Shown: positions 1-64,000 of the stretch, in pieces
Position numbering within the stretch: position 1 is the first letter of the stretch
Layout of the letters: every line of letters starts with the position of its first letter
Assembly: GCF_016613475.2 (NCBI RefSeq)
Contig: NZ_CP071517.1
Location: 434,001-498,000 of the forward strand
DNA from: Lysobacter arenosi
Lineage (GTDB): Bacteria; Pseudomonadota; Gammaproteobacteria; Xanthomonadales; Xanthomonadaceae
Length of the DNA: 64,000 nucleotides
Direction: 5' to 3'
Made by a program: the position numbers and the translations under genes
Notes under the pieces: generated by a model
Seen by the model: only the letters and a program-made list of their open reading frames with translations
Databases searched by the model: none
What the model was told of the DNA's origin: nothing

Positions 1-343
1 GGTTCTCGAGGCCGGCCAGGCCCATCTCCAGCGTGTGCATCACGAAGCCGTGCCATTGCACGCCGGCATCGGCGCGGACGATGGCGACGCCGTCGTCGTG
101 CAGCACGCGCACGTCCTCGCCGGTCAGTGCCAGTACCGCGGCCTCCGGGTTGCCGGCGAACAGCAGGTTGCTGCCGCCGCCTAGTACCAGCGGCGGACGT
201 TCGCGGAATTCCGTTCGCGTGAACAGTTCCGGCAGGGCGCTCGCATCGCCCAGTTCCGCAAGCGAATGCGCGCGCGCCGCGACGCCGAAGGTGTTGCGAT
301 GATCGAGCGGGGCATCGCGCAGGATGCGGACGGCCTCGCTCAT
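1..343 (-). CDS. murB: UDP-N-acetylenolpyruvoylglucosamine reductase MurB (N-terminal part)
   Basis: MurB reduces UDP-GlcNAc-enolpyruvate to UDP-MurNAc with NADPH and FAD in cytoplasmic peptidoglycan precursor synthesis. Only about 114 N-terminal residues are in the window; the gene runs off the left edge. The translated start [20 protein letters not shown] carries the MurB NTFG signature near residue 17, followed by the FAD-binding LGGGSNLLF motif around residue 53. The ATG overlaps the pyrD stop as ATGA, so the two are translationally coupled and share an operon. No internal lesion is visible in the part present. Confidence 0.9.
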
Positions 344-1398
344 ACGATCGGCGGCATGTTGCCCCGGCTCGGCGCTTCCTTGCGCCGGCGCATGGCCTCG
401 ACGCATTCGTGCACCAGTGCCGGGCCACGGTAGACCAGGCCGGTATAGCACTGCACCAGGGTCGCACCGGCGGCCATCTTGGTCGCGGCGTCGGCACCGG
501 AAAGGATGCCGCCGACACCGATCATCGGAATCGACTCGGGCAGGCGCGTACGCATCATCCGCAGCACCGCGGTCGCCTCGCCCATCAGCGGCCGGCCGGA
601 CAGACCGCCAGTTTCGGAAGCATGCGGCGCGCCGTCGATGCCGATGCGCGAGACCGTGGTGTTGGTGGCGATGACGCCGTCGACATTGAGGTCGCCGAGC
701 ACGCGCGCGGCCGCCTGGACATCGTCGTCGCTCAGGTCCGGGGCGATCTTGACCAGCATCGGCACGCGCTTGCCGTGCAATGCCCCCAGGCGCTCCTGCG
801 CTTCGCGCAGGATCGACACCAGGCGCCGCAACGACTGCTCTTCCTGCAGCTCGCGCAGGCCGGCGGTGTTGGGCGAGGAGATGTTGACGGTGACGTAGTC
901 GGCGAGCGGGTAGACGCGCTCGAGGCAGTGCAGATAGTCGGTTTCCGCCGATTCGTTCGGCGTGTCCTTGTTCTTGCCGATGTTGATGCCGAGCAGGCCG
1001 CCGCGACGGCGGGCCTTGCCGACATTGCGCACCAGTTCGTCGACGCCGCCGTTGTTGAAGCCGAGGCGATTGATCACCGCCTGCTGGTCGGGCAGGCGGA
1101 ACATGCGCGGCTTCGGGTTGCCTTCCTGCGCACGCGGCGTGACCGTGCCGACCTCGACGAAGCCGAAGCCCAGCGCCAGCAGCGCATCGATGTGCGCACC
1201 GTTCTTGTCCAGGCCGGCGGCCAGGCCGACCGGATTGGGAAAGGTCAGGCCGAAGGCGCGCGTCGGCAGCGGCGCCGGGCGGCGGCCCAGTAGCGGACTC
1301 AGCCCGCTGCGATAAGCCGCTTCCATCGCAGCGAGCGTGGCGCCGTGCGCCGTCTCTGCGTCCAGTCCGAACAGGAAGGGGCGGACGATGGAGTACAT
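340..1398 (-). CDS. pyrD: Quinone-dependent dihydroorotate dehydrogenase (class 2)
   Basis: Oxidises dihydroorotate to orotate in pyrimidine synthesis, passing electrons to membrane quinone. The 352-residue protein starts [10 protein letters not shown], the short membrane-associating helix typical of class 2 enzymes. It continues with the FMN-barrel motifs [10 protein letters not shown] and FVEVGTVTP, and [11 protein letters not shown], which holds the serine catalytic base expected in class 2. An upstream in-frame start exists at 1434, but it would overlap the preceding gene, and the family N terminus begins at 1398. It lies 1 nt after the DUF4190-like gene and overlaps murB by 4 nt, giving an apparent four-gene minus-strand run. 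dihydroorotase lies about 55 kb away in the same window. Confidence 0.95.
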
Positions 1399-1399
1399 G

Positions 1400-1702
1400 T
1401 CAGTGCGCTCTCGGCAGCGTGATCTCGCGCACACCGTCCGAGAAGATCAAGCCGGTCCAGATCAGCAGGAACGTGACGACCGAGACAATCACCAGCAGCG
1501 AAGACCACCCCAGCACCAGCCCGATCACGGCCAGTACTTTGCCTTCGCGTTCGGGCGTCCGGCGCAGCTCGGCCTTGGCCAGGTGGCCGGTGACGATCGC
1601 CACCAGGCTGGCGACGATCGGGAGCGCGGTCCAGCCCAGCACACCGAACACCAGGCTGACGATGGCGAGCGTGCTGTTGTCGCGACGGACGACTGCTTGC
1701 AT
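1400..1702 (-). CDS. Small two-helix membrane protein, DUF4190-like
   Basis: A 100-residue protein starting [20 protein letters not shown]. It has two hydrophobic segments (about residues 12-38 and 56-86) separated by a short charged loop ([14 protein letters not shown]). This is the layout of DUF4190-type proteins, in which a glycine-rich first helix is followed by a G-A-E-R-like loop and a second helix. No catalytic residues are seen and the function is unknown. It sits between the aldehyde dehydrogenase (32 nt) and pyrD (1 nt), so it is probably cotranscribed with them. Family assignment is by appearance and is moderately sure; the membrane topology is clear. Confidence 0.7.
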
Positions 1703-1734
1703 GCGGCGGGGTCCTGGTTCCGGTGGCGGGGCGG

Positions 1735-3267
1735 TCAGAGGTCGAACTTGATGCCCTGTGCCAGCGGCAGCGCGTCGGAGTAGTTGATGGTATTCGTCTG
1801 CCGGCGCATGTAGGCGCGCCATGCATCGGAACCCGACTCGCGACCGCCGCCGGTTTCCTTCTCGCCACCGAAGGCGCCGCCGATCTCGGCGCCGCTGGTG
1901 CCGATGTTGACGTTGGCGATGCCGCAATCGGAACCCGATGCCGCCAGGAACGCCTCGGCCGCCTTCAGGTTCTGGGTGAAGATCGACGACGACAGGCCCT
2001 GCGGCACGTCGTTCTGCAGCTCGATGGCTTCGTCGAGCTGGCCGTACTTCATCACGTACAGGATCGGCGCGAAGGTCTCGGTCTGGACGACTTCGGCGTC
2101 GTTGGTCAGGCCGGTCACGATCGTCGGCAGGACGAAGTTGCCCGGGCCGTCGATGGCAGCGCCACCGGTCTCGACCTTGCCGCCGCTGGCCTTGGCCTTC
2201 TCGACGGCATCGAGGTACGCCTGCACCGCGTCACGGCTGTTGAGCGGACCCATCAGGTTGTTCGGGTCGGTCGGGTCGCCGATCTTCTTTTCGACCTGCT
2301 TGTAGGCGGTGATCAGCTTGGCCAGGACGTCGTCGTAGATCGATTCCTGCACGAACAACCGGCGCGTGGTGGTGCAGCGCTGGCCGGCGGTGCCGACGGC
2401 GCCGAAGGCAATGGCCGGAATCGCCAGCTTCAGGTCTGCGCTGGGGTCGACGATGATCGCGTTGTTGCCGCCCAGCTCCAGCAGCGAGCGGCCCATGCGA
2501 CGGGCGACGCGCTCACCGACGATGCGGCCGACCTTGGTCGAACCGGTGAAGCTGATCAGGCCGATGCGCTTGTCGTCGACGAAGCTCGAAGCCAGCTCGG
2601 TGCCGGCATCGTTGAACAGGAAGAAGATGTCCGGGAAGCCGCCGGCCTTGAGCGCGGCGTTGCAGATCTTCATCGAGGCGACCGCCGACAGCGGCGTCTT
2701 CGGCGAGGGCTTCCACAGGGTGATGTTGCCGCAGATGGCAGCGATGAAGCTGTTCCAGGCCCACACCGCGACCGGGAAGTTGAACGCCGAGATCACGCCG
2801 ACGATGCCGATCGGGTGCCACTGCTCGTACATGCGGTGGCCGGGGCGCTCGGAGTGCATGGTCAGGCCGTAGAGCTGGCGCGACAGACCGACGGCGAAGT
2901 CGCCGATGTCGATCATCTCCTGCACTTCGCCGTCGCCTTCGGGCTTGGACTTGCCCATCTCCAGCGCGACCAGCGAGCCCAGCGCGTCCTTGTGCTTGCG
3001 CAGCGCATCGGCGCACAGGCGCACGGCTTCGCCGCGGCGCGGAGCCGGGGTGGTGCGCCACACCTTGAAGGCGGCCTGGGCGCGCTCGACGATGGCGTCG
3101 TAGTCGGCCTGCGAGGAGGCCTCGACCTTGGCCAGAACCTCGCCGTTGGTCGGGTTGATCGACTCCAGAACGCCGGCGTCACGGGTCGGCGACCATTCGC
3201 CACTGCCGAGGTAGGTGCCGGATTCGGTATCGGTCAGGCCGAGGGCGGTGAGGACGGGGTGGGTCAT
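1735..3267 (-). CDS. amaB: Antiquitin-type aldehyde dehydrogenase (L-piperidine-6-carboxylate / aminoadipate semialdehyde dehydrogenase)
   Basis: A 510-residue NAD-dependent aldehyde dehydrogenase of the ALDH7 (antiquitin) type. This family oxidises alpha-aminoadipate semialdehyde, in equilibrium with piperidine-6-carboxylate, to aminoadipate in lysine catabolism. Visible signatures are the cofactor-site FTGSTKVG, the catalytic glutamate region LELGGNN, and the catalytic cysteine in [24 protein letters not shown] with [12 protein letters not shown] is characteristic of ALDH7 rather than of betaine or succinate semialdehyde dehydrogenases. It is the first gene of the amaB-DUF4190-pyrD-murB run. 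The lysine-catabolic role is from the family. It is of interest because a locus 12 kb away may make lysine from diaminopimelate. Confidence 0.88.
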
Positions 3268-3349
3268 CGGACGTGCTCCTGGGGGACTTGAGGGCGAGGC
3301 GAGATGGCGCTGGAAGCAGGTTCCAGCCGCAACCTCCGGCTCGCCGCAA

Positions 3350-3426
3350 TGGCGGCCCCGACACGATTCGAACGTGCGACCTGTCCCTTAGGAGGGGACC
3401 GCTCTATCCAACTGAGCTACGGGGCC
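3350..3426 (-). tRNA. tRNA-Arg (anticodon CCT)
   Basis: On the minus strand a 77-nt cloverleaf can be drawn. The acceptor stem GGCCCCG/CGGGGCC is followed by discriminator G and an encoded CCA (3350-3352). The D arm is GCTC..GAGC, the anticodon loop is CTCCTAA with anticodon CCT (reads AGG), and the T-loop is TTCGAAT. It sits in the gap between the symporter gene and the aldehyde dehydrogenase. No integrase or duplicated tRNA end is seen nearby. Confidence 0.97.
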
Positions 3427-3561
3427 AAGCTTTTGGATCAATGGTTTGGGAAACGCAGCGCGGCATTTTCGCATGATTGCGCCCGATTCGGGTTGGGCGG
3501 GTTGGCCGGCTCGGCCGGTGCCCTTGCCCTGCCGCGCAGGGGCAGGGCACGCCCGCCGCCA

Positions 3562-4821
3562 CTACAAAGGAGACGTTTCGGCCGCGGCCTCGGGCTCGGT
3601 CTGGCCCTTGGCCACCACCGCCGTGGCGGTGAGATCGCCGGTCACGTTGCCCAGGGTGGCGAACACGTCCGGGATGGTGTCCAGCGCCAGCAGCAGGCCC
3701 AACGGCTCCACCGGCAGGCCCATCGCCTGGGTCACCGGCATGTTGGTCGCCATGAAGCTGACCTGGCCGGGCAGGCCGACCGAACCCATGCTGATCACCA
3801 CCGCCAGGGCCGCGCCGGCCGCCATCTGCGTGGCGCTGAGATCGATGCCGTAGGCCCAGGCGACGAAGGACGCCACGCCGATGTACTGCATCGGGCTGGT
3901 GATGCGGAACAGCGACACCGCCATCGGCAGCACCAGCGAGGTCACGCTGAGCGGATGGCCCAGGCGCACGCGCGAGCTTTCGATCATCGCCGGCAGCGAG
4001 GCCAGCGACGACTGCGTGCTGGCCGCCACGGCCTGCGCCGGCACGATTGCGGCGGCGAAGCGGCGGACGCGTTCGCTGCCGGCCAGCACCGCGATCGGGT
4101 ACATCAGCGCGGTGGCGCACAGGTACATCGCCGACAGGATCGCGATGTACCAGCCGAACGCGCCGATCATGCCGTGGCCGACGCGCGCGCACACCGCCAG
4201 CACCAGCGCGAACACGCCCACCGGCGCCGCCCACAGCACCCAGCGCACGATCACCACCATCACGTCGGCGATCGACTGGACCAGTTCGAGCAGGCGCGCG
4301 CGGCGGCCGGTTTCGATGCGGGTCAGGGCGAAGCCGAAGAACAGCGCGAACACCACCAGCGGCATCATCGCGCTCTGCGCGGCGGCGGCTATCGCGTTGC
4401 TGGGAATGATGCCGACGAACCAGTCGCCCAGCGAATTGGGCAGGCTCAGCTGGGCGGTGCCGGCGGTGGCCGCGCGCAGCGATTCGGCTAGGCCTTCCTG
4501 GCGCGGCACCAGCGAGAACAGCAGTGGCGCCACGATCGCGGCGAACGCGGCGCAGACGCTGAGGATGATCACGAAGGTGATGATCGCCTTGCGCGCGGTG
4601 CGCCCGGAGGCGGCGGCGTCGGTGGCGGTGTTGACGCCGATCACCACCAGCGCCGCGACCAGCGGCACCACGGTCATCTGCAAGGCGTTGAGCCAGAGCC
4701 GGCCGATCGGCTGGATGAAGTCGGCGACGCGTGTCGCGGCGGCCACATCCCACCAGGCCAGCAGCAGGCCGATGAGGGCGCCAAGAAAGAGTCCGAGCAG
4801 TACGCGGGCGGTGGTCGACAC
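3562..4821 (-). CDS. Dicarboxylate/amino acid:cation symporter (DAACS family)
   Basis: A 419-residue inner-membrane sodium- or proton-coupled symporter of the GltP/DctA family, importing dicarboxylates or acidic amino acids. Family landmarks are NALQMTVVPLV near residue 55, the serine-rich re-entrant loop ASTQSSLASLP, the GLPGQVSFMATNMP loop, and the C-terminal DTIPDVFATLGNVTGD helix with its conserved Asp and Asn substrate/cation ligands. The GTG at 4821 is preferred because an AGGA-like ribosome site precedes it and the first transmembrane helix begins at once. An upstream in-frame ATG (4875) would add 18 non-conserved residues. Exact substrate is not predictable; monocistronic by appearance. 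Confidence 0.88.
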   Translation of the reverse strand: MSTTARVLLGLFLGALIGLLLAWWDVAAATRVADFIQPIGRLWLNALQMTVVPLVAALVVIGVNTATDAAASGRTARKAIITFVIILSVCAAFAAIVAPLLFSLVPRQEGLAESLRAATAGTAQLSLPNSLGDWFVGIIPSNAIAAAAQSAMMPLVVFALFFGFALTRIETGRRARLLELVQSIADVMVVIVRWVLWAAPVGVFALVLAVCARVGHGMIGAFGWYIAILSAMYLCATALMYPIAVLAGSERVRRFAAAIVPAQAVAASTQSSLASLPAMIESSRVRLGHPLSVTSLVLPMAVSLFRITSPMQYIGVASFVAWAYGIDLSATQMAAGAALAVVISMGSVGLPGQVSFMATNMPVTQAMGLPVEPLGLLLALDTIPDVFATLGNVTGDLTATAVVAKGQTEPEAAAETSPL

Positions 4822-4881
4822 GGAAGGTCCTGATTGGAGGTTGCGCTGGGAGATTCTATTCGGGCAGCCCGACACCTCTCC

Positions 4882-4991
4882 CCGTTCGCCCTGAGCGTAG
4901 CGCAGCGAAGTCGAAGGGGGTACGGGCCGGTGGTGATACGGGTATTCCGCTGAGTCCTTCGACTTCGCTGCGCTACGCTCAGGGCGAACGG
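4882..4991. repeat. Perfect 36-bp inverted repeat (intergenic repeat pair)
   Basis: Arms 4882-4917 and 4956-4991 are exact reverse complements of 36 nt, separated by a 38-nt spacer. The arm contains CTGAGCGTAGCGCAGCGAAG. The pair fills most of the gap between the symporter gene and the L,D-transpeptidase gene, which are both on the minus strand. The element resembles the short repeats scattered through xanthomonad and other proteobacterial intergenic regions. It could fold into a very stable cruciform or RNA hairpin and may end transcription from the upstream locus, but there is no T-tract. Confidence 0.9.
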
Positions 4992-5016
4992 AGTCGGGGG
5001 ATCAAGGGCTACAGCT

Positions 5017-5787
5017 TCAGGGCAGGCGCCAGTCCTTCCGAACGCGCCCGTACTCCGCCACCGGCAGCAGCACGAACACCGGCTTGCGCTTGGGATCCAG
5101 CCACGCCAGCAACTGCTGCATCACCGGCTCGGCCATCGCCGTGCAGCCGGCCGTCGTCTCGCCCGGCGCCTTCCACAGGTGGGCGAAGATGCAGCTGCCG
5201 GTGCCACTGCGGTTGTCGGGGTTGTGCTCGATGACGAAGCCGAGTTTGTAGCGCTGGTCGCCGCCGGCATGCAGGTCGCGACGCATCGGCTCGGTCGAGC
5301 CGGCGACGGCGTCGGCGCCGACCTGGCGCGCATCGACGATGCGGTTGTACAGCGGCGATGCGTTGACGTCGATGCAGAAGTCCGAGGCCGTCATCGCCTG
5401 GTAAGGCCAGGCGCCGGCGGCGCTGTCGGCGTAGCCGAACGCAGTGCCGATGCGGAACACGCCGGCCGGTGCGCGGCCATCACCTTCGACCTTTTGCGGT
5501 TCGCCGGACTGGGGCGCGTGCAGGCCGACACCCCAGCCCGAACCACTGCGTCCGACCGTGATCGGCGCCGCCTCTCCCAGCGCACGCCAACCGCTGCCAT
5601 CGCGCTCGTAGCGCTGCAGCGTGCCGGTGTTGGCGGTCCAGTCCGCAGTCGTCACCACGACCATCTGCTGGGCATCGTCCCATGGCTGCGTGGGCTGCCT
5701 GCTTTTCATGCCTGCGCAGCCGGCAAGCACCAGGGCGACGATGCAGAGCAGGGCATGTGCGGTGTATCGGCGCATCGGATCGGTCAT
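5017..5787 (-). CDS. L,D-transpeptidase-fold (YkuD) lipoprotein
   Basis: A 256-residue protein with a lipoprotein signal (VLAGC, Cys24) and a YkuD-type L,D-transpeptidase domain over roughly residues 75-245. The catalytic region has His203 in CIFAHLW and Cys215 in TTAGCTAM, a variant of the usual SHGC motif. Such enzymes form or exchange 3-3 or lipoprotein crosslinks, or trim peptidoglycan tetrapeptides, in the periplasm. It lies 1 nt downstream of the RpiR-type regulator and ends the minus arm of the murein-peptide locus, so it is likely under the same control. The start at 5787 directly follows the regulator stop; a second ATG at 5775 is an equally good N terminus. The exact reaction is not predictable from the variant motif. 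Confidence 0.8.
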   Translation of the reverse strand: MTDPMRRYTAHALLCIVALVLAGCAGMKSRQPTQPWDDAQQMVVVTTADWTANTGTLQRYERDGSGWRALGEAAPITVGRSGSGWGVGLHAPQSGEPQKVEGDGRAPAGVFRIGTAFGYADSAAGAWPYQAMTASDFCIDVNASPLYNRIVDARQVGADAVAGSTEPMRRDLHAGGDQRYKLGFVIEHNPDNRSGTGSCIFAHLWKAPGETTAGCTAMAEPVMQQLLAWLDPKRKPVFVLLPVAEYGRVRKDWRLP

Positions 5788-5788
5788 C

Positions 5789-6637
5789 TCAGCTGTCCAG
5801 CAGGTCCTGCATGCGTTCGAAATTGAAATCGAGCTGGCTGCGGCGGTCGTCGTTGCCGTCGCACAGCAGGATGAAGATGAGGTCGAGCAAGTGCTGCAAT
5901 GCGCACTGGTACAGCAGCGGCTCGATGTGCCGGCGCTCGTCGTGGGCGGATACCAATAGCGCCGCGTCGGCATGTGCTCGCAGCGGATTGGGCGTGTGCC
6001 GGCTGACCGAGATCACCTTGCCGAAACGCTCGCGGAACAGGCGGCTGATCTGGCACAGCGCCGGCTGCCTGCCGTGCTCGGAAAACACCAGCAGCACGTC
6101 ACCGGGAGCGGCGCTGGAGACGCCGGCCTGCATCAGGATCGCATCGACGTAGTGGACGGTGAGGATGCCGAGCATCGACAGCCGCGTGGCGAACGCGCGT
6201 GCCGGGATGCCGTCCTCGCCCAGGCCGATGATGAAGACCTTGCCCGCCTGCTGGATCGCCGCGGCGATTGCGTCAATGCGTTCGGGCGGATTGATCAGTC
6301 GCGTGGCGGCTTCGGCTTGCGCCTTGAGGTGCCACAGGTCTTCGGCGAGGGCGGCGTGCGGATCGTCGTTGCGCACTTCGCTGGCGACATGCTCGTCGCC
6401 GCCGTCGCCACGCGCGACCGCCTGGCCGATCGAGTACTTGAGGTCCGGATAACCTTTGAAGCCAAGCTTCTGGCTGAACTTGACCACGCTCGACTGGCTG
6501 ATGCCGAGCGCATTGGCCAGCTGCTGCGACGAGTAGTCGCGCAGCAGGTGGGCGTTGTCGAGCAGGAAGTCGGCGATGCGGCGTTCGATGGCGGACATCT
6601 GGTCGCGTTCGGAGCGGATCTTCAGCAGGGGCGACAT
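5789..6637 (-). CDS. MurR/RpiR-family transcriptional regulator (HTH plus SIS)
   Basis: A 282-residue regulator. Residues about 1-77 form an RpiR helix-turn-helix (LANALGISQSSVVKFSQKLGF). Residues about 120-250 form a SIS sugar-phosphate-binding domain (VFIIGLGEDGIPARAFATRL, FSEHGRQPAL). The family includes MurR, which senses MurNAc-6-phosphate and represses cell-wall sugar recycling genes. Here it lies inside the minus arm, 32 nt after the dipeptide epimerase and 1 nt before the L,D-transpeptidase gene. It is the only regulator in the locus and the natural candidate to control the divergent promoters near 10.5 kb. The effector is unknown; a cell-wall amino-sugar phosphate is an inference from family and context. 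Confidence 0.9.
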   Translation of the reverse strand: MSPLLKIRSERDQMSAIERRIADFLLDNAHLLRDYSSQQLANALGISQSSVVKFSQKLGFKGYPDLKYSIGQAVARGDGGDEHVASEVRNDDPHAALAEDLWHLKAQAEAATRLINPPERIDAIAAAIQQAGKVFIIGLGEDGIPARAFATRLSMLGILTVHYVDAILMQAGVSSAAPGDVLLVFSEHGRQPALCQISRLFRERFGKVISVSRHTPNPLRAHADAALLVSAHDERRHIEPLLYQCALQHLLDLIFILLCDGNDDRRSQLDFNFERMQDLLDS

Positions 6638-6669
6638 GGCAGATCCTCGTCAGGCCTCATGATGCCTCG

Positions 6670-7767
6670 TCACGCTTCAATGGGAACCAGCCCGCGGATC
6701 TCGCGGATGCCCAGGCCGGGCGCATCGGTGACCGAGATCTCGGACTCGTTGAAGTTGACGCCGCCGTCGACCGGGTTGAATGCGCACAGCGACGGTCCGT
6801 CGAGGTCGACCTTGGTGATCGCGCTCGACTTGGCCACGGCCAGGTGGACCGCGGCGGCGACGCTGATGCTGCTCTCGAGCATGCAGCCGATCATGCATTC
6901 CACGCCGTAGAGTTCGGCGATGTCGGCAATGCGGATCGCGTTGGACAGGCCGCCGGTCTTCATCAGCTTGATGTTGATGATGTCGGCCGCGCGCATGCGG
7001 ATCAGGTCGATGACCTCGGTCGGGCCGAACACGCTCTCGTCGGCCATGATCGGCGTGTGGACGCGCTCGGTGACGTACTTCATGCCGTCCAGGTCCTTGG
7101 CCTTGACCGGCTGCTCGACCAGCTCCAGGCGCACGCCGGCGTCCTCGAGCATGCTGATCGCGTACACCGCCTGCTTGGCGCTCCAGCCCTGGTTGGCGTC
7201 AAGGCGCAGCAGGGCGCGGCCCTCGACCGCGGCATAGATCGCCTTGACCCGCTCGATGTCGACGCCGATGTCCTTGCCGACCTTGATCTTCAGCGACTCG
7301 AAGCCGCGGTCCACCGCGCTGATCGAGTCGGCCACCATCTTGTCGATGTAGTCGACGCTGATGGTGATGTCGGTGGTGATCACCGGGTCGCCGCCGCCAA
7401 GCATCTTGTAAAGCGGCACGCCGTAGAGCTGGCCAAACAGGTCGTAGACCGCGATCTCGACAGCGGCCTTGGCGCTGGTGTTCTTCTCCAGCGCCGACTG
7501 GATCAGCGCGGTGATGTGGTTGAGGTTGGCGATTTCCTGGCCGATCACGCGCGGGGCGATGAACTTGCGGATCGCCTCGATGATCGAGCCATGGGTGTCG
7601 CCGGTGATGACTGCGGTCGCCGGTGCCTCGCCGTAGCCGACCTGGCCGGTGTCGGTGTGCACCGAGACGACGATGTCCTCCACCGCCTCGACCGTGCGCA
7701 GGGCGGTCTTGAAGGGCGTTTTCAACGGGACGCGGAGCATGCCGAAGCGGATATCGGTGATTTTCAT
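6670..7767 (-). CDS. Dipeptide epimerase (L-Ala-D/L-Glu epimerase type)
   Basis: A 365-residue cytoplasmic enolase-superfamily enzyme of the muconate-lactonising subgroup. Active-site residues are all present: Lys160 and Lys162 (KIKVG), metal ligands Asp190 (LDANQGW), Glu218 (LVEQP) and Asp243 (MADES), and Lys268 (INIKLMKTGG). The 321-DLD-323 motif is the DxD pair that binds the dipeptide alpha-amino group in L-Ala-D/L-Glu epimerases such as B. subtilis YkfB, and all these positions are close to those numbered in that enzyme. The reaction converts L-Ala-D-Glu from murein to L-Ala-L-Glu, which ordinary peptidases can cleave. There is no signal peptide. It is placed after an NlpC/P60 gene, as in ykf-type murein peptide operons. 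Confidence 0.9.
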   Translation of the reverse strand: MKITDIRFGMLRVPLKTPFKTALRTVEAVEDIVVSVHTDTGQVGYGEAPATAVITGDTHGSIIEAIRKFIAPRVIGQEIANLNHITALIQSALEKNTSAKAAVEIAVYDLFGQLYGVPLYKMLGGGDPVITTDITISVDYIDKMVADSISAVDRGFESLKIKVGKDIGVDIERVKAIYAAVEGRALLRLDANQGWSAKQAVYAISMLEDAGVRLELVEQPVKAKDLDGMKYVTERVHTPIMADESVFGPTEVIDLIRMRAADIINIKLMKTGGLSNAIRIADIAELYGVECMIGCMLESSISVAAAVHLAVAKSSAITKVDLDGPSLCAFNPVDGGVNFNESEISVTDAPGLGIREIRGLVPIEA

Positions 7768-7824
7768 TGGTTCACGGATGCTGGATTGGGGAGGGGAGGC
7801 GCGTGCTTTCGCATCGTGCTTCCA

Positions 7825-9243
7825 TCATGGACGGATGCGCTGGATGTTGGTCATGCGGTCGACATAGGTCTGCTTGCCGTTGAACAGCAGCGGCGTCAGC
7901 GGCGACACGGTCACGCCGTTGGTCTTCGCGCGGACGGTCTTGCCGTCGGCGCCGGCGAAACTCAGGCCGGTGGTGTCGTGGATCACGTAGGGCTCGCCGT
8001 CGAGCTGGCCGATCACCATCATCACGTGGCCGGGGATGTAGACCAGGTCGCCGACCTGCAGTTCGCGGGCGATCTGCAATCGGCGCTCACGGCTGTCCTT
8101 GTCGCTAAGGGCGATGCGGTTGAGCGCGGGGCTGACCGCCTGGTCGCTGGTGTTGCGCGGCAGCTCCACGCCCATGCTGCGATAGATCTCGGAAACGAAG
8201 CCGCTGCAGTCGCGACCGTTGTAGCTGTGGCCCCAGCCGTAGCGCTCACCGAGGAACTTGAAGCCCTGTTCGATCAGGTTGCGCCCGCTCAGCGGCAGGT
8301 AATGGTCCTGGCTGGGCTCGCGTCGCGGCAGCAGGGCCGGTGCGAAGCGCAGGCTGCCATCGTCGTTGCGCACTGGCAGCTCGATCACGTGCGAGGTGTA
8401 GCCATCCTGGCCGTTGACCGCCTTGCCGACCGGCCAGTCCGCCAGCACCGGCACGCGCAAGCCCATGTCGAGCTGCAGCTCCGACACGCCCGGCTCCTCC
8501 TGGGTGAAGACGGTGGCGGCGCGTGCGCCGGTGACGACGCGATAAGGCGCCTTGCGGCCGTAGCCAAGCACCTGCTCCTGGCTGCCAAGCGCGACGAAGC
8601 GCTTCTCCACCCACGCGGCGTAGCGCGGGTTCACCACGAACCACCATTGGCCGTCGCGGCTTTCATGCGCGACCACCACCGGATCGCCCGGGAACAGCGC
8701 GCTTTCCTGGAAGCGGTCGATGTCGTGGTCGTCGTCCGAGGAGAAAACGCGCAGCGAGGTCGGGAAGGTGCGCAGGGCGGCGCGGTGCACGACCAGGCCA
8801 TAGCGCGTGTCCTGGCGTTCGGGGACCGCACCGAGGTTGATCGAGTCGACCACCTCGTCAAGCGTTGCCTTCGCCACCGGCTTGCCGCGTTCGTCGAACA
8901 GCGCCTTCGACGGCCGCCGCGACAGCGCCTCGATCCAACCGCTGACCTGGGCGCGATCGAGCGTGTCCTGCAGCGCCGCCAGGTCATGGATGCTCTTGTC
9001 GAGCTGATGCAGGCGCGTGTTCTGCGCGGCGATCGCATCGCTGTCGAGGATGACCCGGTCCGGGTCGGCGAGCTGCCTGACCCAGAAGGCGGGGTCGAGC
9101 TGGGCATGGTCGACACCAATCACACCGGTGCTGGCGGGAACGGTCCATGCCCGCTCGCGTGCCGCCAATGGCTGCAGTGCGGTCCCGGCCAGGCACAAGG
9201 CGAGGCTGAGGGCGAGGGCCGGGGTGGTCAGTGTCAGGCGCAT
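7825..9243 (-). CDS. Secreted NlpC/P60 endopeptidase with SH3 domains (gamma-D-Glu-diamino acid endopeptidase type)
   Basis: A 472-residue exported cysteine peptidase. A signal peptide (about residues 1-28) is followed by an N-terminal stabilising domain. SH3-like domains (about 150-320) come next, then the NlpC/P60 domain (about 325-440) with Cys346 in GRDCSGF, His406 in PGHVMM and a third polar residue at His422. This architecture matches periplasmic or secreted enzymes such as YkfC that cut gamma-D-glutamyl-mDAP bonds in murein peptides, releasing L-Ala-D-Glu, the substrate of the adjacent epimerase. The ATG at 9243 precedes a clear signal sequence; longer upstream frames add Arg-rich non-coding-like sequence. 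It lies 40 nt after the DUF819 gene and 57 nt before the epimerase. Confidence 0.88.
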   Translation of the reverse strand: MRLTLTTPALALSLALCLAGTALQPLAARERAWTVPASTGVIGVDHAQLDPAFWVRQLADPDRVILDSDAIAAQNTRLHQLDKSIHDLAALQDTLDRAQVSGWIEALSRRPSKALFDERGKPVAKATLDEVVDSINLGAVPERQDTRYGLVVHRAALRTFPTSLRVFSSDDDHDIDRFQESALFPGDPVVVAHESRDGQWWFVVNPRYAAWVEKRFVALGSQEQVLGYGRKAPYRVVTGARAATVFTQEEPGVSELQLDMGLRVPVLADWPVGKAVNGQDGYTSHVIELPVRNDDGSLRFAPALLPRREPSQDHYLPLSGRNLIEQGFKFLGERYGWGHSYNGRDCSGFVSEIYRSMGVELPRNTSDQAVSPALNRIALSDKDSRERRLQIARELQVGDLVYIPGHVMMVIGQLDGEPYVIHDTTGLSFAGADGKTVRAKTNGVTVSPLTPLLFNGKQTYVDRMTNIQRIRP

Positions 9244-9283
9244 GGTTCGGGCTCTAGTGAGTCTTTTCCGGGAGTGCCAGCGA

Positions 9284-10450
9284 TCAGCTCGCGATGCTTG
9301 CAACAGGTGCCATGCCGGACAGTATCCCGGCCATCGCCAATCCAATACCGGTGCCCAGCACCAGGCCCAGCATCGCCAGCAATACCGCCACCGGCACGAG
9401 CGCGCGGGCATAGGTCGCGGCCAATACCGGCGCGGTCGCCATGCCGCCGATCTGGGCGAGCGAGGAAATGCCGCACAGGTGCAGGTCGAAGCGGAACAGC
9501 TTCGCGGCCAGCAGCAACAGAGCGACATGCACGATCAACACGGTGAATCCGACGACGACGAACAACGGTGCAGTGTCCAGGCCCTGGAAGTTGCTTTGCG
9601 ATGCGAGCACCGCCACCAGGCAGGCCAGCATGGCACTGGCCAGCGGCGCCGGCACCGGTGAATGGGCGAGGGCGGTGCGGGCGAGTACCAGGCCGACGAC
9701 GGTGGCGATCAGGACCGTCCACGCGGTGGTGGTCAGGAAACCGCCGACCGGGAGCAGCGCCGCCAACCAGGACGAGAGGTTGCCAACCAGCAGCGCCAGG
9801 CCCAGCCACAGCAGCACGCTGCCCGGACCGGCTTCGCCGGTTGTCCTGGGCTCCACCTGCGGCAACGGCGCACGCGCATCGGCGCCGGTCCAATGGTTGA
9901 AGGCCGGGGCGAAGCGGTTGATCGAGAACAACACGATCACCCACACCGAATAGCAGACTGCGTCGGCCAGCAGCACCGACGGCAACAGATTGTCGGGAAG
10001 CCCGATCGACTGTTTCACCGCGACCAGGTTGGCCGAGCCGCCGGTCCAGGTGGCGCTCAGTGCCGCCAGCATCTTCCAGCCGTCGGCGGGCAGGGCATTA
10101 CGGAAGATCAGGTAGGCAATGACTATGGCCGCCAGGATGCTGAGCATCGCGCAGGCGAACACTGCCAGCATGCGCGGCCCCAGTTTGACGATCGCGCGCA
10201 GGTCGCAGCCGACCATCAGCAGAAACAGCAGGGCCGGCAGCAGCTGGCCGGTGAGCGAATGTTGCGCCGCAGCGATCTCCGGCGTGGCCCGCCAAAGACC
10301 GGCCACCGCCAGGGCGGTCACGAACAGATAAGTAAGGACGATCGGCGGCAGCACCGAGAACAGGCGCCAGCCGTACCGCTTCTCGAGGGACGGAAACAGG
10401 CCCGCCGAAACCAGCAAAACCGCGGCGTAAGGCCAGACCGTTTCGATCAT
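9284..10450 (-). CDS. DUF819 (YjcL-like) integral membrane protein, candidate transporter
   Basis: A 388-residue polytopic membrane protein with about ten hydrophobic segments. Features typical of DUF819 are WTGGSANLVAVKQSIGLP and the tail segment IGGMATAPVLAATYA. The biochemical role of this family is not established. Its position as first gene of a run encoding a murein endopeptidase and an L-Ala-D-Glu epimerase suggests that it moves a cell-wall-derived dipeptide or amino acid across the inner membrane. That function is inference. The ATG at 10450 follows an AGGGGA ribosome site about 10 nt upstream; a GTG 24 nt further upstream is less likely. A minus-strand promoter-like pair lies at 10506-10533. 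Confidence 0.82.
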   Translation of the reverse strand: MIETVWPYAAVLLVSAGLFPSLEKRYGWRLFSVLPPIVLTYLFVTALAVAGLWRATPEIAAAQHSLTGQLLPALLFLLMVGCDLRAIVKLGPRMLAVFACAMLSILAAIVIAYLIFRNALPADGWKMLAALSATWTGGSANLVAVKQSIGLPDNLLPSVLLADAVCYSVWVIVLFSINRFAPAFNHWTGADARAPLPQVEPRTTGEAGPGSVLLWLGLALLVGNLSSWLAALLPVGGFLTTTAWTVLIATVVGLVLARTALAHSPVPAPLASAMLACLVAVLASQSNFQGLDTAPLFVVVGFTVLIVHVALLLLAAKLFRFDLHLCGISSLAQIGGMATAPVLAATYARALVPVAVLLAMLGLVLGTGIGLAMAGILSGMAPVASIAS

Positions 10451-10505
10451 CTTGATTTGTCCCCTCTGGGCCACCGACGGAAGGCGGTGGCCGACTGGGT
10501 CAGAA

Positions 10506-10536
10506 TAGATACTTCATTTCTTGTTTTAGTCAAGAA
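10506..10536 (-). promoter_or_regulatory. Minus-strand promoter with overlapping inverted repeat (candidate RpiR operator)
   Basis: On the minus strand, TTGACT (10528-10533) and TATCTA (10506-10511) are separated by 16 nt, a plausible sigma-70 promoter for the DUF819 gene. The perfect inverted repeat TTCTTG-N7-CAAGAA (10518-10536) overlaps the -35 and the spacer, a good place for a repressor. The stretch is AT-rich in a GC-rich genome. A TTGACC (10544-10549) on the plus strand may serve the divergent transglutaminase gene, though its -10 is weak. Binding by the locus RpiR regulator is inferred. Confidence 0.5.
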
Positions 10537-10603
10537 TAAATTATTGACCGGGTACTCCACTCATGTTACACAGTCGTGAAACGCCACCCCGGGTCGACTG
10601 CAC

Positions 10604-12124
10604 GTGGACAGTCTTTCGCCTTCGCTCGAACTGAAGACCCCTCGGAAGCGCAAGCTGCGCGCGCTGGCTGTCTCCGTCCTGTGGCTTTCGCTGATGACTA
10701 CCGCGGCCCTGGCTGGCGGAGCCGGCGACACTGTCGATGAAGTCACCGCGAGCATCGATGCCGGTCATTTCAAGCAGGCCAACTCCGCGATCGACAGCGC
10801 GCTGGCGCAACCCGGATTGAGTGCCGATGCACGCCAGGCCCTGCAATTCCAGCGCGAACGCATGCGCCGCATCCGCCTGGACTTTCCGATCACCGAGCCC
10901 GAGGCGAAAGCCAAGCTGCGCGAGCTGATCCCGGACATGACCGATGCCGAGTTCGCAGGTTGGAAGGCCTCGAACCAGCTCGAGCACATGGTGATCGACG
11001 GCGTTCCTTATTACTTCAGCCGCTCGGTCTCCAATCTGTTCCGCGTCAGCCCGGAGGCTACGGCCAGGCGGGCAACGCCGGCGACGCGCAACGACGGGCC
11101 GATGGAATCGGCCAACGCCTACCATGACGAAGCCCTGGCGCAGGCCCGGGCGACGGGCAAGAGCAGCGTCGCCCCGCGCCGTGTCCGCGTCACCCAGGCG
11201 ATCATCGTCAACGCCGATGCTGTTCCGGCAGGGGAAGTGGTTCGCGCCTGGATTCCGTTCCCGCGCGCGATCGCCGGCCAGCAGGAAAACATCGAGCTGA
11301 TCTCCAGCGCACCGGCCAGGCACGTCACTGCGCCGGAATCGACGATGCAGCGCACCGTCTACATGGAGCAGCCGGCGGTCAAGGCAACGCCGACGAAGTT
11401 CTCGGTCACCTATGAGCTGACCATCTTCGGCCAGGTCCACCAGATCGATCCGGCCAAGGTCGTCACTGCAGGCAACAGCCCCGCGGACAACAGCGCGGAG
11501 CTGGCGCCGTACCTGGAAGAGCGCCCGCCGCACATCGTCTTCAGCGACGACATCCGTGCGTTCTCGAAGAAGGTGGTCGGCGACGAGAAGAATCCGTACC
11601 GCATCGCCCAGAAGCTCTATTCGGCGGTCGACAGCATTCCGTGGGGCGGCGCGCGCGAGTACTCCACGATCACCAACATCAGCCATTACGCCCTGCATTC
11701 CGACCATGCCGACTGCGGTCAGCAGACGCTGCTGCTGATGACGCTGCTGCGCCTCAACGGCATCCCGGCACGCTGGCAGTCGGGCATGGTCTATTCCGAC
11801 GGCAAGTACGACAACCTGCACGATTGGGGGTTCATGTACCTGGCGCCGTACGGCTGGGTGCCGATGGACGTCACCACCGGCCAGTTCAAGGGCGCCAGCG
11901 ATCCGGGCGTCGAGTGGTACTACCTCGGCGGGCTGGATGCCTACCGCATCGCATTCAACGACGACTACGGCACCGACCTGGTGCCGCGCAAGCAGCATTT
12001 CCGATCGGAAACGGTGGACTCACAACGCGGCGAAGTGGAGTGGCAAGGGGGAAACCTCTACTTCGACCAGTGGGACTACCAGTTCGAGGCGAAGGTGATG
12101 CCTCTGGAAACGGCTGCCAGGTAA
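10604..12124 (+). CDS. Exported transglutaminase-like cysteine protease-fold protein
   Basis: A 506-residue protein starting with GTG and a signal peptide (hydrophobic residues about 20-37, cleavage near AALAGGA). The C-terminal half is a transglutaminase core with the full triad: Cys371 in HADCGQQ, His406 in NLHDWG and Asp422 in PMDVTTG. The N-terminal 200 residues are helical and unassigned. Such domains in bacteria mostly act as peptidases or amidases rather than crosslinkers. It is divergent from the DUF819 gene and 65 nt upstream of the TonB-dependent receptor, so it may process a ligand at the outer membrane or in the periplasm. Substrate is unknown; a peptide from murein is an inference from context. 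Confidence 0.82.
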   Translation: MDSLSPSLELKTPRKRKLRALAVSVLWLSLMTTAALAGGAGDTVDEVTASIDAGHFKQANSAIDSALAQPGLSADARQALQFQRERMRRIRLDFPITEPEAKAKLRELIPDMTDAEFAGWKASNQLEHMVIDGVPYYFSRSVSNLFRVSPEATARRATPATRNDGPMESANAYHDEALAQARATGKSSVAPRRVRVTQAIIVNADAVPAGEVVRAWIPFPRAIAGQQENIELISSAPARHVTAPESTMQRTVYMEQPAVKATPTKFSVTYELTIFGQVHQIDPAKVVTAGNSPADNSAELAPYLEERPPHIVFSDDIRAFSKKVVGDEKNPYRIAQKLYSAVDSIPWGGAREYSTITNISHYALHSDHADCGQQTLLLMTLLRLNGIPARWQSGMVYSDGKYDNLHDWGFMYLAPYGWVPMDVTTGQFKGASDPGVEWYYLGGLDAYRIAFNDDYGTDLVPRKQHFRSETVDSQRGEVEWQGGNLYFDQWDYQFEAKVMPLETAAR

Positions 12125-12189
12125 GTCCAGCAATCCGGGGCTTCAATTCCAGCTTCAAAACAAGACAAATCCAGTAAGGGGAGAGTGGG

Positions 12190-15189
12190 ATGAACGGCAA
12201 GGCACTTCGCAGGGCAACGCTGAGCATGGCGTTGGGAGCATGCATTGCAACGATGGTTCCGATGCTGGCATCGGCGCAGACGGTCAGCGGCGCGGTGGCG
12301 GGCAACGCCACGCAGGGCGACCAGATCACGGTGACCAACACCGAGACCGGCCTTTCGCGCACGACCACGGCCGATGCGAAGGGCAACTACCGTATCGCCC
12401 AGCTGCCGATCGGCAACTACTCGCTGCAGGTGATGCGCGATGGCCAGGCCATCGGGCAGGCAGTCGAGGTCACGGTCTCGATGGGCAGTTCGACCAACAT
12501 CAACCTCGGCGGAGACGGCGCCGTCAACCTGGCCTCGGTGCAGGTCGTGGGCTCGCGCGTGGTGCCGCTGGTCGACGTGACGTCGACCGAATCGGCGATG
12601 ACGCTGACGGCGGCCGACGTCGACCGTCTGCCGGTCGACCGTGACCTGGCTTCGGTGGCACTGCTGGCCCCGGGCGTGACCAAGGGCGAATCGTCGTTCG
12701 GCGGCATCTCCTTCGGCGGTTCGTCGGTTGCCGAGAACTCGTTCTACATCAACGGCCTCAACGTCACCGACTTCTACAACCGCAATGGCTTCTCCGAGGC
12801 GCCGTTCGCGTTCTACAAGGAATTCCAGGTCAAGACCGGCGGCTACTCGGTCGAGTTCGGCCGTACCACCGGTGGTGTCATCAACACCGTCGCCAAGTCC
12901 GGTACCAACGAATTCGAGTCGGGCGCCGAGCTGGTGTTCGAGCCGCGTGCATGGCAGTCGAAGGCCAACGATCGCTACTTCAACGGCGAGCGCTACCTGA
13001 CCTTCAGCCAGGACGACTATTCCGACACCACGCTCGACCTGTGGGCGTCGGGTCCGCTGATCAAGGACCGCCTGTTCTTCTTCGCGTTGTACGAGCTGCG
13101 TGACTACGAGCCGACCAACACCAACGACGAAGGCACCAACCTCACCAAGAACAACTCCAGCAACGGTTTCTGGGGCGGCACCCTCGACTGGTACGTCACC
13201 GACAACAACATCCTGAGCCTGATGGCGTTCTCCAACAAGAACGAGAACACCGGCGACGTCTATACCTACGATTACGACAACAACGAGATCGGCAACAAGA
13301 CCAACGAGATCTACAACGACACCGGTGGTGACAACTGGGCGCTGTCGTGGTCGTCGTACTTCACGTCCAACTTCTCGATGAAGGTGATGTACGGCGAGAA
13401 CCACCGCCAGTCGTTCAATCGTTCGCTGCTGGACCTGGAGTGCAACCGCGTGCAGACGGTCAGCTCGCGTCCGGCACCTCCGGGCGTGCAGCTGGGCTGC
13501 AGCACCAACTCGACGGTGTTCAACCGCGAAGACGTGCGCGAGCAGACCCGCGCCGACTTCGAGTGGTCGCTCGGTGACCACCTGCTGCGCTTCGGCGTCG
13601 ACCACGAGGTCAACACGTCCGACCACAAGCAGTACTACGCCGGTCCCGGCGCGCTGTTCTACAACGTCAACGCCGGCAGCCCGGGCAGCTCGATCCCGAA
13701 CCCGCCCGGTGGCGTGATTCCGCCGGGCTACACCGGCTATGTCCGCGCCCGCCGCAACGAGATCGCCGGCAACTTCGAGAGCACCAACACCGCGTTCTAC
13801 CTCGAGGACAACTGGTCGATCACCGACAACTTCCTGCTGAACCTGGGCATCCGCAACGAGTCCTTCGACAACAAGGACGGCGACGGAAAGTCCTACATCG
13901 AGATGGACGAGATGTGGGCGCCGCGCCTCGGCTTCGCCTGGGACATCAACGGCGACTCGACGATGAAGCTGTTCGGCAACGTCGGCCGTTACTTCCTGCC
14001 GGTGGCCAACGTCATCAACATCAAGCAGGCCGGTGGCCTGCTCGACCAGCGCACCTACTACGCGTTCGACGGCTGGGACGTGCGCAGCCTCAACGGCGTG
14101 CAGTACGCCGTGCCGCGCCTCGGACCGCAGATCGGCACCGTCGATGTCTCGCAGGGTGATGGCACCGTCGGCGACCTGCGTTCGGAAGTCGATCGCGACC
14201 TCGACTCGGTCTACCAGGACGAGGCGATCCTCGGCTTCCAGCAGATGCTGAACGAGAAGTGGTCGTGGGGCGTTCGCGGCATCTACCGCAAGCTCACCAA
14301 CGCGATCGACGACATGGAGATCAGTGCCACCGGCCAGTGCGGCGAAGACGGCTATATCGGCTGGGTGATGGCCAATCCGGGCGAGAAGGTCACCGTCTGG
14401 GGCGATACCGACTGCAACGGCAACATGGGCTGGGTCACCGTCGATACCGCGAAGGAAGGCTGGGCGCTCTATGACGAGGACGGCAACTACCAGGGCCAGC
14501 GAGGCTGGGTGAAGCCCAAGCGCACCTACAAGGCGTTGGAGTTCCAGCTCGATCGCGCCTGGGACGACAAGTGGGCGTTGAACATGTCCTACACCTGGTC
14601 CAAGAGCGAGGGCAACGCCGAGGGTCCGGTCAACTCCGACACCAACTTCTCCGACACCGGCCGTACCGAGAACTTCGATGATCCGTGGGTCAACTACGGC
14701 GGCTACGGCCCGCTGGCGAATGACCGCCGCCACCAGCTGAAGGCGCGCGGCACCTATGCCTTCAACGACAACTGGCAGGTCGGCGGTACGCTCGATGCCA
14801 GCTCCGGCGGCCCGATCACCGGCTTCGGCACCGGCAACCCGTTCGATGCCGCCAAGTACCACAGCTACTACATCTGCGTGGCCCAGTGCGACAGCGCCAC
14901 GCCGGTGTACGAGCACTCCGCCCGCGGTGCCTACGGCGAGATGCCGTGGACCTGGGAGGTGGGTGCGAGCGTGACCTACCTGCAGTCGTTCGGCGACTCC
15001 CGCCTGCGCGTCAAGTTCGCGGTCTTCAACCTGTTCAACCAGCAGAAGACCGTGCGCGTGGACCAGGAGCTGCAGCCCAGCGTGGGCATGGCCACGCCGA
15101 CCGAGCCGGAACTCAACGAGTTCTTCGGTGTCGGCTACGGCTTCCAAGCACCGCGTTACGCCCAGCTGTCGGTCACCGTCGACTTCTGA
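12190..15189 (+). CDS. Oar-like TonB-dependent outer-membrane receptor
   Basis: A 999-residue outer-membrane protein. It has a signal peptide (cleavage near ASAQT, residue 30), a carboxypeptidase-regulatory-like beta domain (about 31-108), a plug (about 115-240; VSSxx-type motif replaced by LASVQVVGSR, then NGLNVTDFYNRNG) and a beta-barrel ending in the aromatic TVDF. This Oar-like layout is common in xanthomonads and myxobacteria, often several copies per genome. It is preceded by a strong ribosome site (AAGGGGAG) and followed by a clear terminator. Lying between an exported peptidase-like protein and cytoplasmic diaminopimelate and D-Ala-D-Ala enzymes, it is a candidate importer for murein peptides; the ligand is not shown by sequence. 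Confidence 0.9.
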   Translation: MNGKALRRATLSMALGACIATMVPMLASAQTVSGAVAGNATQGDQITVTNTETGLSRTTTADAKGNYRIAQLPIGNYSLQVMRDGQAIGQAVEVTVSMGSSTNINLGGDGAVNLASVQVVGSRVVPLVDVTSTESAMTLTAADVDRLPVDRDLASVALLAPGVTKGESSFGGISFGGSSVAENSFYINGLNVTDFYNRNGFSEAPFAFYKEFQVKTGGYSVEFGRTTGGVINTVAKSGTNEFESGAELVFEPRAWQSKANDRYFNGERYLTFSQDDYSDTTLDLWASGPLIKDRLFFFALYELRDYEPTNTNDEGTNLTKNNSSNGFWGGTLDWYVTDNNILSLMAFSNKNENTGDVYTYDYDNNEIGNKTNEIYNDTGGDNWALSWSSYFTSNFSMKVMYGENHRQSFNRSLLDLECNRVQTVSSRPAPPGVQLGCSTNSTVFNREDVREQTRADFEWSLGDHLLRFGVDHEVNTSDHKQYYAGPGALFYNVNAGSPGSSIPNPPGGVIPPGYTGYVRARRNEIAGNFESTNTAFYLEDNWSITDNFLLNLGIRNESFDNKDGDGKSYIEMDEMWAPRLGFAWDINGDSTMKLFGNVGRYFLPVANVINIKQAGGLLDQRTYYAFDGWDVRSLNGVQYAVPRLGPQIGTVDVSQGDGTVGDLRSEVDRDLDSVYQDEAILGFQQMLNEKWSWGVRGIYRKLTNAIDDMEISATGQCGEDGYIGWVMANPGEKVTVWGDTDCNGNMGWVTVDTAKEGWALYDEDGNYQGQRGWVKPKRTYKALEFQLDRAWDDKWALNMSYTWSKSEGNAEGPVNSDTNFSDTGRTENFDDPWVNYGGYGPLANDRRHQLKARGTYAFNDNWQVGGTLDASSGGPITGFGTGNPFDAAKYHSYYICVAQCDSATPVYEHSARGAYGEMPWTWEVGASVTYLQSFGDSRLRVKFAVFNLFNQQKTVRVDQELQPSVGMATPTEPELNEFFGVGYGFQAPRYAQLSVTVDF

Positions 15190-15199
15190 TGGCCCTCAA

Positions 15200-15236
15200 G
15201 GGCGGCCCGCCGCGAGCGGGCCGCCCTTCTTTTTTT
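15200..15236 (+). terminator. Rho-independent terminator after the receptor gene
   Basis: An 11-bp perfect GC stem (15200-15210 with 15216-15226), loop CGCGA, followed by a run of ten bases that is nine T and one C. It ends transcription 10 nt after the receptor stop. The next gene's ATG follows only 12 nt later, so the downstream genes probably depend on readthrough or a promoter inside this region. Confidence 0.93.
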
Positions 15237-15248
15237 CCAGGAAGCAGC

Positions 15249-16571
15249 ATGCAGGTCATTGCGAAGGCGCAGCAGGCGGAGGGTGCCGTGGGGCAGGCGG
15301 GTGCATCGAGGGGTATTGGACGTGAAGGTCCCTCGCTGTTCGATGGCGTGGACCTGCATGCGCTCGCCGCGCAGGTATCGACTCCGTGTCATGCCTATTC
15401 GGCCAATGCGATCCGCGAGCGCATCGCCGGGCTGCAGTCGGCCTTCCAGGGGCTGGACCACCGCATCTGCTATGCGGTCAAGGCCAATTCCAACGTTGCC
15501 ATCCTGCAATTGATGGCGCACCACGGTGTCGGCGCCGACATCGTTTCACTGGGCGAGCTCAATCGCGCCCTGCTCGCCGGCATCCCTGCCGAGCACATCG
15601 TCTTCTCCGGAGTCGGCAAGACCACCGAGGAGATCGCCTCGGCACTGGCTGTCGGCGTGTGGCGATTCAATGTCGAGTCGCTGGACGAACTACAGCTTCT
15701 GCAGGAAGTGGCGCAGCGCCACGGCGTCTGCGCGCGCGCTGCCGCGCGCATCAATCCCGACGTCGATGCGCGCACGCACGAGAAGATCTCCACCGGCAAG
15801 TCCGAAAACAAGTTCGGCGTCTCCATCGACGAAGCCCGTCGCTGGTTCGCCAATGCCGGCTCGATGAGCAACGTCCTGCTCGACGGCCTGCATGCCCATA
15901 TCGGTTCGCAGATCCTGGAACTGGAGCCGTTCCGCGAGGCGCTGACCCGGGTGGAGGCGTTCCGTCGCGAGCTGGTCGATGCGGGCCATCCGATCGCCAG
16001 CGTCGACATCGGCGGCGGCCTGGGCGTGTGCTACCGCAAGGGCGTCGATCACCCGATTCCGGCCGCGGAGTACGCGGGGCTGGTACGCGTGGTGTTCGCG
16101 GAATTCCAGGGCACGCTGGTGCTCGAGCCGGGACGCTACCTCGTCGCCGAGGCCGGCATCCTGTTGACGCGGGTGATCCGGGTCAAGCCGGGCGTGGACC
16201 GCAGCTTCCTCGTGGTCGATGCGGCGATGAACGATCTGCTGCGCCCGTCGCTGTACGAGGCCTGGCACGAGATCGTGCCGCTGGTCGGTGGCGACCGCGA
16301 GCCGGCGCGTTACGACGTGGTCGGGCCGGTCTGCGAGACCGGCGACACTTTCGCCCGCGGCCGAGCGATGGCGCGCTGCGAGGCCGGTGACCTGTTGTCG
16401 ATCGGCAGCACCGGCGCGTACGGTGCATCGATGGCCTCGACCTACAACTCGCGTCCGCTGGCTGCCGAGGTCCTGCTCGATGACGGCCGCTATGCGGTAA
16501 TCCGGCGCCGGCAGACGATGGCTGAGATGATCGCCGGGGAACAACTGCCACAGGTGTGGAATGAGACTTGA
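15249..16571 (+). CDS. lysA: Diaminopimelate decarboxylase (stand-alone LysA)
   Basis: A 440-residue fold-III PLP decarboxylase. The PLP lysine is Lys78 in YAVKANSN. Other motifs are HAHIGSQI, the phosphate-binding GGGLG, LEPGRYLVAEAG, CETGD (the cysteine reaches the partner active site) and the late YNSRP. These fit meso-diaminopimelate decarboxylase, which makes L-lysine and CO2. The first 30 residues are a non-conserved extension; the ATG has an AGGAAG site in front. It overlaps the next gene by 11 nt. Xanthomonads are known to carry a fused aspartokinase-LysA for lysine synthesis, so a free LysA beside murein peptidases may serve breakdown of salvaged diaminopimelate. Ornithine or arginine decarboxylase is less likely. 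Confidence 0.85.
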   Translation: MQVIAKAQQAEGAVGQAGASRGIGREGPSLFDGVDLHALAAQVSTPCHAYSANAIRERIAGLQSAFQGLDHRICYAVKANSNVAILQLMAHHGVGADIVSLGELNRALLAGIPAEHIVFSGVGKTTEEIASALAVGVWRFNVESLDELQLLQEVAQRHGVCARAAARINPDVDARTHEKISTGKSENKFGVSIDEARRWFANAGSMSNVLLDGLHAHIGSQILELEPFREALTRVEAFRRELVDAGHPIASVDIGGGLGVCYRKGVDHPIPAAEYAGLVRVVFAEFQGTLVLEPGRYLVAEAGILLTRVIRVKPGVDRSFLVVDAAMNDLLRPSLYEAWHEIVPLVGGDREPARYDVVGPVCETGDTFARGRAMARCEAGDLLSIGSTGAYGASMASTYNSRPLAAEVLLDDGRYAVIRRRQTMAEMIAGEQLPQVWNET

Positions 16572-18126
16572 GATGACCGCCATGCGCTGCGGGTTGCTTG
16601 CCCTGCTTCTTACCGCGGCCTCGGGCGTGCAGGCGGAGCCGGGGCGCCACGCCAAGGCTGACGTCGACGCGGTGTTCGACCAGGTCGTCGCCCGCTACAG
16701 GCTGCCCGGCCTCGCGCTGGGCATCGTCGAAGACGGCAAGGTCGTTTACTCGCGCACGGCCGGCGAACTGGTCGAAGGCGAAGGCCGGAAGATCGACTCG
16801 GCAACCCTGTTCAAGGTCGCCTCCAACACCAAGTCGATGACCACCGCCACGCTGGCGCGGCTGGTCGATGCCGGCAAGCTGCGCTGGGACGACCCGGTGG
16901 TGCGCTGGTTGCCGGATTTCCGCATGTTCGACCCCTGGGTCGGACAGCAGATGCAGGTGCGCGACCTGCTGATCCACAACAGCGGCCTGCGTGCCGGTGC
17001 CGGCGACCTGATGCTGTGGCCGGAGCCCAACACCTTCACCCGTGCCGACATCATCCACGGCCTGGCGTACCTGAAACCGCAGCGCAGCTTCCGCGCCGGT
17101 TACGACTACGACAACCTGCTCTACATCGTGGCAGGTGAGGTCGCCGCCGCCGCTGGCGGCGCACCGTACGAGCAACTGGTCCGTCGCGAAGTGTTCGAAC
17201 CGCTGGGCATGCAGCGCTGCCAGGTCGGTCAGTGGCGCCGGGACGTGGTCGGCAACGTTGCCCAGCCGCACATGCGCCAGGGCGAGCGCAACATCCCGGT
17301 GCGCAGCGATGGCGACGTGATCGCCGCGACCACCATGGACCCGGCCGGCGGCGTGCGTTGCAGCCTCGACGACATGCTGACCTGGATCGGCGCGTGGCTG
17401 AAGCCGACCGGCACGGACGCGAACTGGCTGTCTCGCGAGCAGCGCGAAGCGCTGTGGGCCCCACAGATGCCGATGCCGCTGTCGCGGCGCATGCGCGAGT
17501 GGGACGACAGCCATTTCTCCGCGTACGGCTACGGCTGGCGCCTGGCCGATGTCGATGGCACGTTCAAGGTCTTGCACACCGGCACGCTGATGGGGATGTA
17601 CTCGATGGTGACGCTGCTGCCCGACAAGGGCGTGGGCTTCGTCATCCTGATCAACGGTGAAGGTGAAGACGCACGCACGGTACTAGGGCAGGTGCTGGTC
17701 AAGCTCTACACGCGCCCTGATCCGAGCCTGACGGTTGCCCATTACGCCGGGCTGCTGGAGCAGGAGGATGCCAAGCGTCCGGCGACAGAAAAGGCACCCG
17801 ACACGTCGAAGCGGAACAAGGTCACGGCCAAGGACCTGGCGCCGCACCTGGGCGTCTATCGCGATCCGTGGTTCGGCGAAGTCTCGCTGTGCCGCGATGG
17901 CGACTCGGTGCGCCTGCGCGCCAGAAAGTCGCCGATGCTGACCGGCATCGTGCAGCGCGCCGGCAAGCGCTGGCTGGTCAACTGGGACGACGACAGTGTC
18001 GACGCCGAAGCCTGGCTGGACTTCCCGCAGGCCAGGCAGATGCGGATGGCCAAGGTCGACCCGCAGGCGGACTTCAGCTGCGACTATGAAGACCTGGCAT
18101 TCACGTGGGAGCATGGCTGCGAATGA
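16561..18126 (+). CDS. Exported serine hydrolase, class C beta-lactamase/DD-peptidase fold
   Basis: A 521-residue protein with a short signal peptide (cleavage near VQAEP). The beta-lactamase/penicillin-binding fold shows Ser88-N-T-Lys91, the Tyr183-D-Asn185 motif, and a C-terminal lipocalin-like domain (about 400-515). Enzymes with this layout include D-aminopeptidases, DD-carboxypeptidases and esterases; a role in antibiotic resistance is not implied. The start is ambiguous: ATG at 16561 overlaps the lysA stop, and ATGs at 16573 and 16582 are also possible. Its stop is fused (ATGA) to the start of the VanX-like gene, so the two are coupled. Cleaving D-amino-acid bonds of murein peptides is inferred. 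Confidence 0.82.
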   Translation: MRLEMTAMRCGLLALLLTAASGVQAEPGRHAKADVDAVFDQVVARYRLPGLALGIVEDGKVVYSRTAGELVEGEGRKIDSATLFKVASNTKSMTTATLARLVDAGKLRWDDPVVRWLPDFRMFDPWVGQQMQVRDLLIHNSGLRAGAGDLMLWPEPNTFTRADIIHGLAYLKPQRSFRAGYDYDNLLYIVAGEVAAAAGGAPYEQLVRREVFEPLGMQRCQVGQWRRDVVGNVAQPHMRQGERNIPVRSDGDVIAATTMDPAGGVRCSLDDMLTWIGAWLKPTGTDANWLSREQREALWAPQMPMPLSRRMREWDDSHFSAYGYGWRLADVDGTFKVLHTGTLMGMYSMVTLLPDKGVGFVILINGEGEDARTVLGQVLVKLYTRPDPSLTVAHYAGLLEQEDAKRPATEKAPDTSKRNKVTAKDLAPHLGVYRDPWFGEVSLCRDGDSVRLRARKSPMLTGIVQRAGKRWLVNWDDDSVDAEAWLDFPQARQMRMAKVDPQADFSCDYEDLAFTWEHGCE

Positions 18127-18839
18127 AGTGCGGTGCGTCGGCGATGATGCTGGTGACGGCGCTGGCCGTCGCCGCCTGCGCCTCGACGCCACCGCTGGTC
18201 GTATCTGAAGCCACCACGCCCGAATCTGCCGGCCTGGTCGACATCCGCGCACTGGTGCCGGACATCGACCTGGACATCCGCTACGCCGGCAGCGACAACT
18301 TCGTCGGAACCCGTGTCGATGGCTACGGTGCGGCCCGATGCTATCTGCTGGCCGACGCTGCCAAGGCGCTGCAGCAGGCCGAGTTGGATCTCCGTCGCGA
18401 GGGCATGCGCCTGCGCCTTTACGACTGCTATCGCCCGGCGCGCGCGGTGCGGCACTTCGTTGACTGGGCCGGTGACCTGGGTGACCAGCGCACCAAGCCG
18501 GAGTACTACCCGCGCCTGGACAAGCGCCAATTGCTCGGCGACTACATCTCGCCGACTTCCGGACACAGTCGCGGCGCGACGCTGGACCTCACGTTGATGC
18601 AGTGCCGGGCAGATGGCAGCGCGTGCGTGCCGCTCGACATGGGCACGCCGTTCGACTTCTTCGACACGCGCGCCAACACCGACTCGACGCAGGTGGATGC
18701 CCGCCAGCGCGAAAACCGCCAGCGCCTGCGGTCAGCGATGGAGCGTGCCGGGTTCCGCAACTACCCGATGGAGTGGTGGCACTTCACCCTCAACCCCGAG
18801 CCGGCGCCGAAGGTCTTCTTCGACGTTCCCATCGAGTGA
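18123..18839 (+). CDS. D-Ala-D-Ala dipeptidase, VanX/DdpX type (lipoprotein)
   Basis: A 238-residue zinc dipeptidase. The lipoprotein signal ends at VAAC (Cys19). The VanX signature is complete: catalytic Arg in YDCYRP (residue 104), zinc ligands His148 and Asp155 in SGHSRGATLD, catalytic Glu217 and zinc His220 in MEWWH. The family hydrolyses free D-Ala-D-Ala; here it would act in the periplasm. No vanH or D-Ala-D-lactate ligase gene is nearby, so this is nutrient use or murein turnover, not glycopeptide resistance. It starts inside the stop of the serine hydrolase gene and ends the plus arm, converging on the next serine hydrolase with only 7 nt between stops. Confidence 0.9.
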   Translation: MKCGASAMMLVTALAVAACASTPPLVVSEATTPESAGLVDIRALVPDIDLDIRYAGSDNFVGTRVDGYGAARCYLLADAAKALQQAELDLRREGMRLRLYDCYRPARAVRHFVDWAGDLGDQRTKPEYYPRLDKRQLLGDYISPTSGHSRGATLDLTLMQCRADGSACVPLDMGTPFDFFDTRANTDSTQVDARQRENRQRLRSAMERAGFRNYPMEWWHFTLNPEPAPKVFFDVPIE

Positions 18840-18846
18840 AGGCGCC

Positions 18847-19914
18847 TCAGCGCGTCATCGCCAACGCGGCGATCTGCCTGGCCAGGCCATAAGGCTCCGG
18901 GTCATCGCGGTTGGTCAGCACGACCACGGTCAGGTGGCGCTGCGGATAGCGCACGATCACGTTGCGGAAGCCGATCGTCTCGCCCGAATGCCATAGCGTC
19001 TCGCCGGTGATGCGCCAGCCGTAGCCGTAACGCACGTCGGGATCGTCGGTTGCGGTGGCCGGAGTGAATGCCCGGGCCAGCCATTCGCTGCGCAGCAGCC
19101 GCTCGTCATAGAGCGCAGCGTCCCACTTCGCCAGGTCAGCGATGGAGGAATAGATGCCGCCGTCGCCAAGTACGGCACTGGTGCTGCTCTGATCGGTCCG
19201 CTTCCAGCGCCCGTGCTCGAAACTGTAGCCGTAGGTGCGCCTGGCAACCTCGGAAATCCCGGATTCGTAGGCGACCGTGCCCGTCATGCCAAGCGGCGTG
19301 AAGATGCGGTCGTGCAGGAAGGTCGCGTAACGCTGGCCCGATGCGCGCTCGACGATCAGCGCCAGCAGTGCATAGCCGCTGTTGCTGTAACGATAGTCGC
19401 TGCCCGGCGCGAAATAGGTGCGGTCCTGCGAGGACAGCAGGCGCAGGACGTCGGCGTCGTGCACCTGCACTTCGCTGGCCGGGTCCATCACGTCCTCGTA
19501 ATCGATCAGCCCGGCGGTGTGCGTGAGCAGCTGGCGGATCGTGACCGCGTCGGCGGCTGCCGGCAGCTCCGGCAGCCAGCGCCGTGCGGGGTCGTCCAGA
19601 CGCAGGCGGCCATCCTGCGCGAGCAACAGGATTGCCGCCGCGGTGAACTGCTTGCTGACCGATGCCAGGCGGTAGTTGCTGTCCGGGTTTGCCGCGATGT
19701 TCGATTCGAAGTCGGCGAGACCGTAACTGCGCTGCACCAGGGCCTGGCCGTCGCGCAGCACCAGCACGGATGCTCCGGGCGCCTGGCCGTCGTAGTCGCG
19801 CATCAACGCGTCGATCCCTTCCTGGAGTGTCGTGTGCTGCCTCATGGTGTGGTCCCCGGTCGCGCAGCCAGCGAGAAGGAGGACGGATCCGAGTAGCCAG
19901 GCGGGTGTGCGCAT
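18847..19914 (-). CDS. Serine hydrolase lipoprotein, beta-lactamase/penicillin-binding fold
   Basis: A 355-residue lipoprotein (LLLAGC, Cys17) with a class C beta-lactamase fold: Ser85-V-S-Lys88, a YSN triad in YRYSNSGYALL, and HSGETIGFRN in place of KTG. It has the compact single-domain length of DD-peptidase or esterase-type family members. It converges with the VanX-like gene and is divergent from the ECF sigma gene, so it may not belong to the same transcript as the murein-peptide genes, although the activity class fits. The ATG at 19914 is chosen because it begins the lipoprotein signal; longer frames upstream are not signal-like. Confidence 0.82.
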   Translation of the reverse strand: MRTPAWLLGSVLLLAGCATGDHTMRQHTTLQEGIDALMRDYDGQAPGASVLVLRDGQALVQRSYGLADFESNIAANPDSNYRLASVSKQFTAAAILLLAQDGRLRLDDPARRWLPELPAAADAVTIRQLLTHTAGLIDYEDVMDPASEVQVHDADVLRLLSSQDRTYFAPGSDYRYSNSGYALLALIVERASGQRYATFLHDRIFTPLGMTGTVAYESGISEVARRTYGYSFEHGRWKRTDQSSTSAVLGDGGIYSSIADLAKWDAALYDERLLRSEWLARAFTPATATDDPDVRYGYGWRITGETLWHSGETIGFRNVIVRYPQRHLTVVVLTNRDDPEPYGLARQIAALAMTR

Positions 19915-20051
19915 CGGCAGATGGTAGCGGTACGACGACGCGAATGGGCGTTGGTGCGTGCTGCCGATGGCGAAGCCGGCCGGCTTGCGGCGCCGATGGC
20001 CCGGGACCACAATCGCCTGGTCTGATCGGATCTGGATTCGAGGCAATGCTC

Positions 20052-20675
20052 ATGGATGAGCGCAAGGATGGAGCCGCCGTCGGCGGTGGAAACGAGTCGG
20101 CGTGTCCGTTGCAGGAACAGACACTCGAAAGCCTGTTGCGGACGGCCCGCAACAGCGACACGGCCGCCCTGGATCGTCTCTATGCCGCGATCTACGAGGA
20201 GCTGCGACGACATGCCCGTCGCCAGCTTGCCAGTCGCAACACCACGCTGACGCCGACGGCCCTGGTCAACGAGGTCTACCTCAAGCTCAGCAGCGCCAGC
20301 ATCGACCCGCGCGACCGCAACCACCTGTTCGCGCTTTCTGCCAGGGCGATGCGGCACATCGTCATCGACCATGCCCGCCGTGCCGCCACCGGCAAGCGCG
20401 GTGCCCAGCTGGTCCAGGTCACGCTGACCGGGAACCTTCCGGACTCCAGGCAGGACGCAGCCAGCATGCTTGCGCTGGACAACGCGCTGCGCCTGTTGGC
20501 CGAGGTCGATTCGCGCCTGGCGCGGGTGGTGGAGCTGCGCTACTTCGGCGGCTACAGCGAAGCGCAGATCGCCGGCAGCCTCGGCGTCACCGTCCGCACG
20601 GTGCAGCGCGACTGGAGGAAGGCGCGTGCCTTCCTTGGCGCGGCCCTCGCCGCCGGCGAAAGCGGAAACCAGTAG
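20052..20675 (+). CDS. ECF-family sigma factor of the kinase-associated type
   Basis: A 207-residue sigma factor of the ECF subfamily that accompanies Hanks-type kinases. Region 2 contains LTPTALVNEVYLKLS and the core-binding/-10 segment around RAMRHIVIDHARR. Region 4 contains VVELRYFGGYSEAQIAGSL with the HTH ending VTVRTVQRDWRKAR. No anti-sigma gene is adjacent; instead a kinase gene starts 15 nt after the stop. In characterised cases (Vibrio EcfP-PknT, Xanthomonas EcfK-PknS) the kinase activates the sigma factor by phosphorylation. The ATG at 20052 is chosen because GAGG lies 8 nt upstream; an ATG at 20046 is too close to it. Confidence 0.9.
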   Translation: MDERKDGAAVGGGNESACPLQEQTLESLLRTARNSDTAALDRLYAAIYEELRRHARRQLASRNTTLTPTALVNEVYLKLSSASIDPRDRNHLFALSARAMRHIVIDHARRAATGKRGAQLVQVTLTGNLPDSRQDAASMLALDNALRLLAEVDSRLARVVELRYFGGYSEAQIAGSLGVTVRTVQRDWRKARAFLGAALAAGESGNQ

Positions 20676-20690
20676 CGTGACAGCAACGTC

Positions 20691-23492
20691 ATGAGAACGC
20701 CGGTGGACCTGCAGCGGCGCGCGTTCGACATTCTCGACGCGGCCATGGATCTCCCGCCTCCTGCGCGGGCTGCCTGGCTCGACCGCGCGTGTGCGGGCGA
20801 TGCCCGGCTGCGCGCCCTGGCCGAGCAGCTGCTCGACGGCGACCAAGCCGCCGACGGTACGATCCTCGATCGCCATCCCGACTCGCTGCTGGCAACGCTG
20901 GGACAGGTCGACGCGCAGGACGATCGCAGCGCCGATCTCATCGGCGACCGCATCGGCGCCTGGCTGGTTCGCTCGGTCATCGGGCGCGGTGGCATGGGCG
21001 TGGTCTACCACGCCACGCGCGCAGACGGCGCTTTCGAGCAGGATGCCGCGCTGAAGCTGATCCGCTTCGGCCTGGACACGCCCGCAACGCGCGAGCGCTT
21101 CCTGCGCGAGCGCCAGATCCTCGCGCAGTTGCGCCATTCCGGTATCGCAGTGGTTCTCGATGGCGGCATGAGCGAGTGCGGCGCGCCGTACTACGTGATG
21201 GAACTGGTCAACGGGCAGCCGATGAGCGACTGGTGCGATGCGCGCCGGCTGGCGCTGCGTCGACGCGTGGAGCTTTTCTGCCAGGCAGTCGATGCCGTCA
21301 GCCACGCGCACGGACAGCGCGTCGTGCACCGGGATCTCAAACCGTCGAACCTGCTGGTGACGGAAGAGGGCCGCGTCAAGCTGCTCGATTTCGGCATCGC
21401 CGAGTTGTTGATCGAGGGCAACGGTGGCGCGCAGACACCGGAGGCGCGGGTGATGACGCCGCAGTTCGCCGCGCCGGAGCAGCTCGACGGCCATGCGGCC
21501 ACCGCTGCGAGCGACATCTACCAGCTGGGCCTGCTGCTCTATCAGTTGCTGTCGGGCGTGCTGCCGTATCGGCTGACGGCCGCCGATGCCAGTGTCGAAT
21601 CGATACGCCAGCGGCTCGATGCCATGCCGACACTGGCGCAGGCAGCGGCGATGGCATCGCCGGAGCTCGCGGAGCATCGCGGCCACGATCCGCGCTCGCT
21701 GGCACAGGCGTTGTCCGGCGATCTGGGCGCGATCGTCGCCTTCTGCCTCCAGTACGAACCAGAGCGGCGCTATGGCTCGGCCGCGGCGCTGGCTGAGGAC
21801 CTGCGCAACTGGATGAGCGGCTGCCCGGTGAGCGTACAGCCCGCGACGTCGTGCTACCGGCTCGGCAAGTTCGTCGCGCGCCATCGCTTTGGCGTGTTGG
21901 CGTTGTCGACCCTGTTCGTGGCGATGCTGGCCGGCGCCGGTTCGACGCTCTGGCATGCACGGCACGCCGCGATCGAAGCCGAGCGCGCACGTCGCGAGGC
22001 GCTGACAGCAGAAGCGGCGACGCGGTTCCTCGAGCGGCTGTTCTCGTCGGCGCTGCCACTGGATGGCGGCGATACCGGGATGACCGCGCGCGAGCTGTTG
22101 GAACGCGGCGCGAAACGTGCCCGCATCGAGTTCGACAACGACCCGGAATTGCGCTTTCGGCTGCTGACCACCATCGGCCAGAACTACGCCACGATGGGTG
22201 AGGACAGCACCTCGGTGGAGTTGTTCCGCGAGGCGCTGTCGATCGAATCCGACGAGATCGCCCCGGTGACGCGCGCGACGACCGCCTACCAGCTGGCGAC
22301 ATCGTCTTTCCTGCTGGGCAGGATGGACGAGCCCCTGGTCGCAAAGGCATTGGACTGGGTCGGCCAGGCCACGCATCCGAGCGCGCTCGCGCTGCGTTCG
22401 AGCCTGCTGAGATTGCGTGGCGACATCCAGATCATCAGCGGCCGTTACTTGCAGGGCATGCACGATCACGAGGCCGCCAGAGTGCTGGCCGAACGCATCG
22501 CCGCCAGCAATCCGCTGCCCTTGCTCGACGTCCTGGTCCGCCAGGCCTACGTGCAATGGAAGATCCTCAACCTGCCGGAGCGGGCGATGGCGACATTCCG
22601 CTACAGCGAGGCGATTGCCGCGCGCGTCGATCCGCGCGAAGCCGACCTGCGCCGGCGGTTCCGGATCGAGTTCCTGATTGAAAGCGGCGAGCTGGCGCTG
22701 GCCGACCATCTGATCGACGAAGCACTGGCATTCCGCATCGGCGTGTATGGCGAGAACAGCATGGGCATGGCGCAACCACTGATCCATCGTGGGCTGCTGA
22801 AGCTGGAGCTTGGACAACACGCCAGTGCCGAGCTGGATTTCCGGGAAGTGATCCGGATCGTGGATATGTTCGGCCAGTCCGGCAGCAACCTGGCGGTGAC
22901 CGCACTCATTGGCCTGAGCCGTGCACAGTGCGCCGATGGGCGCCATCAGCAGTGCCTGGACGGTGCGGTACGTGCGCGCCTGGCCGTGGTGGCGATCATG
23001 GGCGAACGCGGCTTCGCCGTCCCGGCGATGGACGCGCTGATCGCGGAGGCGGAAGAAGGGCTGGGACGCCATTTCGAATCGGCCGAGTTCGCACGCAGGG
23101 CCATCGACGCGCTGGTCGGCGCCCAACGTCTGGCGGGCCATCCTCGCCAGATCCTCGGTGTCGCGCTTTACCGGTCGGGCCGCGTCGCCGACGGCATCGA
23201 CACCCTGCGCACGGCACGCGACGAACTGATCCAGGAACACGGTCAGGACCACCCCCGGACGGTGGGAGCCGCTGTGCACCTGGGTCGCGCCCTGCTCGCG
23301 CGCGGGGACGTCGCCGCGGCGCGCGCGACTTTGCTGGCCGTCGTGACGCAGCTGCACAAGCAGGTACCTCAGGTCCGCCAGCAGGACCTGTCGGATGCGT
23401 ACCTCGCGCTGGCGGATGTCGAGCGCCGGGCAGGCAACCTGCGGCTGGCCCATCTGTACGCACGGCGTGCAGCCAGGCGTCCGGATGGATGA
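20691..23492 (+). CDS. Ser/Thr protein kinase with transmembrane helix and TPR-like sensor domain
   Basis: A 933-residue Hanks-type kinase. The N-terminal 90 residues are a helical kinase-associated segment. The kinase domain (about 95-375) has the glycine loop GRGGMGVVY, ATP lysine in ALKLI, HRDLKPSN, DFG and APEQ, so it should be active. One transmembrane helix (about 403-422) is followed by about 500 residues of TPR-like helical repeats predicted to lie in the periplasm. It lies 15 nt after the ECF sigma gene and is very likely its activator. The signal it senses is not evident. Frame is intact across the whole length. Confidence 0.92.
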   Translation: MRTPVDLQRRAFDILDAAMDLPPPARAAWLDRACAGDARLRALAEQLLDGDQAADGTILDRHPDSLLATLGQVDAQDDRSADLIGDRIGAWLVRSVIGRGGMGVVYHATRADGAFEQDAALKLIRFGLDTPATRERFLRERQILAQLRHSGIAVVLDGGMSECGAPYYVMELVNGQPMSDWCDARRLALRRRVELFCQAVDAVSHAHGQRVVHRDLKPSNLLVTEEGRVKLLDFGIAELLIEGNGGAQTPEARVMTPQFAAPEQLDGHAATAASDIYQLGLLLYQLLSGVLPYRLTAADASVESIRQRLDAMPTLAQAAAMASPELAEHRGHDPRSLAQALSGDLGAIVAFCLQYEPERRYGSAAALAEDLRNWMSGCPVSVQPATSCYRLGKFVARHRFGVLALSTLFVAMLAGAGSTLWHARHAAIEAERARREALTAEAATRFLERLFSSALPLDGGDTGMTARELLERGAKRARIEFDNDPELRFRLLTTIGQNYATMGEDSTSVELFREALSIESDEIAPVTRATTAYQLATSSFLLGRMDEPLVAKALDWVGQATHPSALALRSSLLRLRGDIQIISGRYLQGMHDHEAARVLAERIAASNPLPLLDVLVRQAYVQWKILNLPERAMATFRYSEAIAARVDPREADLRRRFRIEFLIESGELALADHLIDEALAFRIGVYGENSMGMAQPLIHRGLLKLELGQHASAELDFREVIRIVDMFGQSGSNLAVTALIGLSRAQCADGRHQQCLDGAVRARLAVVAIMGERGFAVPAMDALIAEAEEGLGRHFESAEFARRAIDALVGAQRLAGHPRQILGVALYRSGRVADGIDTLRTARDELIQEHGQDHPRTVGAAVHLGRALLARGDVAAARATLLAVVTQLHKQVPQVRQQDLSDAYLALADVERRAGNLRLAHLYARRAARRPDG

Positions 23493-23600
23493 GGCGGTTG
23501 GCTGGCGCATGTCGTGTTTGTCACGGGATTCGCGATTCATCGATGGGGTGCCATTCCGGTGCCTCGATCGCGCATGCGATCCAGGACAAGCGAGGCGGCC

Positions 23601-24356
23601 ATGGAATCAGCACTGCAATGCATTTTGGGCACATTCGTACCGGGCGCCGTCGGGAACAGGGCGCGACCGGTGCGGAAGGCGATCGATACGACTGACGACG
23701 CGGAAGGTGCGCAGCCGGACCCGGTAACGCCGCGTGCGCCCCAGGCGGGCGCCGACAGCCCGTCGCTGCGCGAAGTCGTGTTGCGCATCAACCGCGACGA
23801 TCGCGTTGCCGGGAGCTGCAGGGTCGAGGTCGTGGTGGATGCTGCCCCCGGCGTCGCCACCACGGTTGTGCAGGAGTTGCTGGCCCAGGCGGCATCACGC
23901 GTCGAGACCTTCGCCGATCGCATCCAGGAGCAGACGGAACGCGGCGCGACCCGGATCGTGGTTCACTGCGATTCTATCTGGGGCGATGTCGGCAGTTCAG
24001 GCCCCTCCGCGGAACAGCCGTTCCTGACCGAAGCGCAATGGGCAGCCGTAATGCAGGCGGTCTTTCCGCTACGCGGCGATCGCCGCAAGTACCGGCCACA
24101 GGGTGTGCGTCGCTTCATCGAGTCGGTGCTGTGGGTCGCGTGCGTCGACTGCGTCTGGAGCGACCTGCCACCTGGCCGTGGTTCCTGGCGCAGCGTGTAT
24201 GTCCGATTCCTGCGCTGGTCCAGTGCGGGGATCTGGCCGCGGGTCGCCGCGGCCATGGGCGATACAAGCGGGCCGGGACGCCTTCTGCTGGAGCGCCACA
24301 GTCGCTACCTGACGGACGCGGCCAAGACCCGGCAGCGACGTCGAAAGGACGATTGA
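23601..24356 (+). CDS. Transposase-derived protein with IS5-type N-terminal (DUF4096-like) domain, no DDE domain
   Basis: A protein of about 251 residues. Residues roughly 135-220 match the IS5/IS402-type transposase N-terminal domain: FLTEAQWAAV, then VRRFIESVLWVACVDCVWSD (basic helix and Trp-Cys pattern), LPPGRGSWRSVYVRFLRWS and GIWPRVAAAM. The DDE catalytic half is absent; a 35-residue basic tail follows. The first 130 residues are not transposase-like and include an alpha/beta segment (SLREVVLRINRDDRVAG...VEVVVDAAPG). No terminal inverted repeats were seen, so this looks like a domesticated fragment rather than a mobile element. Start uncertain: GAGG precedes the ATG at 23601; GTG at 23514 and ATG at 23574 are in frame. 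It lies 108 nt after the kinase gene. Confidence 0.65.
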   Translation: MESALQCILGTFVPGAVGNRARPVRKAIDTTDDAEGAQPDPVTPRAPQAGADSPSLREVVLRINRDDRVAGSCRVEVVVDAAPGVATTVVQELLAQAASRVETFADRIQEQTERGATRIVVHCDSIWGDVGSSGPSAEQPFLTEAQWAAVMQAVFPLRGDRRKYRPQGVRRFIESVLWVACVDCVWSDLPPGRGSWRSVYVRFLRWSSAGIWPRVAAAMGDTSGPGRLLLERHSRYLTDAAKTRQRRRKDD

Positions 24357-24390
24357 GGAACGCGTTGCCACTGCGACGGCCCGGCCGCGG

Positions 24391-25797
24391 TCATTGCGCG
24401 ATGCGAAGCAGTTCCTCGTCCGACCAGCCACCGCCGAGGGCGCGGTAGACGTCGATGTAGGAAGTCAGGCGCAACAGCCGGGCACGGGCCAGGCTGAGTT
24501 CGGAGCTCAGCAGCTGCCGCTCGGCGTCGAGCACCTCGAGGTAACTGCTGACGCCGGCCTTGTAGCGCAGCCGCTGCAGGCGCAGGTTCTCGCGGTTGGC
24601 GGTGGTGCTCTCCTCGTTGGCGCTGATGATGCTCGCCGACTTCTCGTAGGCGCTGACGTTGCTGGAGACTTCGACCAGCGCCTGCAGGACGGTCTGCCGG
24701 TAGACGTGCGCGGCCTCGTCGGTCTGTGCGCGGGCGAGGTCGACATTGGCGCCGGCGCGACCGAAGTCGATGATCGGCAGATCGACGTACGGGCCCCAGG
24801 AGTTGACGCTGAGCGAGCGGCTGCTCGAACCCAGGTCGCTGAGGTCGACGGCGGTACGGCCGAACAGCGCGCTCAGACCGATGGTGGGGAACGGGAAGCG
24901 GTTGGCGACGGCGACGCCGACGCGCGCGGTCGCCGCATGCAACTGGTTCTCGGCCAGACGCACGTCGGGGCGACGCTCGAGCAGTTCGGTGGGCAATCCG
25001 GTGGGAATGTCGGGTGAATCGGGCATGCCGCCATTGGCCATCTGGCTGCCGCGGTCGATGGGTTGCGGGTAACGGCCGAGCAGCTGCGCCAGCACGTTCT
25101 CGGTGGCGAGTATCTGCTGCTCGGTGGACGGCAACTGCGCACGCGTGGTCGCCAGCTGCGCGATCGCCTGCTGCTCCTCGGCGCCGGAAGCCACGCCGCT
25201 GCGCAGCTGCGCGCGGATCAGGCGCAGCGACTCTTCCTGGCTGGTGATGGTGCGCTCGATGATCGCGCGCTCCTCGTCCAGCTCACGCAGCGACAGCCAG
25301 GTCGCCGCGACTTGCGTCACCAGCGTGGCCAGCACGCCGCGTGCCGCGTCCTCGGTGGCCAGCAGGTTGGCGCGCGAGGCTTCGCTGCCGCGGCGCAGCT
25401 TGCCGAACAGGTCGATCTCCCAGACCAGCGACAGCCCGGCCGAATAAACCGTGTCGTCGTCGCCGCTGCCAGCCGATGGGGTCGAGCTCAGCGTGCCGCG
25501 GATGTCGGGACCCAGCGATCCGCGCGCGAACTTGGCGTTGGCACGCGCCTGTTCGACTCGCGACAATGCCTGGCGCAGGTCGAGGTTGTTGTCGATCGCC
25601 TCGCGGATCAGCGCCGATAGCTGCGGATCGCGGAACAGGTCGAACCAGGCGACATCGGCGATCGATTGCGCCTCGGCCTGGGTCAGCGGTGCGCGGTACT
25701 GCACCGGCAGCTCCAGGTCGGGCCGCGAGTAATTCGGGCCGAGCATGCAGCCGGTGAGCGCGATCGACACACCGATGAGCAGGGCGGCAGCACGCAT
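24391..25797 (-). CDS. Outer-membrane efflux lipoprotein (NodT/OprM family)
   Basis: A 468-residue TolC-type channel with a lipoprotein signal (ALTGC, Cys17) followed by GPNYSRP, the usual N terminus of NodT/OprM proteins. Two outer-membrane-efflux repeats cover about 60-260 and 265-455, with the typical ELLERRPDVRLAENQL linking segment. It is the last gene of the RND operon; its ATG overlaps the pump stop by 1 nt (TGATG). It would form the outer-membrane exit duct for the tripartite pump encoded upstream. Confidence 0.93.
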   Translation of the reverse strand: MRAAALLIGVSIALTGCMLGPNYSRPDLELPVQYRAPLTQAEAQSIADVAWFDLFRDPQLSALIREAIDNNLDLRQALSRVEQARANAKFARGSLGPDIRGTLSSTPSAGSGDDDTVYSAGLSLVWEIDLFGKLRRGSEASRANLLATEDAARGVLATLVTQVAATWLSLRELDEERAIIERTITSQEESLRLIRAQLRSGVASGAEEQQAIAQLATTRAQLPSTEQQILATENVLAQLLGRYPQPIDRGSQMANGGMPDSPDIPTGLPTELLERRPDVRLAENQLHAATARVGVAVANRFPFPTIGLSALFGRTAVDLSDLGSSSRSLSVNSWGPYVDLPIIDFGRAGANVDLARAQTDEAAHVYRQTVLQALVEVSSNVSAYEKSASIISANEESTTANRENLRLQRLRYKAGVSSYLEVLDAERQLLSSELSLARARLLRLTSYIDVYRALGGGWSDEELLRIAQ

Positions 25798-28700
25798 CAG
25801 TGCGCTCCTCCCTCCGACGGCGCCTGTGGCGGGTGTGGCGTCGCCGCGCCTTCCTTGAACTTCGGCGGTCCGCCAAAGCGCTCGGCCAGGCTCTGGATCA
25901 GCACGTAAAGCGCGGGCACGACCAGCACCGCCAGCAGGGTGGCGGTGAGCATGCCGCCGAACACGACGGTGCCAACCGAGAACTTGGATGCGGCACCGGC
26001 GCCGGAGGCGAGCACCAGCGGCACCACGCCGAGGATGAAGGCGAACGAGGTCATCAGGATCGGCCGCAGGCGCAGCTTGGCTGCCTCCATCGCCGCATCG
26101 TGGATCGACATGCCGCTCTCGCGGTAGAGCTTGGCGAACTCCACGATCAGGATCGCGTTTTTCGCCGCCAGGCCTATGAGTGTCACCAGGCCAATCTGTC
26201 CATACACGTTGAAGTCCAGCTTCGCCAGCAGGATCGCGATCAGCGCGCCAAGCACGCCGAAGGGCGTTGCCAGCAGCACCGCGAACGGCACCGCCCAGCT
26301 TTCATACAGCGCGGCCAGGAACAGGAACACCACCACCACCGACAGCGCCATCACCAGGGCGGCCGCGTTGCCGGCCTCCACTTCCTCCGCGGTCTGTCCC
26401 GACCACTCGTAGCCGTAACCGGCCGGCAGCGATTCGGCGGCGACCTCGCGCAGCGCCTGCAACGCATCGCCGGAGCTGTAGCCCGGCGCCTGCGAGCCGG
26501 TCATCTCGGCGCTGCGGTACAGGTTGTAGCGCATGGTGAAACGCGGGCCGATGCCGGGCGTGGCCGTGACCACGGTGTCCAGCGGCACCATCTCGCCGTT
26601 GCCGTTGCGCACGAACAGCGTCGACAGGGTCGAGATGTCGCGGCGGAACTCGGCGTCGGCCTGCACCGACACGCGGTAGTTCTTGCCGAAGCGGGTGAAG
26701 TCGTTGACCTGCAGGCTGCCGAGGAAGACCTGCAACGTGCCGAACACATCCGAGATCGGAATGCCGAGCTTCTTCACCTTCTCGCGGTCGACGGTGATGC
26801 GGTAGTTGGGCGTCGATGCCGAGTAGGTCGTGGTGATGCGGCCGATCTCCGGTCGCTTCTGCGCCGCCTGGACGAACTGCGCCGCCGTTTCGGCCAGCTC
26901 TTCCGCGCTCTGGCCATCGCGCGCCTGCAGCATCATCGAAAAGCCCGACACCGAGCCGAAACCGGGCAGGGCAGGCGGGTTGAACGCGATCGCCACCGAC
27001 TCCGGCGTCTGCGCGCCGATGCCCATCGCCTTCTGGATCAGCGCATTGACCTGCTGCTCCTTCTCCTTCCGGTCCTCCCAGGGCTTGAGCTTGACCACCA
27101 TCATCGCGGCGTTCGGCGCGGCGGTGCCGGAGATGATGTCGTAGCCGGTGATGCCGAGCACCGCATCGACGCCGTCCAGACCGCGCAGCTTCGCGCTGAT
27201 CTCGTTGACCACGTTGTCAGTGCGCTTGGTCGAGGATGCATCTGGCAGGATCGCCTGCATGAAGAACGCACCGACGTCCTCGTCCGGGACGAAGCCCGTC
27301 GGGGTGATGCGGAACAGCAGGAACAGGGCGACCAGCAGCACCAGCATCATCACCACGATGTGCTTCAGCGCCCCGGTTCCGCGCTTGGCCACGCCGGTGT
27401 AATGGAACGTGAGCCGCTCGAAGTAGTGGTTGAAGCGGGCGAAGAACCGACCCATCAGCCCCTTCGGCGGGCCGGGCTGCTTGGGTTTGAGCAGCAGCGT
27501 GCACAGCGCCGGCGTCAGGGTCAGTGCGACCAGGGCCGAGAACAGCGTCGATACCGCCACGGTCAGCGCAAACTGCTTGTACAGCTGACCCGTCACGCCC
27601 GGCACGAACGCCATCGGGATGAACACCGCCGACAGCACCAGTGCGATCGCCACCACCGGCCCGGATACTTCGTCCATGGCCTTGCGCGTGGCTTCCTTCG
27701 GCGGAAGCTTGTCGTGCTCCATGATGTGCTCGACCGCCTCGACCACCACGATCGCGTCATCTACGACTATCCCGATCGCCAGCACCATGCCGAACAGCGA
27801 CAGCGTGTTGATCGAGAAGCCGAGGAACTGGTACGCGATGAACGTGGCGATCAGCGACACCGGCACCGCCAGCATCGGGATCAGCGTGGCACGCCAGCTC
27901 TGCAGGAACAGGAACACCACGATCAGCACCAGGATCAGTGCCTCGACGAAGGTATGCACGACCTCCTCGATCGACGCCACCACGAACAGCGAGGTGTCGT
28001 AGGTGACGTCGTAGTCCAGGTCCTGCGGGAAGCTCTCCGCCAGCCGCTTGACCTCGGCATTGATCAGTTCGGCCGTCTCCAGCGCATTCGCGCCCGGTGC
28101 AAGGGCGATGCTCATCGCCGCCGCCGGCTGGCCGTTGAACTTGGCGACCGTGCTGTAGTCCTTGGCGCCCAGTTCGACCCGGGCGATGTCGCGCACGCGG
28201 ATGTACGAACCGTCCGGCAGCGAGCGCAGGATGATGTCCTCGAACTCGGACTGCTCGACCAGCCGCCCCTGCAGTCGCAGCGAATACTGGAAGCCGCTGG
28301 GCGAGTCGGCCGGTGGCTGGCCGACCTGGCCGGCCGCGGCCTGCTTGTTCTGTTCCTGGATCGCGTTGACCACGTCGGTGGCGGTCAGGCCGAGGGTGGC
28401 CATCTTGTCCGGCCGCAGCCACAGGCGCATGCCGAACTCGGAACCGTAGACCTTGGCCTCGCCGACGCCCCTGACCCGCTTGAGCGTGTCGAGGATGTAG
28501 TTGTAGAGGTAGTTGTTGAGGAACAGCTGGTCGTAGCTGCCCTTGGGCGAATAGAACGACAGGAACATCAGCGTGTCGGGCGAGCTCTTGGCCACCGTCA
28601 CGCCGATGTCGTTGACCTCGCTTGGCAGGCGCGGCTGGATCTGGGCAACGCGGTTCTGCGTTTCCACCGAGGCGATGTCGACATCGCGCTCCAGGTCGAA

Positions 28701-28979
28701 GGTGACCGAGATGGATGTCGAGCCGTCGTCACCGGACACCGACTTGATGTACTTCATGTCGGTGACGCCGTTGATCTGCGTATCGAGCGGCGCGGTGACC
28801 GCGTCCTCGACCACGTCCGCGCTCGCGCCCGGATAGAGCGTGGTGACCTTGACGTTGGGCAGGGCGATGTCGGGGAACTGCGAGATCGGCAGGCCGATCA
28901 TCACCAGCGTCCCGGCCAGCACCAGGAACAGCGATATGACGATCGCAAAAACCGGGCGGTCGATGAAGAAGCGCGCCAT
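25797..28979 (-). CDS. RND efflux pump, HAE1 family inner-membrane transporter
   Basis: A 1060-residue proton-driven drug exporter of the AcrB/MexB type. It starts MARFFIDRPVFAIVIS, contains the proton-relay GIVVDDAIVVVEAVEH in TM4, two large periplasmic loops, and the second-half motif GLAAKNAILIVEFAK. Length is standard and the frame is intact. It lies between the membrane fusion protein (12 nt gap) and the outer-membrane factor (1 nt overlap), a complete mexAB-oprM-like set. Substrates cannot be read from the sequence. No adjacent TetR or two-component regulator is present. Confidence 0.96.
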   Translation of the reverse strand: MARFFIDRPVFAIVISLFLVLAGTLVMIGLPISQFPDIALPNVKVTTLYPGASADVVEDAVTAPLDTQINGVTDMKYIKSVSGDDGSTSISVTFDLERDVDIASVETQNRVAQIQPRLPSEVNDIGVTVAKSSPDTLMFLSFYSPKGSYDQLFLNNYLYNYILDTLKRVRGVGEAKVYGSEFGMRLWLRPDKMATLGLTATDVVNAIQEQNKQAAAGQVGQPPADSPSGFQYSLRLQGRLVEQSEFEDIILRSLPDGSYIRVRDIARVELGAKDYSTVAKFNGQPAAAMSIALAPGANALETAELINAEVKRLAESFPQDLDYDVTYDTSLFVVASIEEVVHTFVEALILVLIVVFLFLQSWRATLIPMLAVPVSLIATFIAYQFLGFSINTLSLFGMVLAIGIVVDDAIVVVEAVEHIMEHDKLPPKEATRKAMDEVSGPVVAIALVLSAVFIPMAFVPGVTGQLYKQFALTVAVSTLFSALVALTLTPALCTLLLKPKQPGPPKGLMGRFFARFNHYFERLTFHYTGVAKRGTGALKHIVVMMLVLLVALFLLFRITPTGFVPDEDVGAFFMQAILPDASSTKRTDNVVNEISAKLRGLDGVDAVLGITGYDIISGTAAPNAAMMVVKLKPWEDRKEKEQQVNALIQKAMGIGAQTPESVAIAFNPPALPGFGSVSGFSMMLQARDGQSAEELAETAAQFVQAAQKRPEIGRITTTYSASTPNYRITVDREKVKKLGIPISDVFGTLQVFLGSLQVNDFTRFGKNYRVSVQADAEFRRDISTLSTLFVRNGNGEMVPLDTVVTATPGIGPRFTMRYNLYRSAEMTGSQAPGYSSGDALQALREVAAESLPAGYGYEWSGQTAEEVEAGNAAALVMALSVVVVFLFLAALYESWAVPFAVLLATPFGVLGALIAILLAKLDFNVYGQIGLVTLIGLAAKNAILIVEFAKLYRESGMSIHDAAMEAAKLRLRPILMTSFAFILGVVPLVLASGAGAASKFSVGTVVFGGMLTATLLAVLVVPALYVLIQSLAERFGGPPKFKEGAATPHPPQAPSEGGAH

Positions 28980-28991
28980 GGTGTGCGCCCC

Positions 28992-30224
28992 TCAGCCCTT
29001 GGTCGCGCCGCCGGGCGGCTGTGCCACGGGGGCAGGCGCCTGGAGTTGCTCGTACGTCACCTTGGTCACCTTCAGCGGCACGCCCGGGCGCGCCTTCTGC
29101 ACGCCTTCCACCACCACGGTGTCGCCCGGCTTCAGGCCCTTGTCGATGACCCACAGGCCGCCGTAACGCGGGCCGGGAACGACCGGCACCTGTTGCGCCT
29201 TGCTGTCGGCGTCGACCGTGGTGACGAAGTACTTGCCCAGTGTCTGCACCACCGCGCGGTCGGGCACGAGCAGGGCGCCCTTGCGCTGGTCGGCGCGCAC
29301 CTGGATGCGTGCGAACAGGCCGGGGTAGAGCTGGTGCTGCGGATTGGGAAACTCGGCGCGCAGCCGGTATGTGCCGGTGCGCGGGTCCAGCGCACGGTCG
29401 GCGAAGATGATCATGCCGGGCAACTTGTACTCGGTGCCGTCGCTGAGGGTCATCCTGACCTGGCGGATCGGATCGTCGGCTTTCGGCGTGCCGCCGCGGT
29501 ACCGTCGTTCGTAATCGAGCAGCTTGGCTTCGCTGATGCTGAAGTACACCCACACCGGATCGTCTTCCGACACTTCGGCAAGGACAGTGGTGCCTGCGGT
29601 GATCAGGTCGCCGGCAAACACCTGGGCAGCACCGATGCGGCCGGTCAGCGGCGCGGTCACGGTGGCGTATTCGACGCCCAGCGACGCCTGGTCGACCACC
29701 GCCTGGTTGGCCGACACCTGCGCCTGCGCGGCCTGCATCGCGGCGACGGCGTTGTCGTAGATCTGCTTGGAAATCGCGTTCTCTTTGACCAGCGGCCCGT
29801 AGCGGTCGACGTCCTGGCGGGCGCGGGCAAGGTCGGCGCGGGCGGCGGCGAGGCCTGCACGCGCGTTGGCCTGCTCGGCCAACGGTGCACGCGGATCGAT
29901 GCTGAAAAGTTTCTGGCCTTCGGTGACCAGCGAGCCGTCATCGAAGTGCTTGCTCATCAGCACGCCGGTGATCTGCGCGCGCAGCGACACCTCGCGCGAA
30001 CCGGTGACCTCGCCGACGAATTCCTCGAACAGCGGCGTGTCCTGCTGCAGGACGGTCATCACCTTGACCGGCACTGCAGCCGGCGGCGGAGCCTCCTTCT
30101 TTCCGCAGCCTGCCATCACCAAAAGGCCAGCCATTGCCAGGGCAAACGCGAGACCGGCCGACCGGATCACCGGGCCATCGACGGCGGATACGTGCAGGGG
30201 TACGTCCGCAACGGCGATGGTCAT
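28992..30224 (-). CDS. RND efflux periplasmic adaptor (membrane fusion protein)
   Basis: A 410-residue adaptor with a lipoprotein-like signal (LVMAGC at about residue 40). It has biotinyl-lipoyl halves (VTGSREVSLRAQITG...; VTAPLTGRIGAAQV), a helical hairpin (about 105-180) and a C-terminal membrane-proximal domain. It links the RND pump to the outer-membrane channel. The ATG at 30224 has GGTGG six nt upstream and gives a normal signal; 129 nt of upstream frame was rejected as non-signal-like. It is the first gene of the operon. The following 270 nt to the divergent glycine-zipper gene hold no gene and no clear operator. Confidence 0.93.
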   Translation of the reverse strand: MTIAVADVPLHVSAVDGPVIRSAGLAFALAMAGLLVMAGCGKKEAPPPAAVPVKVMTVLQQDTPLFEEFVGEVTGSREVSLRAQITGVLMSKHFDDGSLVTEGQKLFSIDPRAPLAEQANARAGLAAARADLARARQDVDRYGPLVKENAISKQIYDNAVAAMQAAQAQVSANQAVVDQASLGVEYATVTAPLTGRIGAAQVFAGDLITAGTTVLAEVSEDDPVWVYFSISEAKLLDYERRYRGGTPKADDPIRQVRMTLSDGTEYKLPGMIIFADRALDPRTGTYRLRAEFPNPQHQLYPGLFARIQVRADQRKGALLVPDRAVVQTLGKYFVTTVDADSKAQQVPVVPGPRYGGLWVIDKGLKPGDTVVVEGVQKARPGVPLKVTKVTYEQLQAPAPVAQPPGGATKG

Positions 30225-30497
30225 GATTTCCACCCTGAAGTCGACGTGGCGAAACCGGGTCCCGCTGTGCCCGCAGCCTTGTTCCGCGCCCGTCCGTACG
30301 AGCCGGTCGGGTTCACCCGTGCGCCTGCGGCGATAGCAGCAGAGTCGATGCAATGGTTTTGTGACGACGTTGTACCGCTTGGCAGCGTCTGTGGCCTACT
30401 CAGGCACGTGATGGCTATCACGGGCAGTTCACGGGCACCGAGGATGATTGCCCCGTCACAGCGCCGTGGTGGTGGCGTGGCTAAGGGAGAAGGACGG

Positions 30498-30983
30498 ATG
30501 AAACACGTCTTCGGGAAGCACGTCTTCGTATTGGCAGTCACGCTTACGCTCGCGGCTTGCGCCACGGATCCGGGCACGCGCGAAACCCAGAAGCAGTCCG
30601 GCTCGGTGGTCGCCGGCGCGGTCGTGGGTGGCCTGGTCGGCAACATGTTCGGCGGCGGCACGGGCAGGGCGCTGATGACAGCGGCCGGCGCAGTGGCCGG
30701 CGGCTTCCTTGGCGATCATCTCTACAAGAAGCACGCCAAGTCCGAGTACGAAAAGGACGCCGCGCAGCGTGCACTCAACCAGGGTGCCTCGGGCCAGAAG
30801 ATCACGTGGTCCGACCCGCGCACCAACGAGTCCGGCTACTTCGTCGCCCTCAACACCAAGCGGATGACGGACGGACGCGTTTGCCGCGACTTCCGCCGTG
30901 GCCTGAGCATCGGTGGCGAATCGGTCGACGAGACGACCGGCACCGCCTGCAAGAAATCCAACGGGCAATGGGATGTGGGCTGA
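30498..30983 (+). CDS. Glycine-zipper lipoprotein (17-kDa surface antigen type)
   Basis: A 161-residue lipoprotein (TLAAC, Cys17 or so) with a glycine-zipper hairpin GSVVAGAVVGGLVGNMFGGG and AGAVAGGFLGDHL (about 35-75). A small beta domain follows (about 95-160), containing a cysteine pair (GRVCRDF and TACKKS). This is the layout of Rickettsia 17-kDa antigen-like and SlyB-like outer-membrane lipoproteins, thought to stabilise the envelope. A good ribosome site (AAGGACGG) precedes the ATG. Divergent from the RND operon; the EF-hand gene follows after 49 nt and may be cotranscribed. Confidence 0.85.
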   Translation: MKHVFGKHVFVLAVTLTLAACATDPGTRETQKQSGSVVAGAVVGGLVGNMFGGGTGRALMTAAGAVAGGFLGDHLYKKHAKSEYEKDAAQRALNQGASGQKITWSDPRTNESGYFVALNTKRMTDGRVCRDFRRGLSIGGESVDETTGTACKKSNGQWDVG

Positions 30984-31032
30984 CTCCACGCGGGCAGGCT
31001 CCAGTCGGGCTCAACTACAGGACGGCAACATC

Positions 31033-31410
31033 ATGATGACCAAGCTGATCCTCCTCCTCCTTGTCGCGGCTGCCACGCCGGCGTTCGCGCAGGTCAAGGC
31101 CGATGCAGCGCCCGCGCGCTTCGATGCGGCCGACGCGAACCATGACGGCAAAGTCGATCGCAACGAGTACGGCGGCTTCGTGCAGGAGCTGGTGCTGCTC
31201 TACGACGGCAATGGCGATGGCGATGGCAAGCTGTCGCGCGCCGAGCTGGCGTCCGCACCGGACCCGAGCAAGTTCGACAGGATTGACAGCAACAAGGATG
31301 GCTTCCTGACCATCGACGAGATCGACGTCTTCACCGACAACGATTTCGCAGTGATGGACGCCAATTCCGACGGCGCGGTCGATCGCGCCGAGAGCGCGAA
31401 ACACAAGTAG
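31033..31410 (+). CDS. Exported EF-hand calcium-binding protein
   Basis: A 125-residue protein with a signal peptide (cleavage near AFAQV, residue 20) and four EF-hand-like loops. DANHDGKVDRNE, DSNKDGFLTIDE and DANSDGAVDRAE are canonical 12-residue loops with acidic or Asn ligands at 1, 3, 5 and Glu at 12. The second loop, NGDGDGKLSRAE, starts with Asn. Calcium binding in the periplasm or outside the cell is well supported by the loops; a partner or role is not visible. It is 49 nt downstream of the glycine-zipper lipoprotein on the same strand. Confidence 0.85.
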   Translation: MMTKLILLLLVAAATPAFAQVKADAAPARFDAADANHDGKVDRNEYGGFVQELVLLYDGNGDGDGKLSRAELASAPDPSKFDRIDSNKDGFLTIDEIDVFTDNDFAVMDANSDGAVDRAESAKHK

Positions 31411-31544
31411 GGCGGCCACGTCGCCAGGCCGGTGCCTGGTGATGCGTGCTCCTTGCTGGCATCCCGAGGGCGCCGCGGCATCGCCGTGGCGCCTTTTGCG
31501 TGTCCGGGCGCCCGTTGGCACCTTCAGGCCCGGGAGCACTGGCC

Positions 31545-31572
31545 AAAAAGGGTAAAAAGGGTATATTTACCC
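31545..31572 (+). promoter_or_regulatory. Repeat/dyad operator in front of the antitoxin-toxin pair
   Basis: AAAAGGGTA occurs twice in tandem (31546-31554 and 31555-31563). It is followed by a dyad GGGTA-TATT-TACCC (31559-31572). This AT-rich patch lies 25 nt upstream of the antitoxin ATG and probably contains the promoter (TATATT at 31562-31567 resembles a -10). Phd/YefM antitoxins autoregulate through such palindromes, so binding by the adjacent antitoxin is likely but inferred. Confidence 0.5.
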
Positions 31573-31596
31573 CAAGCCCATCCCGAGGACCGCCCC

Positions 31597-31953
31597 ATGG
31601 CGCTGCCCCTCAAGCTCGATGCAATCGAAGACCTGCCCAGGACGCCCGCCTCGGACGTCAAGAAGCTCGGATGGCGCGGGGTGATGAAGGCGATCGGCCG
31701 CATGGGCAAGGTCGTGGTGACCAACCACAACGAGCCCGAGGCGGTGATCATTCCGGCCGAGGAGTACGACGCGATGATCCGTGCCCTGCACGAGGCCGAA
31801 GCGAAGAACGATTCCGCGCTCGACGAACTTCGCCACCGCTTCGATGAGCGCCTGGCCTCGCTGCAGGCCGCCGACGCCGGTGACCGCCTGCGTGCGCTGA
31901 TGCACGGGCCGGCCAAGCTGCGCGGCAAGGTCAAGGCCGGGGCGAGTCATTGA
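31597..31953 (+). CDS. Antitoxin of the Phd/YefM type
   Basis: A 118-residue protein. The region MGKVVVTNHNEPEAVIIPAEEYDAM (about residues 36-60, interrupted here for length) has the Phd/YefM pattern: a beta strand, a NH.EP turn, VI.P.E.Y and an alpha helix that dimerises and binds DNA. The C-terminal 50 residues are helical and would wrap the toxin. It overlaps the following zeta-toxin gene by 4 nt, so both are translated together. The ATG at 31597 follows a GAGG site. The pairing of this antitoxin fold with a zeta kinase is unusual compared with the classical epsilon-zeta system. Confidence 0.8.
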   Translation: MALPLKLDAIEDLPRTPASDVKKLGWRGVMKAIGRMGKVVVTNHNEPEAVIIPAEEYDAMIRALHEAEAKNDSALDELRHRFDERLASLQAADAGDRLRALMHGPAKLRGKVKAGASH

Positions 31954-32588
31954 AGTCGCGTCCCGTTCTCTATGTCCTTGCCGGGGTCAACGGCGCGGGC
32001 AAGAGTTCGGTCGGCGGCCACCTGCTCGAACGCGCCGGACTGAGCTGGTTCAACCCCGACACGTTCGCGCGCGAACTGATCGCGCAAACTGGATGCGAGC
32101 AGACTCAGGCCAATGCCGCCGCGTGGCAGGAAGGCATGCGACGCCTGGACGAGGCGCTCGAGCGCGGTAGCAACTACGCCTTCGAAACCACGCTCGGCGG
32201 ACGCACCGTGCCGGCCAGGATCAAGGCGGCCGCGCGCACGCATGACGTGTTGATGTGGTTCTGCGGACTCTCGTCGCCCGAGCAGCACATCGCCCGCGTC
32301 AAAGCCCGCGTGGTCACGGGCGGGCACGACATTCCCGAAGCGAAGATCCGCGAGCGTTACCCGGCCGCACTTGAGAACCTGATCGCGCTGATGCCGGACC
32401 TGGCGCATCTGCAGGTGTACGACAACAGCGTCGACGTCGCGCGCGGCAAGGCGATTCCGGATCCGGTGCTGGCCGCGGAGATGGAAGCGGGCAAGCTGGT
32501 CTGGCCGGATGACCTGGCCTCGCTCGGGCGCACGCCGGAATGGGCGAAGCCGCTCCTGGAAGCGGCGTTGCTGTTGAGCGGTCGATAG
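31950..32588 (+). CDS. Zeta-toxin-family kinase
   Basis: A 212-residue P-loop kinase related to zeta/PezT toxins, which phosphorylate UDP-GlcNAc and block cell-wall synthesis. Walker A is GVNGAGKSS near residue 13. Substrate-region residues follow in NPDTFARELI, and the family motif YAFETTLGG with a glutamate lies near residue 74. An arginine-rich lid is at ARVKARVVTGGHDIP. Translation starts at TTG overlapping the antitoxin stop (TTGA). Full frame, no lesions. It could be a stand-alone zeta-like kinase with another substrate, but the overlapping antitoxin gene favours a toxin. Confidence 0.85.
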   Translation: MKSRPVLYVLAGVNGAGKSSVGGHLLERAGLSWFNPDTFARELIAQTGCEQTQANAAAWQEGMRRLDEALERGSNYAFETTLGGRTVPARIKAAARTHDVLMWFCGLSSPEQHIARVKARVVTGGHDIPEAKIRERYPAALENLIALMPDLAHLQVYDNSVDVARGKAIPDPVLAAEMEAGKLVWPDDLASLGRTPEWAKPLLEAALLLSGR

Positions 32589-32596
32589 CAACACAA

Positions 32597-32622
32597 GCCC
32601 CGGAACCTTGCGGTCCCGGGGC
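32597..32622. terminator. GC hairpin between convergent genes
   Basis: An 11-bp stem with one mismatch (32597-32607 with 32612-32622) and a TTGC loop lies between the zeta toxin stop and the reductase stop. No T-tract follows on either strand, so termination is plausible but not certain. Confidence 0.5.
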
Positions 32623-32630
32623 GTCGTGCT

Positions 32631-33707
32631 TCACGCGGCAGCGAGCTCGGTGTAACCGGCAGCTCCACCGCCGAAGTACGAAGTGGCCGGCGCCTCAAGC
32701 AGAGGTGCATTCCCGCGCAGGCGTTCCACCAGGTCCGGGTTGCCGATGAAGGGCTTGCCGAACGCGACCATGTCGGCGTGACCCGATGTCGTCGCCTCGA
32801 TGGCGCGCTGCCTGTCATAGCCATTGTTGGCGATGTACTTGCCATTGAAGGCCGCGCGCAATGCCTTGATGTCGAAGGCGCCGTTGTCGCCGTGCAGCTG
32901 CCCCTCGACCACGTGCAGATAGGCCAGGCCCATTTCACCCAGGCGTCGGATCAGGTACTCGTGGGTTTCCATCGGCGTGCTGTCGAGCGCGGTGTCGCCA
33001 ATGGCCGTGGACAGTGGTGACAGTCGCAGGCCGACGCGATCGGCGCCCCATACTTCGGCGACGGCTTCGACGACTTCGAGCGTAAGCCGTGCGCGGTTTT
33101 CGATGGAACCGCCGTAGCAGTCCTGGCGCTGGTTGGTGCTGTCGCGCAGGAACTGCTCCAGCAGGTAACCGTTGGCTGCGTGCACCTCGACGCCGTCGAA
33201 GCCGGCTTCCTTGGCCTTGCGCGCAGCATTGCGGTAGTCCTCGATGATGCCGGCGATCTCGTCGGTTTCCAGTGCGCGCGGCATGGACGGAGCTTCGAAG
33301 CCGGCTTCGGTGAACACATTGCCGCCAGCCTGGAGCGCCGAAGGTGCCACCGGCGCGGCGCCGTCTGCCTGCATGGAGACGTGCGACATGCGACCGACGT
33401 GCCACAGCTGCACGACGATCTTGCCGCCCGCATCATGGACGGCCTTGGTCACGGGTGCCCAGGCAGCGACGTGCGCATCGGTGTAGATGCCCGGGGTGTA
33501 GGCGTAGCCGCGACCCTGGCGCGAAATGTTGGTGGCCTCGGTGATGATCAGGCCGGCCGATGCGCGCTGGCGGTAGTACTCGACCGCGAGCGGGGTCTGC
33601 ACGCCATCCATGTCGGCGCGCGAGCGGGTGAGCGGCGCCATGGCGACCCGGTTGGCGACGTCGATGGCTCCAATGCGGGTGGGGGAGAAGAGGAGGTCGG
33701 TAGACAT
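32631..33707 (-). CDS. nemA: Old yellow enzyme family reductase (N-ethylmaleimide reductase type)
   Basis: A 358-residue FMN- and NAD(P)H-dependent ene-reductase. Motifs are the N-terminal NRVAMAPLTRSRAD, FMN-contact LWHVGRMSH, the substrate His-Asn pair in EVHAANGYLLEQFL and the YGGSIENR loop. Members reduce N-ethylmaleimide, nitro compounds and activated alkenes for detoxification in the cytoplasm. It is divergent from a LysR gene with 112 nt between, the usual arrangement for a regulator controlling an inducible reductase. The C-terminal domain is complete and no lesion is seen. Confidence 0.92.
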   Translation of the reverse strand: MSTDLLFSPTRIGAIDVANRVAMAPLTRSRADMDGVQTPLAVEYYRQRASAGLIITEATNISRQGRGYAYTPGIYTDAHVAAWAPVTKAVHDAGGKIVVQLWHVGRMSHVSMQADGAAPVAPSALQAGGNVFTEAGFEAPSMPRALETDEIAGIIEDYRNAARKAKEAGFDGVEVHAANGYLLEQFLRDSTNQRQDCYGGSIENRARLTLEVVEAVAEVWGADRVGLRLSPLSTAIGDTALDSTPMETHEYLIRRLGEMGLAYLHVVEGQLHGDNGAFDIKALRAAFNGKYIANNGYDRQRAIEATTSGHADMVAFGKPFIGNPDLVERLRGNAPLLEAPATSYFGGGAAGYTELAAA

Positions 33708-33766
33708 GGCGTTGTTCCAGTTAATGCACCGTGGTGCGTTGGAAAGAACAATGCGACTTGCCGACT

Positions 33767-33792
33767 AATTCATCCAATTTATTTGTTGAATT
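33767..33792. promoter_or_regulatory. AT-rich dyad in the nemA-lysR divergent region
   Basis: AATTCA (33767-33772) and TGAATT (33787-33792) are perfect inverted arms 14 nt apart inside an AT-rich stretch between the divergent reductase and LysR genes. It matches the size and place of a LysR-type operator (T-N11-A style). Binding is inferred. Confidence 0.5.
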
Positions 33793-33819
33793 TAAGATAT
33801 TCAGGAGCATCATGTCTGG

Positions 33820-34734
33820 ATGCGATACGACCTGAACCTGCTGCCGGTCTTCCTGGCCCTGATGGAGGAGCGCAACGTCACGCGCGCCGCCGCGCGGCTG
33901 GGCATCACCCAGCCGGCGCTCTCCAATGCGCTGGTCCGCCTTCGCGACATGCTCCAGGACCCGCTCTTCATCCGCGAGCGCTACGGCATGCAGCCGACGC
34001 AGAAAGCCGAGTCACTGGCGCCAGGCATCGCCGCGGCAGTGGCCAGCCTCGACGAACTGATCCTGGGCCAGCAGGGTTTCGACCCGGCGAAGGCCGAGCG
34101 ACTGTTCACCATCGCGCCAAACAGTTACGTCGAGTTCGTGCTGGTGCCGGCGATCGTCGCGCGACTGCGCGAGCGCGCACCGGGCATCCGCCTGCGCCTC
34201 ACGCCGTACGGCACCGACCTCGCCGAGACCGGCGCGATCTCGGGCGAAACGGCCATGGTCCTGGGCCGCATCGTCGATCCGCCGGACAACCTGGTCGTGC
34301 AACACCTGATGGACGACGGCCTGGCCTGCGTCGTGCGCGCCGACCACCCGCAGGTCAACAAGCGCCTGTCGAGGAAGCAGTACGAACAGCTCAAGCACGT
34401 CAACGTGCTGCCGGCCGGCCGACTGCGCGCCGGCCTGTTCCAGGCGCTTGAGCGCCAGGGACTGCGACGCGACGTGGCCGTCTCGGTGACGCACTTCCTG
34501 GCGATCCCGGAGATGCTCGCGGTGACCGACTACTGCACGACGCTGCCGATGCAGATCTGCCGGCACCTTGCCGGCGATGCACGCCTGAAGGTGCTGCCGG
34601 CACCGGTCGACCTGGGCACGTTCCCGACGGAGATGGCCTGGCATGTGCGGTATCGACATGACCCGGCGCATCAGTGGTTGCGGGCGTTGATCAGTGAAGT
34701 GGCGGCGGAGATCGCGAAGGCGTCTGTGCCGTGA
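33820..34734 (+). CDS. LysR-family transcriptional regulator
   Basis: A 304-residue LysR regulator. The winged HTH (residues 1-62) contains NVTRAAARLGITQPALSNAL. The effector-binding domain follows (about 92-300; FTIAPNSYVEFVLVPAIV). It starts MRYDLNLLPVF, a common LysR N terminus. It is divergent from nemA and probably controls it and itself through the dyad in the shared gap. The inducer is unknown; in this context an electrophile or quinone is plausible. Confidence 0.92.
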   Translation: MRYDLNLLPVFLALMEERNVTRAAARLGITQPALSNALVRLRDMLQDPLFIRERYGMQPTQKAESLAPGIAAAVASLDELILGQQGFDPAKAERLFTIAPNSYVEFVLVPAIVARLRERAPGIRLRLTPYGTDLAETGAISGETAMVLGRIVDPPDNLVVQHLMDDGLACVVRADHPQVNKRLSRKQYEQLKHVNVLPAGRLRAGLFQALERQGLRRDVAVSVTHFLAIPEMLAVTDYCTTLPMQICRHLAGDARLKVLPAPVDLGTFPTEMAWHVRYRHDPAHQWLRALISEVAAEIAKASVP

Positions 34735-34819
34735 TTTCGCGGAACGAGGGCCGCAGGGCGCACAAACAAAACAACGCGTGACGCCGAGGGGCGTAACGCG
34801 CTGCATTGGCTGGATGAAG

Positions 34820-34895
<76 letters not shown>

Positions 34896-35002
34896 ATGAG
34901 CCGGATTCTAGCGGCAGGAAAGGGCGGCTGCCAAGGCGGCCGACGGCAGGGGCGGAAATGCCGGAAAGAGAGGCCTGGCGAGGCTCGATCAGGTCCGCTC
35001 GA

Positions 35003-35959
35003 TCACTCCGCGCCCACCCGCACCAGACGGAAACCGATCGAGTCGTCCCTGGCGCCGGCCGAATACCGCATGCGGTTTGCTGACCGGGTGTCCTTCGCAG
35101 TCGTGCCCCAGGACCCTCCCCGGGTGACACGCCTGTCGCATCCCCTCGCGAGTTGCGCGCTGCCATCGGTGGGTGCGTGAAGGTAGTCGGGCGCGCCGCA
35201 ATCGAGTGTCCACTCGTTGACGTTTCCCATCACGTCATACAGCCCGAACGCATTGGGCCGATAGCGCCCGACAGGCGCCGTGTTCGGTGATCCGTCGTCG
35301 CAGTGAGCCACCTCCGCGTCCGGATACTTCTTTGCGAAGTTCGCGTCAGCATTGTTGGCGTCCTTGCAGCCGTCGTCCGCGCTGTCGCCCCAGGGGTACG
35401 CGTGCTGGCTGCCAGTGCGCGCTAGGTATTCCCATTCCGCCTCGGTGGGCAAACGATAGGCTCCGCCTGTCTGCACATTGATCCAGTCAACGTAGGCCTG
35501 GGCGTCCTCCCAGCTCACGCAGACCACCGGATGGTTTGGCTCCTGCGAGAACCCCGGATCCAGATAGGTGGTGGTGGCGTTTGGTTGCCAGTCGCCAACC
35601 TTCACCCGGTCGGTAATGCAGTCGCCGCCGACCGCCCGCTTGGACGCGACGGTGAAGTCGCGATACTGCGCCAGCGTCACTTCGTAAATGCTGACTGCAA
35701 GCGTGTAGTCGATTGACACCTGGTGTAGCGGCGATTCGTCTTTTCCACGCCCGGGTTCGGAATCTGGCGATCCCATCTGAAAGCGTCCGCGCGGCACGAT
35801 GACCATAACCGGGCATTGCGCGCACTCCTGGAATGTCACCCCCGCTTCACCCCGGCGCATGGCGTCGATTACCGCCTCCTTCGTCGTCAACGGAGGGGCC
35901 GCGACCGCGGCAGCAATGAATAACTGCAGCAGGATGAAACACCATGCCTTCTTACGCAT
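35003..35959 (-). CDS. Exported SUMF/formylglycine-fold protein without catalytic cysteines
   Basis: A 318-residue protein with a signal peptide (cleavage near AVAAP) and one SUMF (formylglycine-generating-enzyme) domain over about 48-315. Signatures are GRFQMGSP, HPVVCVSWEDAQAYVDW, YRLPTEAEWEYLAR, GNVNEWTLDC and the terminal TRGGSW...RSANRMRY...IGFRLVR. The copper-binding cysteine pair that follows RGGS in true sulfatase-activating enzymes is missing, so it probably binds a ligand or protein rather than oxidising cysteine. Other cysteines suggest periplasmic disulfides. A second SUMF gene lies on the far side of rnd. Function unknown. Confidence 0.82.
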   Translation of the reverse strand: MRKKAWCFILLQLFIAAAVAAPPLTTKEAVIDAMRRGEAGVTFQECAQCPVMVIVPRGRFQMGSPDSEPGRGKDESPLHQVSIDYTLAVSIYEVTLAQYRDFTVASKRAVGGDCITDRVKVGDWQPNATTTYLDPGFSQEPNHPVVCVSWEDAQAYVDWINVQTGGAYRLPTEAEWEYLARTGSQHAYPWGDSADDGCKDANNADANFAKKYPDAEVAHCDDGSPNTAPVGRYRPNAFGLYDVMGNVNEWTLDCGAPDYLHAPTDGSAQLARGCDRRVTRGGSWGTTAKDTRSANRMRYSAGARDDSIGFRLVRVGAE

Positions 35960-36046
35960 ATGCGCACGCTGCTGGCTGGCCAGGGTCCTGGATTGTAGGT
36001 AACCGCGAGTGACTGTGGCCGCATCTGGCCAGAGGGCACCCTGACT

Positions 36047-37150
36047 TCAGTCCTGCCCCGCCAGCAACGGCGCAATCCCCGCCTCCAGCGCCTCACGGCG
36101 CCAGCCCGACAGTGCATCCGGCCACTCGCCGCGATCGAGCAGCGCCTCGAGCCACCGCCGTGAGGCGAGCACGCCATCGGGCAATCCCAGCTCGGCACTG
36201 CGCGCGGCCACCGCGTCCTGCAGTTTGCGCAACCGCTGCTTGTCGCGGTTGTCGCCCTCGTTGGCGTCGGGGGCGTCGGCTTCATCGGGCAGCGGGGTGT
36301 TCAAGGCCGCCCATACCGCATCGCCGAGCTTGCGCGGTGCCTTCGGGTGCGCGTCGAGATCGCGCTGCAAGCCGGCGCGGTCCATCGGCGGGTTGCGGGC
36401 GAGGTTGACGGCCAGTTCGTTGTCGAGGATCCAGTTGCGCGGGCGGTCGTTGTCGCGGGCGTAGGTGTCGCGCCAGCGCAGCAGGCGCAGCAGGCGCAGC
36501 TGTGCGTCGCGTTCGAGGAACTGGGCACTGCGCATGGTCGCGTGCGGCCAGCGTTCCGGGCCTTCGTTCTCGGCGTTGATCACCGTGCGTGCGGCGTCCT
36601 CGGCCAGCCATTCGCTTCGACCCAGTTCCTGCAGACGGTGCTGGAGCTGGTCGTGCATCTCGAACAGGTGGCGCACGTCGTCGGCGGCATACTCGAGCTG
36701 GGCCGGCGACAGCGGGCGGCGCAACCAGTCCGAGCGCGTCTCGCCCTTGGCCAGGGTGACGCCGGTCAACTGTTCCACCAGCTTCTGATAGCCCAGGCCG
36801 GCGCCGATGCCGGCCAGCGCGGCGGCCAGCTGGGTGTCGAACAGCGGCTTGGGCACCACGCCGCAGGAATGGCGGAAGGCCACCAGGTCTTCGCTGGGGC
36901 TGTGCATCACCTTGACGATGGATTCGTCGGCGAGGATCGGCGTCAGCGCGGCGAGGATGCCCGGCGCGAGCGGGTCGACCAGCAGGATCTCGGGCTCGTC
37001 GTCGCCGCGCTCGATCGAAATCTGCACCAGCGCCAGTTGCGGCCAGAAGGTGCGTTCGCGGATGAATTCGGTGTCCAGTCCGATCCGCGCCGGCGGCGTA
37101 GCAAAGTGGGCGCGCAGGGCGGCGGGGTCGGTGATCCAGGCGGCAGGCAT
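36047..37150 (-). CDS. rnd: Ribonuclease D
   Basis: A 367-residue DEDDy 3'-5' exoribonuclease acting in tRNA 3'-end maturation. The exonuclease domain (about 1-170) has LDTEFIRE (Asp, Glu), the second Asp in VMHSPSEDL, and the YAADDV motif with the catalytic Tyr and Asp. HRDC-type helical domains follow (about 210-365). Length is typical for RNase D. It is encoded divergently from the SUMF-TPR lipoprotein gene and is downstream of no obvious operon partner. Confidence 0.95.
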   Translation of the reverse strand: MPAAWITDPAALRAHFATPPARIGLDTEFIRERTFWPQLALVQISIERGDDEPEILLVDPLAPGILAALTPILADESIVKVMHSPSEDLVAFRHSCGVVPKPLFDTQLAAALAGIGAGLGYQKLVEQLTGVTLAKGETRSDWLRRPLSPAQLEYAADDVRHLFEMHDQLQHRLQELGRSEWLAEDAARTVINAENEGPERWPHATMRSAQFLERDAQLRLLRLLRWRDTYARDNDRPRNWILDNELAVNLARNPPMDRAGLQRDLDAHPKAPRKLGDAVWAALNTPLPDEADAPDANEGDNRDKQRLRKLQDAVAARSAELGLPDGVLASRRWLEALLDRGEWPDALSGWRREALEAGIAPLLAGQD

Positions 37151-37236
37151 GTGGGGATGGTAAGCGGGGAAGGGGGTGGCGAGGTTGCCGGGGCGGGCGA
37201 CAATAGCCTACTTTCGACGCACCCAAGTGTCCCGGC

Positions 37237-39090
37237 ATGAGGCGAGGAGGACGATTGCGCGCACCGTTGTTGGCTTTCGCCGCCATGCTGGCTGTGATGT
37301 CGGGCTGTTCGCGCGAGCCGTCCGGCTCGTCCCGCGAAGCCGCCGGCGCACGTGCGCCGATTGTGACCATCAGTGCCGACCAGGCGGTGTCGCCGGTGCC
37401 GCCGTGGCGCGCGCCTGCGGTCGAGGTCAATGAAGCCAACTTCAAGGAGCTCAAGGCCGACGCTGCCGAGGCCTTGAAGGAAGAGCGCCTGTTCGGCACG
37501 GCCGCCGATGCGATCCCGCTGTACCTGGCCCTGCGCCGGTTTGCGCCGGACGATGCCGCGGTGCAGGCGGGCATGCGCCGCGCCATGACCAGTCTGCTCG
37601 GCAAGGGCAACGAAGCGCTCGCGGCGATCGACCGCGATCCGCTGTCGCTGCGCCGCGCGCACGAGGTCGCCGCGGTCGCGCGTGCCGTCGCGCCGGACGA
37701 TGCCAAGGTGGTTGCCTACCTGGCCCGCCTGGACAAGTCCGACCAGGCGCAGGAAGCCAATCGCCTCGGCGAGGAAGCGCTCAATGCCGGGCGTCTCGGC
37801 GTCGATGGCGGCGACGACACGGCACTGGGTTATTTCCACCAGGCCCTTGAGCTGCGCCCGGGCGACCAGCGCGCCAACCAGGGCATCGCCGCGGTCGAGA
37901 GCGCGTTGATTCGACGCGCCGAAGTCGCCGCCGACCATGACGATTACGAAGACGCCCAGCGCGAACTCGACATCGCGGCGAAGGTGCGACCGGGCTTCGC
38001 CAGCGTCGACGATGCCCGCGCCCGCGTGGCAATGCAGCGCATCGTCCGGGTCAATGCGCTGCGCGACGCCGGCATCACCGTGCTGACCCGCAATGCCAGC
38101 GTCGACGAAGCGCGGCGACTGCTGGCCGTGATGCTGCGCATCGCCCCGGCTGGCGACCCGGCCGCGCGCGAGCTGCGCGAGCGCATCGACCTGGCCACCC
38201 ATTACGGCCTGTTCCGCCCCGGGCAGACCTTCACCGACGCGATGCAGGGCGGTGGTCGCGGGCCGCAACTGGTGGTGATCCCGCACGGTGCCTTCCGCAT
38301 GGGCGCGCCGGAGGGCGAGATCGATTCCAGCGATGCCGAACGGCCGCTGCGCAACATCCGTTTCGAGCGCGGCCTCGCCATGTCGCGCACGGAGATAACC
38401 GTTGGCGAGTTCCGCCGTTTCATGGCGGCGAGCAAACATCGCGCACGCGCCACACGACGCGGCTATTCAAACGCCTACGACGAGCGCGGCGGCAATTTCG
38501 TGCGTCGCGGCAACGTCGACTGGCAGTCCGACTACGCCGGCAATCCGGCCCGTGACGACCTGCCGGTGGTCCACATCAGCGCCAAGGATGCGATCGCCTA
38601 CGCCGAGTGGCTGTCGGCGCAGACCGGCCAGCGTTACCGGCTGCCGAGCGAAGCCGAGTTCGAATACGCGGTGCGCGCCGGCAACGCGAGGCGCTACCCG
38701 TGGGGCGATGGCACGCCACCGGTGCGCGCGGGCAACTTCACCGGCTCCCTGGACGTGTCGCCGAGCGGTCGCCGCTGGAACAACGCATTCGCCGGCTACG
38801 GCGACGGCGCCTCGGGTCCGGCGCCTGTCGGCAGCTACCGCGCCAACGCTTTCGGCGTGCACGACCTGGCCGGAAATGTCAGCGAGTGGGTCGCCGACTG
38901 CTGGCATGACACCTACCGCCGCGCCCCGCGCGACGGCGCGGCCTGGCTCAACCCCGGATGCCGTTCAAGAGTGGTGCGCGGCGGTTCCTGGGCGAGTTCG
39001 CCGGCACAGACGCGTTCGGCGTGGCGGCAGGGCAACGACGGCAATGTGACAAGCGGGCGCGTCGGATTCCGGGTGGTGCGCGAAATCTGA
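37237..39090 (+). CDS. Lipoprotein with TPR-like helices and C-terminal SUMF domain
   Basis: A 617-residue lipoprotein (VMSGC, Cys23) in three parts. There is a short Pro-rich linker, then a helical TPR-like region (about 65-330) with repeated ALELRPGDQRA-type units. The SUMF fold follows (about 345-617): GAFRMGAP, DLPVVHISAKDAIAYAEW, YRLPSEAEFEYAVR, GNVSEWVADC and VRGGSWASS. As in the 35-kb paralogue, the cysteines after RGGS that define formylglycine-generating enzymes are absent. Proteins of this layout in xanthomonads and myxobacteria are often paired with kinases or secretion systems; no partner is visible here. It ends 61 nt before the M48 protease gene. Confidence 0.82.
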   Translation: MRRGGRLRAPLLAFAAMLAVMSGCSREPSGSSREAAGARAPIVTISADQAVSPVPPWRAPAVEVNEANFKELKADAAEALKEERLFGTAADAIPLYLALRRFAPDDAAVQAGMRRAMTSLLGKGNEALAAIDRDPLSLRRAHEVAAVARAVAPDDAKVVAYLARLDKSDQAQEANRLGEEALNAGRLGVDGGDDTALGYFHQALELRPGDQRANQGIAAVESALIRRAEVAADHDDYEDAQRELDIAAKVRPGFASVDDARARVAMQRIVRVNALRDAGITVLTRNASVDEARRLLAVMLRIAPAGDPAARELRERIDLATHYGLFRPGQTFTDAMQGGGRGPQLVVIPHGAFRMGAPEGEIDSSDAERPLRNIRFERGLAMSRTEITVGEFRRFMAASKHRARATRRGYSNAYDERGGNFVRRGNVDWQSDYAGNPARDDLPVVHISAKDAIAYAEWLSAQTGQRYRLPSEAEFEYAVRAGNARRYPWGDGTPPVRAGNFTGSLDVSPSGRRWNNAFAGYGDGASGPAPVGSYRANAFGVHDLAGNVSEWVADCWHDTYRRAPRDGAAWLNPGCRSRVVRGGSWASSPAQTRSAWRQGNDGNVTSGRVGFRVVREI

Positions 39091-39151
39091 ACGGGGACCT
39101 CACGTCTGTCGACTTAAAATGCACGGATCCAGGACGGACCAGGAGGCGGCG

Positions 39152-40063
39152 ATGAGGATTGATCCCATGGGTGGTGCGCGACAGCAGGGCCGCCCGCGGC
39201 GCGGCTTCGGCGGCATGCGCTGGTGGATCCTGATCCTGTTCGCCGGCTACGCCGCCTGGCAGTGGTTCGGCAGCGCCAAGGTCGACCCATACACCGGCGA
39301 GACCGCGCACTACGGCACCACCGCCGAAGAAGAAGTGCAGCTGGGTGCGCAGGCCTTCCAGCAGGTGCTGGGCGATGCCAATGCGCAGGGCGCATTGCTG
39401 CCCGCCAATGCCCAGGTCAGCCAGCAGATCCGCGAGATCGCGCAGCGGCTGATCGCGCGCGTGCCGCAGGTGACCGCGGCACTGGCCGCGCAGAACAAGC
39501 AGGAAGTGCCGGTCGACCACCAGGCCTTCCAGTGGGACGTCGCGGTGATCCAGTCCGACCAGGTCAACGCGTTCTGCCTGCCGGGCGGCAAGATGGCGGT
39601 CTACACCGGCTTGCTGCCGGTGGCGAAGAACGCCGACGCGATGGCGGTCGTGATGGGCCACGAGATCGCCCACGCACTGTTGCGCCACGGCTCGCAGCGC
39701 ATGGCGCAGCAGAAGCTGGTGCAGATGGGGCAGATGGCCGCCGGCATGGCGATGGGCGGGATGGACCCGGGCCAGCAGCAGGCGATCATGGCGGCGCTGG
39801 GCGCCGGCGCGCAGTACGGGCTGATTCTGCCCTATGGCCGTAATCACGAGACCCAGGCCGACAAGGTCGGGCTGATGCTGGCGGCGGCGGCCTGCTACAA
39901 CCCGCAGGAAGCGATCCCGCTTTGGCAGCGCATGTCGGAGTTGGAGGGTGGCGCGCGTCCGCCGGAGTTCGCCTCGACGCACCCGGATCCGGCCAATCGC
40001 ATCCAGGTGCTGCAGTCGCTGATGCCGCAGGCGGAGCAGTTCCGCGCGCAGTACTGCAAGTGA
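39152..40063 (+). CDS. M48-family zinc metalloprotease
   Basis: A 303-residue membrane-anchored protease with an N-terminal hydrophobic helix (about 22-40) and an M48 peptidase domain. The zinc motif is GHEIAHALLRHG (HExxH) and the third ligand is Glu in NHETQADKVG. Relatives such as LoiP and YcaL act in outer-membrane protein quality control. The ATG at 39152 is chosen because AGGAGG lies six nt upstream; an ATG at 39119 lacks a site. It is followed by a hairpin repeat and the convergent phaR gene. Confidence 0.9.
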   Translation: MRIDPMGGARQQGRPRRGFGGMRWWILILFAGYAAWQWFGSAKVDPYTGETAHYGTTAEEEVQLGAQAFQQVLGDANAQGALLPANAQVSQQIREIAQRLIARVPQVTAALAAQNKQEVPVDHQAFQWDVAVIQSDQVNAFCLPGGKMAVYTGLLPVAKNADAMAVVMGHEIAHALLRHGSQRMAQQKLVQMGQMAAGMAMGGMDPGQQQAIMAALGAGAQYGLILPYGRNHETQADKVGLMLAAAACYNPQEAIPLWQRMSELEGGARPPEFASTHPDPANRIQVLQSLMPQAEQFRAQYCK

Positions 40064-40078
40064 CGCAGTCCGCGCTGG

Positions 40079-40101
40079 CCCTCTCCCACGAAGGGAGAGG
40101 G
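40079..40101. repeat. Small hairpin repeat between convergent genes
   Basis: CCCTCTCCC (40079-40087) and GGGAGAGGG (40093-40101) form a 9-bp perfect stem with loop ACGAA. This is the common short intergenic palindrome of xanthomonads and pseudomonads; a related copy lies at 63382-63407. It may end transcription of both convergent genes. Confidence 0.75.
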
Positions 40102-40108
40102 TTAGCTA

Positions 40109-40612
40109 TCAGCGCTTGGTGTCAGCCTTGGGCTTGCTGCTGTTGGCAGCACCGGGCGGATTCGGAGTCTGGCCAACCGTGCTCGACAGGTTGCGCTGGA
40201 ACTCGTTCCACATCGCCAGGTTGCGCTCGGTGAGCTGGTTCATCAGCGCCCACGGTGTCTGGCCGAGGATGCCGCCCATCTGGTTGCGGAACTGCTGCTG
40301 CTGGTCGAGGAAGACCTGCATCGAGCGTTCCAGGTAGCTGCCCATGAACCCCTGCAGCGAGTCCCCGTAGAAACGGATGATCTGGCTCAGCAACTGCGTC
40401 GACAGGACCGGTTCGCCGTCCTGCTCGTGCTCGGCAATGATCTGCAGCAGCACCTGGCGGGTGAGGTCGTCGCCGCTGCGTGCGTCGCGCACCTCGAACT
40501 CCTCGCCGTCGACGATGAGCTGGCGCACGTCCTCAATGGTGATGTAACTGGAAATCTCGGTGTCGTAGAGCCGGCGGTTCGGATACTTCTTGATGACGCG
40601 CATCGATGCCAT
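40109..40612 (-). CDS. phaR: Polyhydroxyalkanoate synthesis repressor PhaR
   Basis: A 167-residue regulator. The N-terminal PHB/PHA accumulation DNA-binding domain begins RVIKKYPNRRLYDTEISSYI. It is followed by two PHB-accumulation repeats (VLSTQLLSQIIRFYGDSLQGFM) that bind polymer or phasin. A Gln-rich C-terminal segment and hydrophilic tail complete it. PhaR represses phasin genes and itself until it is sequestered on polymer granules. It is the nearest gene to phaB (178 nt gap) on the same strand, consistent with PHB metabolism; phaC is not in the window. The 177 nt between them hold no gene. Confidence 0.92.
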   Translation of the reverse strand: MASMRVIKKYPNRRLYDTEISSYITIEDVRQLIVDGEEFEVRDARSGDDLTRQVLLQIIAEHEQDGEPVLSTQLLSQIIRFYGDSLQGFMGSYLERSMQVFLDQQQQFRNQMGGILGQTPWALMNQLTERNLAMWNEFQRNLSSTVGQTPNPPGAANSSKPKADTKR

Positions 40613-40789
40613 GGAGCATTGGCTCTAAATCGTGGTGCTTCGCAGCATGGCGCAGGCCGGCAGGGCTTGCAACTGGCGAAATGCAGGTCCGCCGGGTGAA
40701 TGGGGCATGCGGCGTAGGCAGCAGGCCGGCAGCGACCGGCTGATCAGCGACCGGACAGGCAGGTCGCTGGCAGCCGGCCCGGACTCCAC

Positions 40790-41530
40790 TCACCAGCCCA
40801 TGTGGTGGCCGCCGTTGATGTCGAGGTTGGAGCCGGTGATCCAGGCCGCCTCTTCGGCGACCAGGAATGACACCGCGTAGGCGATCTCGTTCGGCGTGCC
40901 CAGGCGCCCGGTCGGGATCTCGGCGACGATCTTGGCGCGAACTTCCTCCGGCACCGACATCACCATGTCGGTCGCCACGTAGCCCGGCGACACCGTGTTG
41001 ACGGTGATGCCGAAGCGCGCGTTCTCACGAGCAAGTGAAATCGTGAAGCCGTGCATGCCGGCCTTGGCCGCGGCGTAGTTGGCCTGGCCGTACTGGCCCT
41101 TGAGGCCGTTGATCGAGCTGATCTGCACGATCCGGCCCCATTTGCGCTCGCGCATGCCTTCGATCACCGGCCGGGTGACGTTGAAGCAGGAGTTGAGGTT
41201 GGTGCCGATCACCTCGTTCCATTGCATCGGCGTCATGCGGTGGAAGGTCGAGTCGCGGGTGATGCCGGCGTTGTTGACCAGCACTTCGATCGGGCCGAGG
41301 TCGCGTTCGATCTGCTCGATCAGGGCCTGCGCCTGTTCGGGCGACGACACGTCGCCGGGAGCGAGCGTGACCTCGACGCCGGCGGCGCGCATCTTCTCCT
41401 GCCAGGCGCGCGCCCGCTCTTCGTCACGGTAGTTGGTGGCGACCCGATGACCCGTCTGCGCCAGGCGCTGGATGATCGAACTGCCGATGCCTCCGGTACC
41501 GCCGGTGACCAGGGCTACGCGTGACTGCAT
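40790..41530 (-). CDS. phaB: Acetoacetyl-CoA reductase PhaB
   Basis: A 246-residue short-chain dehydrogenase that reduces acetoacetyl-CoA to (R)-3-hydroxybutyryl-CoA with NADPH for PHB synthesis. Landmarks are the nucleotide loop TGGTGGIG, NNAGITRD, the catalytic Ser in QISSINGLKGQYGQ and the YAAAKAG Tyr-Lys pair, and PGYVATDMV near the C terminus. NYRDEERA and GLKGQ(F/Y)GQ are typical of PhaB rather than FabG. A strong AGGAGA site precedes the ATG. Confidence 0.92.
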   Translation of the reverse strand: MQSRVALVTGGTGGIGSSIIQRLAQTGHRVATNYRDEERARAWQEKMRAAGVEVTLAPGDVSSPEQAQALIEQIERDLGPIEVLVNNAGITRDSTFHRMTPMQWNEVIGTNLNSCFNVTRPVIEGMRERKWGRIVQISSINGLKGQYGQANYAAAKAGMHGFTISLARENARFGITVNTVSPGYVATDMVMSVPEEVRAKIVAEIPTGRLGTPNEIAYAVSFLVAEEAAWITGSNLDINGGHHMGW

Positions 41531-41638
41531 GGGGTCGTCTCCTTTGGGTTGCCGGGCGTCGGGTGCGGCCCGGTCGATTGGATTCTAGGGGGTTATTGGC
41601 GATGGCAATGTGGGCTTGCGGAACCGGCGATATCGATG

Positions 41639-42611
41639 TCAGTCGCCGTTTTCCGCGCCCAGTCCGGCCATGGTGACCGAGGCAAATGACAACTCGCGCG
41701 CGTCGGCTGTCTGCGCCGGGATCGCGGCGGGCACGAAGGCGGCGACGGAGCGCGCGAGCAGGTCGGGGAGGTGCTCGCAATCGGCGAGCACGGCCGGATC
41801 CTGGCCCAGGCGCAGCCAGGCCGCGCGAAGGCCCGCCAGCGGACGCTCGCGATCCACCGGCTGGGAAGCGTCTGATTTGGACAGCTTGCGCCCGTCCGGC
41901 CCGAGCACCAGCGGCAGGTGCGCGTACCGCGGCGTCGGCAGGCCGAGCGCCTTTTGCAGCAGGATCTGGCGCGGGGTCGAGTCGAGCAGGTCGGCGCCGC
42001 GAACAATGTCGGTGATGCCCTTGGTCGGCGTCGTCGACCACCACTGCCAACTGGTAGGCCCAGTAGCCGTCGGCGCGACGCAGCACGAAGTCGCCGACGC
42101 TGCGCGCCACATCCTGGCGGTAGTGGCCGACGACGAGGTCGTCGAATGCCACGATGCTGCCGTCGGGGACGCGCAGGCGAACCGCCGGATCGGGCCGCGG
42201 CGGCCGCGCCACGCAGGCGCGGTGGATGCCGGCGGCGACGGTCAGGTCGGTGCGGCTGCAATGGCAGTGGAAGGCGCGATCGCGCTCGAGCAGGCGGCTG
42301 AGCGCGGCCTGGTAGAGCGCGCCGCGCCGGCTTTGCCAGACCACGTCCTCGTCGGCGTGAAGGCCGAAGGCGGACAGCGTTTCGAGTTGTCGCCGGGCGG
42401 CCCCGGCCACCTCACGTGGCGGGTCCAGGTCCTCGACCCGGACCAGCCAGCGCCCACCCGCCTGGCGTGCCAGCAGCCAGCTGCCGAAGGCCGCCAGCAG
42501 CGAGCCGAAATGCAGGTCGCCGGTGGGCGAGGGTGCAAAGCGGCCGCGGTAGGGGGCAGGCGTCGGGGACACTGCGGGCTCGTCTGGCAAAGCGGGCGTA
42601 CGTGGTTTCAC
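41639..42611 (-). pseudogene. gluQ: Glutamyl-Q tRNA(Asp) synthetase, one frameshift
   Basis: GluQ attaches glutamate to the queuosine base of tRNA-Asp. The N-terminal half reads from a GTG at 42611 with the HIGH-like motif FAPSPTGDLHFGSL and the zinc site HCHCSRTD...HRAC. The C-terminal half is in another frame, with [18 protein letters not shown] and the KMSKS-like KLSKSDAS. The two halves join if one T is removed at 42021-42022 (minus strand CAAGGG should read CAGGG, restoring DDADQGITD). Both halves are otherwise intact. Sequencing error is more likely than decay, because other single-base homopolymer indels lie within 6 kb. The restored protein would be about 323 residues. Confidence 0.85.
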
Positions 42612-42678
42612 TTGAATTCAACGCCAGCGTGCCACATTTTCCGTTGGTAACGCGCATGGTGCGCGAAAGGTTCCTGTC

Positions 42679-43587
42679 ATGTTCAAACGCATCGCCCTGT
42701 TCCTCGCCACCAACCTGGCGGTCCTGGCCCTGCTCAGCATCGTCATGGCGGTGTTGCAGAACTACTTCGGCGTCACCCTCGGCAACACCGGCGGCCTGCT
42801 GGTGATGGCCACCGTGTTCGGCTTCGGCGGATCGTTTATCTCGCTGATGACGTCCAAGTGGATGGCCAAGCGCTCCACCGGCGCCCATGTGATCGACCAG
42901 CCGCGCAACGAGTCCGAGCAGTGGCTGGTCAACACGGTTCGCCGCCAGGCCGAAGCCGCCGGCATCAAGATGCCGGAAGTGGCCATCTACGACGGCCCGG
43001 AAATCAACGCCTTCGCCACCGGTCCGAGCCGCAACAACTCGCTGGTCGCGGTTTCCACCGGTCTGCTTCGCGCGATGAACCGCGACGAGGCGGAGGCCGT
43101 GCTGGGACATGAAGTCAGTCACGTCGCCAACGGCGACATGGTGACCATGGCGCTGATCCAGGGCGTGCTCAACACGTTCGTGATCGTGCTGTCGCGCGTG
43201 GTCGGCCGCGTCATCGACAGCTTCATCAGCGGCAACCGCGAGGGCGGTGTGGGCATCGGCTACTTCGTGATCGTGTTCATCCTCGACATGATCTTCGGCC
43301 TGTTCGCCAGCATGATCGCGATGTGGTTCTCGCGTCACCGCGAGTTCCGCGCCGACGCCGGCGGCGCCCGCCTGGCCGGCCGCGACAAGATGATCGCCGC
43401 GCTGCAGCGCCTGTCCCAGACCTACGGCGAAAGCACGCTGCCCAAGACGGTCCAGGCGTTCGGCATCAGCGGTGCCGTCGGCCATGGCCTGCGCCGGTTG
43501 CTGATGAGCCACCCGCCGCTGGAAGAGCGCATCCAGACGCTGCGCAACGCCCCGCTCGAGCAGGTGCGCGGGACCGTGGTGAGCTGA
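42679..43587 (+). CDS. htpX: Protease HtpX
   Basis: A 302-residue inner-membrane M48 zinc protease that degrades misfolded membrane proteins. Two N-terminal transmembrane helices (about 5-55) are followed by the zinc motif [11 protein letters not shown] (HExxH). Two more helices follow (about 155-220), then the third ligand Glu in [17 protein letters not shown], and the C-terminal [12 protein letters not shown]. Length and layout are standard. It is divergent from gluQ with 67 nt between and is followed by a bidirectional terminator. Confidence 0.96.
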
Positions 43588-43609
43588 TCCAGGCTCACTG
43601 AGCTGCAAC

Positions 43610-43640
43610 AAAAAAGCCCGCCGTATGGCGGGCTTTTTCT
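43610..43640. terminator. Bidirectional Rho-independent terminator
   Basis: A stem AAGCCCGCC (43614-43622) with GGCGGGCTT (43627-43635) and loop GTAT. It is preceded by an A-run and followed by a T-run, so it can end htpX on the plus strand and the FimX-like gene on the minus strand. Confidence 0.93.
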
Positions 43641-43658
43641 TGTCCGTGGAACGGGCTG

Positions 43659-45734
43659 CTAGAACTCGTAATCCATCACCGGCCCCGGCGGCGCCAGGAA
43701 GTTGCCCTCGGCGTAGTCGATGCCCGCGCCGAACAGGATGCTCATGCTGCCCGCGTCCTGGACGAACTCGGCGATGGTGATCTTGCCCAGCTCGCGCGCC
43801 TTGTCGGCGATCTCGCGTACGCGCTGCTGGTGGTCGGGATTGCCGGTCAGGTCTTCCATGTAGCTGCGGTCGATCTTCAGCAGCGCCGCGTCGAAGTGGG
43901 TCAACAGCTGGAACGAGTTGAGGCCCACGCCGAACTGCTCCAGGCCGACCCGCACGCCATGTTGGGCGACCGTGGCCTGGAACTCCTGTGCCGCGCGCAA
44001 GTGCGTGAACACCTTCGACTCCGGCAGCTGCAGCACCAGCAACTTGCCATCGGCGCCGTGACGGGCCAGCTGTTCCTGGATGAACTGCTGCAAGGTGTTG
44101 TCCTGCAGCGACGCCTGGGTGATCTTGACCAGCATCGTGGTCTGCTTGCCGGCGCGCATCCGCTCGCCGATCACCGCGATCGCCTTGCCGACGACCCAGC
44201 GGTCGATCTCCCACAGCAGCCCGTGTTCCTCGGCGATCTGCAGGAAGGTCAGCGGCGGAACCAGCTCGCCGTGCTCGCCGCGCAGGCGCAAGTACGCCTC
44301 GTACATCTCGATCGGCTCGCCATGCAGGCCGATCAGCGGCTGGTAGTCCATGACGAAACGGTCGGCGTCGAGTGCATCGCGGATGCGCGTGACCCACGCC
44401 TCCACGCGCTCTTCCTCGGCGCGGTCGGCTGCGCCCGGGTCGAACAGGTCGGTGCGGTTGCCGCCGACGCCGCTGGCCGACTGCACGCACTGGCTGGCCT
44501 TGCCGAGCACGGCGGTGACGCTGGCGATCTTCTCGCCGATGAGCACGCCACCGATGCTGACGGTGGTGCTAAGCGAACGGTCGGCCGTCTCCAGCACGTG
44601 GTCGGCGAACGCGGTGCGCAGGCTTTCAGCCAGGCCCATGCTGCGCTTGTGGTCGCTGTTGTTGGTGAGCACGGCGAACTGGTGCTCGCCGAAGCGTGCG
44701 GCGATGTCGTCCGGTCCCAGGGCCGCGCGCAGGCGCTCGGCCATTGCCGCGATCAGCGAGTCGGCCGCGTCAAGGCCGATGTCCTGGAGCAGGCGGTTGA
44801 AGTGGTCCGGCTCGATCAGCAGCAGGCCGTGGTGCGTGGCGTTCTGCGCGGCGTCGGCGACGGCGTCCTCGAGCGAACGCAGGAACGTGGCGCGATTGAG
44901 CAGGCCGGTGACCTGGTCGCGCTGGCGCAGTGCCTCGACCTCGCGGGCAAGCTCGGGGTCGATTTCCTGCCGGCGCAGGATCACCTGCAGGCAGGCTTCG
45001 CCCTCGTAGCTGGCCTCGGTGAACTCCATCACCGCCGGGAAATTGCTGCCGTCGAGGGCACGCGCCTCGGTCTCGTGCCGGGGCGGGGCATCGCCCTTGC
45101 CGATCTGCTTGAGCAGCTGCTTGAACCCGTCGACCCGCGACGGCGCGATCAGGTCCAGCAGCGACATGCCTTCGATGTCCTCGAAGGTCTCGAAGCCGAA
45201 GATTTCCAGGTACGCCGGGTTGGCGCGGATGTGCATGCCTTCGTGGATGTAGGCGATCGGCTCGCGCGAGGAGTCGATCAGCGCATCGCAGCGGCGTTCG
45301 GTCTCGCGGACCTGGGCCTCCAGCCGGCGCAACGCACGGCGCGCCTCCAGGTCGGCCCATTCGCGACGGACCCGGCTCTGGACGTGGTCGGCGTGGCCGC
45401 GCAGGATCACGCCGCGGGCGCCGAGGGTGAACATCTCGAGCAGGCGCGTGTCGTCGATGCTGTCGATCAGCATCAACACGGGCAGGTCCTTGCCGCTGGC
45501 GTCGACTGCCTGCATCACCTTGGTGATGGGCACGGCGCGCGCTTCGCGGGCGGCCAGCACGATGTCCGGCAGCGGGTGCTGGGCGATCATGCCGGCCAGT
45601 TCGGCCTCGTTTTCCGGTCGTGACGGGCGCACCGCGATTCCGCTGTTGCGCAGCCCGCTGACGATGGCCTCGGCTGCCTCGACACTGTCGTCGACGATCA
45701 GCAGGCGCAGCGCCGTATCTTTGCCAAATTGCAT
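43659..45734 (-). CDS. FimX-like receiver-PAS-GGDEF-EAL protein with degenerate catalytic motifs
   Basis: A 691-residue cytoplasmic protein. It has a receiver-like domain (about 9-120), PAS (about 145-255), GGDEF (about 268-420) and EAL (about 437-685). The GGDEF signature is replaced by RFGEHQF. EAL is MYEAYLRLR, and the catalytic DDFG loop is LEQFGVGLNS, so neither cyclase nor phosphodiesterase activity is expected. Domain order, degenerate motifs and exact length match P. aeruginosa FimX (also 691 residues) and Xanthomonas Filp. These bind c-di-GMP through the EAL domain and control type IV pilus assembly and twitching. The receiver phospho-site region has DIVLAAREAR rather than the typical D...DxxMP, so it may be inactive. 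Minus strand, single gene. Confidence 0.85.
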   Translation of the reverse strand: MQFGKDTALRLLIVDDSVEAAEAIVSGLRNSGIAVRPSRPENEAELAGMIAQHPLPDIVLAAREARAVPITKVMQAVDASGKDLPVLMLIDSIDDTRLLEMFTLGARGVILRGHADHVQSRVRREWADLEARRALRRLEAQVRETERRCDALIDSSREPIAYIHEGMHIRANPAYLEIFGFETFEDIEGMSLLDLIAPSRVDGFKQLLKQIGKGDAPPRHETEARALDGSNFPAVMEFTEASYEGEACLQVILRRQEIDPELAREVEALRQRDQVTGLLNRATFLRSLEDAVADAAQNATHHGLLLIEPDHFNRLLQDIGLDAADSLIAAMAERLRAALGPDDIAARFGEHQFAVLTNNSDHKRSMGLAESLRTAFADHVLETADRSLSTTVSIGGVLIGEKIASVTAVLGKASQCVQSASGVGGNRTDLFDPGAADRAEEERVEAWVTRIRDALDADRFVMDYQPLIGLHGEPIEMYEAYLRLRGEHGELVPPLTFLQIAEEHGLLWEIDRWVVGKAIAVIGERMRAGKQTTMLVKITQASLQDNTLQQFIQEQLARHGADGKLLVLQLPESKVFTHLRAAQEFQATVAQHGVRVGLEQFGVGLNSFQLLTHFDAALLKIDRSYMEDLTGNPDHQQRVREIADKARELGKITIAEFVQDAGSMSILFGAGIDYAEGNFLAPPGPVMDYEF

Positions 45735-45962
45735 TGCGTCACCTCCCCAAGCCGGTTTTATGACACGAACCGGGAGATGAGTCCACGCGGTCGAGGCGGA
45801 ATCGGGATTGGCAACGGGGTTTTGCTGGCGGGGTCATCGGTCGGGGCAAGTCCGGGGCATAACGGAGCACGCAGCAACGTCCGAGGACTCGATCCGTTGA
45901 CGTCACTGGCGCATCGGCGCCGGGCAGGACCGGAAGCTTGCGGCCGGTGCGCGACCGGCACG

Positions 45963-46997
45963 TTACAGGGGACGCTTGCCCGGGTCGCCGGCGACTTCGC
46001 GCACAAGGCGTGGCACCAGATAGCCCGACACGCGTGCCGCCAGCTCGCGGTGCAGGCGCAGCGCGGTCTCGTCGCTGACCTCGAAGTGGGCCGAGCCCTC
46101 GACGCGGTCGAGCTGGTGCAGGTAGTAGGGCAGGACACCGGCGGCGAGGCCGCGTTCGCTCAGCTCGGCCCAGGGCAGCGACGGAGTCGTTCACGCCCCC
46201 CAGCAGGACCGCCTGGTTGAGCAGGGTCGCACCGACGCCGCGCAGTCGCGCCAGGGCTTCGTCGACCTGGGTATCGAATTCATTGGCGTGGTTGGCATGC
46301 AGCACCACCGTGACCGGCCAGGGCAGGGCGCGCAGCCAGGCCAGCAGCGGTTCGTCGACCCGTTCGGGCAGCACCACCGGCAGGCGGGTATGCACGCGCA
46401 GCCGCTTGAGGTGGGGGATGCCGGCGAGGGCGTCGGTCAACTCGGCCAGCTTCGGCGTGGCCAGCGACCAGAGGGATCGCCGCCGGAGAGGATGACCTCG
46501 TCGATGCCGCTGTCGGCCGCGATCAGCGCGACCGCCTCGCGCCAGCCGGCCGCCGCCGCGGTTTCCTCGGCATAGGGGAAATGGCGGCGGAAGCAGTAGC
46601 GGCAGTGGATCGCGCAGCTGCCGGTGGTGACCAGCAGGGCGCGGCCGCGGTATTTGCGGATGACCCCGTGCCCGGCCTTGGCCGCGGCGTCGCCGACCGC
46701 GTCCAGGCTGAATCCCGGCATCGGCTGCATTTCCGCGTCCAGCGGCAGGACCTGGCGAAGCAGCGGATCGTTCGGATCGCCGTGGCGCATGCGGGCGATG
46801 AACCCGCGCGGGACCCGCAGCGGAAACTGGGCGGCGGCCTCGTCGGAGATGCCCAGCCCGGCGTCCTCCAGGCCCAGCATCGCCAGCAGCTCGCGCGGAT
46901 CACGCACGGCCTCGCGCCAAAGCTGTTGCCAGCGTTGTGCGACGGGCGTGTGCGGAAGGGCGGCAGGCTGCAATGGGATGGGGGCTGCGGGTATCAT
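45963..46997 (-). pseudogene. epmB: EF-P beta-lysylation enzyme EpmB, two frameshifts
   Basis: EpmB is a radical-SAM lysine 2,3-aminomutase that makes the beta-lysine attached to EF-P. The N-terminal part from ATG 46997 includes the cluster motif CAIHCRYC and VILSGGDP. It leaves frame at 46473-46475, where one G is missing. The middle part (TDALAGIPHLKRLRVHTRLP...NQAVLLGGVND) leaves frame again at 46169-46171, where one C is extra. The end then reads GVLPYYLHQLDRVEGSAHFE. Correcting both gives a 344-residue protein of normal length ending near 45963. Both indels are in homopolymers. It is divergent from efp, its substrate gene. About 230 nt beyond its 3' end (45735-45962) hold no recognisable gene. 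Confidence 0.85.
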
Positions 46998-47120
46998 GTC
47001 GGACCGGTTTTCCTTGCGCCGTGGCCTCCGGCCGGGCGCAACAACCCGCCATTCTAGCCTCCGCCGCGATTGCGACGGGCCGGCGCCAAGACACTTATTC
47101 ATCTAGCAGGAGTTGCACCC

Positions 47121-47688
47121 ATGGCCACCTTGGGCATGAACGACGTCAAGAACGGCCAGAAGATCCTGGTCAACAACGACCCGTGCATCATCACCGACAC
47201 CGAGTACGTCAAGCCGGGCAAGGGCCAGGCCTTCACCCGCGTGAAGTACCGCAGCATCAAGTCGGGCCGCGTGGTCGAAATGACCATGAAGGCGACCGAC
47301 AACGTCGAGCAGGCCGACGTCGTCGACACCGACATGCAGTACCTGTACTCCGACGGCGAGTACTGGCACTTCATGAACCAGGAGTCGTTCGAGCAGGTCC
47401 AAGCCGACAAGGCCGGCATGGGCGGCGCCGAGAAGTACCTCAAGGGCGAGGAAGACTGCGTCGTGACGCTGTGGAACGGCACCCCGATCGCGGTGCAGCC
47501 GCCGAACTTCGTCGAGCTGAAGATCGTCGAGACCGATCCGGGCGTGCGTGGCGACACCTCGGGCGGCGGCGGCAAGCCGGCGACGCTGGAAACCGGCGCC
47601 GTGGTCCGCGTGCCGCTGTTCGTCGGCCCAGGACGAGATCATCAAGGTCGACACCCGCTCGGGCGAGTACGTCAGCCGAGTGAAGTGA
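47121..47688 (+). pseudogene. efp: Elongation factor P, one frameshift near the C terminus
   Basis: EF-P relieves ribosome stalling at proline runs. The protein starts [16 protein letters not shown]. It carries PGKGQ, whose lysine is the residue modified by EpmA/EpmB, and covers all three beta-barrel domains up to VVRVPLFVG. One extra C at 47627-47629 then shifts the frame. Removing it restores [19 protein letters not shown] and a 188-residue protein ending at 47688, the normal length. The uncorrected frame runs on with unrelated residues to 47810. AGGAG precedes the ATG. EF-P is important for growth in most gammaproteobacteria, so a sequence error is the likely cause. Confidence 0.9.
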
Positions 47689-47697
47689 CGCAATGGC

Positions 47698-47723
47698 CCG
47701 CCCGCGCCAGCGCGGGCGGCTTT
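47698..47723 (+). terminator. Hairpin after efp
   Basis: CCGCCCGCG (47698-47706) pairs with CGCGGGCGG (47711-47719), loop CCAG, followed by CTTT. It is a GC-rich stem with a short T-tract, a moderate terminator for efp. Confidence 0.6.
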
Positions 47724-47734
47724 GCCAATGCGTC

Positions 47735-47808
47735 ATCCCGGCGAAAGCCGGGATCCAGGCGCCCGCGCAGCGGGCGTGCCGTTGACCCTCATCCCGCACT
47801 CGCGGGAT
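47735..47808. repeat. Two short palindromes in the efp-mtaD gap
   Basis: ATCCCGGC-GAAA-GCCGGGAT (47735-47754) and ATCCCGC-ACTC-GCGGGAT (47791-47808) are perfect hairpins. A third GC-rich pairing (GCGCCCGCGCAGCGGGC) lies between them. With the efp terminator this makes a hairpin-dense stretch of about 110 nt. The first is a common proteobacterial intergenic repeat containing CATCCCGGCGAAAGCCGGGA. Confidence 0.75.
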
Positions 47809-47827
47809 GAAGGACAAAAGGACCCCC

Positions 47828-49172
47828 ATGCATCCCGACACCCGACCCGAAGCCTGCGACCTGTTGATCGAAGCCGGATGGGTGGTCCCCGTCGAGCCGC
47901 ACGGGGTGGTCCCTGGAGGACCATGCGGTCGCCGTCCGCGACGGTGCCATCGTCGCGCTGTTGCCGACCCGTGAAGCGCGCACGCGCTTCATCGCCGCCG
48001 AGACCGTGTCGCGGCCGGACGCTGCATTGATCCCGGGCCTGATCAACGCCCACACCCACAACCCGATGACGCTGCTGCGCGGCATCGCCGACGACCTGCC
48101 GCTGATGGAATGGCTGCAAGGCCACATCTGGCCGGTCGAGGGCGCGGTGATCGGGCCGGAGTTCGTTGCCGACGGCATCGCACTGGCGATCGCCGAAATG
48201 CTCCGCGGCGGCACCACCTGCGCCAACGAAAACTACTTCTTCCCCGACGTGCAGGCCGCGGTCTACAAGCGCCACGGTTTCCGCGCCCGCGTCGGATTGC
48301 CGGTGATCGACTTCCCGACCGCGTGGGCGAAGTCCTCCGACGAATATTTCGACCGCGCCGGCGAAGTACACGACCAGTGGCGCGACGACGCGCTGGTCAG
48401 CACCACCTTCGCGCCGCACGCGCCGTACACCGTGTCGGACGCGAACTTCGAACGCATCCGCATGCTGTCCGACCAGCTCGACGTGCCGGTGCACCTGCAT
48501 ACGCACGAGACCGCGCACGAGGTTGCCGAGTCGCACGAGAAGCACGGTCAGCGTCCGCTGGCGCGACTCGATCGCCTGGGCCTGGTCAACGATCGCCTGA
48601 TCGCGGTGCACATGACCCAGCTCACCGACGCCGAGATCGAACTGTGCGCACAGCGCGGTGTCAGCGTCGCCCACTGCCCGGAATCCAACCTCAAGCTGGC
48701 CTCCGGGTTCTGTCCGGTCGGCAAGCTGCAGAAGGCCGGCGTCAACATCGCCATCGGCACCGACGGCTGCGCCAGCAACAACGACCTGGACATGTTCGGC
48801 GAGACGCGTACCGCCGCGCTGCTGGCCAAGGCGGTCGCCTCCGACGCCTCGGCGCTCGATGCGGCCAGTGCGCTGCACGCGGCGACGCTGGGCAGCGCAC
48901 GCGCGCTGGGTTACGAGACAAAGGTCGGTTCGATCGAGGTCGGCAAGCAGGCCGACCTGGTCTGCATCGACCTGGACCAGATCGAAACCCAGCCGCTGCA
49001 CCACGTGATCTCGCAGCTGATCTATGCGACCGGCCGCCAGCAGGTGAGCGATGTCTGGATCGCCGGGCAGGCGAAATTGCGCGGGCGCGTGCTGGTCGAC
49101 ATCGACGAGCGGGCGCTGGTCGCCAATGCCAAGCAGTGGCGCACGCGGATCGCGGCGATCAGACTGTCGTGA
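47828..49172 (+). pseudogene. mtaD: 5-methylthioadenosine/S-adenosylhomocysteine deaminase (TRZ/ATZ family), one frameshift
   Basis: A metal-dependent amidohydrolase deaminating methylthioadenosine or S-adenosylhomocysteine. The start MHPDTRPEACDLLIEAGWVV is in one frame. One extra C at 47911-47913 shifts it, and the rest continues from LEDHAVAVRDGAIVALLP. The long remaining frame is intact, with the HxH metal motif in GLINAHTHNPM, the HLHTHET histidine, VSVAHCPESNLKLASG and GTDGCASNNDLDM with the catalytic Asp. The restored protein is about 447 residues, normal for the family. It is 20 nt upstream of ubiG; removal of SAH by-products next to a SAM methyltransferase makes biochemical sense. 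Confidence 0.85.
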
Positions 49173-49192
49173 AGATCGGATAGAGACATCGC

Positions 49193-49915
49193 ATGAATAC
49201 GCCCGCTCCCAACGACAGCAACTTCAGCCAGGCCGAGCTCGACAAGTTCGGCGCGCTCGCCCAGCGCTGGTGGGACCCGCAAGGTCCGCAGAAGGCGCTG
49301 CACGCGCTCAATCCGGCCCGCCTGGGCTACGTCGCCCAGCGCACCACGTTGCAGAGCGCTCGCGTGCTCGACGTCGGCTGCGGCGCCGGCCTGCTCAGCG
49401 AGGCGATGGCGGGCGAGGGCGCGCAGGTCACCGCGCTCGACCTCGCCCCGGAACTGGTCAAGGTGGCGCGCCTGCACGGTCTGGAGACCGGCGTGAAGGT
49501 CGACTACCGGCTGCAGTCGGTGGAATCGCTGGCCGAGGAAATGCCGGGCCAGTTCGATGCGATCACCTGCATGGAGATGCTCGAGCACGTGCCTGATCCG
49601 GGTTCGATCATCAGCGCCTGCACGACGTTGCTGCGTCCGGGTGGACGCCTGTTCCTGTCCACGCTCAACCGCACGCCGGCGGCCTTCGCCCTGGCCATCG
49701 TCGGCGCCGAGTACGTCGCCCGCGTGCTGCCGCGCGGCACCCACCAGTACCGCGACTTCATCAAGCCGTCGGAGCTGGGCGCGTGGCTGCGCGCGGCCGG
49801 CATGCAGCTGGAAGATGTCAGCGGCCTGATGTACGAGCCCTGGCGCAACAGCGCACGCGTGATCGGGCGCACCGACGTCAACTACCTTGCCTGCGCGCGC
49901 AAGCCGGACGCCTGA
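49193..49915 (+). CDS. ubiG: Ubiquinone biosynthesis O-methyltransferase UbiG
   Basis: A 240-residue class I SAM-dependent methyltransferase carrying out both O-methylations of ubiquinone synthesis at the inner membrane. Landmarks are [26 protein letters not shown] motif [27 protein letters not shown] and [17 protein letters not shown]. The N terminus beginning [10 protein letters not shown] is typical. It lies between mtaD (20 nt) and gph (3 nt), apparently one transcript. Confidence 0.96.
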
Positions 49916-49918
49916 CCC

Positions 49919-50599
49919 ATGCCGGCATCACCTGTGTTTCCCCGCGCCGTCCTGTTCGATCTCGACGGCACCCTGCTCGACAGCGCGCCGGACATGGTCG
50001 CGGCCATCGACGCCATGCGCGCCGCGCGCGGCCAGTCGCCGATGCCCCTCGACGAGCTGCGCCCGCACGTGTCGAAGGGCGCGCGGGCGATGGTCGCGGC
50101 GGCATTCCCGCAGGTCGACGATGCGCAGCGCGAAAGCTGGATCCCGGAGTTCCTCGGCCACTACGAGCGCGAACTCGGTCGCCACGGCCGACTGTTCGAC
50201 GGTGTCGAGGCGATGCTGGAAGCGCTGGAAGCGGCCGGCAGCACCTGGGGCATCGTCACCAACAAACCCGAATACCTGGCTCGCCAGCTGATGCCCGTGC
50301 TGGGCTGGGAGCAGCGTTGCGCGGTGCTGATCGGTGGCGACACGCTGGCAAGGCGCAAGCCCGACCCATTGCCGCTGACCGTCGCCGCCGGGCGCATCGG
50401 CATCGAACCGTCGCAGTGCATCTATGTCGGCGACGACGAGCGCGACATCCAGGCGGCACGCGCCGCCGGCATGCCGTCGGTGGTCGCGCTTTGGGGCTAT
50501 CGCCTCGACGGCGATGATCCGGCGGCATGGCAGGGCGATGTCATGATCGAAACCGCGGGCGAGCTGATCGACGCGGCGACATGGCCGGTGCCGCGATGA
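49919..50599 (+). CDS. gph: Phosphoglycolate phosphatase (HAD family)
   Basis: A 226-residue HAD phosphatase removing phosphate from 2-phosphoglycolate formed during DNA repair. HAD motifs are in order: FDLDGTLLDSAPD (nucleophile Asp and acid/base Asp), the Thr in GIVTNKPEYL, the Lys in ARRKPDPLPL, and VGDDERDIQAA. A cap domain lies at about 18-90. It follows ubiG by 3 nt, a linkage conserved in many gammaproteobacteria, and its stop overlaps the next start (ATGA). Confidence 0.92.
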   Translation: MPASPVFPRAVLFDLDGTLLDSAPDMVAAIDAMRAARGQSPMPLDELRPHVSKGARAMVAAAFPQVDDAQRESWIPEFLGHYERELGRHGRLFDGVEAMLEALEAAGSTWGIVTNKPEYLARQLMPVLGWEQRCAVLIGGDTLARRKPDPLPLTVAAGRIGIEPSQCIYVGDDERDIQAARAAGMPSVVALWGYRLDGDDPAAWQGDVMIETAGELIDAATWPVPR

Positions 50600-51351
50600 G
50601 CGAGCCGGTGCCCATGCCAGGCAACGGCGCTGGCGACGGCGGAAGTGGCGACGCACTCGACAGTTTCCTCGACAAGTTCCGCGCGCGCTGGCCCGAGTGG
50701 GCCGTGGTGCAGGTGTTCGTACCGCAGGAACAGCGCGAGCTTGCGCTGGCCTGGGCAACGCTGCTGCAGGAACTGACCGACGCGGCCTGGGGCGGCAGCG
50801 ATCCGCGCCCTGGCGAGGCCAAACTGGCGTGGTGGGCCGAAGAACTGCGCGGCTGGACCTTGGGCGCGCGGCGCCATCCGCTCGGCATCGCCCTGCAGAA
50901 ATTGCCGGCGCCGTGGCTGACGCTGGCCACCGCACTGCCGTATCTGCGCGAAAGTCGCGAGCGCCCGCGCGATCGCGACGACGCCTATTCTTCGCTGAAA
51001 CCGTTCGCGCACGCCGTCGCCGTCATCGAGTCGGCGCTGTTTGACGGCGCGGAACGGGGCGCGAATGAGCAGGCCGAACCGATCATCTCCGCGGGCCTGT
51101 TGTATTCACGCCTCGCGCACGTTGGCGAGGCCGCCGCACCGCTGACGACGCTGGCCCGTGCCGGCAGCCAGCCGGTGGCCAGTGCGTGGGCGGCCGAACT
51201 GCTTCAGGGCTGGCCCCCGGCTGGAACCGCCACGCGGCCGCGCCGGGTGTGGTCGGCCCTTGCCCGCCAGCGCCTGCGCCGGGGCGACGCGGCATTGCCG
51301 CTGCCGCCGTGGAGCGCCCTCCTGGGTGCCTGGCGCGGCGCCCGCAGCTGA
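50596..51351 (+). CDS. Squalene/phytoene-synthase-like protein
   Basis: A 251-residue, largely helical protein. The stretch EAKLAWWAEELRGW and the following GARRHPLGIAL resemble the trans-isoprenyl diphosphate synthase (squalene/phytoene synthase) fold, where LxWWxEEL-type helices are common. The aspartate-rich substrate motifs of true synthases are not evident, so catalytic activity is doubtful; NDUFAF6-like assembly factors of the same fold are an alternative. It starts within the gph stop (ATGA) and ends the mtaD-ubiG-gph run. The next 130 nt to folE2 hold no gene. Confidence 0.55.
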   Translation: MSEPVPMPGNGAGDGGSGDALDSFLDKFRARWPEWAVVQVFVPQEQRELALAWATLLQELTDAAWGGSDPRPGEAKLAWWAEELRGWTLGARRHPLGIALQKLPAPWLTLATALPYLRESRERPRDRDDAYSSLKPFAHAVAVIESALFDGAERGANEQAEPIISAGLLYSRLAHVGEAAAPLTTLARAGSQPVASAWAAELLQGWPPAGTATRPRRVWSALARQRLRRGDAALPLPPWSALLGAWRGARS

Positions 51352-51481
51352 GGCCGGCGGCGCCCCATCCCAGCGGCGGCGTCGAAACTGACTGTTGCAG
51401 GCCACGCCGCAGGGCGGTCACGGCCGCCCGCTACAATGGCCCGGCTTGCGCTCCCCCGCGCCAACCCCCATACCCTGTGCC

Positions 51482-52414
51482 GTGACCACGACCTCGCAAA
51501 ACCCGCGCCGTCTCCCCGATGTCGCCTTCGACGCCGCTGCCGCGGCGCGAACGCTCGACTGGGTCGGCATGTCCAACATCGCCTTGCCGCTGCGCGTGGC
51601 ATCGGCCGACGGCGAGACCATCACGGTCGCCGCATCGGTCGACGTGTCCGTCGACCTCAAGGACGCCAACGCCCGCGGCATCCACATGTCGCGCATGTAC
51701 CTGCAGCTGCAGAACGCCTTCGCCAGCGAGACGGTGACTCCGGCCGGCCTGCGCCGCGTACTGCAGACGCTGATCGACAACCAGGGCGGCATCTCCAGCG
51801 CCGCGCGCCTGGTCGTGCGCTACGACCAGCTGCTGTTGCGCCAGGCGCTGGCCAGCGACAACGCCGGCTGGAAGCGCTACCCGGTCGAGATCGACGCCAG
51901 CCTGCGTGAAGGCCACCTCCACCTGGCGCTGCGCTTCGCGGTCGAGTACTCCAGCACGTGCCCGGCCTCGGCGGCACTGTCGCGCCAGCTCAATGCCGAA
52001 CGCTTCGCCGAGGATTTCGCCGGTGCGCGACCGTTGTCGAACGCGGTGGTCGGCGAGTGGCTGGCATCGGAGCGTGGCCTGGCCGCGACCCCGCATGCGC
52101 AGCGCAGCCGCGCCGACGTTCGCGTGGAACTGCGCCCGGCCTTCGACGAACTGCCGCTGGCGGCGCTGATCGATGCCCTGGAACAGGCCCTCGGCACCCC
52201 GGTGCAGACCGCGGTCAAGCGTGAAGACGAGCAGGCCTTTGCCCGCCTCAACGCCGAAAACCTGATGTTCTGCGAGGACGCCGCCCGCCGGGTCGCCGCC
52301 GCCTTGTCGGCCGATCCGCGCATCGAGCGCTTCGATGCCGAAGTGGCCCACTTCGAGAGCCTGCACGCGCACGACGCCGTGGCCCGCGTTAGCGGGCAGG
52401 GCGCCCAGGCCTGA
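51482..52414 (+). CDS. folE2: GTP cyclohydrolase FolE2 (type IB)
   Basis: A 310-residue enzyme opening GTP to dihydroneopterin triphosphate for folate or queuosine synthesis. The N terminus LPDVAFD...LDWVGMSNIALP is typical of FolE2, and ARGIHMSRMY is the family signature. The metal-site loop reads SSTCPASAALSRQL: the first cysteine of the usual CPCS is kept, the second is Ala. The GTG at 51482 is chosen because the conserved LPDV segment lies upstream of the first internal ATG; the ribosome site is weak. FolE2 often replaces or backs up zinc-dependent FolE when zinc is low. Confidence 0.9.
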   Translation: MTTTSQNPRRLPDVAFDAAAAARTLDWVGMSNIALPLRVASADGETITVAASVDVSVDLKDANARGIHMSRMYLQLQNAFASETVTPAGLRRVLQTLIDNQGGISSAARLVVRYDQLLLRQALASDNAGWKRYPVEIDASLREGHLHLALRFAVEYSSTCPASAALSRQLNAERFAEDFAGARPLSNAVVGEWLASERGLAATPHAQRSRADVRVELRPAFDELPLAALIDALEQALGTPVQTAVKREDEQAFARLNAENLMFCEDAARRVAAALSADPRIERFDAEVAHFESLHAHDAVARVSGQGAQA

Positions 52415-52569
52415 ACTCCGGCCGTGAAGGGGCCGTTCGCGGCCCTTGCCCGCGCGGCCCCGGGCATCCCTTTATTCGACAGTAGGCGCGCCCGCTCCGC
52501 CGGGCGGTTTCGCGACCGCCGTCTCACTTGCGATATGCTCGACGCGTAACCAGGGGGCCGGTCCGGATC

Positions 52570-54252
52570 ATGGGGAAACCCGCGCGTCGGTGGTGGCAGG
52601 CAGCAGTTGCCGCGTTTGGAATGCTGGTGGCGACTTCGGTGTCGGCGCAGCTTTTCGACGTGGCCCGCCTCGACGGCGATCCGCTCCCGGTGCAGGTGCT
52701 GGCCGGCGAGCTTGACGGCGAGTTCGCCCAGGTCGAAGGCCAGTCGGTATTCGAGACCTCGTCGCAACCGCGCTGGTGGCGGCTGACCGCCCGCGAGGCG
52801 GTGGCGCCAGCCGATGCGCCGAATCTGGTCCTGCGCTTCCCGCACCTCAACCAGGTCGAGGTCTGGCGGCCCGGCGAAGCGATGCCGGTACGCCGCGGCC
52901 TGATCGGCGACGTCGCCGACCGCTCCTTCTCGACGCGGGCGCTCGTGGTGCCCCTGCCGCAGGGTCTGGCCACCGGCGAGCAGATCTACCTGCGCGTGCA
53001 CATGCTCAGCCCGTCACCGATGCCGGTGGCAGTCGAATCGCTGGAGGAGGTGCACCGCCACGACCTGCGCCATGTCGCCCTGCGCACGCTGGTGCTGGGC
53101 ACGTTGCTGGTGCTGGCGATGCTCGCTTTCGGCTTCTGGATCGGCATCGGCGAGCGCAGTTATGTCTATCTGTTCATGGCGATGCTCGCCCAGGCGCTGT
53201 ACCAGGCCTCCATCGGCGGCGAACTCCGCATGCTGCCGTGGCTGGCCGACCTGATCGGCTATGACCCGCGCGTGGGACGCATGTTCGGCATGCTGACGGT
53301 GCTGGCGAGCAACAGCTTCCTGGCCTTCTACCTGGGCCTGCCGGCACGGCAGCCGCGACTCATGAAGGTCCTGCATGGCTGCAATGGCGTGCTGCTGTTG
53401 CTGATGCTGGCGACCGTCGCCAGCGCAGCCAGCGCAATCGCGCTGACCGGCAACCTGGTGCTATTGGTATCAGCGGCGATCATGTTCGTGGCCAGCGTCG
53501 TCGGCAGCTTCCAGCGCCAGCGCGAGGCCTATTTCATGCTGCTGTCGTGGTCGCCGATGGTGGTGCTGGTGATCCTGCGCATGGGCGAGCTGCTCGGCGG
53601 CTGGCGCAATCCGGAGTGGCTGGAATACGCGCTGCCAATTGGCTTTGCGCTGGGCGGACTGGTGCTGACCATCGGCCTGACCGACCACATGCACCAGCTG
53701 CGTCGCGACCGCGACCATGCCAGCCGCCTGGCCACGTACGACGTGCTGACCGGCGCGCTGACGCGCTCGGCGATCGAGGAGCGGCTCGAGGCACTGGTCG
53801 AGTCGGCGCAGCGCGGCCGCCGCCCGCTGTCGGTGGTGTTCTTCGACGTCGACCATTTCAAGAAGATCAACGACGAGCACGGTCACCGCATCGGCGACCA
53901 GACCTTGCGCATCATCTCGCTGCGCACGCGCAACCGCCTGCGCACCTACGACATGGTCGGCCGCTTCGGCGGCGACGAAATCCTGGTGGTGCTGCCCGAT
54001 ACGCAGCTGCGCGAGGCGCTTGGCGTGGCCGAGAACCTTCGCGTGTCGGTCAATTGCCGGCCACTGTCGATCGACGGTCGCCTGTTCCCGGCCACGCTCA
54101 GCCTCGGCGTCGCCGAACTGCATCATGGCGAGAGCGTGGAGAAGCTGCTTGAGCGAGCCGACGCGGCGCTTTACGCGAGCAAGGAGACCGGACGTGATCG
54201 CGTCACCGGTTACACCGCCTCGCGGTTGCGCGCGACCGCTGCGACGGTCTGA
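52570..54252 (+). CDS. Membrane diguanylate cyclase with 7TMR-DISM sensor
   Basis: A 560-residue c-di-GMP synthase. It has a signal peptide (cleavage near SVSAQ), an extracellular DISM beta-sandwich (about 30-165) and a seven-helix membrane region (about 178-378). The GGDEF domain (about 395-550) has the active site GRFGGDEI, the metal Asp in VFFDVDHFKKIND, and an inhibitory RxxD site (RTYD) five residues before GGDEI. All catalytic residues are present, so it should be active and product-inhibited. It is convergent with the M23 peptidase gene. It shares the window with a c-di-GMP effector-like protein at 43.7 kb. Confidence 0.9.
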   Translation: MGKPARRWWQAAVAAFGMLVATSVSAQLFDVARLDGDPLPVQVLAGELDGEFAQVEGQSVFETSSQPRWWRLTAREAVAPADAPNLVLRFPHLNQVEVWRPGEAMPVRRGLIGDVADRSFSTRALVVPLPQGLATGEQIYLRVHMLSPSPMPVAVESLEEVHRHDLRHVALRTLVLGTLLVLAMLAFGFWIGIGERSYVYLFMAMLAQALYQASIGGELRMLPWLADLIGYDPRVGRMFGMLTVLASNSFLAFYLGLPARQPRLMKVLHGCNGVLLLLMLATVASAASAIALTGNLVLLVSAAIMFVASVVGSFQRQREAYFMLLSWSPMVVLVILRMGELLGGWRNPEWLEYALPIGFALGGLVLTIGLTDHMHQLRRDRDHASRLATYDVLTGALTRSAIEERLEALVESAQRGRRPLSVVFFDVDHFKKINDEHGHRIGDQTLRIISLRTRNRLRTYDMVGRFGGDEILVVLPDTQLREALGVAENLRVSVNCRPLSIDGRLFPATLSLGVAELHHGESVEKLLERADAALYASKETGRDRVTGYTASRLRATAATV

Positions 54253-54262
54253 AGCCGCAGCG

Positions 54263-55120
54263 TTACTTCGCTGCGGCGGTCGAGCTGTTGCCGTGCTCGA
54301 GCACCAGCAGCGGATCCATGCGCACGTCGAACCAGTTCATGCCCCAGTGAAGATGCGGCCCGGTGGCGCGACCGGTGGCACCGACCTTGCCGATCACCTG
54401 ACCCTGCTTGACGCGATCGCCGACCTTCACGTCGATGCGCGACAGATGCAGGAAGTTCGAACTGACGCCGTGACCGTGGTCGATCAGCAACGTGCCGCCG
54501 GTGAGGTACAGGTCCGGCGCGGCGAACGTCACCACGCCCGCGGCCGGTGCCTTGATCGGCGTGCCCGTCGGCGCGGCGATGTCCATGCCCGAGTGCGGTG
54601 ACTTGGGCGTGCCGTTGTAGACGCGCTGGTTGCCGAAGCGACCGCTGATGCGGCCCTGCAACGGCCAGATGAAGGTCTGCGCGTAATCGTCGCGATCGTC
54701 GTCGCGCACGCGCGCGGCGGTGACCTGCGCCTGTTCGCGCTCGATGCGCGCGGCGATCTCCGGCGGCGGATCGACCGTCTTGGGCGGCACGCCGTTGATG
54801 TTCTCCACCGGCCAGTCGCGTGCGGAAACGGCGATGGTGTTGACCACCGTGTCGCCATTGCCGTCGGTGATCTTCACCGACAGCGGGCCTTTGGCGTCGC
54901 GGCCGACCCCGAACGCGAAGGTGCCATCGGCGGAAACCCGCAGCCGCCGGCCGTCGTACTCGACGATGGCGTCGGGCGCGGCCAGGCCGATCACCAGCGA
55001 ACCCTGCGGCACGCTGGTGGGAAGGAACGAGGCATGGAACCGCTGGCTCTGCGCCTGTTGTGCCGTTGCCATACCCGACAGCACAAGGAGCGCCATCACC
55101 GCCGCGAGGCGCAATCTCAT
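54263..55120 (-). CDS. M23-family (LytM-type) peptidase, exported
   Basis: A 285-residue protein with a signal peptide (cleavage near MATAQ), an N-terminal beta domain (about 25-110) and an M23 peptidase domain (about 155-270). Zinc ligands are in HSGMDIAAPTG (His, Asp) and HLHWGMN (HxH), so it should be an active endopeptidase cutting murein crosslinks or, as a soluble LytM factor, similar peptides. Its start overlaps the pyrC stop (ATGA), so it is cotranscribed with yidD-pyrC. This wall-hydrolase is separate from the 5-19 kb murein-peptide locus. Confidence 0.9.
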   Translation of the reverse strand: MRLRLAAVMALLVLSGMATAQQAQSQRFHASFLPTSVPQGSLVIGLAAPDAIVEYDGRRLRVSADGTFAFGVGRDAKGPLSVKITDGNGDTVVNTIAVSARDWPVENINGVPPKTVDPPPEIAARIEREQAQVTAARVRDDDRDDYAQTFIWPLQGRISGRFGNQRVYNGTPKSPHSGMDIAAPTGTPIKAPAAGVVTFAAPDLYLTGGTLLIDHGHGVSSNFLHLSRIDVKVGDRVKQGQVIGKVGATGRATGPHLHWGMNWFDVRMDPLLVLEHGNSSTAAAK

Positions 55121-56460
55121 CGATCGAAGGCCAGGCGCTGGCCCTGCGGTGTGCCGACCAGGCGTCGGCCATCCCAGACCAGCTCGCCGTTGACCCAGGT
55201 CGAGGCGATGCGCGAACGGAACGTGGTGCCCTCGAACGGCGACCAGCCGCACTTGGACAGCACGTCCTCGCGCTGCACGGTGAACGGCGTGTCGTCGATC
55301 AGCACCAGGTCGGCGGCGTAGCCTTCGCGCAGGAAGCCGCGGCCCTGGACGTCGAACAGCTGCGCCGGCGCGTGGGCAAACTTCTGCACGACCTGGGCGG
55401 TGCTCAGGCGGCCTTCGTGGACCAGCTCCAGCGCGGCATTGAGCGCGTACTGGACCAGCGGCAGGCCGCTCGGCGCGGAGGCGTAGGGACGCGCCTTCTC
55501 CTCCAGCGTGTGCGGCGCGTGGTCGGTGGCGAGCACGTCGATGACGTCGTCGGCCAGCGCCTGGATCAGCGCCTCGCGGTCGCTGGCATCCTTGATCGCC
55601 GGATTGCACTTGATCAGGTTGCCAAGACGCTCGTAGTCGGCGCGGTCGAAGCGGGTGAAATGGATGCAGGTCTCGGCGGTGATCCGCTTGCGGGTGCCGT
55701 CGCCGCGCAGCAGCGGGCCGCGCTCGAAAAGCGCCAGTTCGTCGGCGGTGCTGATGTGCAGCACGTGCAGGCGCGAGTCGTGCTTTTTCGCCAGCGACAG
55801 CGCCAGCCGGGTCGACTTGATGCACGCTTCGCGCGAGCGGATGTCGGGGTGGCAGGCGGCCGGGATGTCGTCGCCGTACTTGGCCTTGTAGCGGGCCATT
55901 TCGGCGTCGATCATCGGCGTGTCTTCGCAGTGCGTGATGATCGGCGTCGGCGCGTCGCGGAAAATGCCGTCGAGGATGTCCGGGTTGTCGACCAGCATGT
56001 TGCCGGTGGATGCACCCATGAACACCTTGATGCCCGGCGCGGTGCGCGGGTCGAGCGACTGGATCGCGGCAAGGTTGTCGTTGCTCGCGCCCATGTAGAA
56101 GCCGAAGTTGCCCCAGGCGCGGCCGGTGGCACGCTGGTACTTGTTCTCCAGCGCCGCCGCATCGAGCGTGGGCGGGTTGGTGTTGGGCATGTCCATGAAG
56201 GTGGTCAGGCCACCGGCCACGGCCGCGGCCGACTCGGTCGCGATGTCGGCCTTGTACTCCATGCCCGGTTCGCGGAAGTGCACCTGGTCATCGATCATGC
56301 CAGGCAGCAGGCGGCGGCCGCCGGCGTCGACCACCGTTTCGCCGTCGCGGGCGGACAGGCCGCTACCGATCTGGGCGATGCGGCCTGCTTCGATGCGCAG
56401 GTCGCCGTCGAACTCGCGACCTTCGTTGACCAGGCGGGCGTTGACGATCAGTGTCGACAT
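55117..56460 (-). CDS. pyrC: Dihydroorotase, class I-type with QxH metal motif
   Basis: A 447-residue amidohydrolase converting carbamoyl aspartate to dihydroorotate in pyrimidine synthesis. Motifs are [20 protein letters not shown], the metal histidines in [10 protein letters not shown] and LHVLHIS, and the catalytic Asp in [12 protein letters not shown]. The usual HxH in the first motif is QVH; this variant is known in a subgroup also found in Bacteroidetes. Being encoded with YidD and an M23 peptidase is not functionally informative. The ATG at 56460 overlaps the yidD end by 13 nt. Confidence 0.92.
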
Positions 56461-56693
56461 GTGTGCTTTCCATGAAGGGGCTCTGGCACCGGATCGTGCC
56501 CGCCGGGGTGCAGGGGATGGCAGCGCAGGATCCGCCGGACGGCCAGCCAGCTGCCCTTGAGGGCGCCAAAACGGGCGACCGCCTGCATGGCGTATTCCGA
56601 GCAGGTGGGATGAAAACGACAGCGCGGCCCAAGCAGTGGACTGATCCAGCGCTTGTAGCCGCGGAGCATGGCAATGAGGAGGCGGTCGATCAC
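56448..56693 (-). CDS. yidD: Membrane protein insertion efficiency factor YidD
   Basis: An 81-residue small membrane-associated protein. YidD signatures are [23 protein letters not shown], split by conserved Cys residues, and [17 protein letters not shown]. It assists YidC-dependent insertion of membrane proteins. It is encoded at the head of yidD-pyrC-M23 rather than beside rnpA and yidC as in enterobacteria. The 282 nt upstream (56694-56975) hold no recognisable gene. Confidence 0.93.
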
Positions 56694-56975
56694 GATTCCT
56701 TAATGCGGTCAAGCACTTGAATGTGCGGTTGCCGCAGGTGCCGGGGCAGGGTATAACAGCGCGCTTTCCCGTCACAAGGCTTCAGGTTCGGACGATCCAG
56801 ACCGGCTCGCTTGAACCGTGTGGAACCGGCACGATGTATGGCTCCGCACCGGCATTCCGGCACTTGTACGCCGTGATGCAAAGTCGGGCATGCTGTGGCC
56901 TATGCACGCTGGCCTTAATTCAGCCTTCGAACCCCGGTTCGGAGGTCCTCAGGGGAACAGAAGGACAAGTCGCTC

Positions 56976-58121
56976 GTGGCAGTGAAAAAAACCGCGAAGA
57001 AGGCCGCCAAGGCCGTCAAGAAGACCGTAAAGCCGGCCGCGAAGAAGGCCGTGTCCAGTAAACCCGCAGCGAAGAAGGCGGTCGCCAAGAAGCCGGCCGC
57101 CAAGAAGGTCGCCAGCAAGAAGCCGGTCGCCAAGAAGGCGGCTCCGGCCAAGCCGGTCGCTAAAAAGCCGGTGGTCGCCAAGAAGGCCGCGGTCGCCAAG
57201 AAGGCGCCGGTCAAGAAGGCGGCCGTCGCCAAGAAACCCGTCGCCAAGAAGGCGGTACCGGCCAAGAAGCCGGTCGCCAAAAAGGCGGCGCCCGTGAAGC
57301 CGGCCGCCAAGCCGGTAGCCGTCAAGCCGGCAGTAGCAAAGCAAGCTCCCGCGAAGCAGGCCGTTCCGGCCAAGCCCGCGCCGAGCAAGGCCCTCCCCCG
57401 TAACGAGGTCAAGCCCGCCGCCAAGCCGGAGAGCAAGCCCGTCGTCGTCAAGAAACCCGCACCGCGTCCGGCCACCAAGTCAGCATCGGTGGAACCGGCC
57501 GTAAGCAAGCCTCAAGTTGCCAAGAATCCAGTGACGCAATCCGCATCCAACAAGGCGCCTGCGAAAGCGGCGGCCGCCAGTATCCCAGCGACCAAAACCG
57601 CTCCACGTCCGACCGGCAAGGTTGCCGTCGCCGTCGTCGCCAAGCCGCAGGCCCCTGCGCCGAGAGGCAAGGTCAAGGTCGTGCCGTACACCACCGATGA
57701 ATCCAGCGGACGCCCCATCGTCCCGGCGGGCTATCGCCCGGCGACCGACGAGGAGTACATGAATCCGCTCCAGCTCGAGTATTTCCGTCAGCGCCTGCTG
57801 CGTTGGCGCACGGATCTGGTCGAGGAATCCAAGCAGACCATCGAGAACCTCAAGGACGAAGTCCGCGATGTCGGCGATGAAGCCGAGCGCGCGACGCGCG
57901 AGACCGAGAACTCGCTGGAGCTGCGCACCCGCGATCGTTACCGAAAGCTGATCAGCAAAATCGACAGCACGCTCAAGCGTGTCGATTCGGGCGACTACGG
58001 TTACTGCGTCGACACCGGCGAGGAAATCGGCCTGGAGCGTCTCGAGGCGCGCCTCACCGCCGAGCGCACGATCGATGCGCAGGAGCGCTGGGAACACATG
58101 CAGAAGCAGATGGGCGACTGA
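56976..58121 (+). CDS. DksA-like RNA polymerase-binding protein with long Lys/Ala/Pro-rich N-terminal arm
   Basis: A 381-residue protein in two parts. Residues 1 to about 230 are low-complexity repeats of the AKKAVAKKPAAKK type, resembling histone H1 tails and likely to bind nucleic acid. Residues about 240-381 are a DksA domain: a coiled coil with the LQLEYFRQRLLRWR start and a zinc-finger-like end, GYCVDTGEEIGLERLEARLTAERTIDAQ. Three of the four zinc cysteines are replaced (Thr, Thr, Ala), as in zinc-independent DksA forms. Translation starts at GTG. It would modulate RNA polymerase with ppGpp at stringent promoters. A bidirectional terminator follows. Confidence 0.85.
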   Translation: MAVKKTAKKAAKAVKKTVKPAAKKAVSSKPAAKKAVAKKPAAKKVASKKPVAKKAAPAKPVAKKPVVAKKAAVAKKAPVKKAAVAKKPVAKKAVPAKKPVAKKAAPVKPAAKPVAVKPAVAKQAPAKQAVPAKPAPSKALPRNEVKPAAKPESKPVVVKKPAPRPATKSASVEPAVSKPQVAKNPVTQSASNKAPAKAAAASIPATKTAPRPTGKVAVAVVAKPQAPAPRGKVKVVPYTTDESSGRPIVPAGYRPATDEEYMNPLQLEYFRQRLLRWRTDLVEESKQTIENLKDEVRDVGDEAERATRETENSLELRTRDRYRKLISKIDSTLKRVDSGDYGYCVDTGEEIGLERLEARLTAERTIDAQERWEHMQKQMGD

Positions 58122-58141
58122 GCCTGGCTCATCGACCTGAC

Positions 58142-58173
58142 GAAAAAGCCCGGCTTCGGCCGGGCTTTTTTTT
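58142..58173. terminator. Bidirectional Rho-independent terminator
   Basis: Stem AAGCCCGGC (58146-58154) with GCCGGGCTT (58159-58167), loop TTCG. It is preceded by an A-run and followed by eight T, and lies between the convergent dksA-like and MFS genes. Confidence 0.95.
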
Positions 58174-58190
58174 GCGTCGACCAGGCCGGC

Positions 58191-59456
58191 TCAGTGCAGG
58201 TCGCGCAGATCCAGGCGACGCAGCTTCGGCGCCAGTTTTGCCGTGGCGCCAACCACTGCCAGCGTCATGCAGCCGCCGAAGATCACCGATGGCACCAGTC
58301 CAAGCAGGCGCGCGGCCACGCCGGACTCGAACGCACCCAGCTCGTTCGACGAGCCGATGAAGATGCCGTTGATCGACGAGACCCGCCCGCGCATGTGATC
58401 GGGCGTCGCCAACTGCAGGATGGTCGAACGCACCACCACCGACACGCCGTCGCACATGCCCGACAGCATCAGCATCAGCGCCGACAGCCACAGGTGGCGC
58501 GACAGTGCGAAACCGATGATGCACAAGCCAAAGCCAGCCACCGCAACCAGCAGGATTCGACCGGCATGGCGCTGCAACGGCCGGCGCGCCAGATAGATGC
58601 CCACCAGCACCGCACCCACCGCGGGCGAGGCACGCAGCAGGCCCAGCGCCTCGGGCCCGTAGTGGAGGATCTCGTTGATGAACGCCGGCAGCAGCGCCAC
58701 CGCGCCGCCAAACAGCACCGAGAACATGTCCAGCGCCTGCGCGCCGAGCACGACCTGGGTCTTGAAGACGAAGCGCAGGCCCTCGCCGATGCTCTTGAAC
58801 ACCGGCGCACGCTCTGCCGGCTTCGGTGGCTCGGTCACGCGCACGGCAATCACCGCGATCGCCGCGGCGAGCGCGAAACCGGCGGCGACCAGGTAGGCGG
58901 AGGTCTTGCCGCCCCAGGCCACCAGCAGGCCGCCCATGGCCGGGCCCATCACCAGGCCCGCCTGCATCACCACGCTGCTGACACCAGCGCCGCGCGCGAA
59001 CTGGTCGCGCTTGAGCACGCGCGCGAACAGCGACATGTAGACCGGTGCCAGGAACGCGCGAACCACGCCGTTGACGGCGATGGCCAGGTAGATCGTGAGC
59101 GTGCCGAAACCGGAGATGCCGGCCGGCAGAACGCCGGCGGCGACGGCTGCCAGCGTCAACGTCGTGACCAGCAATCCCAGGCAGGCGGCCATGCCGAGCT
59201 TGCGCCGTGGCAGGTGGTCGACCGCGTAGCCGGCGAACAGGGCGAAGCAGAAATACGGAATCACCTCGGCCAGGCCGATCAGGCCGAGGGCAAAGGCATC
59301 ACGGGTGAGTTCGTAGACGTGCCAGCCGACCGTCACTGCGACGATCTGGTAGGACAGCATCGCCAGAAGGCGATAGGTAAGCAGGCCAGTGAAGCCGCGG
59401 TTGCGCAGCAGTTCCGAGACGCCGGCGGCGGGCAGGGCGTCGGCGTCAGCAGACAT
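58191..59456 (-). CDS. Major facilitator superfamily transporter (EntS/DHA3-like)
   Basis: A 421-residue membrane transporter with about ten to twelve hydrophobic segments. The RGFTGLLTYRLLAMLSYQIVAV start, VGWHVYELTRD and GYAVDHLPRRKLG loop, and the late TPDHMRGRVSSINGIFIGSSNELGAFESG segment (written in parts) resemble the MFS_3/EntS exporters. Likely an exporter of a small molecule; the substrate is not predictable. Convergent with the DksA-like gene and 55 nt downstream of sufE on the same strand. Confidence 0.85.
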   Translation of the reverse strand: MSADADALPAAGVSELLRNRGFTGLLTYRLLAMLSYQIVAVTVGWHVYELTRDAFALGLIGLAEVIPYFCFALFAGYAVDHLPRRKLGMAACLGLLVTTLTLAAVAAGVLPAGISGFGTLTIYLAIAVNGVVRAFLAPVYMSLFARVLKRDQFARGAGVSSVVMQAGLVMGPAMGGLLVAWGGKTSAYLVAAGFALAAAIAVIAVRVTEPPKPAERAPVFKSIGEGLRFVFKTQVVLGAQALDMFSVLFGGAVALLPAFINEILHYGPEALGLLRASPAVGAVLVGIYLARRPLQRHAGRILLVAVAGFGLCIIGFALSRHLWLSALMLMLSGMCDGVSVVVRSTILQLATPDHMRGRVSSINGIFIGSSNELGAFESGVAARLLGLVPSVIFGGCMTLAVVGATAKLAPKLRRLDLRDLH

Positions 59457-59510
59457 CGCGCATCAACCGTGTGCCAGCAGGTCCCTCGCGGCGCTCGGGA
59501 CGAGGGGCGA

Positions 59511-59963
59511 TCACAGCCGCGACCGTGCCTGGTCGCGGATAAAGCCGAGCAGCGCGGTCAGGCCGTTGCTGCGCGTGGGCGAGAGGTGCTTGGCGAGTCC
59601 GATCTCGGCGATGTAGTCGGCATCGGTGGCGGCGATCTGCGCGGCGCTGCGACCGGAGTACACACGCAGGGCCAGGTAGATCAGGCCCGAGACGATGGCC
59701 GAGTCGCTGATGGCATGGAAGTCGAGTCGGTCGGCGTCACCCTCGGCGACGATCCACACCATCGACTGGCAACCGTGCAGGCGGTGCGCTTCTGTTTTCC
59801 ACTCGCCCGGCAGGTCGGGCAGCTTGCGGCCGAGGTCGATCAGGTACTGGTAGCGCTCGGACCAGTCGCCGAAGAAGGCGAACTCGTCGCGGATCGCTTC
59901 CTGCGCCTCGCTGGGCGAGGCTTCCATCGGGAAAGGACTGGCGGGGGCGGCAATGGCGTTCAT
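59511..59963 (-). CDS. sufE: Cysteine desulfuration protein SufE
   Basis: A 150-residue sulfur acceptor that takes persulfide from SufS for Fe-S cluster assembly. The active cysteine is in HRLHGCQSMVW, preceded by FFGDWSERYQYLIDLGRKLP. The C-terminal SPTRSNGLTALLG is also typical. The ATG at 59963 is chosen over a TTG 9 nt upstream. The suf operon itself is not in the window. Confidence 0.93.
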   Translation of the reverse strand: MNAIAAPASPFPMEASPSEAQEAIRDEFAFFGDWSERYQYLIDLGRKLPDLPGEWKTEAHRLHGCQSMVWIVAEGDADRLDFHAISDSAIVSGLIYLALRVYSGRSAAQIAATDADYIAEIGLAKHLSPTRSNGLTALLGFIRDQARSRL

Positions 59964-60011
59964 TACGGGCAATTTTACGCCTGTGCTGGCCAGGATGACG
60001 GGCTGCGTGAG

Positions 60012-61385
<1,374 letters not shown>

Positions 61386-61574
61386 GGGGGGTACCGCCGG
61401 AGTTGCGGCCATTCTAGCGGCTGATCGAGTCGGCCTGCGCCGTCCCGGGCGTCCGGACTGCGACCGCAGGGCGGGTCCGCCTGGCGGCTTGGCCCGGTAG
61501 TCTAAAGGCAGGGTTCAGACCTCGCCCCCGGTCTGCGCTTACAATTTCTAAACAATTATGACTCCGCGAGTGTG

Positions 61575-62024
61575 ATGGACCGTCCAGTTCCGCTTCCTGC
61601 TGCCGTGACCTGGTCTGTCCTGCTCGGACTGGTGCTGGCTGCCTGGCCGGGTATCGAGGCGAGGGCGCAGAACACGGTCATCCAGGCCGAGAACGTGCGC
61701 TTCGACTATGCCCAGGTGCTGCGGGTGACACCGGTCTACCAGACGCTCAAGGCCAACACGGTCGAGCAGAAGTGCGAAAGCGACTCGCGCCTGTCGCGGG
61801 TGGTCGGTGCGGTCAAGGACGCGCTGACCCGCGAAGAGAAGGAACAGCAGGACAAGTGCAAGCCGGTGACGGTCGAGCGCGAGTACCGCCGTCCGATCGC
61901 CTACGACGTCGACTACACCTACAAGGGCGCCAAGTTCCGCTCGCGCCTGGCCGAGGATCCCGGCAACCGCCTGCGCATCCGGGTGTCGGTGACGCCGGTC
62001 GTGGCGCCCGCCGGCGACCGCTGA
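61575..62024 (+). CDS. Conserved exported protein of unknown function
   Basis: A 149-residue protein with an N-terminal signal (hydrophobic about 8-28, cleavage near ARAQN). A mature domain of about 118 residues follows. It begins VIQAENVRFDYAQVLRVTPV, has a cysteine in EQKCESD and another in QDKCKPV, then VEREYRRPIAYDVDYTYKG and RLRIRVSVTPVV. The paired cysteines suggest a periplasmic disulfide. No family function is recognised. ATG at 61575 directly follows a GTG at 61572; either could be used. Lies between cysS (divergent) and the arginine genes. Confidence 0.65.
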   Translation: MDRPVPLPAAVTWSVLLGLVLAAWPGIEARAQNTVIQAENVRFDYAQVLRVTPVYQTLKANTVEQKCESDSRLSRVVGAVKDALTREEKEQQDKCKPVTVEREYRRPIAYDVDYTYKGAKFRSRLAEDPGNRLRIRVSVTPVVAPAGDR

Positions 62025-62095
62025 GCGCCGATCCGGTCACGCTGCGGCCCCAAAGCTTGCACCCGCCGCGGGTGCATGCGAGCATGCGCGCCTCA

Positions 62096-62200
62096 ATGAA
62101 CGCCCACTACGCCGACGCCGACGTCCTGACCTCCGCCTACATGGCGGCGGGGATGACCTCGCGCGCTCGCCGACCGCATACCTGCCATCCAGCTGGGTAA
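62096..62200 (+). CDS. Candidate arginine leader peptide
   Basis: A 34-codon open frame, MNAHYADADVLTSAYMAAGM then TSRARRPHTCHPAG, with three Arg codons within four positions (23, 25, 26) and a stop 41 nt before a strong terminator hairpin. An in-frame ATG at 62084 would add four residues. No clear ribosome site is seen. The position 139 nt upstream of argF' fits a ribosome-mediated attenuation leader. It may also be chance; the short length and absent Shine-Dalgarno keep confidence low. Confidence 0.35.
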   Translation: MNAHYADADVLTSAYMAAGMTSRARRPHTCHPAG

Positions 62201-62240
62201 CGGTCACTAGCGCGTCTTGAAACAGACGAAGTGACACACG

Positions 62241-62270
62241 AAAAGCCCAGCCTACGCGCTGGGCTTTTTT
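62241..62270 (+). terminator. Rho-independent terminator, possible attenuator of argF'
   Basis: AAGCCCAGC (62243-62251) pairs with GCTGGGCTT (62258-62266), loop CTACGC, followed by T6. The segment GCTGGG at 62192-62197, at the leader-peptide stop, can instead pair with CCCAGC (62246-62251) and break the hairpin. Simple termination of the upstream small gene 217 nt earlier is the alternative reading. Confidence 0.85.
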
Positions 62271-62338
62271 GCTTTCAGGGTTTGCTTCAGGACCCGCTCC
62301 CCACCTTCCTCCCCATACGATCACCGGAACCGCACTCG

Positions 62339-63358
62339 ATGACCGCTCTTGGCAACAGGCACTTCCTCAACACCCAGGACTGGTCGCGCGCCGACCTCGA
62401 CGCGCTGCTGGCGCAGGCCGCCGCGTTCAAGCGCAGCAAGGCCGGCGAGCAGCTCAAGGGCAAGTCGATCGCCCTGGTGTTCTTCAATCCGTCGATGCGC
62501 ACGCGCACGAGCTTCGAGCTGGGCGCGTTCCAGCTCGGCGGCCATGCCGTGGTGCTGCAGCCGGGCAAGGATGCATGGCCGATCGAGTTCAACCTCGGCA
62601 CGGTCATGGACGGCGATACCGAGGAGCACATCGCCGAAGTGGCCAAGGTGCTGGGCCGCTACGTCGACCTGATCGGCGTGCGCGCATTCCCGAAGTTCGT
62701 CGATTGGCAGTACGACCGCGAGGACATCGTCCTCAAGAGCTTCGCCAAGTACTCGCCGGTGCCGGTGATCAACATGGAGACGATCACCCACCCGTGCCAG
62801 GAGCTGGCGCACATCCTCGCGCTGCAGGAGCACTTCGGCACCACCGACCTGCGCGGCAAGAAGTACGTGCTGACGTGGACCTACCACCCCAAGCCGCTCA
62901 ACACGGCGGTGGCCAACTCGGCGCTGACCATCGCCACGCGCATGGGCATGGACGTGACCCTGCTGTGCCCGACGCCGGACTACATCCTCGACCAGCGCTA
63001 CATGGACTGGGCCGCGCAGAACGTCGCCGAGAGCGGCGGTTCGCTTGCCGTCAGCCATGACATCGAAAGCGCGTACACCGGCGCCGACGTGGTCTACGCC
63101 AAGAGCTGGGGCGCGTTGCCGTTCTTCGGCAACTGGGGCCCGGAAAAGCCCATCCGCGACCAGTACAAGCACTTCATCGTCGACGAGGCGAAGATGGCCC
63201 TGACCAACAACGGCGTCTTCAGCCACTGCCTGCCGCTGCGCCGCAACGTGAAGGCCACCGATGCGGTGATGGACTCGCCGCAGTGCATCGCCATCGACGA
63301 GGCGGAGAACCGCCTGCACGTGCAGAAGGCGATCATGGCCGCGCTGATCGGCCGCTGA
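62339..63358 (+). CDS. argF': N-acetylornithine carbamoyltransferase
   Basis: A 339-residue transcarbamylase that uses N-acetylornithine, a xanthomonad-type variant of arginine synthesis. The carbamoyl-phosphate loop is [13 protein letters not shown]. Other signatures are [32 protein letters not shown] and [15 protein letters not shown]; the proline-rich PKPLNTA loop region and length favour the acetylornithine enzyme over ornithine carbamoyltransferase. It starts the arginine genes, with argG 71 nt downstream. The ATG at 62339 lies 69 nt after a terminator-like hairpin. Confidence 0.93.
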
Positions 63359-63381
63359 GAACACCATTGCCCTCACCCCAT

Positions 63382-63407
63382 CCCTCTCCCGCAAGCGGGG
63401 GAAGGGG
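63382..63407. repeat. Short imperfect hairpin repeat between argF' and argG
   Basis: CCCTCTCCCGC (63382-63392) faces GCGGGGGAAGGGG (63395-63407) with an AA loop and one or two mismatches. It resembles the widespread CCTCTCCCGCAAGCGGGAGAGG-type repeats of this bacterial group and the copy at 40079-40101. Confidence 0.7.
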
Positions 63408-63429
63408 CAAAATTCATAGAGAGACTGAA

Positions 63430-64000
63430 ATGAGCAAAGACATCGTCCTCGCCTTCTCCGGCGGCCTCGACACCAGCTTCTGCGTGCCCTACCTGAAGGA
63501 GCGCGGCTGGAACGTGCACACCGTGTTCGCCGACACCGGCGGCGTCGATGCCGAGGAGCGCGCCTTCATCGAAGAGCGCGCCGCCGAACTGGGCGTCGCT
63601 TCGCATGTCACTGTCGACGGCGGCCCGGCGATCTGGGAAGGCTTCGTCAAGCCGTTCGTCTGGGCGGGCGAGGGCTACCAGGGCCAGTACCCGCTGCTGG
63701 TCTCCGACCGTTACCTGATCGTCGAAGCCGCGCTCAAGCGCTGTGAGGAGCTGGGCACCAAGGCGATCGCGCACGGCTGCACCGGCATGGGCAACGACCA
63801 GGTGCGTTTCGACCTGGCGGTGAAGGCGCTGGGCGACTACGAGATCGTGGCGCCGATCCGCGAGATCCAGAAGGAGCACACCGAGGTCCGCGCCTACGAG
63901 CAGAAGTACCTGGAGGAGCGCGGCTTCGGCGTGCGCGCCAAGCAGAAGGCCTACACGATCAACGAGAACCTGCTCGGCCTGACCATGTCCGGCGGCGAGA
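63430..64000 (+). CDS. argG: Argininosuccinate synthase (N-terminal part)
   Basis: Joins citrulline and aspartate with ATP to make argininosuccinate. About 190 N-terminal residues are present; the gene runs off the right edge. It starts [17 protein letters not shown] with the PP-loop SGGLDTS, followed by [14 protein letters not shown], the citrulline/ATP-site signature. 71 nt after argF'; probably cotranscribed. Confidence 0.95.

Follow-up and report, generated by a model that had tools for sequence, protein, structure and literature searches.

A stretch of the Lysobacter arenosi genome carries a co-conserved set of genes that probably forms a locus dedicated to the utilisation of murein peptides, equipped with its own switch; judging from sequence, we put the probability of this at about 0.72. 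The lysis of other bacteria frees much wall peptide and, to our knowledge, the uptake of such peptide by Gram-negative soil bacteria is little described. Among the matches listed from the open-licence literature, none describes a locus of this kind, which is a weak sign that no description exists. The locus offers a direct handle in the form of one predicted operator, one regulator, and one carrier family, DUF819.

The window, as we call the whole stretch of 64,000 nucleotides that was analysed, contains the locus as about a dozen genes in two tight divergent arms with a predicted switch of their own (Table 1). The initial annotation had placed a series of named families in two divergent arms, and searches of the window ORFs with Pfam and NCBIfam profiles found every one of them where it had been located; the profile matches and the gap lengths bear this out. 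Left-arm genes are separated by 13, 32, 57, and 40 bp and right-arm genes by 65, 59, −11, and −22 bp (negative values being overlaps), and the divergent region between the arms is 153 bp long. Two features had been overlooked, namely the SDF symporter gene, which lies 198 bp past the left arm and adjoins the YkuD gene, and the conserved double site between the two arms. Two plus-strand ORFs (9662–10579 and 15386–16390), which have no family match and overlie the DUF819 and LysA genes, were set aside.

Table 1. Genes and predicted regulatory sites of the locus, in window positions.
Feature	Position	Strand	Basis and remarks
SDF sodium:dicarboxylate/amino-acid symporter	3562..4821	-	PF00375, 262 bits
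YkuD (L,D-transpeptidase fold) protein	5017..5775	-	PF03734; lipoprotein-like signal
RpiR-family regulator with SIS domain	5789..6637	-	PF01418, PF01380
Dipeptide epimerase (enolase type)	6670..7767	-	PF13378
NlpC/P60 endopeptidase with SH3_6, DvLysin/PnpA-like	7825..9243	-	Signal peptide read by eye
DUF819 membrane carrier, locus subtype	9284..10450	-	PF05684, 251 bits
Predicted double operator, upstream half	10503..10515		GAATAGATACTTC
Predicted second operator	10534..10549	+	GAATAAATTATTGACC
Transglutaminase-fold protein	10604..12124	+	PF01841; signal peptide read by eye
Oar-like TonB-dependent outer-membrane receptor	12190..15189	+	PF25183, PF00593, PF07715, PF13620
LysA, diaminopimelate decarboxylase	15249..16571	+	TIGR01048
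Beta-lactamase-fold serine hydrolase with DUF3471	16561..18126	+	PF00144, 207 bits; signal peptide read by eye
M15 D-Ala-D-Ala dipeptidase (VanX-like)	18105..18839	+	PF01427, 148 bits; lipoprotein-like signal
Convergent hydrolase	18847..19914	-	PF00144, 249 bits; lipoprotein-like signal

The gene set, its order and conservation, the conserved catalytic residues, and the co-occurrence of site and regulator are direct observations. In the main comparison, which covered 92 loci with sufficient left flank, the order RpiR–epimerase–NlpC divergent to the transglutaminase-fold gene is retained in 86, whereas the flanking aldehyde dehydrogenase is retained in only 6/91 and the flanking kinase in 0/90. 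Co-conservation in relatives, a check that had been proposed beforehand, was thus found, and a gene order that stays constant while the flanks change indicates more than chance. A second set of 80 loci, picked by DUF819 from genera with names and overlapping in species with the first, has the transglutaminase-fold gene in 65, and all 65 keep the order. Genera with the locus include Lysobacter, Luteimonas, Rhodanobacter, Dyella, Luteibacter, Tahibacter, and Steroidobacter. Among the 92 loci, the epimerase occurs in 88, RpiR and NlpC/P60 in 87 each, the Oar-like receptor in 85, the beta-lactamase-fold hydrolase in 84, YkuD in 75, the M15 dipeptidase in 72, SDF in 53, DUF819 in its slot in 32, and LysA in 30. 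The convergent hydrolase, found on the right arm's strand in 31/92 and in another orientation or on another side in six loci, is only loosely attached to the locus, as is SDF. The near-complete breakdown path that had been claimed stands insofar as the murein-directed set is co-conserved; it does not stand as a general property, because LysA and the in-slot DUF819 are optional and the path is therefore not equally complete across species.

Variant forms also exist. Six loci (L180, L207, L216, L223, L227, and L228) have a reduced form with DUF819, NlpC, epimerase, YkuD, and a divergent VanX but lack the RpiR and transglutaminase-fold genes, and four short forms (L209, L214, L217, and L219) are without the epimerase. 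In L137, from another family, the NlpC, epimerase, transglutaminase-fold, and YkuD genes are reassembled in a new order on one strand. Eleven loci have a gap ahead of the hydrolase, which is filled in 10 of them by an M19-dipeptidase-like gene (Pfam check on three).

The shared promoter contains, in nearly every locus, GAATA followed about 31 bp on by AATAAATTATTGA, and the elements of the predicted operator are GAATA and AATAAATTATT. The second site was found in 155/156 loci, and the upstream GAATA lies 30 or 31 bp ahead of it in 134/135 distinct sequences. The second site occurs once in the genome when up to two mismatches are allowed; within the window there is a single match, seen on both strands, where 0.08 would be expected. 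The second site overlaps a −35-like TTGACC, with a −10-like TTACAC at 10566–10571 (by eye). It tracks the RpiR gene, being present in 152 of the 157 stretches with RpiR as against 3 of the 22 without. The shared site and its tie to RpiR suggest that the two arms are probably co-regulated. The regulator belongs to the wider RpiR family by PF01418 and does not reach the cut-off of the MurR equivalog NF012026 (87.8 versus 408 bits). Regulators with a SIS domain usually respond to sugar phosphates, yet the locus shows no sugar gene, a point against the murein reading.

The initial annotation named an NlpC/P60 endopeptidase and pointed to ykf-like operons that pair such an enzyme with an epimerase. 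The family assignment holds, but the YkfC signature fails, and the closest solved relatives are wall-cutting lysins, DvLysin (3m1u, 94.6 bits) and PnpA (6sqx, 49.8 bits). An SH3b1-type domain (SH3_6 match) precedes the catalytic Cys/His domain, as in the DvLysin/PnpA type, and the motifs RDCS and GHVM are found in 172/172 and 165/172 relatives. According to the available part of PMC2954226, Asp256 is, beside Tyr118 in the first SH3b domain, a defining residue of the YkfC recycling subfamily. The window protein has Asn at the Asp256 position, and a YkfC-type recycling endopeptidase was rejected on this ground. The 172 relatives have R-N-T in 167 cases and R-D-T in five (L131, L166, L173, L175, and L193), and among 150 distinct sequences there are 146 with Asn and 4 with Asp. 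Since the enzyme is without the free-peptide signature, a supply of free L-Ala-D-Glu would need an amidase, which is absent from the locus.

The epimerase aligns end to end with the B. subtilis L-Ala-D/L-Glu epimerase (1jpm, 338 bits), its nearest solved relative. This alignment shows that the catalytic Lys pair, the metal ligands, Arg24, and the DxD motif are all kept, and DLD is found in 168/169 relatives. Its scores with the L-Ala-D/L-Glu epimerase equivalogs are below the cut-offs (NF041118, 256/500 bits; NF011708, 113/343 bits).

The other predicted enzymes keep their active-site residues. The YkuD domain scores 26.2 bits with PF03734 against a cut-off of 23.4; His199 and Cys211 are invariant (14/14 aligned), the His...T.GC pattern occurs in 149/149 relatives, and a search of its profile against solved structures gave no relative at E up to 1. 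In the transglutaminase-fold protein, Cys371, His406, and Asp422 are invariant (19/19 aligned), and its profile found no relative among solved structures better than E = 0.0016. Relatives of the beta-lactamase-fold hydrolase have the SxxK motif as SNSK, SNTK, or SLTK in 132/146 cases. The M15 dipeptidase exceeds the PF01427 cut-off of 27 bits and scores 150 bits with VanX (1r44), with HSRG and EWWH retained, but does not reach the cut-off of the VanX equivalog NF033115 (175.5 versus 320); EWWH is found in 128 and H.RG...D in 117 of its 129 relatives. A lipobox is detected by pattern in 54/149 YkuD and 27/129 M15 relatives. LysA scores 469.6 bits with TIGR01048 against an equivalog cut-off of 297.9, and GPVCE..D is present in 72/72 relatives; this is the second copy in the genome, the other being a LysC-LysA fusion.

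Among the first 59 relatives compared, 10 have an APC amino-acid permease at the position of SDF (Pfam check on one). DUF819, for which we know of no assigned substrate, was rejected as an obligatory slot gene in view of its 32/92 occurrence. Aligned relatives of the locus subtype are 56–97% identical. The two DUF819 subtypes never occur together in 149 genomes, a raw count across related genomes made with limits (300, 210, and 150 bits) chosen after the scores were known. The subtype count is 40/80 with the weak match in G050 left out (41/80 with it), the fragment in G114 was left unassigned, and both DUF819 states are present within four genera (g1, g3, g16, and g27). Of 40 stretches taken for the second subtype, four turned out to be short forms of the locus type and two belonged to a third type; the other 34 have no operator and no match to the other 14 window proteins, which counts against the idea of replacement. 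Outside the conserved order, 24 genomes have a DUF819 match, and eight were examined, one stretch each. Two of these eight genes, L274 (196 bits) and L280 (226 bits), which are low-scoring, locus-like copies, adjoin dipeptide or D-glutamate enzymes; in L280, these are DgcN- and DgcA-like genes scoring just below the equivalog cut-offs (393/400 and 454/480). The other six stretches (296–335 bits) have no match to the window's murein enzymes, and neighbours were annotated for two of them, L273 (Transglut_core2, DAHP synthase) and L279 (PALP). On the basis of the two distant copies, DUF819 is perhaps an importer of D-glutamate or of a dipeptide.

In the mechanism that we propose, the substrates, the directions of transport and regulation, and the origin of the peptides in prey or debris are all inferred. 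The exported lysin-type NlpC/P60, the YkuD and transglutaminase-fold cysteine enzymes, the beta-lactamase-fold hydrolase, and the D-Ala-D-Ala dipeptidase would cleave wall peptides outside the inner membrane (export signals read by eye), with fragments passing the Oar-like receptor before or during cleavage. DUF819 and the SDF or APC carrier would import the small products, the cytoplasmic epimerase would convert L-Ala-D-Glu into L-Ala-L-Glu, and LysA, where present, would convert the released meso-DAP into lysine, while RpiR would act on both arms via the double site. A bolder proposal, which we hold tentatively and consider somewhat doubtful, is that the locus-subtype DUF819 imports D-glutamate or L-Ala-D-Glu and that the locus is to peptidoglycan what a polysaccharide utilisation locus is to polysaccharides, having an outer-membrane receptor, exported cutters, importers, and an RpiR switch with a private operator all of its own; the transglutaminase-fold protein would then represent murein amidases or isopeptidases of a new class.

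Another explanation would be turnover or stress remodelling of the cell's own wall, with RpiR sensing wall-derived signals and nutrition being secondary. The cell's own sacculus could be the target of each of the exported enzymes of the YkuD, NlpC, and beta-lactamase-fold types, and EcgA, a relative of DvLysin and PnpA, is described in the available part of PMC7860986 as remodelling the wall of its own host. This is nevertheless unlikely: the carriers, the cytoplasmic epimerase, and the sometimes present second LysA have a catabolic look, no more than 69/149 family genomes show a strong marker gene, and AmpG and Mpl are encoded away from the locus, which ordinary recycling may therefore not require.

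That the peptide used is not murein but some other D-amino-acid or gamma-glutamyl peptide is improbable. Dipeptide epimerases of this superfamily do differ in specificity, and the 256/500 bits noted above speak for such a substrate; against it, the D-Ala-D-Ala dipeptidase family, the DAP decarboxylase, the gamma-D-Glu-DAP-type endopeptidase, and the epimerase's Arg24 and DxD jointly indicate murein. Least credible of all is a chance neighbourhood of genes without a common role, which the weak attachment of the convergent hydrolase and SDF might suggest, since the order is constant despite changing flanks, the shared promoter site is tied to RpiR, and the core genes are grouped in relatives, the opposite of scattered. 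A locus for murein-peptide utilisation remains the preferred reading, although the minority status of LysA and in-slot DUF819, the short forms without an epimerase, the missing free-peptide signature of NlpC, the lack of close solved relatives for the transglutaminase-fold and YkuD profiles, and the epimerase, VanX, and MurR scores below the equivalog cut-offs speak against it.

The locus can be compared with several known systems. With the Bacillus ykf operon (YkfA-YkfB-YkfC, in the available part of PMC2954226), it has in common an L-Ala-D/L-Glu epimerase and an SH3b-NlpC/P60 endopeptidase, but the NlpC here is exported and, by sequence, of the lysin rather than the YkfC type. Unlike the ykf operon, it also has an outer-membrane receptor, transglutaminase-fold and YkuD enzymes, a VanX-like dipeptidase, DUF819/SDF carriers, an optional LysA, and its own RpiR and site. 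The steps of the E. coli MpaA-YcjG-PepD branch come after import into the cytoplasm, whereas at the Lysobacter locus the cutting enzymes are exported (signals by eye). The chemistry is the same, L-Ala-D-Glu-DAP being cut, epimerised, and split (PMC2954226, same part). The likeness to the DgcN-DgcA D-glutamate pathway (PMC10845958, available part) lies in L280, where a DUF819 gene has DgcN- and DgcA-like genes nearby, but that pathway, unlike the Lysobacter locus, acts on free D-Glu. Finally, PnpA cleaves the gamma-D-Glu-mDAP bond of muropeptides and attacks the walls of two Vibrio species, and a nutrient-gaining role has been suggested for it; in the available part of the same source (PMC7860986), DvLysin and PnpA are not described within an uptake and breakdown locus, whereas the NlpC/P60 protein studied here probably belongs to one.

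The genes of the putative murein-peptide utilisation locus lie in a genome consisting of one contig of 3.95 Mb, with gaps within the arms of at most 65 bp and overlaps at two junctions. Signal-peptide-like N-termini were read by eye in NlpC, the transglutaminase-fold protein and the first hydrolase, and lipoprotein-like signals in YkuD, VanX and the convergent hydrolase; the same reading revealed no export signal in the N-termini of the epimerase, RpiR and LysA. Among relatives, the lipobox pattern (counted from guessed start codons) occurs in 54/149 YkuD, 27/129 VanX and 32/56 hydrolase sequences, so lipid anchoring is not general. A tRNA-Arg (CCT) at 3350-3426 adjoins the SDF end, and an ECF sigma factor gene followed by one for a Ser/Thr kinase with TPRs lies beside the locus (20048-23492); this sigma factor and kinase pair is not kept with it.

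Genes of the locus, with window positions
Gene product	Position	Placement
DUF819 carrier	9284-10450	left arm, reading leftward
NlpC/P60 endopeptidase	7825-9243	left arm
Dipeptide epimerase	6670-7767	left arm
RpiR regulator	5789-6637	left arm
YkuD protein	5017-5775	left arm
SDF symporter	3562-4821	about 200 bp past YkuD end of left arm
Transglutaminase-fold protein	10604-12124	right arm
Oar-like receptor	12190-15189	right arm
LysA	15249-16571	right arm
Beta-lactamase-fold hydrolase	16561-18126	right arm
VanX-like dipeptidase	18105-18839	right arm
Convergent hydrolase	18847-19914	convergent to right arm

The locus is real and its order is widely kept. A search with the transglutaminase-fold protein gave matches in 72 of 149 genomes of the family, 69 of them strong (the weak ones, in G033, G062 and G100, are left out of that count). 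The set found with this marker comprises 96 loci, 66 from strong relatives within the family (all 68 except G041 and G114) and 30 from wider searches; 92 had enough flank for counting, for which at least 38% identity over half the length was required, on the expected strand and side. RpiR, epimerase and NlpC stand in exact order in 86/92, whereas a flanking aldehyde dehydrogenase is kept in 6/91 and the kinase in 0/90; the block is thus conserved against a changing background, an outcome in favour of the initial annotation, which a lack of co-conservation would have refuted. By gene, the counts are highest for NlpC (87), the epimerase (88), RpiR (87), Oar (85) and the hydrolase (84), with YkuD (75), VanX (72) and SDF (53/92) less constant and DUF819 (32) and LysA (30) in a minority of loci. 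When loci were found through DUF819 (n = 80), 65 contained the transglutaminase-fold gene, all in the same order, and 15 lacked it by these limits, the contig-cut L171 among them. The two sets share species (161 transglutaminase-fold entries are 141 distinct sequences), so their counts must not be summed. The marker was present in 41/200 genomes at order level (E up to 1e-20) and in 11/398 at phylum level (E up to 1e-10; eight from the same order, G632 and two weak), and the locus also occurs in Steroidobacter, Povalibacter and Peristeroidobacter (L161-L164).

Control of the locus could be exerted at the divergent promoter, where the site [G/C]-N-ATAA-N-TTATTGA (its sixth position may be A or T) is found in 155/156 loci (135 distinct sequences, window included), L142 being the exception. 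GAATA lies upstream in 134/135 distinct sequences, at 31 bp (123) or 30 bp (11); by eye, the site overlaps a -35-like TTGACC, after which a TTACAC box follows. With up to two mismatches allowed, it is the sole match genome-wide. In 224 fetched stretches, where species common to both sets count twice, those with locus parts contain the site in 152/157 cases with RpiR versus 3/22 without. Of these three, L139 and L140 are cut by a contig edge before the RpiR position, and L144 seemingly shares a contig (254,996 bp) with L158, which has an RpiR gene some 20 kb off. RpiR occurs without the site in L142, L143, L158, L157 and L267, the last two seemingly one contig (111,292 bp) without the right arm. 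Stretches with neither RpiR nor locus parts gave 2/45 matches, in the AT-rich L273 and L275, probably by chance. This co-occurrence links the predicted operator to RpiR and suggests that the locus is probably self-regulated.

Six short forms (L180, L207, L216, L223, L227, L228) comprise DUF819, NlpC, epimerase, YkuD and a divergent VanX; RpiR and transglutaminase-fold genes are missing and Oar is not in its usual place, L180 having a 32% Oar relative on the other side. Others (L209, L214, L217, L219) also lack the epimerase, and L229 has DUF819 by itself. An APC amino-acid permease lies beside YkuD in 10/59 loci (one cluster; one member Pfam-checked). An M19-like gene fills the gap before the hydrolase in 10 of 11 loci examined (exception, L118), and the three tested by Pfam were all confirmed. 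In L137, from another family, NlpC, epimerase, transglutaminase-fold and YkuD genes are arranged in a different order, all on a single strand, and VanX and an RpiR relative (34%) are nearby. The transglutaminase-fold gene also occurs without NlpC and epimerase, alone in L135 and L136 and with YkuD and SDF in L117.

DUF819 matches accompany the strong marker in 69/69 genomes versus 40/80 without it; the nearest named relative of the window's protein is from Lysobacter prati (L152, 95% identity; the search may omit its own species), which marks the host as a Lysobacter-type bacterium. No genome has both the locus subtype (21 genomes) and a second subtype (87), against 12.3 expected with kinship ignored. 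The second sits elsewhere, for example near S9 peptidase and CorA genes (L238) or CstA (L245), and 34 stretches around it contain no site. Eight stretches from genomes outside the order were examined, and in two of them a low-scoring, locus-like DUF819 gene lies among dipeptide or D-Glu enzymes: in L274 it adjoins M19, PF00144, epimerase and aminotransferase IV genes, and in L280 genes resembling DgcN and DgcA are near. The other six show no such neighbourhood. DUF819 has been grouped with CPA/AT carriers, next to the glutamate symporter family ESS (PMC8396727), and a paper on Neisseria (PMC12671195) reports 75 genomes in which DUF819 comes after an M15 peptidase. Together these contexts hint that the locus subtype may have a D-Glu-related substrate. 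A third subtype lies beside an epimerase (~30%) and a PF00144-like hydrolase (30%) in L271 and L272; in L271 a TonB receptor and an amidohydrolase are also near.

Over its full length the epimerase aligns with 1jpm (338 bits), and Arg24, the catalytic Lys pair, DxD and the metal ligands are kept. The equivalog cut-offs for epimerase, VanX and MurR were not reached by the corresponding window proteins; LysA exceeds its own. The genome's other LysA is part of a LysC-LysA fusion whose frame changes after residue 513, within the LysA half (contig C1 of the window's genome, ~98500; L095, ~1530-1540). In each of the 11 other members of the genus, the match runs up to residue 513 inside a single open frame, whose length (878 to 931 residues) would fit an intact fusion. 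The change is an assembly error or a real loss; if the latter, the locus LysA would be the intact copy.

NlpC does not carry the recycling signature of YkfC: it has Asn at the position of YkfC Asp256, as do 167/172 relatives (146/150 distinct sequences). Among solved structures it is closest to DvLysin (3m1u) and PnpA (6sqx). According to PMC7860986, PnpA converts tri-, tetra- and pentamuropeptides to dipeptides and was proposed to act on competitors or in nutrient gain. This residue and this kinship suggest that wall cutting may precede the release of free peptides.

The locus is probably murein-directed, and no paper describing such a locus was found in the open-licence literature, among the matches listed. 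Its chemistry would extend the ykf theme, while an exported lysin-type enzyme, a receptor, paired carriers and a private switch point to a variant that differs from ykf.
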